From an uncultured Atopobium sp. (GTDB lineage: Bacteria; Actinomycetota; Coriobacteriia; Coriobacteriales; Atopobiaceae), in NCBI GenBank assembly GCA_946647055.1, contig CAMPCT010000006.1:1-25629 (forward strand): DNA of 25,629 nucleotides, written 5' to 3'. The notes beneath the pieces were generated by a model, which was not told the origin of the DNA, ran no database searches, and saw only the letters and a list, made by a program, of their open reading frames with translations. Every line of letters starts with the position of its first letter. Within the stretch, counting starts at the first letter, position 1. This document shows positions 1 through 25,629 of the stretch, piece after piece. Position numbers and translations under genes: made by a program.

Positions 1-340
1 CGCGCATCTGCTTCTCGGCGCGGCCGTCGATGCCGTAGGAGATGGCGTAGCGCGTCGGCACGCAGTCCTCGTCCACGGCGACGCAGCACAGTCCGAGGGC
101 GCTGGTGGTCACGGCCTTGATGTCGGCAGGGTCGACGCCGCTCTTGGCGATGAGGCCGCGCGAGACGGTGCAGAAGTCGCCCCACCAGTCCTTCTCGGCA
201 TCGTATTCGTAGGCGTTGGCAAACGGGCTCATGGCCTCGTGCGTCGCAGAGCTGGTCGCCACGATGTTGGCGTCGACGTCGATGAGGACGCCCTTGGTCT
301 CGGAGGTGCCCGTGTCGATTCCCATGAAGTACGCCGTCAT
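1..340 (-). CDS. FGGY-family sugar kinase, N-terminal part (runs off the window)
   Basis: This is the first 113 codons of a carbohydrate kinase of the FGGY (xylulokinase/glycerol kinase) family; the rest lies beyond base 1. The N-terminus carries the phosphate-binding loop GIDTGTSETKG at residues 7-17, which is diagnostic of the actin-like ATPase fold, followed by the usual second strand (GVLIDVDANIVA) and a TTSALG segment near residue 80. The start ATG at 340 has a GGAAGGAG ribosome site about 10 bases upstream. It follows two GntR regulators on the same strand and is probably the last visible gene of that operon. FGGY kinases act on xylulose, ribulose, fuculose and similar sugars; the substrate cannot be told from this fragment. 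Confidence 0.88.
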   Translation of the reverse strand, partial: MTAYFMGIDTGTSETKGVLIDVDANIVATSSATHEAMSPFANAYEYDAEKDWWGDFCTVSRGLIAKSGVDPADIKAVTTSALGLCCVAVDEDCVPTRYAISYGIDGRAEKQMR

Positions 341-399
341 TGTCCGTTCACTCCTTCCGTCGGTCCCAGCCTGCTCGACGCATGCCACCGGAACGCCGT

Positions 400-1122
400 C
401 TATGCCCTGTTGCGAACCGTGAAGCTGCACTTGTCCCCGCGCGTGTAGGAGCGGGTGAACTCCACGACCTCGTCGTTCTTGTCGTAGGTGTAGCAGGTGA
501 ACAGCAGCACCGCCTGCCCCGGCTCGACGCCGAGCATGCGCGCGTCGCGTGCCTCGAGCGAGACCAGGTCGAGCGTCTGCCACGCCCTGACCGGGCTTAC
601 CCCATAGAAGCCATAGACCTCGTAGAGGCTGAAGACGCCCAGATCGATGCCATCGAGCTTGGGCACCTTGCTGGTGGGCACGAAGGTGTGCTCGATGGAG
701 ATGGGCTCGCCGTTGGCAGAGTTGAGGCGGCGCACGTAGAAGATCTCGTCGTCCTCGTCGATTCCAAAGATGCGCGCGTACTTCTTGCCCGCCTTGCGAC
801 GCGTCTTCGCGAGGATCTTGGTGCCCGGCTCGGCATCGCGCTCGTGGATGGTCTGGCGGAAGCCCGAGAGCGAGTCGAGGTCGCGCTCGATGCGGTCGCC
901 CACCACGAAGGCCCCCTTGCCCTGGATGCGCCTGAGCAGGCCCTCGTTCACGAGTGCGTCGATGGCGTTGCGCACGGTGAGGCGGTTGACGCCATAGGTC
1001 TCGGAGAGCTCGTTCTCCGAGGGGATCGCCATGCCGGGGGGATACTCACCCTCCTCGATCTTGTTGCGCACGACCTCGCGCAGCTGAAGGTAGATGGGAG
1101 ACTTGTAGTCGGCCTTTGCCAT
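400..1122 (-). CDS. GntR-family transcriptional regulator with UTRA domain (distal copy)
   Basis: A 240-residue regulator of the HutC/FrlR subfamily of GntR proteins. Residues 8-75 form the winged helix-turn-helix (IPSENELSETYGVNRLTV, then RNAIDALVNEGLL and the wing RIQGKGAFV). Residues about 95-235 form the UTRA effector domain, with the typical ISIEHTFVP stretch and a C-terminal EVVEFTRSYTRGDKCSF strand. UTRA domains bind small sugar phosphates or amino-acid derivatives. I chose the ATG at 1122, preceded by GAGGTGAGG; a GTG at 1131 that overlaps the stop of the upstream regulator as GTGA is an alternative. The near-zero spacing says the two regulators are cotranscribed. It likely controls the frl-type genes nearby, as FrlR does in E. 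coli (inference). Confidence 0.93.
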   Translation of the reverse strand: MAKADYKSPIYLQLREVVRNKIEEGEYPPGMAIPSENELSETYGVNRLTVRNAIDALVNEGLLRRIQGKGAFVVGDRIERDLDSLSGFRQTIHERDAEPGTKILAKTRRKAGKKYARIFGIDEDDEIFYVRRLNSANGEPISIEHTFVPTSKVPKLDGIDLGVFSLYEVYGFYGVSPVRAWQTLDLVSLEARDARMLGVEPGQAVLLFTCYTYDKNDEVVEFTRSYTRGDKCSFTVRNRA

Positions 1123-1127
1123 GGCCC

Positions 1128-1853
1128 TCACCTCGCCGTCATCTCGGTCGCAAAGCGGATGTACTCGGAGAGCGCGACGGTCTTGTAGTACTCCACCGGC
1201 TCACCGGACGCGTCGACCATCAGGCCCGACTTGAAGATGACGGGATGCCCCTCCTCCATGCCGAGCAGCTCTGCCTCGGTGGCGTCAAGCGTGCTCACCG
1301 AGATACGCTCCTCGCCGCTGATGGGCTTGATGCCGTACTCGTCATGGAGGACGTCGAACAGCGACTCGCGCTCGAAGTCGTGGCGTTCGATCCCCCTGCA
1401 GTTGGTGGTGTTGACCAGCGTGGACTCGATGGAGCAGGGCACCCCGTCGATGAGACGGACGCGCTTGAGGGCGAACACCTCCGTCCCCAAGGGGACATGG
1501 AGGTTGCGCGTGACGGTCTTGTCCGCCTCCTGGATCTCGGCGTAGACCAGACGTGCGCCGGGAATGCGGCCGTTCATGCGAACCGCCTCGGAGAAGCCAT
1601 AGACGTCCTGGAGGTTGCGCACGAGCTTTGGCTTGGCGACGAAGGTCCCCGATCCCATGCGGCAGTACAGGATGCCGTCGTCCACCAGGCGCTGGATGGC
1701 GTTGCGCAGCGTGGTGCGGTTGAGGTCCCACATGGCGCACATGTCGCGCTCCGACGGCAGGCGGTCATCGGGCTGGAGGCCGTTGTCGACGATGTAGCTC
1801 TCCACGAGCTCGGTCGCATAGTCCCGTGAGCTCATCGCATGCTTTCTCTTCAT
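1128..1853 (-). CDS. GntR-family transcriptional regulator with UTRA domain (proximal copy)
   Basis: A 241-residue GntR/UTRA regulator, a paralogue of the next gene downstream but clearly different in sequence. The helix-turn-helix region is around residues 10-75 (RLPSERDMCAMWDLNRTTL, then RNAIQRLVDDGIL and the wing RMGSGTFV), and the UTRA domain is around 90-235 (CSIESTLVN and the C-terminal EPVEYYKTVALSEYIRF). The start at ATG 1853 has a GATGAGG site five bases upstream and gives a length matching its paralogue; an upstream ATG at 1934 would add 27 residues of unconserved sequence over the promoter. It overlaps the downstream regulator's possible GTG start. The ligand is unknown; a phosphorylated fructosamine or sugar is plausible from the context. 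Confidence 0.92.
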   Translation of the reverse strand: MKRKHAMSSRDYATELVESYIVDNGLQPDDRLPSERDMCAMWDLNRTTLRNAIQRLVDDGILYCRMGSGTFVAKPKLVRNLQDVYGFSEAVRMNGRIPGARLVYAEIQEADKTVTRNLHVPLGTEVFALKRVRLIDGVPCSIESTLVNTTNCRGIERHDFERESLFDVLHDEYGIKPISGEERISVSTLDATEAELLGMEEGHPVIFKSGLMVDASGEPVEYYKTVALSEYIRFATEMTAR

Positions 1854-1923
1854 GGACACCTCATCCGGTTGTAACAAGAAATGCCAGACTGTGCCAATTT
1901 TAGTCTTCGTCAGAGGTGTCAAA

Positions 1924-1941
1924 GCCAATTTCATACCAATT
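1924..1941 (-). promoter_or_regulatory. Promoter/operator candidate upstream of the gntR pair
   Basis: Read on the minus strand this is AATTGGTATGAAATTGGC, which differs at only two of 18 positions from the sequence at 6712-6729 in front of frlD. It contains TTGGTAT, matching the half-site style of NagR/DasR-type GntR operators and also an extended -10 element (TGnTATnnT-like). It lies about 80 bases before the regulator start at 1853, so autoregulation is plausible. No experimental support. Confidence 0.4.
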
Positions 1942-1951
1942 TTTGGTGAGC

Positions 1952-2022
1952 GGCGTGACAGGGGGACGGGTCGCCTGCCACGCTGTGAGGGCGCGGCGGG
2001 CGACCCGTCCCCCTGTCACGCC
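1952..2022. repeat. Extragenic palindrome, perfect 24-bp arms (GGGGGACGGGT class)
   Basis: The arms 1952-1975 and 1999-2022 are perfect inverted repeats around a 23-base loop. The left arm carries GACAGGGGGACGGGTC. The right arm ends exactly at the stop codon of the YjbQ-type gene (2023-2025). No T-run follows on either strand, so this is not a typical intrinsic terminator, although it could stop transcription or protect the 3' end. It resembles REP-type repeats rather than a protein-binding site. Confidence 0.8.
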
Positions 2023-2451
2023 CTACTCGCCCATGACCTGAATCATGATGGTGCGCGACGAGGGGCCGTCGAACTCGCAGAAGTACACGTCCTGGGCACC
2101 ACCACGGTCGACCTTCCCCTCGTGCACGAGGAAGTGCACGTGGCTTCCCATGAGCAGGCTCTTGAGGTGACCGGTGGGATTGCCCGCCGTGGAGCCGTAG
2201 TCCTTGAGCATGCGTGCGTGAGCGTAGGGATGGTCCTCGGGCACCAGGCGCCCCAGGAACTCCTTGATGTCGCTCTCCAGGCACTCGAGCGCCTCGTTGG
2301 TGGTCACGCCCGTCGTGGTGTGGCGGGTAATGACCGTGACGATGCCCTCTTGGATGCCGCTCTCGGCGACCGCCCTCTCGACCTCGTCGGTGATGATGAA
2401 GTACTGGTTGTACTCGCTGGTCAGGAAGTTCAGCGACGTCGTCTTGATCAT
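2023..2451 (-). CDS. YjbQ/UPF0047-family protein
   Basis: A 142-residue protein that covers the whole YjbQ (UPF0047) family length. Family motifs are clear: ITRHTTTGVTTNEALE near residues 40-56, then GNPTGHLKSLLMGSHVHF near 90-107, and a C-terminal QDVYFCEFDGPSSRTIMIQV. Members are often called secondary thiamine-phosphate synthase because E. coli YjbQ has weak activity of that kind, but the physiological role is not established. The start at 2451 is preceded by AGGGGG eight bases upstream. It lies 11 bases after the amidohydrolase gene in what looks like the frlC operon, so a metabolic role on phosphorylated sugar-amines rather than thiamine is worth considering (inference). Confidence 0.9.
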   Translation of the reverse strand: MIKTTSLNFLTSEYNQYFIITDEVERAVAESGIQEGIVTVITRHTTTGVTTNEALECLESDIKEFLGRLVPEDHPYAHARMLKDYGSTAGNPTGHLKSLLMGSHVHFLVHEGKVDRGGAQDVYFCEFDGPSSRTIMIQVMGE

Positions 2452-2462
2452 GGCCGTACCCC

Positions 2463-3314
2463 CTAGTCCAGTCCGCCGAGGAACTCGATGGCGTTGGTGC
2501 CCTTGATGAGCTCGACCGTGCTCTCTCGCAGGCCAAGGCCGTCGAGCGCATGGGCCATGCGGATCTGCTCGAAGCGCGGGTTGTTGCTGCCAAACATCAC
2601 CTGGTGGCGCAGGCTCCGGTCGACCCAGGTGAGGGCGACCTCGTGCTTGAAGAGGCGGTCGAAGAACTCCCGTGCGTTGTCAAAGTAGAGGATGCCCGTG
2701 TCGGTGTAGACGTTCCTGTACTTGACCATGAGCATCGCGCACTCCTCTGCCCAGGGCCAGCCAAAGCGCGAGAGGCAGATGCGAAGCCCTGGCCGGGTCG
2801 CCGCGAGCTCCTCGTACTCCACGGGACGTCCGTACCTGGCAAGTGAGTTGGGCTCCCACGACATGCCCGCGTTGAAGATGATGGGCCGGTCAAAGGCCTC
2901 GCAGATGTCGTAGAGGCGCGTCAGGCGCTCGTCATCCGGATAGATGTGGGAGCGGCCGAGATGCAGGTGAAGGCCCTTGAGTCGCAGGTCGGCAAAGGCA
3001 CGCTCGAGCTCCTCGGCGGCGTTGGGCATGAGGGGGTCGACGCTCGCGATGCCAATGAAGCGCTCGGGCTCGCAGTCAACGAGCGTGCGTATCTCGTCAT
3101 TGGAGACGATGGGCTCGCCATGCTCGGAGCTGTAGTCCTGGGCAAGCAGCGCCATCTTGTCGAGGCCGGCACAGCGCATCTGGTTCTTGATGTGCTCGAG
3201 CTTGGCGATGCCGTTGAGGTGGATGTCGAGCGCCTCGTGGCGCAGCTCCTCCTTGCGCTCGTCCCCATTGATGGGCTCGTAGAAGGCCGGGAGGACGTGG
3301 ATGTCGATGAACAT
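2463..3314 (-). CDS. Amidohydrolase-2 family protein with degraded metal-binding motifs
   Basis: A 283-residue TIM-barrel protein of the amidohydrolase-related family (ACMSD-like, PF04909 type). The fold markers are the N-terminal MFIDIH, the strand ERFIGIASVDP, RLKGLHLHLG and the C-terminal GSNNPRFEQIR. The usual zinc ligands are altered. The HxH after the first strand reads H6-V-L, the late HxG motif reads SRFGWPW, and the Asp of the GSDxP motif reads Asn (GSNNP). It may therefore be non-hydrolytic or use another metal arrangement. AGGAGG lies ahead of the start at 3314. It sits between frlC and the yjbQ-type gene, probably in one transcript. The substrate is unknown; lactonase or decarboxylase roles are common in this family. 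Confidence 0.85.
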   Translation of the reverse strand: MFIDIHVLPAFYEPINGDERKEELRHEALDIHLNGIAKLEHIKNQMRCAGLDKMALLAQDYSSEHGEPIVSNDEIRTLVDCEPERFIGIASVDPLMPNAAEELERAFADLRLKGLHLHLGRSHIYPDDERLTRLYDICEAFDRPIIFNAGMSWEPNSLARYGRPVEYEELAATRPGLRICLSRFGWPWAEECAMLMVKYRNVYTDTGILYFDNAREFFDRLFKHEVALTWVDRSLRHQVMFGSNNPRFEQIRMAHALDGLGLRESTVELIKGTNAIEFLGGLD

Positions 3315-3368
3315 GGGTGTGACTCCTCCTTCCCCCAGGCGGCACCCAGCCGCCCGGGGTGCGTCCCC

Positions 3369-4199
3369 TTAGGCCTCGAGCATCGCCTTGATGTTGTTGA
3401 TGGCGCGCTTGGCGTACAGGCGCGGCTCGTTGATGTAGCCGGTGACCAGCTCGATCGTGGCCGTGCGGTCGTAGTGGTAGTAGTTCGCGATCTCCTGCAT
3501 GAGCTCCGGCAGGGGCAGGACGCCCTCGCCCGGCATGACGTGGGAGTCGTCGACGCCGTTGGAGTCGATGATGTGCAGGTGATACAGCTTGTCGCCCAGC
3601 TTGTTGAAGTAGCTCGTGATCTGCTCCTGCTGCTGGAAGGGCGGGACGATGTCGCACATGGCCATGAGGTAGTCGGAGTCGACGTGCTCGAAGAGGTCGA
3701 TGAGGTCGTTGGCACTCTTGAAGACGTTGGACTCCATCGTGGTGAGCGGCTCGATGACGATGCGGACGCCCACGTTCTCGGCATAGGCCGTGAGCTCCTC
3801 GCAGGTGCGGTAGAGCCGGTCGCGGATCTCGGACGGCTTGGTGTCGTATCCGGCATGCGCAGGCGAGATGAGCATGTAGTCGCTGCCCAGCTGCTTGCCG
3901 GCGTCGAGACAGATCTTGAGGTAGCGCACCGCGTCCTCGCGCTGGCGCTCGGAGCCGATCATGAAGTTGTAGGGATAGCCGTTGTGCTCGGGGCACCAGC
4001 CGGTGATGGGCACGCCGTACTTGTCACGCAGGCGCAGGACCTCGTCGATCTCGCCGGCGAGCAGGTCGGGGGCGAAGGCGTGCGGGCGGCCGCCCCACAG
4101 CTCGATGTAGTCGTAGCCAAAGCGTGCGGCGTCCTCGAAGATGTCCTCGAGCGGGTTGCGCTGGTAACCAGAGGTGAACATGCCGATCTTCATTGCCAT
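3369..4199 (-). CDS. frlC: Fructoselysine 3-epimerase-like protein (FrlC)
   Basis: A 276-residue TIM-barrel sugar isomerase/epimerase of the AP-endonuclease-2 fold, the same length as E. coli FrlC. It begins with a signature close to FrlC as I recall it: GMFTSGYQRNP, then ELWGGRPHAFAPDL at residues 33-46, NGYPYN, AHAGY, and later IEPLTTMESNV, HLHIID, MPGEG and VELVTGYINEPRLYA. FrlC interconverts fructoselysine and psicoselysine at C3. Metal ligands of the family (Glu of IEP, Asp of CDI, His of HLHIID, Glu of IELV) are present. I chose ATG 4199 because AAAGGA lies nine bases ahead of it; the upstream ATG at 4208 would overlap that site. It is preceded by a FrlD-like kinase gene, as expected for a ketosamine pathway. 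Confidence 0.92.
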   Translation of the reverse strand: MAMKIGMFTSGYQRNPLEDIFEDAARFGYDYIELWGGRPHAFAPDLLAGEIDEVLRLRDKYGVPITGWCPEHNGYPYNFMIGSERQREDAVRYLKICLDAGKQLGSDYMLISPAHAGYDTKPSEIRDRLYRTCEELTAYAENVGVRIVIEPLTTMESNVFKSANDLIDLFEHVDSDYLMAMCDIVPPFQQQEQITSYFNKLGDKLYHLHIIDSNGVDDSHVMPGEGVLPLPELMQEIANYYHYDRTATIELVTGYINEPRLYAKRAINNIKAMLEA

Positions 4200-4271
4200 G
4201 TCGATCATCCTTTCGTTCGCAACATTCCTGCTGTGATCTCGTGCGCTTTCGCGCGTTGTGCCTAGCCTGGC

Positions 4272-5096
4272 CTACTCGTCAATCACCCATGGTTCGAAGA
4301 CGCCGACGACCTCGGAGGCGACACGAGCGCCGTCGCGCAGGCAACCCGCTATGTCCCTGCCCTTGAGCACGCCCGCCAGGAAGCCCGCGATGAACGAGTC
4401 GCCCGCACCGACGGTGTTGACCACGTTGGGCTGCGGGACGACATTGCCCTCGTAGAAGACCACGCCGTTGTATGCCAGCGAGCCCTCCTCGCCAAAGGTG
4501 GCGACGGCGACCTTCATGCCGTACTCGTTCACCATCCTGCGGAGGAACTCGCGCGGCTCGGGATCATTGCGGCTGCCGATGCCCTTGTACGAGAAGAAGC
4601 CGTAGTCGATGGCGCCACGAGTCGTCTCGAGCATGGCCGGGAGTCGCTCGTCGTTGGAGGTGGCGTAGTCAAAGGCCGTGAGGGCGCCCAGGTCGTGAAT
4701 CTTGCCCATGACGTTCTCGGCCTTGCCCCAGAAGGCGGTGAAGACCAGGTCGTGCTCCGCGGCGAAGCGCACGTCCTCCTCATCGAAGACCATGTCGGCA
4801 AGCACGCCCTCCTCGTACTCGCCGTGGACGCGGTCGTTCTCGTCGAGCGTCATGTAGGTGATGGCGGTCTTGCCCTCCGCGACCTTGAGGTGCGAGAGGT
4901 CCAGGCCCTCCTTGGTGAGGGCGTCGATCATCCACCTACCGTTCTCGTCGGAGCCGGTGGTCGATATGATCGAGACGGGAATGCCCAGCTTGCGCATGTT
5001 GACGCCAGTGTCAACGACGTTGCCTGTGGGATAGCGGCGACCTATGTTGGTGTAGTCGTCGATGCAGTTGTCGCCAATGCCTGCAGCCTTCTTCAC
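4272..5096 (-). CDS. PfkB-family kinase, FrlD-like paralogue
   Basis: A 274-residue PfkB/ribokinase-fold kinase starting at GTG 5096, behind a GGGGAGGG ribosome site. It opens with GIGDNCIDDY and aligns along its length with the FrlD at 6780 (HGEYEEGVLADMVFDEEDVRFAAEHDLV against FGDYIEGVMETFKLSDEDVEFICGQDLF, and FSYKG against FFGLE). The catalytic base is D233 in TVGAGDSF. It differs at the substrate loop, where PTGNVVDTGVNM replaces the usual GGN.VNVAVY, so it may act on a different ketosamine or sugar. It is the first gene of the minus-strand run into frlC and may be its partner kinase. Whether it is a true fructoselysine 6-kinase is uncertain. Confidence 0.88.
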   Translation of the reverse strand: MKKAAGIGDNCIDDYTNIGRRYPTGNVVDTGVNMRKLGIPVSIISTTGSDENGRWMIDALTKEGLDLSHLKVAEGKTAITYMTLDENDRVHGEYEEGVLADMVFDEEDVRFAAEHDLVFTAFWGKAENVMGKIHDLGALTAFDYATSNDERLPAMLETTRGAIDYGFFSYKGIGSRNDPEPREFLRRMVNEYGMKVAVATFGEEGSLAYNGVVFYEGNVVPQPNVVNTVGAGDSFIAGFLAGVLKGRDIAGCLRDGARVASEVVGVFEPWVIDE

Positions 5097-5330
5097 GATG
5101 CCCTCCCCTTCTGCGTCATTCGGCGTGGCGCAATCGGTATGGAAAAGTGCATAACTTATATAGCATCTTATCTGCATCCCGCTCTCTCGACTTCTCCGCG
5201 CCCCCTCTTGTCCCGTCAACGGCAACTTGCAGCCGATGGACGTATGAAGCTCGCGGATGCCCCGCTGATATACTGGGGCTTGTCGCGACGACTCGTACGC
5301 AGGCACCATCGGAGGGGACGGGGGTCCGCA
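5097..5330. promoter_or_regulatory. Divergent intergenic region between FrlD-like kinase and radical SAM gene
   Basis: This 234-base gap must hold both promoters. On the plus strand, TATACT at 5269-5274 with ATGAAG 18 bases before it is a fair -10/-35 pair placed about 60 bases before the GTG at 5331. On the minus side, an AT-rich patch at 5148-5170 (ATAACTTATATAG) is the likely promoter or operator for the kinase operon. An ATCGGTATGG sequence near 5133 recalls the GGTAT element seen elsewhere in the window. Assignments are tentative. Confidence 0.4.
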
Positions 5331-6251
5331 GTGGACGAGCAGCAGGAGCAGCAGGAGTACATCGAGGTCCGCCCGTACACGGGAGAGGAGATCTACCTGC
5401 CCATCTGGGAGGAGAAGTCCGCGCCCCTCGAGGTGCAGCTGGGGTGTGGCTGGCACCAGTGCAAGTTCTGCGACTTCGCCAATGACCCCCGGCACGTGTT
5501 CTCGCTCGCGGAGGTCGAGGCGAAGGCGAGCATGATCGCCCCCTACATGAAGGACCGGCCCCGCGTGTTCCTGCTTGGGGAGAACGCGCTCATGCTGCCC
5601 ATGGAGCACCTGCGGGGCATCATGGACATCATCGGCGCATACTTCCCGCGCGCGTTCCAAGTGGCGTCATATGCCCGCTTTGACGACATCATGCGCAAGA
5701 CCGACGACGAGCTCGAGGAGCTTGCCGACCTGGGACTGTGCGAGGTGCACATAGGCCTTGAGTCAGGCTGCCAGGACGTGCTCGACTTCATGAACAAGGG
5801 CATCGACCTCAACGACGCGCTCAGGGTGTGCGAGCGCCTGCATGACATCGGAATAGACTTCTCGTTCACCATGATCGCAGGACTGGGCGGAACCAAGCTC
5901 TGGGAGCGACACGCGCTCGAGTCCGCCCGGTTCCTCAACGCGTCACAGCCCAAGCGCGTCTGGCTGACGGGCCTCTTGCTCTGGCCCGACACGCCTCTGT
6001 TCCACATCGCCGAGGAGGGTGGCTTCGAGCAGCTGACGTTCCGCGAGCGTCTGCGCGAGGTGCGCGAGATGGTTGCCGCCCTCGAGTTGGACGACTGCAT
6101 GTTCGTGGATTCCACGGTCCTGGGAGACTACACGGTGCACGGCCATCTGCCCGACCAGAAGGCAGACATGCTCAAGGCCATGGACCACCTGCTTGTTGCC
6201 GAGGGCCCCTATGACGTCGTGCCGCCCATACCCACGAAGTCACATCGCTGA
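5331..6251 (+). CDS. Radical SAM protein
   Basis: A 306-residue radical S-adenosylmethionine protein. The 4Fe-4S cluster motif is C39-x4-C44-x2-C47 in QLGCGWHQCKFCDF; the x4 spacing is normal for the CSxNxCxFC branch of COG1032-like proteins. The barrel then shows RVFLLGENALMLP, YARFDDI (residues about 110-117), GLCEVHIGLESGCQDVLDFMNKG and FSFTMIAGLGG, the standard SAM-binding strands. There is no B12-binding domain. The start GTG 5331 is preferred because a TATACT -10 box lies about 60 bases upstream and GGGGG precedes the codon; an in-frame ATG at 5244 is the alternative. It converges with the small gene on the other strand with only three bases between stop codons. The substrate is unknown. 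Confidence 0.9.
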   Translation: MDEQQEQQEYIEVRPYTGEEIYLPIWEEKSAPLEVQLGCGWHQCKFCDFANDPRHVFSLAEVEAKASMIAPYMKDRPRVFLLGENALMLPMEHLRGIMDIIGAYFPRAFQVASYARFDDIMRKTDDELEELADLGLCEVHIGLESGCQDVLDFMNKGIDLNDALRVCERLHDIGIDFSFTMIAGLGGTKLWERHALESARFLNASQPKRVWLTGLLLWPDTPLFHIAEEGGFEQLTFRERLREVREMVAALELDDCMFVDSTVLGDYTVHGHLPDQKADMLKAMDHLLVAEGPYDVVPPIPTKSHR

Positions 6252-6254
6252 CGC

Positions 6255-6581
6255 CTAGGCATTGCCCGCCTCATAGAGCTCGACGAACTCCTCAAGGGGA
6301 CCCACGTGCGTGTACAGGGTGCCGTTCGTCACGTTGAGGATGCGCCAGCGCTCCTTGCCCTTGTGGTCCCCCATGCGCTCGGTCATGCAATCACGTGCGA
6401 AGTCTCGCTGCTTGGGAGCGCACTCCTCCAGGAGGACCTCTATGTCGAGTATCGAGCACCCCTGCTGGAACGCCAGCATCTCCATGGTCGCAATCTGCGT
6501 GTCATCCGTCTCCGACTGGAGGGGATACGAGAACAGGCGCTTCCCCTTGTAGTAGAAACCCTTCCGGTACTCGGTCTTCAT
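6255..6581 (-). CDS. Small protein of unknown function (108 residues)
   Basis: I do not recognise this family. The protein is soluble, with no signal peptide or membrane segment. The N-terminus is basic and aromatic (MKTEYRKGFYYKGKRLFSY), the middle carries ATMEMLAFQQGCSILDIEVLLEECAP, and the C-terminus is acidic. Two or three cysteines are spread through the middle without a metal-binding spacing. A strong AGGAGG site lies six bases ahead of ATG 6581, which supports it being real, and the coding bias is like that of its neighbours. It is transcribed towards the radical SAM gene. Upstream, between 6582 and 6711, the minus strand contains TATGGTATGG near 6648-6660 as a weak promoter candidate. 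Confidence 0.75.
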   Translation of the reverse strand: MKTEYRKGFYYKGKRLFSYPLQSETDDTQIATMEMLAFQQGCSILDIEVLLEECAPKQRDFARDCMTERMGDHKGKERWRILNVTNGTLYTHVGPLEEFVELYEAGNA

Positions 6582-6711
6582 GGCACACCTCCTGGCGTGT
6601 CTTGTCCCGAAGCAGAGCCTTCCTCTGACGAAACGGGAGTCCCAACGACCAAACCATACCATATGCCCGCTCAGCGGTAACCCTGGCACCCCATGCGGGA
6701 ATATGACGTAT

Positions 6712-6729
6712 AATTGGTATAAGATTGGC
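6712..6729 (+). promoter_or_regulatory. Promoter/operator candidate upstream of frlD
   Basis: The sequence AATTGGTATAAGATTGGC matches 16 of 18 bases of the element at 1924-1941 ahead of the gntR genes. TTGGTATAAG also fits an extended -10 promoter (TGnTATAAT-like), about 50 bases before the frlD start; a TATAAT overlaps it at 6709-6714. A GntR/UTRA operator overlapping the promoter would give substrate-induced expression (inference). Confidence 0.5.
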
Positions 6730-6779
6730 ACCAAGTTATCCAGCTCAACACAGAATGGCCCAGACGAGAGGAGCGAGAC

Positions 6780-7565
6780 ATGAAGGTTGCAGCGGCAGGC
6801 GACAACTGCGTCGATGTCTACGAGAAAGAAGGTCAGAGCTACCCCGGCGGCAATCCCGTCAACGTGGCCGTGTACCTGCGCAGGATGGGCCTCGACGCCT
6901 CGTTCACCAGCGTGGTGGGCGACGACCAGTGGGGCGCACGCATGGCCGAGGCCCTCACCGGCAAGGGCGTCGACATCTCGCACCTGCACGTCGAGCATGG
7001 CGACACCGCCGTCACCAAGGTCGAGATCGTCAACGGCAACCGCGTCTTTGGCGACTACATCGAGGGTGTCATGGAGACCTTCAAGCTCTCCGACGAGGAC
7101 GTCGAGTTCATCTGTGGCCAGGACCTCTTCGTGAGCGGCATCTGGGGCCATTGCGACGACCGCCTCAAGGAGATCCACGACTCCGGCACCCCCGTGGTCT
7201 TCGACTACTCCGACCAGCCGCAGGACCCCATGGTCGACGCAACGCTCGCCTACGTCGACTACGCCTTCTTTGGCCTGGAGAGCGACGACAACGAGGAGGT
7301 TCGCGCCTTCATGGCCGAGAAGCAGGCCAAGGGTCCCAAGGTCGTCATCGTCACCCTGGGCGAGAACGGCAGCCTGGCCTATGACGGCAAGGACTACCAC
7401 AAGGGCGACATCGTGAAGTGCGAGGTCGTCGACACCATGGGTGCCGGAGACTCCTTCATCGCCGGCTTCATCGTGGGCATCCTCGAGGGCCAGACCATCG
7501 ACGAGTGCATGGTCACCGGCGCCAAGTCCTCCGCCGTCACCCTTGGCTACTCCGGCGCGTGGTAA
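6780..7565 (+). CDS. frlD: Fructoselysine 6-kinase (FrlD)
   Basis: A 261-residue PfkB kinase with the same length and nearly the same motif order as E. coli FrlD as I recall it: GDNCVDVY at residues 7-14, GGNPVNVAVY at 23-32, SVVGDD, KGVDISHLHVEHGDTA, GDYIEGVM, IWGH, IVTLGENGSLA and DTMGAGDSFIAGF, ending in SGAW. The catalytic Asp is D224. FrlD phosphorylates fructoselysine at C6 using ATP, making the substrate for the SIS-domain deglycase. ATG 6780 is preceded by GAGAGGAGCGAGAC. It leads a plus-strand group with an SDR dehydrogenase, separated by a large palindrome. This is the best single functional call in the window. Confidence 0.94.
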   Translation: MKVAAAGDNCVDVYEKEGQSYPGGNPVNVAVYLRRMGLDASFTSVVGDDQWGARMAEALTGKGVDISHLHVEHGDTAVTKVEIVNGNRVFGDYIEGVMETFKLSDEDVEFICGQDLFVSGIWGHCDDRLKEIHDSGTPVVFDYSDQPQDPMVDATLAYVDYAFFGLESDDNEEVRAFMAEKQAKGPKVVIVTLGENGSLAYDGKDYHKGDIVKCEVVDTMGAGDSFIAGFIVGILEGQTIDECMVTGAKSSAVTLGYSGAW

Positions 7566-7575
7566 GGTCTTGGGT

Positions 7576-7665
7576 GGCGTGTTGGGGGACATTCCCCGAA
7601 TGCGCCAGCGCAAGGGTGCCAAATCCATAGGTCATGCGCGTTCGGGGAGCATCCCCCAACACGCC
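7576..7665. repeat. Extragenic palindrome, 30-base imperfect arms (GGGGGA-N3-TCCCC core)
   Basis: Arms 7576-7605 and 7636-7665 pair at 26 of 30 positions around a 30-base loop. Each arm is itself a small palindrome: TTGGGGGACATTCCCCGAA on the left and, read from the other strand, TTGGGGGATGCTCCCCGAA on the right. It fills most of the gap between frlD and the SDR gene. It could be a two-copy head-to-head REP element, and it may lower expression of the distal gene. Confidence 0.78.
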
Positions 7666-7684
7666 GCTGCGGAAGGGAACAACG

Positions 7685-8461
7685 ATGGAGCAGCGTTTCA
7701 CCGATCAGGTCGTCATCACCACGGGTGCCGCGGGAGGCATCGGAAAGGCCGTTGCCAAGCGCTTCTACGACGAAGGCGCCAAGGTCGTCATGCTCGACAT
7801 CAAGAAGGAATGGGTCGACGGCGTCATCGAGTCGTTTGGCATGGACCCCGAGCGCGTCATGTCCGCCGGCTTCGACATCACCGACGAGGAGGCCGTCAAG
7901 GCGATCGTCGAGAGCGTGATGGAGCGGTGGGGTCGCATCGACGTCCTCAACAACATCGCCGGCAACGGCGGGGACCAGATGGACATGGAGGATAAGCCCC
8001 TGGGCGAGTGGACGATGGTCTACGACATCAACGTCTTTGGCACCGTGCGCATGATCAAGTACGTCCTGCCCATCATGAAGGCCCAGAAGTATGGCGTCAT
8101 CACCAACACCTCGAGCATCTCGGGCATGTTCGGCTATGCCGGCGAGGCTGCGTACGGCTCGTCCAAGTGGGCGGTCCGCGGCCTCACCAAGAACATCGCC
8201 AACGAGAACGGCGGCAAGACCGGCGTCCGCGTGAACTCCGTGGCGCCCGGCTGGGTCAACACCGCCATGTTCCAGAAGGCGCTCGACGACTACATCGCCC
8301 AGGGCTACGAGGACCCCATGGAGAACGTCACGCTCGGCCCGCTGGGACGTCCCGCCGAGCCGTCCGAGATCGCGGCGGTCTTCGCCTTCCTCGCAAGTGA
8401 CGACGCGGTCATCATCAACGGGTCCAACATCCTCTGCGACGGCGGCATCACGCTGGGATAG
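7685..8461 (+). CDS. Short-chain dehydrogenase/reductase (SDR)
   Basis: A 258-residue classical SDR. The NAD(P)-binding motif TGAAGGIG is at residues 13-20, NNIAG at 89-93, the catalytic Ser is at 143/144 (NTSSISG), and the YxxxK pair is Y157/K161. The C-terminus GSNILCDGGITLG is typical. D38 after the second strand (VVMLDIK) suggests NAD over NADP. The start ATG 7685 has GGAAGGGA upstream; an in-frame ATG at 7634 lies inside the palindrome and is unlikely. Following frlD, it may oxidise or reduce a sugar alcohol or keto-sugar in the pathway, but the substrate cannot be named. Confidence 0.92.
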   Translation: MEQRFTDQVVITTGAAGGIGKAVAKRFYDEGAKVVMLDIKKEWVDGVIESFGMDPERVMSAGFDITDEEAVKAIVESVMERWGRIDVLNNIAGNGGDQMDMEDKPLGEWTMVYDINVFGTVRMIKYVLPIMKAQKYGVITNTSSISGMFGYAGEAAYGSSKWAVRGLTKNIANENGGKTGVRVNSVAPGWVNTAMFQKALDDYIAQGYEDPMENVTLGPLGRPAEPSEIAAVFAFLASDDAVIINGSNILCDGGITLG

Positions 8462-8487
8462 GCATCGCTGCCTATGCGAGTGCGTTC

Positions 8488-8521
8488 ACGGCGCCGGGTC
8501 CCGCAAAGGACCCGGCGCCGT
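8488..8521 (+). terminator. Intrinsic-type terminator hairpin after the SDR gene
   Basis: A perfect 14-bp stem (ACGGCGCCGGGTCC at 8488-8501 with 8508-8521) has a six-base loop, CGCAAA. It lies 26 bases after the SDR stop and is followed only by TCGTATG, so the T-tract is weak. It probably ends the frlD-SDR transcript. Confidence 0.7.
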
Positions 8522-8562
8522 TCGTATGTGACACAAGACGCACATCCGACTCCCGCGACGCC

Positions 8563-8568
8563 TATACT
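8563..8568 (+). promoter_or_regulatory. Candidate -10 box for the lipoprotein gene
   Basis: TATACT lies about 33 bases ahead of ATG 8601, just after the terminator of the previous unit. No convincing -35 box is visible at the right distance. Confidence 0.3.
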
Positions 8569-8600
8569 GTCTCCTGTCTGGCACCAACAAGGAGACACCC

Positions 8601-9848
8601 ATGCGCAACTGGACAAAGACCCTCCCCACCCTCGTCGCCGCCATCATGCTCGTCGGCTGTGCCACCCTCACGCCATCCGTCACGCTCGAGGACATCGAGG
8701 ACGAGGGCTTCCGCACCTATCTGGCGGACACATACGACGCAAACGCGGACGGGCGCCTCGACGCTGACGAATGCGCGTCCGTGACCAGCATCTCGTTTGG
8801 CAGCGAGTACCCCGTGGAGTCCCTCGACGTGCGCGACGCCTTCCCCGCGCTCGAGTCCGTCGACGTCTCCTGCCCCACGCTCGTCTCAGTGAGCCTGTCC
8901 TCGTCCGCCGTCACCTCGGTCGACCTCTCCGGCTGCGGCGCGCTTGCCTCGCTTGACATCTCCGCGCCCGCCCTCGAGCGCATCGACGTGACCGGCACGC
9001 CGCTCTCCTCGCTCGACCTCACCGCCTCGCCCCATGTGACCGAGGTGCGCGTCGGCAAGGACATGCAGGTCAAGCTCGCGAATGGCCTTGACGAGGAATC
9101 TGCCGGCCTCGTGCGCCTTCGCACCCACGAATGGTCGTACACCTGGTCAAACGAGATTCCTGCCTCATGGGGCCTCGCGGTGAGCGAAGCCGCCTTCGAG
9201 GTCTGGTACCCGGTCTTCACCATGACCGATGACTTCACCGTGGCAGAGCGCGTCAACTCCGACGTCGCGGCGCACGTACGTGCGCTGGTCGAGACCTACA
9301 ACGAGGTGGCTGCCCCCAAGCCCTGGGGCTACGTCAACCTCTATCCCGAAGTGACGGTCCTCGAAGGCGGTTACGTTGCCATCCACTACTACCAGGTCGT
9401 GAGCGGTGGCACCACCGGAACGTCCTATGTCGCTGGGTCCGGCTCCATCTATCGCCTCTCGGATGGGGCTGTGGTGAGCCCCGCCGAGGTCCTTGGCATC
9501 TCGGATGCGGAGCTGCTCCAGATGACCAAGGATGCGGTTGCGGCGTCTGGGATCGAGGAGGGGCAGTCCCCCTCATGGGACACGGGCGAGGTCGAGAGCA
9601 TCGCAGCGCGGCTGGCGGACGGCAGCTCGGAGTACGTGCTGCTCCCCGAGGGTCTCTACGTGAGCTACCACAGCATCACCAACTGGGGCAATGACCAGGC
9701 CTTCGTTCTCATTGGCATATGCTCGAGCGAGCATCACGACTTCGACCCGGTCCGCGGCAAGGTCATCGACCTGTCCTACGAGATGGGCCGCTATGGCACC
9801 ATCGACCGCTCGCAGGGACAGACCTGGACGGTCGAGGAGGGCCTTTAG
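8601..9848 (+). CDS. Putative lipoprotein with EF-hand-like loop and leucine-rich-type repeats
   Basis: A 415-residue exported protein. A short basic N-terminus and hydrophobic stretch end in the lipobox LVGC with the modified cysteine at residue 20. Residues 46-57 (DANADGRLDADE) fit a calcium-binding EF-hand/dockerin-type loop. Residues about 60-140 contain imperfect repeats of the form SLDVRDAFPALESVDVS, TSVDLSGCGALASLDIS and ERIDVTGTPLSSLDLT, resembling a short leucine-rich-repeat solenoid. The C-terminal 250 residues are a mixed domain with YEVAAPKPWG-like and VEVYYxVV-type strands that I cannot assign. AAGGAGACACCC precedes ATG 8601. It has its own promoter region and does not look like part of the sugar pathway. 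A surface binding or sensing role is a guess. Confidence 0.82.
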   Translation: MRNWTKTLPTLVAAIMLVGCATLTPSVTLEDIEDEGFRTYLADTYDANADGRLDADECASVTSISFGSEYPVESLDVRDAFPALESVDVSCPTLVSVSLSSSAVTSVDLSGCGALASLDISAPALERIDVTGTPLSSLDLTASPHVTEVRVGKDMQVKLANGLDEESAGLVRLRTHEWSYTWSNEIPASWGLAVSEAAFEVWYPVFTMTDDFTVAERVNSDVAAHVRALVETYNEVAAPKPWGYVNLYPEVTVLEGGYVAIHYYQVVSGGTTGTSYVAGSGSIYRLSDGAVVSPAEVLGISDAELLQMTKDAVAASGIEEGQSPSWDTGEVESIAARLADGSSEYVLLPEGLYVSYHSITNWGNDQAFVLIGICSSEHHDFDPVRGKVIDLSYEMGRYGTIDRSQGQTWTVEEGL

Positions 9849-9877
9849 TCTCAGTCATCGTAAGAACGTGTCCGTCA

Positions 9878-9934
9878 GTCGACGCGTTCTCGCGCGCCGG
9901 GGATGAGAACGCGTCTTTTGGTCGACGCGTTCTC
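9878..9934. terminator. Overlapping hairpins between convergent genes (terminator of the lipoprotein gene)
   Basis: GACGCGTTCTC at 9881-9891 pairs perfectly with GAGAACGCGTC at 9905-9915, which is followed by TTTTG: a plausible terminator for the plus-strand lipoprotein gene. A second copy of the left arm (GTCGACGCGTTCTC, 9921-9934) can pair with the same middle arm, giving an alternative hairpin towards the minus-strand kinase gene that ends at 10012. The two structures are mutually exclusive. Confidence 0.62.
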
Positions 9935-10011
9935 CCGCCCGAAGCAGCGCTCCCAACAGGGCGAGGCGCCCCGAAGGACGCCCCACGCAATCGTGACTCT
10001 GTCACCAGCTC

Positions 10012-11010
10012 CTACAGCTGAGCCATCCAGGCCTCGACGTCCGCCAGCGGCGGGTAGCCCTCGCCCGGACGGTTGGTCATCGTGCCCTCGCGGGTGACCT
10101 TGTAGGCGGCGTACCTGCTCGCCCACTCGACGGCCTCGCGCAGGGGCTTGCCCTCGACGATTCCCTTGGCGGTGGCGGCAAGGAAGCCGTCGCCCGCACC
10201 GATGGTATAGACGGCCTTGACGGGCGTGGCCGCGACCTCGAAGTACTCGTCGCCGTCAAGCACCGCGGAGCCCTTGGACCCGCAGGTCATGATGACGCCC
10301 TTGCACTTGTACTCGGCCTTGACCTGGCGCAGGACCTCCTCGTAGGGGGTGTCGTAGTCCTCGGGCAGACCGCACAGGACACCCGCCTCGGCATCGTTGA
10401 CGACCAGGTAGTCGATGAAGGAGAGGTCGCCCATGGGCTGGTCGGGCAGCGGCGACGCGTTGCACATCGTGAGCATGCCAAACTCGTCCTTGGCGATTTT
10501 GGCGCCGTCGAGGGCCTTCTGGAAGGGCATGCCAAAGCCGGTGATGAAGACCTTGGCCTCCTTCATGGCCTCGATGGCGGCGTGGGTCTCGTCCCAGGTG
10601 AGGGCGCGGCAGGCCGAGTCGCCGTCGACGATGGTGTTGAGGCCGTCGTCGTCGATCATGATGAGGCCCGTGCCGGTGGCCACGGACGTGTCGTAGTACA
10701 TGTACTTGGTGAAGACGCCGGCCTCGGTCATCCAGTCATCGCCCATCTTGCCCCAGGGGTCGTCGCCAACCTTGCCGATGTAGCCGGCCGAGACGCCCAG
10801 ACGACCCAGCGCGACGGAGACCGTGGCACCCTTGCCGCCGTCCTCCTCGACGTGCCAGTCCCAGGCCTCCATGGTCTCGCTGCGCCTGGGGAGCCGGTGC
10901 ACGCGGCAGACCTGGCCAACACCGTGGCTGTTCATAACGATGACGTCGACCGGCCGGGTCTTCTCGATGTCCTTCACGAAGACGGTCTCGGATACGAACT
11001 GCTTGCCCAT
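10012..11010 (-). CDS. Ribokinase-like PfkB sugar kinase
   Basis: A 332-residue PfkB kinase, paralogous to the kinase at 22936. Both carry an unusual NSHGVGQ near the first strand and EDGGKG(A/S)xVxVALGRLG at the substrate loop (here residues 56-72), closer to ribokinase than to FrlD. The catalytic Asp is D274 in TIGAGDGF. Compared with its paralogue it has about 16 extra N-terminal residues; GGGAGG lies eight bases ahead of ATG 11010, which supports that start. It is the last gene of the aldolase/DUF4432/isomerase/kinase run and is separated from the isomerase by a large palindrome. In that setting it may phosphorylate the ketose or keto-acid made by its neighbours (inference). The exact substrate is unknown. 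Confidence 0.9.
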   Translation of the reverse strand: MGKQFVSETVFVKDIEKTRPVDVIVMNSHGVGQVCRVHRLPRRSETMEAWDWHVEEDGGKGATVSVALGRLGVSAGYIGKVGDDPWGKMGDDWMTEAGVFTKYMYYDTSVATGTGLIMIDDDGLNTIVDGDSACRALTWDETHAAIEAMKEAKVFITGFGMPFQKALDGAKIAKDEFGMLTMCNASPLPDQPMGDLSFIDYLVVNDAEAGVLCGLPEDYDTPYEEVLRQVKAEYKCKGVIMTCGSKGSAVLDGDEYFEVAATPVKAVYTIGAGDGFLAATAKGIVEGKPLREAVEWASRYAAYKVTREGTMTNRPGEGYPPLADVEAWMAQL

Positions 11011-11025
11011 TGTTGTTCCTCCCTC

Positions 11026-11111
11026 GGGGGAGACAGTTGGGGACGGTTCTCAACTGTCTCATTCTGTTTTGGGAATGAGACAGTTGAGAACCGTCCCCAA
11101 CTGTCTCCCCC
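11026..11111. repeat. Extragenic palindrome, perfect 39-bp arms (GGGGACGGTT class)
   Basis: Arms 11026-11064 and 11073-11111 are perfect inverted repeats with an eight-base loop TGTTTTGG. Within each arm GAGACAGTTG and CAACTGTCTC form a further 10-bp hairpin around GGGGACGGTTCT, so a cloverleaf-like fold is possible. It lies between the isomerase stop and the kinase ribosome site on the minus strand. It shares GGGGACGG(T/G)T with the palindrome at 1952-2022 and resembles REP elements mobilised by RAYT transposases. Confidence 0.85.
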
Positions 11112-11123
11112 CCATGTGTGTGC

Positions 11124-11963
11124 CTAGTAATCTGCGAGCATCCCGCGGATGACCTCGATGCCGCGCTCAGCCGAGAAGTCCGGCTCGTTGGCATAGCGGC
11201 TGAAGAGCTCGAGGGCCAGGTAGCCGTCATAGCCCACGCGCTTGAGGTACCTTACGATGCGCGGCCAGTCCATGGCACCGTCGCCAGGAATGAGATGGTC
11301 CTCGCAGTCGGGCTCGGCGTCGATGAAGTGAATCTCACGTATCTTGCCCGGCATCTTGTCAAAGTACTCGCTGATGGGCTCGCCGCAGGTAAGCGGGCAC
11401 GCGAGGTCGAGACAGACCTCGAGGGCGCCGGAATCGACGCTGTCGAGCAGCCACTTGCAGTCGTCTGAGCTGCACACGACCTTGCCCTCGAAGGGCGTGA
11501 CCGGCTCGATCATCACCGTGACGTCGGCCTTCTCGGCATGGTCGCAAATCCTCTTGAAGTCCTCGACCACCTGCGCCTTGAGCGCCTCGCGGTCCCAGCC
11601 AAAGCCCGGCATGTTGACGGCAAGCATGACCAGCGGGGCGCCAATCGCCTTGGCGGCGTCGATGGTGGACTTGAAGTACTCCACGGAGAGCTCGTTGTAT
11701 GCCTTGTCCTGGAAGACGAAGCTGTGAGGCGAGCCCGTGTTCTCGGGCACATAGCTCACGATGGGCATCTGGTACTTGTCAACGCACGCGAGGATGCGTG
11801 TGCGGATGCCGGCGACGTCATCCAGGATGTCCGGCGCGTAGCCGTGCGGGCGGAAGCCGCCGATGTCCACGCCGTCATAGCCGTTTGCGGCAGCCGCGGC
11901 AAACGTGCGCTCGATGGGCCAGTTGGAGAAGCCCGTGCTGAAGAGCGATACCTTCATTGCCAT
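11124..11963 (-). CDS. Sugar phosphate isomerase/epimerase, FrlC-like paralogue
   Basis: A 279-residue TIM-barrel protein of the same family as frlC in this window. It shares MAMK(I/V), GYDGVDI, FRPHGYAPDI, IEP(L/V)T, SEYFDKMPGKIREIHFID and ALELFSRYANEP. The signature WGGRPHAFAPD of FrlC is changed to IGGFRPHGYAPD, which suggests a related but different substrate. The metal ligands appear present (Glu in MIEPVT, Asp in CLDLA, His in EIHFID, Glu in LALELF). ATG 11963 has a near-ideal AAGGAGG six bases upstream. It is placed between the DUF4432 and kinase genes and could act on a free or phosphorylated ketose. Confidence 0.9.
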   Translation of the reverse strand: MAMKVSLFSTGFSNWPIERTFAAAAANGYDGVDIGGFRPHGYAPDILDDVAGIRTRILACVDKYQMPIVSYVPENTGSPHSFVFQDKAYNELSVEYFKSTIDAAKAIGAPLVMLAVNMPGFGWDREALKAQVVEDFKRICDHAEKADVTVMIEPVTPFEGKVVCSSDDCKWLLDSVDSGALEVCLDLACPLTCGEPISEYFDKMPGKIREIHFIDAEPDCEDHLIPGDGAMDWPRIVRYLKRVGYDGYLALELFSRYANEPDFSAERGIEVIRGMLADY

Positions 11964-11975
11964 GCCTTACCTCCT

Positions 11976-12008
11976 TTGTCCAAAAAGGGAGTATCCCCTA
12001 GTGGACAA
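11976..12008. repeat. Small palindrome with GGGGATACTCCC core overlapping a stop codon
   Basis: On the minus strand this reads TTGTCCACTAGGGGATACTC, continuing into CCTTTTTGGACAA: outer arms TTGTCCA/TGGACAA and inner GGGA/TCCC around TAC. It includes the stop codon of the DUF4432 gene (11998-12000) and borders the AAGGAGG site of the next gene (11970-11976). The core matches the elements at 14230-14254 and 25588-25620. Confidence 0.65.
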
Positions 12009-13092
12009 TCGTGTTGATGCGGTTGGCCATCCCCTGTGCCTCGTCGGGCCCCAGATACCCAAAGCGCCAGCGCAACACGTCCACGCCACCCGCCTCGAGC
12101 GTGTTGGCATAGCCGTGCGAGCGCTGGTAGGCGGTGGAGTGGTTGGTGCCGGTCGAGGGCAACGCGATGCCGATGCCGTCCTCGTCGCCCGTGCGGCAGA
12201 ACCAACGCAGGGCCCATGGCGCCTTCTCGAGCTCCCAGCCCACGTAGCAGGCATCGCCCTCGGGCATGACCATCATCGCGTGCGCCCAGCCCTGCTCGTC
12301 CGCGTCGTAGCGGTAGTTGATGCAGAGCTCGGGGTCGTAGGCCTCGCCCTCCTGGCCAAGCGCGTCTGCAAGCGTCGGGTCGTCCAGCAGCGCCTGGGAC
12401 CACGCCTTGATCGCCTCGTCACGCGGGCTGCCGTCGCCTAGGTCCATGGGACTCACCATGATGTGTTCGGCGTCCTTCTTGCAGCTGTAGACGAAGCGCG
12501 ACCCATCCCGCCCAAGCCAGTTCATGTGGCAGAGCCACAGGTACTCGAGCGGGTGGGTCCGGCGGTTCTCGACCGTGGCCTGCATCTCCACCATCGTGGC
12601 GCCCTCGTACAGGCGAAGCTCCGGGGTATAGGCCCAGTGCAGCTCCTGGCTGTTGCGGAACACGTAGGTGCCGCCAATCGCCACGAAGCAGCCGTCCTCG
12701 TCCTCGCCGGCATCGACCCAAGCGTCGCGGTAGGAGGCAAAGGGCAGGACATCGTGGATGGGATACGGGTCCTCGCCGTCGCCGGCGCCGTTGATGTTGT
12801 TGAGGCCGCAATGGTAGAGGAAGCCACCGTAGTTGTCGCCAAACTTGGTGGTGTCCTGCGGCGCCTCGAACATCGACTTCTGCGTCATCGGACGCCCGTC
12901 GAACTCCAGCTCCCAGACCTGCATGCCAAAGTAGGGCAGCACCACCATGGAGCTGCGCGAGTTCTCGACCCTAAGACCGGGGATGCCCGTCTCGTACTTG
13001 AACGCGGTCACCCTGAGCTCGCCCGTGCTCACCAGCTCGAGCGGGCGGTCGGAGAAGAACTCGGGGCGGAAGCGGAAGCGTGTGGTTGCCAT
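11998..13092 (-). CDS. DUF4432-type aldose-epimerase-like protein
   Basis: A 364-residue protein of the galactose-mutarotase-like superfamily, recognisable as DUF4432. Its markers are SSMVVLPYFGMQVWELEFDG near residues 46-66, the YGGFLYHCGLNNI segment near 88-100, ATVENRRTHPLEYLWLCHMNW near 152-172, and a C-terminal GTNHSTAYQRSHGYANTLEAGG. DUF4432 proteins are expected to bind a sugar in a beta-sandwich cleft and may equilibrate anomers or epimerise; few have a proven reaction. ATG 13092 is preceded by AGGGGAGGG, immediately after the stop of the aldolase gene, so the two are coupled. It probably prepares the sugar for the isomerase and kinase downstream (inference). Confidence 0.85.
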   Translation of the reverse strand: MATTRFRFRPEFFSDRPLELVSTGELRVTAFKYETGIPGLRVENSRSSMVVLPYFGMQVWELEFDGRPMTQKSMFEAPQDTTKFGDNYGGFLYHCGLNNINGAGDGEDPYPIHDVLPFASYRDAWVDAGEDEDGCFVAIGGTYVFRNSQELHWAYTPELRLYEGATMVEMQATVENRRTHPLEYLWLCHMNWLGRDGSRFVYSCKKDAEHIMVSPMDLGDGSPRDEAIKAWSQALLDDPTLADALGQEGEAYDPELCINYRYDADEQGWAHAMMVMPEGDACYVGWELEKAPWALRWFCRTGDEDGIGIALPSTGTNHSTAYQRSHGYANTLEAGGVDVLRWRFGYLGPDEAQGMANRINTIVH

Positions 13093-13104
13093 GGCTGCCC
13101 TCCC

Positions 13105-14085
13105 CTAGCGGAAGCTGGCCATGCCGAGGGCCTTGGCGGCCTCCATGGCGTCATCGAGCTCGTCGTGGACGATCTTGTCGCCCAGGCTCTCGTAGCCCAG
13201 CTCGACCATGAGCTCGTCCATCTCCTTCTTGACCTCGAAGGGCACCCAGTCCTGCTTGTCGCCCATGCGGCTGATCGTCGGGCGGCCGAAGCCGTACTGC
13301 ATGGCCCAGTTCCAGCCGGCGTTGAACGGGGTCTTCTTCACGACGTTGCGGATGCGCAGGACCTTCTGCTGGGCCTCGATGCAGCCCTTCCAGTCGCCGG
13401 CGCGACCCTTCTCGATGATGTCGACCATCTCGCGCGGGAACGGCACGGCCATGAAGCTGACGCAGCCCACGGCCCCCAGCAGCACCATGATGCCGTCGAA
13501 GCCGTCGCAGCCACCCAGGAAGTCGAAGCCCTCGGGGTCGATGCGCAGGACGCACTGCTGGAAGTTGACCACGTTGGTGGAGGCGTCCTTGAAGCCGCGC
13601 AGGTTGGGATGGTCCTTGGCCAGCATGGCCAGGGTGTCCGGGGCAAAGAGCACGGCCTGCTCGACGCAGTTGTAGATGTAGACGGGACGCTGGGCAAAGT
13701 CGATGAGCTCGGCCGACCAGTCATAGAGGGCTGCCTGCGAGTACTTGAAGAAGGGAGGGGCGGTGATGCAGTAGCAGTCGGACATCCCCTGCTCGTCGTA
13801 GGCCGCGATGAGGGCCTTGTTGAGCTCGATGCTGTTCTCGAAGCTGCAGGACATGATCTTGGCGCCGCGAGGATGCGCGACCTCGTAGACGGCCTTGACC
13901 ACGGCAAGCTTCTCGTCGAAGGTGAGCTCGTGGCACTCGCCTGCATAACCGTTGACAAAGAACGCGTGCACGCCGCAGTCGATCTGCCAGTCGATCATGT
14001 CGTGCAGATACTCCCAGTCGATGCTGCCGTCCTTGTGGAACGGCGTGCAGATCTCGGTGACGACTCCCTCGATGAAATGGCCCAT
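13105..14085 (-). CDS. Dihydrodipicolinate synthase/N-acetylneuraminate lyase (DapA) family aldolase
   Basis: A 326-residue class I aldolase of the DapA/NAL family. The Schiff-base lysine is K166 in RGFKDAS, and Y138 in VYIYNC corresponds to the conserved catalytic tyrosine. The usual GTTGE loop reads NGYAGECHEL (residues 45-54), so the substrate carboxylate pocket is changed. It is longer than typical DHDPS (about 290 residues), with an extra C-terminal region. ATG 14085 has GAGGAG five bases ahead; an upstream ATG at 14103 lacks a site. With the mutarotase-like, isomerase and kinase genes after it, it most likely cleaves a 2-keto-3-deoxy acid or similar (inference). Lysine synthesis is unlikely from the context. 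Confidence 0.9.
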   Translation of the reverse strand: MGHFIEGVVTEICTPFHKDGSIDWEYLHDMIDWQIDCGVHAFFVNGYAGECHELTFDEKLAVVKAVYEVAHPRGAKIMSCSFENSIELNKALIAAYDEQGMSDCYCITAPPFFKYSQAALYDWSAELIDFAQRPVYIYNCVEQAVLFAPDTLAMLAKDHPNLRGFKDASTNVVNFQQCVLRIDPEGFDFLGGCDGFDGIMVLLGAVGCVSFMAVPFPREMVDIIEKGRAGDWKGCIEAQQKVLRIRNVVKKTPFNAGWNWAMQYGFGRPTISRMGDKQDWVPFEVKKEMDELMVELGYESLGDKIVHDELDDAMEAAKALGMASFR

Positions 14086-14133
14086 GGTTCTCCTCGCTCT
14101 CATGATGGACAGCTGTACACAAGATACATTCTG

Positions 14134-14143
14134 TTTTATACCA
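14134..14143 (-). promoter_or_regulatory. Extended -10 promoter candidate for the aldolase operon
   Basis: On the minus strand TGGTATAAAA fits TGnTATAAT-type promoters and lies about 50 bases ahead of the aldolase start. It shares TGGTATA with sites at 6712 and 24004. No clear -35 box is seen. An imperfect dyad TGTACACAAGATACA lies just downstream (around 14115-14129) and could be an operator. Confidence 0.45.
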
Positions 14144-14229
14144 CTTTCAGCATCAGAACAGGCTGCGCCCGCGAGATATCGACAGACGGGGGCATACGTC
14201 TGGTGGTCGGGGACATGACCCGCGGTTAC

Positions 14230-14254
14230 CCATTGGGGAGTAGCCCCCTAGTGG
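14230..14254. repeat. Small palindrome with GGGGGCTACTCCCC core abutting a stop codon
   Basis: On the minus strand CCACTAGGGGGCTACTCCCC is followed by AATGG; the outer CCA/TGG and inner GGGG/CCCC pair with one bulge. It begins directly after the stop codon of the ROK-like gene (14255-14257). It is the third member of the GGGGATACTCCCC group in this window. No T-tract follows. Confidence 0.55.
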
Positions 14255-15571
14255 TTATTGGGATTCCCACACGATGCGATAGGGCAGGCTGTCGTCCTGG
14301 TAGAAGGTCTCGCGGACGATGGTAGCGCGGACGGCAGGCGCAAGGCCTTCCGAGACGCCGCGAATACGGATGGTTCCCGGGTCAAGCACCATGCAGAAGA
14401 ACGCTATGGCACGCCCCAGGGCGTCGGCATCCTCGGCATCGCGCCAAATCTCGTCGAGCGTACGACCCGGATCGTCCACGCCATCCGCCACGAGGAAGCC
14501 TCCCAGGTCGCCCGCGCCGGGTGCCGTGAGGGCATCACGCCCATCGGCGACAAGCTGTGCCTCGAAATGATCCCGCTCGCGAACGACGACCAGCTCACAG
14601 GCATCGTCGTCACCGGCGCCAAAGGCCTTGGCAAAGCCACGGTGCCCGCGGATGCCGCAGGCGGCAGCGCCCAGGAAGGCCCCCTCGTAGCCCAGCGTCG
14701 TGGCGCGCACCCTTGGTGCGGCGTCCCCGCGAAGGCGACGCAGCTCGGTCAGCAGCGGTCCCTCGTACCAGTCGAAGAGCAGCGAGATCCCACCGCCCAA
14801 GATGGCGGTCGAGAAGCCCAGCACGGTATGTGCGTTTGCTATGGCGCGGCCCAGGTAACGACCCTCGAGGTCAAGCGCTGCCAGCGCCGCGGGCTCGCCC
14901 TCCCGCGCCGCCGCAGCGATCTCGCGCCCGCCCACGGGCTTCCCGTCCACCTTGGCCGGTCCGCCCAGCTCGATGTAGTTCTGTGCCAGGGCAGGACCAC
15001 TCGCATACATCTCGAGCGGCCCCAACTGGTTGCCCGAGAGCGATGGCCTCCCGCCGGGCGTGCAGATGGTGAGACCCATCTCGCCCGAGAGGTAGCGCGC
15101 ACCGTAGAAGAGCTCGCCATCCAGGAAGGTGCCGCCACCCACGCCCGAGCTCACGGTCATGTAGAGGAAGCTGCGCTCTCCGCGCGCCTCGCCAAAAAGG
15201 CTCTCTGCCAGCACACAGGCGTTGCAGTCGTTGTCTCCATAGAAGGGCACGTCGAGCGCGTCGCCCAGCAGCTGACAGATGGGCAGGTTCTGGACGTCAA
15301 GATAGTCGGAGTCGATCCAGATGCCCTCGACGGGGTCGGCAAAGGCCGGAATGGTGATACCACCCGCCACCACGCGAGCCGCCGCATCGGGATTATCGGC
15401 CATGACGTCAGCACAGGCGTCGACCAGCTGGTCGACGATGCCCTGGGGCGTGACGTCGGTCCACTCGCGCCGCTCGCAGCACAGGATGTTGCCGGCGAAG
15501 TCGACGATGCCGGGCATGTACTTTGACCCGCCGATGTCGACGGTGAGGATGGCGGGAATCTGTGCGGTCAT
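14255..15571 (-). CDS. ROK-family protein with lost zinc motif and extra C-terminal ROK-like segment
   Basis: A 438-residue protein whose first 306 residues are a ROK-type sugar kinase: TVDIGGSK at 10-17, the catalytic-type Asp D115 in YGDNDCNA, SSGVGGG at 141-147, and GPLEMYASGPAL. The usual ROK zinc site (GH then CxCGxxGC) is missing: the segment reads GEMGLTICTPGGRPSLSGNQLG. Residues 307-438 are an addition, and the end (LGRAIAFFCMVLDPGTIRIRG) looks like a second copy of the C-terminal half of a ROK domain, following LGRAIANAHTVLGFSTAILGGG in the main domain. It may be a kinase with altered architecture or a sensor. ATG 15571 is preceded by GGAGGAG; it lies downstream of a SIS gene. Confidence 0.85.
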   Translation of the reverse strand: MTAQIPAILTVDIGGSKYMPGIVDFAGNILCCERREWTDVTPQGIVDQLVDACADVMADNPDAAARVVAGGITIPAFADPVEGIWIDSDYLDVQNLPICQLLGDALDVPFYGDNDCNACVLAESLFGEARGERSFLYMTVSSGVGGGTFLDGELFYGARYLSGEMGLTICTPGGRPSLSGNQLGPLEMYASGPALAQNYIELGGPAKVDGKPVGGREIAAAAREGEPAALAALDLEGRYLGRAIANAHTVLGFSTAILGGGISLLFDWYEGPLLTELRRLRGDAAPRVRATTLGYEGAFLGAAACGIRGHRGFAKAFGAGDDDACELVVVRERDHFEAQLVADGRDALTAPGAGDLGGFLVADGVDDPGRTLDEIWRDAEDADALGRAIAFFCMVLDPGTIRIRGVSEGLAPAVRATIVRETFYQDDSLPYRIVWESQ

Positions 15572-15602
15572 TTGTCTCTCCTCCACATCACTGCAGGAAA
15601 CC

Positions 15603-15649
15603 CTGGACAAAGGTACCCGTGTACAAAAGTACCTGTTACCTTTGTCCAG
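15603..15649. repeat. Palindrome abutting the SIS-gene stop codon, 13-bp perfect arms
   Basis: CTGGACAAAGGTA at 15603-15615 pairs perfectly with 15637-15649, and the loop contains further GTAC-rich inverted pieces (GTACCCGTGTACAAAAGTACC). The right arm ends right at the stop codon of the SIS gene (15650-15652). CTTTGTCCA is shared with the palindrome at 11976-12008. Likely an intercistronic hairpin of REP type. Confidence 0.7.
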
Positions 15650-16753
15650 TCAGTCGGTGTAGGCGGGCTCCATGATGTCATCGAGCGCGGCGACCTTGGG
15701 CTGGGTCAGGTCGATGCCCAGGCGCTCCGCCATGAGAACCGCGATGACCTGCAGCGGGATCAGATATTCGAGCGTGCTCACGAACTCGACGTCGCCCGAG
15801 TGGATGACCAAGGGGTCATCGGCGCGGTCCTGCAGGACGGACTGCACCACCACGCGGTTCCTGCAGTAGGGCTCGATCGCACGGGCCATGAGCCCCATGC
15901 GGTCGCGCTCCGGCCCCGCCTCGGCCGAGAGGAACACGCACATGTCGTCCGCATGCAGCGCACGGAAGGGCCCGTGCAGGCACTCCTCCAGCTCGAAGGC
16001 GTACGTGGGCCGCTCGTGGGTCTCGTAGAACTTGAGCGCCCCCTCCTGGACCGTGCCGTAGTTGGGCCCATAGCCAATGAGGAAGAACTGCGGCGCTGTC
16101 ATGAGACGGTCCGCGTTGGCCTCGAACCACGCGCGGCTGTCGGCGATGGTGGCCTCCACGTTGTCGGGAACGGCAGCCAGCGCGGAGGTGAGGACGTCAT
16201 ATTCGAAGCCGTTGATGCGTCCCATGTCATGCGCCGCCTCGACCATGCTCGTCAGCACCAGGAAGAGCGCCATGGTCTGGTTCTTGGTCGCCGCGATCGA
16301 GCGCTCGGGCGCACCTGGCTTGGGCAACACCACGTCGCACTCGCGGGCCAGCACGCCCGTGGGGTTGAGGGTGGTGCACACCGTGGCCACGCCCAGCTCT
16401 CGGGCACGGCGCGCTGCGTCGACCTGCCCCTTGGAGTGCCCCGTCTCGGCAGGGCACACCAGCAGCACCTCGCGCGGGTCGAGCCTGCCGGACGCGTCGA
16501 AGCCGCCGTGGTTGTGGAAGACGGCGGCCGGGACGGAGTCCGCGTTGACGCCCAACAGGCGCTCTGCGGCAAAGCGCAGGGTCTGCCCCGCATAGTAAGG
16601 CGAGCCGTTGCCCACGAAGAGCAGGCGCGAGAACGTGCGCTCATGGCACAGCCCGGCAAGGCCATGTGCCCATGCGTCCCGCGTCTCCCACAGCTCGCGC
16701 AGCAGCGCGGGCTGCTCCTCGACCTCGACCATGGCCTGCCTGAGATCTGCCAT
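15650..16753 (-). CDS. Double-SIS-domain protein, deglycase/isomerase type (copy 1)
   Basis: A 367-residue protein with two SIS (sugar isomerase) domains and no glutaminase domain. The first SIS shows LLFVGNGSPYYAG (44-56), VLLVCPAETGHSK (96-108) and TTLNPTGVLARECDVVLP; the second shows FFLIGYGPNYGTVQEGALKF (223-242). The catalytic pair known from GlmS and from FrlB/FraB deglycases, a Glu 16 residues before the His of HGP, is E244 and H260. The C-terminus (DDIMEPAYTD) resembles the GlmS/AgaS tail style. It probably cleaves or isomerises a 6-phosphorylated sugar-amine. It heads the minus-strand operon and is divergent from another SIS gene. ATG 16753 has GGGGAGGGG ahead of it. Confidence 0.9.
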   Translation of the reverse strand: MADLRQAMVEVEEQPALLRELWETRDAWAHGLAGLCHERTFSRLLFVGNGSPYYAGQTLRFAAERLLGVNADSVPAAVFHNHGGFDASGRLDPREVLLVCPAETGHSKGQVDAARRARELGVATVCTTLNPTGVLARECDVVLPKPGAPERSIAATKNQTMALFLVLTSMVEAAHDMGRINGFEYDVLTSALAAVPDNVEATIADSRAWFEANADRLMTAPQFFLIGYGPNYGTVQEGALKFYETHERPTYAFELEECLHGPFRALHADDMCVFLSAEAGPERDRMGLMARAIEPYCRNRVVVQSVLQDRADDPLVIHSGDVEFVSTLEYLIPLQVIAVLMAERLGIDLTQPKVAALDDIMEPAYTD

Positions 16754-16884
16754 GCGAATCCCCTCCCCAGGACAAGGGGGTGGCCCCGATGTCCCCCGAC
16801 CATTCACCGTATCTCGTCTCCATAGTAGACAAGTTGAGCATAGAATTGGACCGATATTCGCCAACCGTCGCAAAGGAGGCGCCC
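16754..16884. promoter_or_regulatory. Divergent regulatory region between two SIS genes
   Basis: This 131-base gap separates two divergently transcribed SIS operons and must hold both promoters. An AT-richer patch (GTTGAGCATAGAATTGGACCG, 16831-16853 region) lies before the plus-strand gene, and ATTGG here echoes the frlD upstream element. No palindrome of the REP type is present. Exact boxes cannot be assigned. Confidence 0.35.
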
Positions 16885-17949
16885 ATGGCAGACATGAACC
16901 CGATCCTTCGCAACATCTACGAGCAGCCCGCGGAACTCGGGCGCGTGCTCGACGACCTCACCGGGCCCAAGCTCGACCAGCTGCGTGATCTCGCCCGCGT
17001 GATGTCACTCGCAGGGGAGATCGTCCTCACCTCGATGGGCAGCGCGTTCTACTCGCTCATGCCCATGTACGAGGAGCTGCGCGAGCGCGGGTACCGCAAC
17101 GTCACCCTCGAGGAGACGGGCGACGTCATCCGCCACCCCGAGCGCATGAGCAGAAACGCCCTCTACGTGCTCATGTCGCGCTCCGGCGAGAGCCGCGAGG
17201 TGGCTGACTTCGCCGTCTGGTGCCGCGAGCATGGCTACACCACCCTCTCGATCACCATGACGCCCGATTCGACCATGGCGACCAACAGCACCTACATGCT
17301 GCACGACATCTCGAGCTACGACGACATCGTCTGCATCAAGGCGTACTCCACGATGGCCCTCACGGGCCTTCTGCTCGTGGAGATGATGGACGGCCGCGAG
17401 CGCCCGTCCGACGGGCTCATCGCCAGGCTCAAAGGTGCCTTCGCTTGGATGGAGGACAACAAGGAGTCCATCCTCTCCCAGCTCGAGGCCATTCCCTTCC
17501 TGGGCACACCCCACGGGTTCTACCTCATCAGCCGCAGCTACGGCATAAACATGATGCGCAGCGCCTCGCTCTGGCTCGAGGAGACCGCCAAGACGCCGGC
17601 CAACATCATGAGCATCGACAACTTCTTCCACGGGCCCATGGAGATCATCCGCAGCCATGCCATCGTCAAGTCGGTGACCTGTCCCGTCCTCTTTGACGTC
17701 CAGCCCGACGCACGCTCCGCCATGATCTGGGGCAAGGTCAACCAGGCGGTCCCCGACTCGCTCTACTTTGGCCCCGTGGGCTCGACCATGCCCGGCGGCG
17801 CCCGCTTCGAGATGCCCGACCTGGGCCTCGAGGGCGGCTGGTCCATGCTCGTCGCAGCCCTCTACTTCCAGCTGCTCTCCTACCAGGTGGCCTTGGCCAA
17901 CGGGATCGAGCCCGGGTTCTTCTATGACGAGGGGTGGATCGTCCTATGA
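16885..17949 (+). CDS. SIS-domain protein, deglycase type (copy 2)
   Basis: A 354-residue protein with two SIS domains. The first shows IVLTSMGSAFYSL (46-58) and LMSRSGESREV (96-106), with SITMTPDSTMA; the second shows FYLISRSYGINMMRSASLWLEE. The acid/base pair is present as E233 and H249 (FFHGP), separated by 16 residues as in GlmS and FrlB. It differs strongly from copies 1 and 3. It begins MADMNPILRNIYEQPAELG, and AAAGGAGG lies five bases ahead of ATG 16885. Its stop codon overlaps the ROK kinase start (ATGA), so the two are translationally coupled, which suggests that the kinase makes the phosphorylated substrate of this enzyme (inference). Confidence 0.9.
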   Translation: MADMNPILRNIYEQPAELGRVLDDLTGPKLDQLRDLARVMSLAGEIVLTSMGSAFYSLMPMYEELRERGYRNVTLEETGDVIRHPERMSRNALYVLMSRSGESREVADFAVWCREHGYTTLSITMTPDSTMATNSTYMLHDISSYDDIVCIKAYSTMALTGLLLVEMMDGRERPSDGLIARLKGAFAWMEDNKESILSQLEAIPFLGTPHGFYLISRSYGINMMRSASLWLEETAKTPANIMSIDNFFHGPMEIIRSHAIVKSVTCPVLFDVQPDARSAMIWGKVNQAVPDSLYFGPVGSTMPGGARFEMPDLGLEGGWSMLVAALYFQLLSYQVALANGIEPGFFYDEGWIVL

Positions 17950-18863
17950 GCAGGCGCGACCTGGTCGCCGGCATCGACATCGGCGGCACCAACGTCAAGG
18001 CGGGCATCGTCGACCTCACGACGAACGAGGTCCTGGCCTCCTGTGACTTCCCCACCGAGCACGACTCCGAGCAGGTCTTCCTCGCCGGGCTCGCACAAGC
18101 GGTCGACAGGCTCTCCGCGCAGGCGGGAACCCCGCAGGCTGCCGGAATCTCCATTGGCAGCTACGTCTTTGCCGACGGCTCCATCGACGGCATGAGCTCG
18201 TTTGTGCCCTTCCTCACCCACGGCTACCCGCTGGCCGAGAAGCTCGCGGCGGCACTCGGCCTCCCCGTGCGCGTGGACAACGACGCCCGCCTCATCTGCC
18301 TGGCGGAGGCGCGCGATGGGGCAGGTCGCGGCTTCTCCCGCGTGCTCACGCTCACGCTCGGAACGGGCGTGGGCGTAGGCCTGTGCGAGGACGGCCATCC
18401 CTTTGGCGGCGAGCCCTTCATCCACCTGGCGGGCCACGTCAAGGTACGCACCGGCGGCGAGCATCCCTGCCTGGACGACGAACCCTGCTACTGCGGCATG
18501 CGGGGCTGCTTCGAGTCGACCTGCTCGGGAACGTCGTTGCAGAAGTACGTGCACGACCAGCTGGGTGAAGACGTCTCCAACAAGGAGGCCTTCGATCGCG
18601 CGGAGGCAGGAGACGAGACAGCGGCAGCCGTGGTCGGCTGGTACCTCGACATGCTTGCACGCGCCCTCAACCAGTACGTCTACCTCTACTGCCCCGACGT
18701 CATCGTGATTGGTGGCGGCGTGGCGAAGGGTTTGAAAGCGTATGAGGAGCGATTGAACGAGTTGCTGGTAGCAGAGGTCTACGAGGGCCAGAGGACCGTC
18801 ATCAAGGTGACCGATCTTAAGGAAGATTCCGGCATCCTGGGTGCCGCATCCCTGTTCGCATGA
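17946..18863 (+). CDS. ROK-family sugar kinase
   Basis: A 305-residue ROK kinase with all hallmarks: the ATP loop GIDIGGTNVKAG at residues 9-20, catalytic D113 in VDNDARL, LGTGVGVGL at 138-146, the zinc-site H164 with C181, C183 and C188 (CYCGMRGC), and PDVIVIGGG near 255. ROK kinases of this size phosphorylate glucose, mannose, N-acetylmannosamine, allose or related sugars. The ATG at 17946 overlaps the stop of the SIS gene by four bases. It is the intact counterpart of the ROK-like protein at 14255. The proximity to SIS genes suggests a 6-kinase for a sugar-amine or for the sugar released from it; not proven. Confidence 0.93.
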   Translation: MSRRDLVAGIDIGGTNVKAGIVDLTTNEVLASCDFPTEHDSEQVFLAGLAQAVDRLSAQAGTPQAAGISIGSYVFADGSIDGMSSFVPFLTHGYPLAEKLAAALGLPVRVDNDARLICLAEARDGAGRGFSRVLTLTLGTGVGVGLCEDGHPFGGEPFIHLAGHVKVRTGGEHPCLDDEPCYCGMRGCFESTCSGTSLQKYVHDQLGEDVSNKEAFDRAEAGDETAAAVVGWYLDMLARALNQYVYLYCPDVIVIGGGVAKGLKAYEERLNELLVAEVYEGQRTVIKVTDLKEDSGILGAASLFA

Positions 18864-18871
18864 TTACCCTA

Positions 18872-18949
18872 GCCCCTCTTCGAACATGAGCGAACATCCC
18901 GCAGCCGCGGGTTGTGCGGCGAGGACGTGAGCGACGTTCGAAGAGGGGC
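18872..18949. repeat. Extragenic palindrome, 14-bp perfect arms
   Basis: GCCCCTCTTCGAAC at 18872-18885 pairs with GTTCGAAGAGGGGC at 18936-18949, with a 50-base GC-rich interior containing repeated AGCGAAC/AGCGACG pieces. It lies just after the ROK kinase stop and before the next SIS gene. It is different in sequence from the GGGGATACTCCCC group. Confidence 0.7.
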
Positions 18950-18982
18950 CGCGGAATCGAGGAGAGAAAGAAGGAGAGCCAC

Positions 18983-20062
18983 ATGTCGAAGCCCACCATG
19001 GTCGATTACGTCCGCGAGACCCCGGCAGTCGTCAACGGCCAGATCAAACACGACTACACCAAGCCCCTTGTCGACGCCTTCCTCGCAGGAAGCTACTCCC
19101 ACGTGCGCATCGTTGCCTGTGGAAGTTCGCGCAACGCCTCGCTCATCGCCCGTCCCTATCTGCGGCGCATCCTGGGCCGCGAGGTCCTGGTGACCGAGCC
19201 CTACACCTTCTGCACCTACGAACACGAGCTGCCCGAGGACGAGTTCTGCTTCGTCGTCTCGCAGAGCGGCTACTCGACCAACGCCCTTGCCGCCCTCGCG
19301 ACCATCCGAGAGGCGGGACGCATCGCAATCGGCGTGACGGGCGATCCCGAAAGCGACTTCCGTGAGGCAGCCGACGTGCTCGTGGCCTACGGTGTGGGCG
19401 AGGAGCAGGTGGGCTACGTCACCAAGGGTGTCACCTCGTTCGCCACCTTCCTCATGCTCTTTGGCGCTCAGGTCGCAGCCCGCGAGGGAAGGCTCGACCT
19501 CTGCCACATGCGCGCCGACGTCCGCACGATGCTCGAGCAGTTCGAGGCAGTCGAGGCGCAGGTCCCCGCCCTCATCGAGCGCCGATACAAGGAGCTCTCA
19601 AGCATGGAGCGCATCTTCCTGGTTGGCGCCGGCACAAACTACGGCATCGCCTGCGAAGGCGCGCTCAAGTTCGCCGAGTGCCTGCAGGTTCCCGCCCAGG
19701 CCCTCGAGCTCGAGGAGTACCTGCACGGCCCCAACCTGCAGCTCTCCCCCGACTACACGATCTTCCTCATCGCCGTGGGCGAGCGCTCGTGGGCACGGAC
19801 CAGGGAGATCCTCTCCGCGACACGTCTCGTGACCGACCGCGTCTTCGTGATCACCGACTGTCCCGACCTGGAGGCAGACATCCGCCTCGAACCCCGTGGA
19901 GACGAGCTCATTGCCCCGGTCGCCGCCCTGCCCCTCTTCCAGATGGCCGCCTGGCAGCTCACCGAGGACAAGCACCTCTGGCACAAGCACCCGCTCGTGG
20001 CGCGGTTTGACGCCGCCCTCTCCGGAAAGTCAGAGAACTACGTGGACAAGGAGGTGCTGTAG
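18983..20062 (+). CDS. SIS-domain protein, sugar-amine 6-phosphate deglycase type (copy 3)
   Basis: A 359-residue two-SIS-domain protein. It starts MSKPTMVDYVRETPAVV and contains VRIVACGSSRNAS (41-53), FVVSQSGYSTNALAAL (90-105), IGVTGDPESDFREAADVLVAYGVGEEQVGYVTKGVTS, then FLVGAGTNYGIACEGALKFAE and EEYLHGPNLQL. The catalytic pair is E232 and H248, 16 apart. The overall pattern is like the GfrF/GfrE deglycases of the Salmonella gfr locus as I remember them; I could not check this. Such enzymes split glucosamine- or fructosamine-6-phosphates of lysine into sugar phosphate and free lysine. AAGGAG lies ahead of ATG 18983. It directly precedes the frlA permease gene. Confidence 0.91.
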   Translation: MSKPTMVDYVRETPAVVNGQIKHDYTKPLVDAFLAGSYSHVRIVACGSSRNASLIARPYLRRILGREVLVTEPYTFCTYEHELPEDEFCFVVSQSGYSTNALAALATIREAGRIAIGVTGDPESDFREAADVLVAYGVGEEQVGYVTKGVTSFATFLMLFGAQVAAREGRLDLCHMRADVRTMLEQFEAVEAQVPALIERRYKELSSMERIFLVGAGTNYGIACEGALKFAECLQVPAQALELEEYLHGPNLQLSPDYTIFLIAVGERSWARTREILSATRLVTDRVFVITDCPDLEADIRLEPRGDELIAPVAALPLFQMAAWQLTEDKHLWHKHPLVARFDAALSGKSENYVDKEVL

Positions 20063-21758
<1,696 letters not shown>

Positions 21759-21801
21759 AGGCTTCGCCCACTGCGTCGCCTGTCTGACGTGAACTGACAT
21801 A

Positions 21802-21838
21802 GGCCGCCCGGTCTCGAACCAGAGCCGGGCGGCCTTGT
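21802..21838 (+). terminator. Intrinsic terminator after frlA
   Basis: GGCCGCCCGG at 21802-21811 pairs perfectly with CCGGGCGGCC at 21825-21834 across a 13-base loop, followed by TTGTTC. It lies 43 bases after the frlA stop and probably ends most transcripts before the NagB-like gene. Confidence 0.8.
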
Positions 21839-21911
21839 TCTATGCTAGACAGGGAAGCAATGTCTCACCGGGTGACCGCCGTCACCCACAAGCAGAAGGG
21901 AGGCGAGGCCC

Positions 21912-22805
21912 ATGCTCCAGAACCGCCTCACCACCAGCGAAGTCCTCGAGTGGTGCTCCATCCCCTGGCAGGACCTCAAGGACTACGACCTCAAGACCAA
22001 GCTCGCCGTCTACCGTGAGAAGCGCGACATGATGGTCGCCATCGGCAACATGATGGCCGAGGAGGTCATCGCCAACAACGAGGCCGGCCTGCCCACCAAA
22101 TGGGTCCTGCCCGCTGGCCCCACCGACGAGTACGACATCTTCACGCGCCGTGTCAACGAGGAGCGCATCGACTGCACCAACCTGTGGGTCTTCCACATGG
22201 ACGAGTTCCTCGACTGGCAGGGCCGCCCCTACCCCGTGGCCGACACCTACGAGAGCCTCGAGGGCACCATGCTGGCCTGCTTCTACGACAAGATCGACGA
22301 GGAGCTGCGCCCACCCGAGGACCATCGCATCTGGCCGCGCATCTACGACCTTGACGCCGCCGATGCCAAGTGCGACGAGCTGGGCGGCATCGACACCGTG
22401 TGGGCTGGCATCGGCGCCACGGGCCTCGTGGCCTTCAACGAGGCGCCCCGCAGCTTCTGCCAGCACCTCACCGTCGAGGAGTACGCTGACTCCAAGACCC
22501 ACATCGGCGTCCTCAACGACGACACCATGGTCGCCCTCTCCGAGCGCTCCTTCGGTGGCTGCCTCGACCGCGTCCCGCCCATGTACATCACCATCGGCTT
22601 CCACATCATCTGCTCGGCCAAGCGCGCCGTCTACATGGTGGCCACGGGCGACTGGAAGAAGACGGTCTGCCGCATCCTGCTCATGAGCGAGCCCACCATC
22701 GAGTACCCGGTCACCATCCTGCCCAAGTACATTCCCGACGTCACCCTCATGACCAACGAGTACACCATCGACCATCCCCTCTCCCACGAGATCCGGGGTT
22801 GGTAG
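21912..22805 (+). CDS. NagB-family (glucosamine-6-phosphate isomerase-like) protein lacking ring-opening residues
   Basis: A 297-residue protein of the glucosamine-6-phosphate deaminase/6-phosphogluconolactonase superfamily. WVLPAGPTDEY (64-74) is the phosphate loop, and the acid D97 in FHMDEF corresponds to the NagB enolisation Asp72. The GIGATGLVAFNE segment (166-177) replaces NagB's GVGNDGHIAFNE: Asp141 becomes T170 and His143 becomes L172, while Glu148 is kept as E177. In NagB, Asp141, His143 and Glu148 open the sugar ring, so this protein probably works on an already open or different substrate. The start at 21912 follows GGGAGGCGAGG. It lies after the FrlA terminator and before a ribokinase-like gene. 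Confidence 0.88.
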   Translation: MLQNRLTTSEVLEWCSIPWQDLKDYDLKTKLAVYREKRDMMVAIGNMMAEEVIANNEAGLPTKWVLPAGPTDEYDIFTRRVNEERIDCTNLWVFHMDEFLDWQGRPYPVADTYESLEGTMLACFYDKIDEELRPPEDHRIWPRIYDLDAADAKCDELGGIDTVWAGIGATGLVAFNEAPRSFCQHLTVEEYADSKTHIGVLNDDTMVALSERSFGGCLDRVPPMYITIGFHIICSAKRAVYMVATGDWKKTVCRILLMSEPTIEYPVTILPKYIPDVTLMTNEYTIDHPLSHEIRGW

Positions 22806-22822
22806 GCACATCCTGACCGTTG

Positions 22823-22900
22823 GATGGCGTTTGGTGATACGCTCCCCATCCTCGCCGAAACCCACGGCTGCGGACGGTCGCGCATCTCCAAGCGCCATCC
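22823..22900. repeat. Extragenic palindrome, 13-base arms
   Basis: GGATGGCGTTTGG at 22823-22835 pairs at 12 of 13 positions with CCAAGCGCCATCC at 22888-22900. The interior contains GATACGCTCCCC, similar to the GGGGATACTCCCC core. It fills most of the gap between the NagB-like and kinase genes. Confidence 0.6.
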
Positions 22901-22935
22901 CTCGCTGAACTCAACTCTTCTGAAGGAGCAAACAC

Positions 22936-23874
22936 ATGGCAAAGAAGATGGACGTGGTCGTCCTCAACTCGCATGGCGTGGGCCAGTACGCCTACTGCGA
23001 CCACATGCCCGTATGGGGCGAGACCCTGCCCGTCAAGAACTGGCACGTGGCAGAGGACGGCGGCAAGGGCTCCAACGTCACCGTCGCCCTGGGGCGTCTG
23101 GGCCTCAAGGTGGCCTATATCGGCAAGGTCGGCAACGACCCCTGGGGTGACCTCGGTGACAAGTGGATGACCGACGCCGGCGCCGACACCACCTACCTCT
23201 ACCGAACCGACGAGGTCTCCACCGGCACGGGCCTCATCCTCATTGGCCCCGACGGCCGCAACACCGTCATCGACGGCGACTCCTCGTCGGTCAAGCTCAC
23301 GGTCGAGGAGGTCGAGGCCGCGCTCGACGACATGGCCGAGTCCTCGTACTTCGTGACCGGCTTCGAGGTGCCCCAGCACGTCTCCCAGGAAGGTGCCAAG
23401 TACGCCAAGAAGCTCGGCATGACCGTGGCGCTCAACCCGTCTCCGCTTCCCGAGGAACCCATGGGAGAGCTCGACTACGTCGACTATCTCTTCATCAACG
23501 AGGTCGAGGGCCGCTATATCGAAGGCCTCGCCGAGGACGATCCGCTCGACGCCGAGTCGCTGGCGCGCAAGGTGCGCGACACCTACCACGTGGGCAACGT
23601 CGTCATGACACTGGGTGGTGACGGAGCCTGCGCGCTCACAGCCGATGGCACGTTCTTCACCGTCGATCCCGTGCACGTGGAGAAGGTCGTCAACACCGCC
23701 GGTGCTGGCGACGGCTTCATGGCCGCCACCGTGTATGGGCTGGTCCGCGGCAAGTCGTTGCACGACGCCATGGAGTGGGCGGCCAAGTACGCCGCACTCT
23801 CCGTCACCATCGATGGAACCATCCCTGCCTACCGCCCGCTCGACGAGGTGGAGGCCTTCATCGCGAGCCTATAG
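22936..23874 (+). CDS. Ribokinase-like PfkB sugar kinase (second copy)
   Basis: A 312-residue PfkB kinase. It shares VVVLNSHGVGQ (residues 7-17) and WHVAEDGGKGSNVTVALGRLG (36-56) with the kinase at 10012, so the two are paralogues of one subfamily. The catalytic Asp is D259 in NTAGAGDGF. Other landmarks are STGTGLILIGPDGRNTVI (96-113) and NPSPLPEEP (167-175). AAGGAG is seven bases ahead of ATG 22936. It follows the NagB-like gene and precedes a strong terminator, so it is the last gene of its transcript. It may phosphorylate the product of a nearby deglycase or isomerase. The substrate is not identifiable, but NGGKGSN-type loops favour a pentose or hexose over a fructosamine. Confidence 0.92.
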   Translation: MAKKMDVVVLNSHGVGQYAYCDHMPVWGETLPVKNWHVAEDGGKGSNVTVALGRLGLKVAYIGKVGNDPWGDLGDKWMTDAGADTTYLYRTDEVSTGTGLILIGPDGRNTVIDGDSSSVKLTVEEVEAALDDMAESSYFVTGFEVPQHVSQEGAKYAKKLGMTVALNPSPLPEEPMGELDYVDYLFINEVEGRYIEGLAEDDPLDAESLARKVRDTYHVGNVVMTLGGDGACALTADGTFFTVDPVHVEKVVNTAGAGDGFMAATVYGLVRGKSLHDAMEWAAKYAALSVTIDGTIPAYRPLDEVEAFIASL

Positions 23875-23902
23875 GTCGCAGCGCAGCTACCCTGCGCCGT
23901 AT

Positions 23903-23967
23903 TGTTGCCCAAGGGCCCAAAACTATCCCTTCCACAGCGGGGTTTTGGGCTTTTGGGCAACATTTTT
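23903..23967 (+). terminator. Rho-independent-type terminator after the kinase gene
   Basis: TGTTGCCCAAGGGCCCAAAAC at 23903-23923 pairs at 19 of 21 positions with 23942-23962, followed by TTTTT at 23963-23967. The T-tract and the position 28 bases after the stop make it a convincing plus-strand terminator, although the arms are long enough to be REP-derived. Confidence 0.8.
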
Positions 23968-24003
23968 CCGCACTTGTGTCACCATATCAGCTTAGAGCAT
24001 TTT

Positions 24004-24014
24004 TGGTATAAAAT
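24004..24014 (+). promoter_or_regulatory. Extended -10 promoter candidate for the amidohydrolase gene
   Basis: TGGTATAAAAT lies about 40 bases ahead of ATG 24051 and fits the extended -10 pattern TGnTATAAT. It shares TGGTATAA with the frlD and aldolase sites. The region from 23963 on is AT-rich and follows a terminator, so a new transcript is expected here. Confidence 0.55.
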
Positions 24015-24050
24015 ATATGCCATGTTGTCTAGCTAATGATTGGAGAGGAC

Positions 24051-25577
24051 ATGGCCGACATCATCCTTCGTTCCACCGCGATCTTTGACGCCACTACCAC
24101 CGAGGCGCATCCCGGCTACGTAGCCATCGAGGACAAGCACATCGTCGCCGTAGGTGAGGGCGACGGCGCAGACCACATTTGCGAAACCACCAAGATTTAC
24201 GAGCTGGGCGACGCGCTCGTCTCCCCCGGCCTCACCGACGTCCACTGCTTCTTCAACGGTCACCTGCTGCAGAACGCCGGCGCCGACCTTGCGGGCGTCG
24301 CGTCCGTGGAGGAGGCCATCGAGCGCGTCAAGGCCGATGGCATGCGTCCCGGCTACGCCATTGGCCACGAGTTCCCGCTCGAGCTGCTCCCCGTGGACAA
24401 GGCCGTGCTCGACGAGGCCTTTGGCGACACCCCCTGCGTGCTCGTGGGCCAGTGGGCTGACGGCATGGCCATGAACGGCGCTGCCGAGACCAAGTATGGC
24501 TTCACGCCCGCAGCCTGCTGGTCCGAGAAGGCGTATCTCCTGCTCAAGGAGGTCATCTGCGACACCCAGATGAGCGTGCCCATCTACCGTGACTACCTCA
24601 AGATGATGAACTCCCTCGGCGTGACCTCAACCAAGGAGATGGGCTACGACGACTACTGGTTCATTGACGAGGCGGCCAAGCTGGCCAATGCGGGCGAGCT
24701 CACCCTGCGCCTCAACCTCATGAGCCAGCCCGTTGGGGCGCCTGCCAACATTGGCTACGGCACCGCCATGCACGACCGCTTCTTCTATCATCCGCAGATC
24801 AGCTTCTCGGGCTTCAACCAGATGACCGATGGCTCCATCTCGCAGCACGAGGGCGAGATGAAGGAGCCCTACCTCGATCTTGACTCCTGCTGCACGCTCG
24901 ACATCGACTGGGCCGAGCATGAGCGCCAGGTCCTCGCAGCCGACGCTGCAGGCCTGCGCTTCTCGCTCCACACCCAGGGCGATGCCGCCGTGGCGCACGC
25001 CCTCGACATCTTCGAGAAGTGCCAGCGCGGCAAGGACGGCAAGGTGCTGCTCCGCCAGGCCATGACCGACCTCGAGGACGCCGACCCGGCAGACCTCGAG
25101 CGCATGGGCGAGCTAGGCGTGGTGGCAGAGGTCTACCCGCTCATCCAGTCCATCGCCGACCGCGCGGGCAAGCTCGCCATGATAGCCGAGAAGATCGGCC
25201 CCGAGCGCGGCGCCCACTACTGGAACCGTCGCAAGATGATTGACTCCGACGTGGTTGTCGCCTGTGGCACCGACCTCCCGATGACCCGCGACGAGCTGGG
25301 CGTGGGCGTGTACAGCGCATGCGGCGGCCTCTTCCCCGAGGGCGGCGAGCCGTTCAACACGCAGAACATGATCAGTGCGGGCGAACTGCTGCGCGCCTGG
25401 TGCTACGGCGGCGCCTACGACCTCGAGCAGGAGGCCGTGCTCGGCACGCTCGAACCCGGCAAGCTGGCCGACATCGCCGTCTTCGACACCAACGTGCTCG
25501 CCATCGATCCCGCAGACGCGCGCGACACGAAGTGCATCCTCACCATCTTCGACGGCAAGGTGGTGTACGAGGCATAG
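24051..25577 (+). CDS. Amidohydrolase-3 (YtcJ-like) family protein
   Basis: A 508-residue composite TIM-barrel amidohydrolase. The N-terminal beta-sandwich ends in LVSPGLTDVHCFF (57-68), where the normal HxH pair reads H65-C-F67, so one metal ligand is missing. Later landmarks are SLHTQGDAAVAHALDIF, ERMGELGVVAEVYPLIQ and VACGTDLPMTRDELGVG, and the C-terminal strand PGKLADIAVFDTNVLAID. Family members hydrolyse N-acyl amino acids, cyclic amides or formyl groups. GGAGAGGAC lies ahead of ATG 24051; an in-frame ATG at 24036 lacks a site. As an independent transcript at the end of the island it may release an amino acid or peptide from a conjugate (inference). Confidence 0.88.
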   Translation: MADIILRSTAIFDATTTEAHPGYVAIEDKHIVAVGEGDGADHICETTKIYELGDALVSPGLTDVHCFFNGHLLQNAGADLAGVASVEEAIERVKADGMRPGYAIGHEFPLELLPVDKAVLDEAFGDTPCVLVGQWADGMAMNGAAETKYGFTPAACWSEKAYLLLKEVICDTQMSVPIYRDYLKMMNSLGVTSTKEMGYDDYWFIDEAAKLANAGELTLRLNLMSQPVGAPANIGYGTAMHDRFFYHPQISFSGFNQMTDGSISQHEGEMKEPYLDLDSCCTLDIDWAEHERQVLAADAAGLRFSLHTQGDAAVAHALDIFEKCQRGKDGKVLLRQAMTDLEDADPADLERMGELGVVAEVYPLIQSIADRAGKLAMIAEKIGPERGAHYWNRRKMIDSDVVVACGTDLPMTRDELGVGVYSACGGLFPEGGEPFNTQNMISAGELLRAWCYGGAYDLEQEAVLGTLEPGKLADIAVFDTNVLAIDPADARDTKCILTIFDGKVVYEA

Positions 25578-25587
25578 GTCTCCGGCT

Positions 25588-25620
25588 TTCTCCAATAGGG
25601 GATACTCCCCTATTGGAGAA
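25588..25620. repeat. Palindrome with GGGGATACTCCCC core, 15-bp perfect arms
   Basis: TTCTCCAATAGGGGA at 25588-25602 pairs perfectly with 25606-25620 around a three-base loop TAC. It is the cleanest copy of the CCAnTAGGGGATACTCCCC group. It lies 10 bases after the amidohydrolase stop and its right arm contains GGAGA, directly ahead of an ATG at 25624. Confidence 0.78.
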
Positions 25621-25623
25621 TCC

Positions 25624-25629
25624 ATGGCT
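25624..25629 (+). CDS. Possible start of the next gene (two codons visible)
   Basis: ATGGCT begins at 25624, with TTGGAGA four bases upstream inside the right arm of the palindrome. Only two codons are in the window, so nothing can be said about the product. Confidence 0.25.

Follow-up and report, generated by a model that had tools for sequence, protein, structure and literature searches.

At this locus, kinases, epimerases and SIS proteins are gathered around the known fructoselysine pathway. The gene island spans about 25 kb in an Olsenella-like gut bacterium of the Atopobiaceae. The window, that is the whole stretch of 25,629 nucleotides analysed, had 25 of 25 reading frames open, the FGGY frame being truncated by the window edge, and no RNA families or tRNAs were found in it. 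Its features were as follows.

2..340, minus strand: N-terminal part of an FGGY sugar kinase that continues beyond the window (PF00370, 48.3 bits).
400..1131, minus strand: GntR/UTRA regulator a (Pfam; 28.6% identity to E. coli FrlR).
1128..1934, minus strand: GntR/UTRA regulator b (Pfam; 26.8% to FrlR).
2023..2451, minus strand: YjbQ (UPF0047) protein (TIGR00149, 106.6 bits; cut-off 67.75).
2463..3314, minus strand: Amidohydro_2 hydrolase, AmiH2 (PF04909, 82.4 bits).
3369..4208, minus strand: FrlC1, fructoselysine 3-epimerase (NF007360, 446.5 bits; cut-off 305; 51.5% to E. coli FrlC).
4272..5096, minus strand: FrlD1, divergent FrlD subfamily (NF007321, 329.6 bits; cut-off 247; TGN, VD, NTVGAGD, EPW).
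6780..7565, plus strand: FrlD2, classical FrlD subfamily (NF007321, 371.4 bits; GGN, VN, DTMGAGD, GAW).
7685..8461, plus strand: SDR oxidoreductase (PF13561; 2/8 mapped islands).
10012..11010, minus strand: RbsKa, ribokinase-like kinase (PF00294, 149 bits).
11124..11963, minus strand: FrlC2, second FrlC-like epimerase (NF007360, 205.1 bits, under the cut-off).
11998..13092, minus strand: DUF4432 protein, presumably aldose-mutarotase-like (PF14486, 51.8 bits).
13105..14085, minus strand: DapA-family class I aldolase-like protein (PF00701, 112.9 bits; GFKDAS at 164, YN at 138).
14255..15571, minus strand: ROK1, kinase-like protein of 438 aa (PF00480, 133.7 bits; DND retained, CxCGxxGCxE absent).
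15650..16753, minus strand: SIS1 (PF01380; Glu244/His260).
16885..17949, plus strand: SIS2, candidate deglycase (PF01380; Glu233/His249).
17946..18863, plus strand: ROK2, kinase with zinc motif (PF00480, 166.9 bits; DND and CYCGMRGCFE).
18983..20062, plus strand: SIS3 (PF01380; Glu232/His248).
20346..21758, plus strand: FrlA-like APC permease (best family NF008466; 38% to E. coli FrlA).
21912..22805, plus strand: NagB-fold protein without the catalytic His143 (fold match).
22936..23874, plus strand: RbsKb, ribokinase-like kinase (PF00294, 162 bits).
24036..25577, plus strand: Amidohydro_3 hydrolase, AmiH3 (PF07969, 125.7 bits; 6/8 mapped islands).

FrlC1, FrlD1 and FrlD2 exceeded the cut-offs of their curated models, in agreement with the preliminary description, which had called FrlC and FrlD recognisable. 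The same claim for FrlA held for the best-scoring family and the identity to the E. coli protein, but not for the curated cut-off (335 of 800 bits). The other proteins described earlier were all present: a second FrlC-like epimerase and a second FrlD-type kinase, two ribokinase-like kinases, two ROK proteins, three SIS proteins and one NagB-like protein. FrlC passed its cut-off in 8 of 396 sampled genomes of the class, which were the eight with mapped islands, and its model matched none of 14 control genomes. FrlD passed in 18 of 140 genomes of the family and in none of the 14 controls, B. subtilis included, and its cut-off is therefore strict.

Identity to E. coli FrlD was 35.8% for FrlD1 and 43.6% for FrlD2. 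The E. coli-type signature (GGN..VN with a GAW end) was carried by FrlD2 (10/10 rows) and not by FrlD1 (TGN..VD and EPW in 9/9 rows), in an alignment from which L108 and the RbsK rows were left out. In the tree, both grouped with E. coli FrlD against ribokinase-like kinases, with a long-branch warning on some joins; the tree did not settle the position of E. coli FrlD among the FrlDs. The divergent pair occurred on a single contig in 12 of the 18 family genomes with FrlD. Judged by signature and linkage, FrlD1 and FrlD2 are two subfamilies retained as a pair, which is a new observation. FrlC2 failed the cut-off that FrlC1 passed, and grouped with E. coli FrlC and FrlC1 (100/99), away from 16 other FrlC-like barrels sampled, again with a long-branch warning on some joins. 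Since FrlC2 and both FrlDs grouped with E. coli FrlC or FrlD, the grouping with unrelated sugar families that had been named as evidence against the earlier proposal did not occur for these three. Proteins shorter than 75% of query length were left out of the trees, and in all three trees the tree tool flagged several long branches and joins among them, L108 being a very long row.

Paralogues had been claimed at every step; this stood for FrlC2 and both FrlDs, but not for RbsKa and RbsKb. These scored 65.3 and 60.0 bits with the FrlD model, and ribokinase was the best-scoring model for both, under its cut-off. Their reading as FrlD paralogues was ruled out by the FrlD scores and by tree distance (branch 3.98). 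The SIS and NagB-like proteins had to be given up as copies of frl enzymes: SIS1, SIS2 and SIS3 formed separate clades, none with E. coli FrlB (long-branch warning), and the NagB-like protein lacked His143. With the FrlB model NF008481 (cut-off 430 bits), SIS3 scored 25.6 bits and SIS1 and SIS2 had no match up to E 1e-3; no FrlB was found within the window. That cut-off was passed by none of the 140 family genomes and none of the 14 controls, B. subtilis included, and is therefore strict. Neither the ribokinase-like kinases nor the SIS and NagB-like proteins belong to the FrlD or FrlB family. Pairwise identities (FrlC1 and FrlC2, 32%; FrlD1 and FrlD2, 40%; RbsKa and RbsKb, 48%; ROK1 and ROK2, 28%; SIS1 to SIS3, 19-30%) indicate that the paralogues are old relatives and not recent copies.

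All three SIS proteins and E. coli FrlB (233/249) had a Glu/His pair spaced 16 residues, before HGP, which we take to be the catalytic residues; GlmS has the same pair, so that it is not specific to FrlB. In SIS2 the pair was unchanged in 29 alignment rows. Profile scores of SIS2 were 107 bits with GlmS, 59 with 2a3n and 52 with 3eua, and its orthology to FrlB was ruled out by tree, profile and fold. SIS2 stays a candidate that may have FrlB-like activity; it lay immediately 3' of FrlD2 in G050 and G052, whose islands are compact, and was present in 11 of the 140 family genomes, all within the 18 with FrlD. An FrlB-like protein, SIS4, lay near the permease in 7/8 relatives' islands, and in G002 one SIS4 lay about 16 kb off the island. 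Comparison of longest contigs of equal size between database relatives of SIS2 (110 clusters) and of the NagB-like protein (best 120 of 394) gave 8 cases above 3 kb against 0.23 expected, which supports the glycated-amine island proposed below; FrlD1 relatives (best 120 of 810) gave one case with NagB-like relatives (length 36370) and none with SIS2 relatives.

An expanded frl-type island with a single FrlA-like permease, as proposed earlier, was kept through rearrangement in relatives. A core of eight genes (two GntR, YjbQ, AmiH2, FrlC1, FrlD1, FrlD2 and the permease) was present in 8/8 mapped islands, 49-96% identical and in rearranged order. Three further groups of genes were all-or-none sets: SIS2-ROK2-SIS3 in 7/8 islands, RbsKa-DapA-NagB-RbsKb in 6/8, and FrlC2-DUF4432-SIS1-ROK1 in 4/8 (tblastn, limits of 38% identity and 55% coverage; ROK1 in G036 and G002 was barely above the limit, at 39% identity). 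Genome-wide orthologue searches in the 140 family genomes covered SIS1, FrlC2, SIS2, the DapA-like and the NagB-like protein; counts for RbsK, ROK and DUF4432 are from the islands, and these three lay on contigs apart where a genome was fragmented, as in G004. Gene identities, conserved linkage, all-or-none sets and active-site motifs are direct observations, and the island is a genuine modular frl variant.

It is rather probable that the island is a modular catabolic system for glycated amines (fructosamines) in this bacterium; from the sequences, use of glycated amines is likely and several substrates are plausible. All substrates, the order of steps and the regulation in this proposal we infer. 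Glycated amines would be imported by the FrlA-like permease, and FrlC1 would interconvert the C3 epimers (psicose- and fructose-amines). FrlD2 would phosphorylate the sugar at C6, as would FrlD1 for a different glycated substrate, and a SIS-type deglycase (SIS2 and/or the FrlB-like SIS4 of relatives) would cleave the phosphorylated compound, yielding hexose 6-phosphate and the free amine. The RbsKa/DapA/NagB-like/RbsKb and FrlC2/DUF4432/SIS1/ROK1 sets would handle further sugar-amine classes entering by the same permease, under regulation by the GntR/UTRA proteins. Such attachable enzyme modules would probably broaden the range of sugar-damaged amino compounds eaten.

It is possible, at distinctly lower probability, that the fructosamine pathway comprises the core only (FrlC1, FrlD1, FrlD2, permease and FrlB-like SIS4), and that these same two sets, no more than neighbours of it, break down different sugars or sugar acids. 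G050 and G052 kept the core without either set; the ribokinase-like scores of the RbsK proteins (under the cut-off) and their distance from FrlD also agree with this division, and we know of no glycated-amine role for the DapA and DUF4432 families. Against it, orthologues of SIS1 and FrlC2 (the identical 5/140 family genomes), the DapA-like protein (9/140) and the NagB-like protein (10/140, at 73% or more) occurred solely within the 18 genomes with FrlD above cut-off. In G041, moreover, the permease, NagB-like, RbsKb, DapA-like and RbsKa genes formed one row on one strand, and no transporter family besides the permease matched among the 25 window genes.

It is unlikely that Amadori and Heyns products are handled in parallel branches, in which FrlD-type kinases and a SIS deglycase would act on ketosamines, and ROK kinases with a SIS or the NagB-fold enzyme on aldosamines, for instance glucoselysine. 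Sugars of the glucosamine type are substrates of the ROK and NagB families, and ROK2 stayed with SIS2 and SIS3 (7/8 islands) and ROK1 with SIS1 (4/8), which favours such branches. The NagB-like protein matched the NagB fold across the domain, and scored 52.5 of 236.9 bits with the curated deaminase model. Aligned to E. coli NagB, it retained Asp72 and Glu148 and lacked the catalytic His143 (Leu in 25/26 rows; His in L067 only), an absence that, from the alignment, is a new observation and for which a changed substrate could account. Conversely, no close relative of glucoselysine-6-phosphate deglycase was identified in searches without its own sequence as query, and Salmonella phosphorylates via a PTS, according to the available part of the source (PMC12675984). 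We are equally doubtful of a single FrlA-type permease feeding a PTS-free system for both product types, in which FrlD subfamilies would take ketosamines and ROK aldosamines, the His-less NagB-fold enzyme would be a third kind of deglycase, and YjbQ and both amidohydrolases would be dedicated to glycated amines. A degenerate assembly of decaying, redundant paralogues is very improbable: set presence varied and window-only genes sat between FrlD1 and FrlD2, but every frame was open up to the window edge, the kinases, the ROK and SIS proteins and the DapA-like protein that were examined had kept their motifs, and the core was conserved in relatives.

An FrlD-type gene lay within 2 kb of 16 of the 18 strong YjbQ matches in the family, and this adjacency is a new observation. 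AmiH2 was also found in second-type loci (L051-L054), as was AmiH3 (L052-L054), past which the window ends. For FGGY, xylulokinase was the best model, under its cut-off, in the single full-length relative scanned. The motif TGGTATAA had three copies in the window, all intergenic (upstream of FrlD2, the DapA operon and AmiH3), and was present in 5/13 scanned loci of relatives and absent from the other 8. It was considered as a common operator and rejected; because of its likeness to what we take to be an extended -10 element, the copies are read as promoters.

The fra locus of Salmonella has an FrlD-like kinase, a SIS protein and a Dcu-type permease; the island resembles it in the first two and differs in its APC permease, and no asparaginase family matched among the 25 window genes. 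The second-type locus of L054, with a DcuC-family permease, is closer to fra, which serves fructose-asparagine (PMC9609667, available part). With the E. coli frlABCDR fructoselysine/psicoselysine operon (NC_000913) the island shares FrlC, FrlD, an FrlA-like permease and GntR/UTRA proteins (27-29% to FrlR). It differs in that FrlD comes as two subfamilies, FrlB is missing from the window and the operons are distributed over both strands, and in the additional YjbQ, two amidohydrolases, SIS1-3, ROK, RbsK, DapA-like, NagB-like, DUF4432 and FrlC2. Salmonella gfrABCDEF, a PTS locus for glucoselysine and fructoselysine as far as described in the part of PMC12675984 available, likewise has more than one sugar-phosphate deglycase-type protein; no PTS family (mannose-family PTS in gfr) matched among the 25 window genes, and SIS2 was nearer GlmS than 2a3n/8glr by profile and fold. 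Faecalibacterium prausnitzii also has a gut-bacterial fructoselysine operon of variable presence, which is PTS-based and has seven genes (PMC12136445, available part). Intestinimonas AF211 shares a fructoselysine kinase and a fructosamine deglycase but uses an ABC importer, and such modules are absent from the available part of its description (PMC4697335).

Literature searches on fructoselysine in Collinsella and Olsenella, Amadori products in Atopobiaceae, frlB/frlC/frlD, glucoselysine and deglycase, and FraB/GfrF returned no description of such a locus (titles and abstract starts, among the matches listed), and a search combining the 6-kinase with YjbQ, amidohydrolases and gene clusters had no matches. 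A study of fructoselysine in Collinsella reportedly exists and was not among the matches listed. Heated food and feed commonly contain glycated amino acids. If the modules act as their linkage suggests, this would be the most elaborate glycated-amino-acid locus known to us, in which every gene has an assignment that can be tested. The label 'fructoselysine 6-kinase' spans two subfamilies that differ in residues near the sugar site, and genome-based predictions of fructoselysine use may therefore err for one of the two. The link of YjbQ to FrlD-type kinases is a concrete lead on the function of this widespread family (UPF0047), and a dedicated glycated-amine role, if true, would give it a physiological context.

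Curated models bore out the component list of the preliminary description, which had claimed FrlA, FrlC and FrlD, a second FrlC-like epimerase, a second FrlD-like kinase, and ribokinase-like, ROK, SIS and NagB-like proteins. The window (25,629 bases; G+C 63.9%) held 25 accepted genes with every frame open, the FGGY gene being truncated by the window edge. FrlC1 scored 446.5 bits (curated cut-off 305), and FrlD1 and FrlD2 scored 329.6 and 371.4 bits, respectively (cut-off 247). FrlA was the top model for the APC permease (335 bits, below the cut-off of 800), as was FrlC for FrlC2 (205.1 bits; cut-off 305). Two ribokinase-like PfkB, two ROK and three SIS proteins were also identified, with one DapA-family, one DUF4432 and one NagB-like protein. 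The left side carried the FGGY kinase end, two GntR/UTRA regulators, YjbQ and an Amidohydro_2 enzyme (AmiH2), and the right side an Amidohydro_3 enzyme (AmiH3).

A further eight islands, each from a different genome of the same family, were mapped by tblastn. GntRa, GntRb, YjbQ, AmiH2, FrlC1, FrlD1, FrlD2 and the permease were present in all eight. SIS2-ROK2-SIS3 were jointly present in seven and jointly missing from genome G041; RbsKa, DapA-like, NagB-like and RbsKb occurred in the same six (missing from G050 and G052), and FrlC2, DUF4432, SIS1 and ROK1 in the same four, with ROK1 at just 39% identity in two of them. AmiH3 was found in six. Set order and strand varied among islands, and the mapped genes nonetheless spanned 17-28 kb; in G050 and G052, whose islands are compact, SIS2 came directly after FrlD2. 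Across 140 family genomes, FrlC2 orthologues (at least 73%) occurred in 5, SIS1 (at least 50%) in the same 5, DapA-like in 9, NagB-like (at least 73%) in 10 and SIS2 in 11. Every one of these genomes belonged to the 18 in which FrlD exceeded its cut-off. The counts do not represent independent events, since G050 and G052 nearly duplicate each other and one family supplied all the genomes. Of the 396 genomes sampled from the class, 8 had FrlC above its cut-off. In public genomes, SIS2 matched five loci at 86-89% identity (sheep jejunum Atopobiaceae, RUG002, RUG14037, Olsenella SIG37 and a Coriobacteriales bin), and the NagB-like protein was 99% identical to its Olsenella SIG37 counterpart across 244 residues. 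These matches place the host among the uncultured Olsenella-like Atopobiaceae. A NagB-like paralogue (locus L079, G004:C101; 51% identity) adjoined a ribokinase-like kinase, and the NagB-like/RbsK pair therefore occurs twice in G004.

Other features of the window were as follows.
5331-6581, between FrlD1 and FrlD2: a radical SAM gene and a 108-aa orphan, both absent from all eight mapped islands, where FrlD1 and FrlD2 are adjacent, head to head.
8601-9848: a gene for a lipoprotein-like protein of 415 aa, with stretches that look leucine-rich by eye, without a Pfam match or a counterpart in the eight islands.
11026-11111: a long intergenic inverted repeat (arms 39 nt, 100% complementary, spacing 8 nt).
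1952-2022 and 7576-7665: further long intergenic inverted repeats.
6715, 14136 and 24004: TGGTATAA, preceding FrlD2, the DapA operon and AmiH3, respectively.
The inverted repeats may be repeat elements or terminators; TGGTATAA resembles an extended -10 element.

Strong YjbQ matches (100 bits or more) numbered 18, in 17 of the 140 genomes. For sixteen, an FrlD-type gene was no more than 2 kb away (three of those genes scored below the FrlD cut-off), and the other two were on other contigs of genomes also carrying FrlD. No weaker YjbQ match (up to about 84 bits) in the family genomes lay within 30 kb of a listed FrlD match.

FrlD2 shared the signature of E. coli FrlD (GGN, VN, DTMGAGD and a GAW end; 10 of 10 rows), and FrlD1 had TGN, VD, NT(V/I)GAGD and EPW (9 of 9). 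TGN.VD occurred in 116 of the best 120 of 810 database relatives of FrlD1; among these 120, 11 were source-named, 10 as fructoselysine 6-kinase, seven of them from named Bacillota. Twelve of the 18 genomes with FrlD over cut-off carried a divergent FrlD pair on a single contig. Judging by the residue changes, FrlD1 and FrlD2 may differ in substrate. The NCBIfam fructoselysine 6-kinase equivalog spans two subfamilies whose motifs near the sugar site differ (P0231-P0350).

Against the FrlB model (cut-off 430), SIS3 scored 25.6 bits, and SIS1 and SIS2 had no match; both the FrlB and the FrlD cut-off are strict, neither being passed by any of 14 control genomes, B. subtilis included. A block with SIS4, an FrlB-like SIS, and a third FrlC-like barrel was present in seven of the eight relatives' islands (with a second SDR in six), adjoining the permease in six and lying beyond RbsKb in G001. 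FrlB was the top model for two SIS4 proteins scanned (67 and 71 bits, far below cut-off), and in G002 an FrlB-like SIS and AmiH3 were about 16 kb apart. That the window lacks FrlB is thus no evidence that the genome does.

A glycated-amine island of an frl core plus attached sets is the favoured reading overall, held with some reserve, more firmly for the core and less so for the sets. Heyns products such as glucoselysine are N-substituted glucosamines, which makes them attractive substrates for the ROK kinases and the NagB-fold enzyme; this assignment, drawn from family chemistry, is unlikely. In PMC12675984, text and legend give GfrE and GfrF opposite substrates, and that naming was therefore not relied on. 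Among the papers listed by searches of the literature on fructoselysine and glycated-amine genes, no title or abstract opening described such an architecture. The island is of the frl kind, and its architecture is a new variant.

Four loci of the same family (L051-L054) represented a second type of fructosamine-like locus with two FrlD-type kinases. They carried YjbQ, AmiH2, one or two FrlC-like barrels and an FrlB-like SIS (92-113 bits to the FrlB model; 93 and 114 for two scanned individually). Three of these loci also had AmiH3, and L054 had a DcuC/YfcC-family permease. An M20 peptidase was observed in L051. Elsewhere, a distance of about 3-4.5 kb separated a different NagB-like protein from genes of FrlB-like and FrlD-like type (G090:C1:237735-243455 and G102:C4:118481-124550); its copy in G102, L067, keeps the catalytic His. 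In L051-L054 one kinase joined FrlD1 in the tree (100/99), and the motif of a further FrlD-type kinase was GGN or GGQ, so that an old origin of the two-kinase design is probable.
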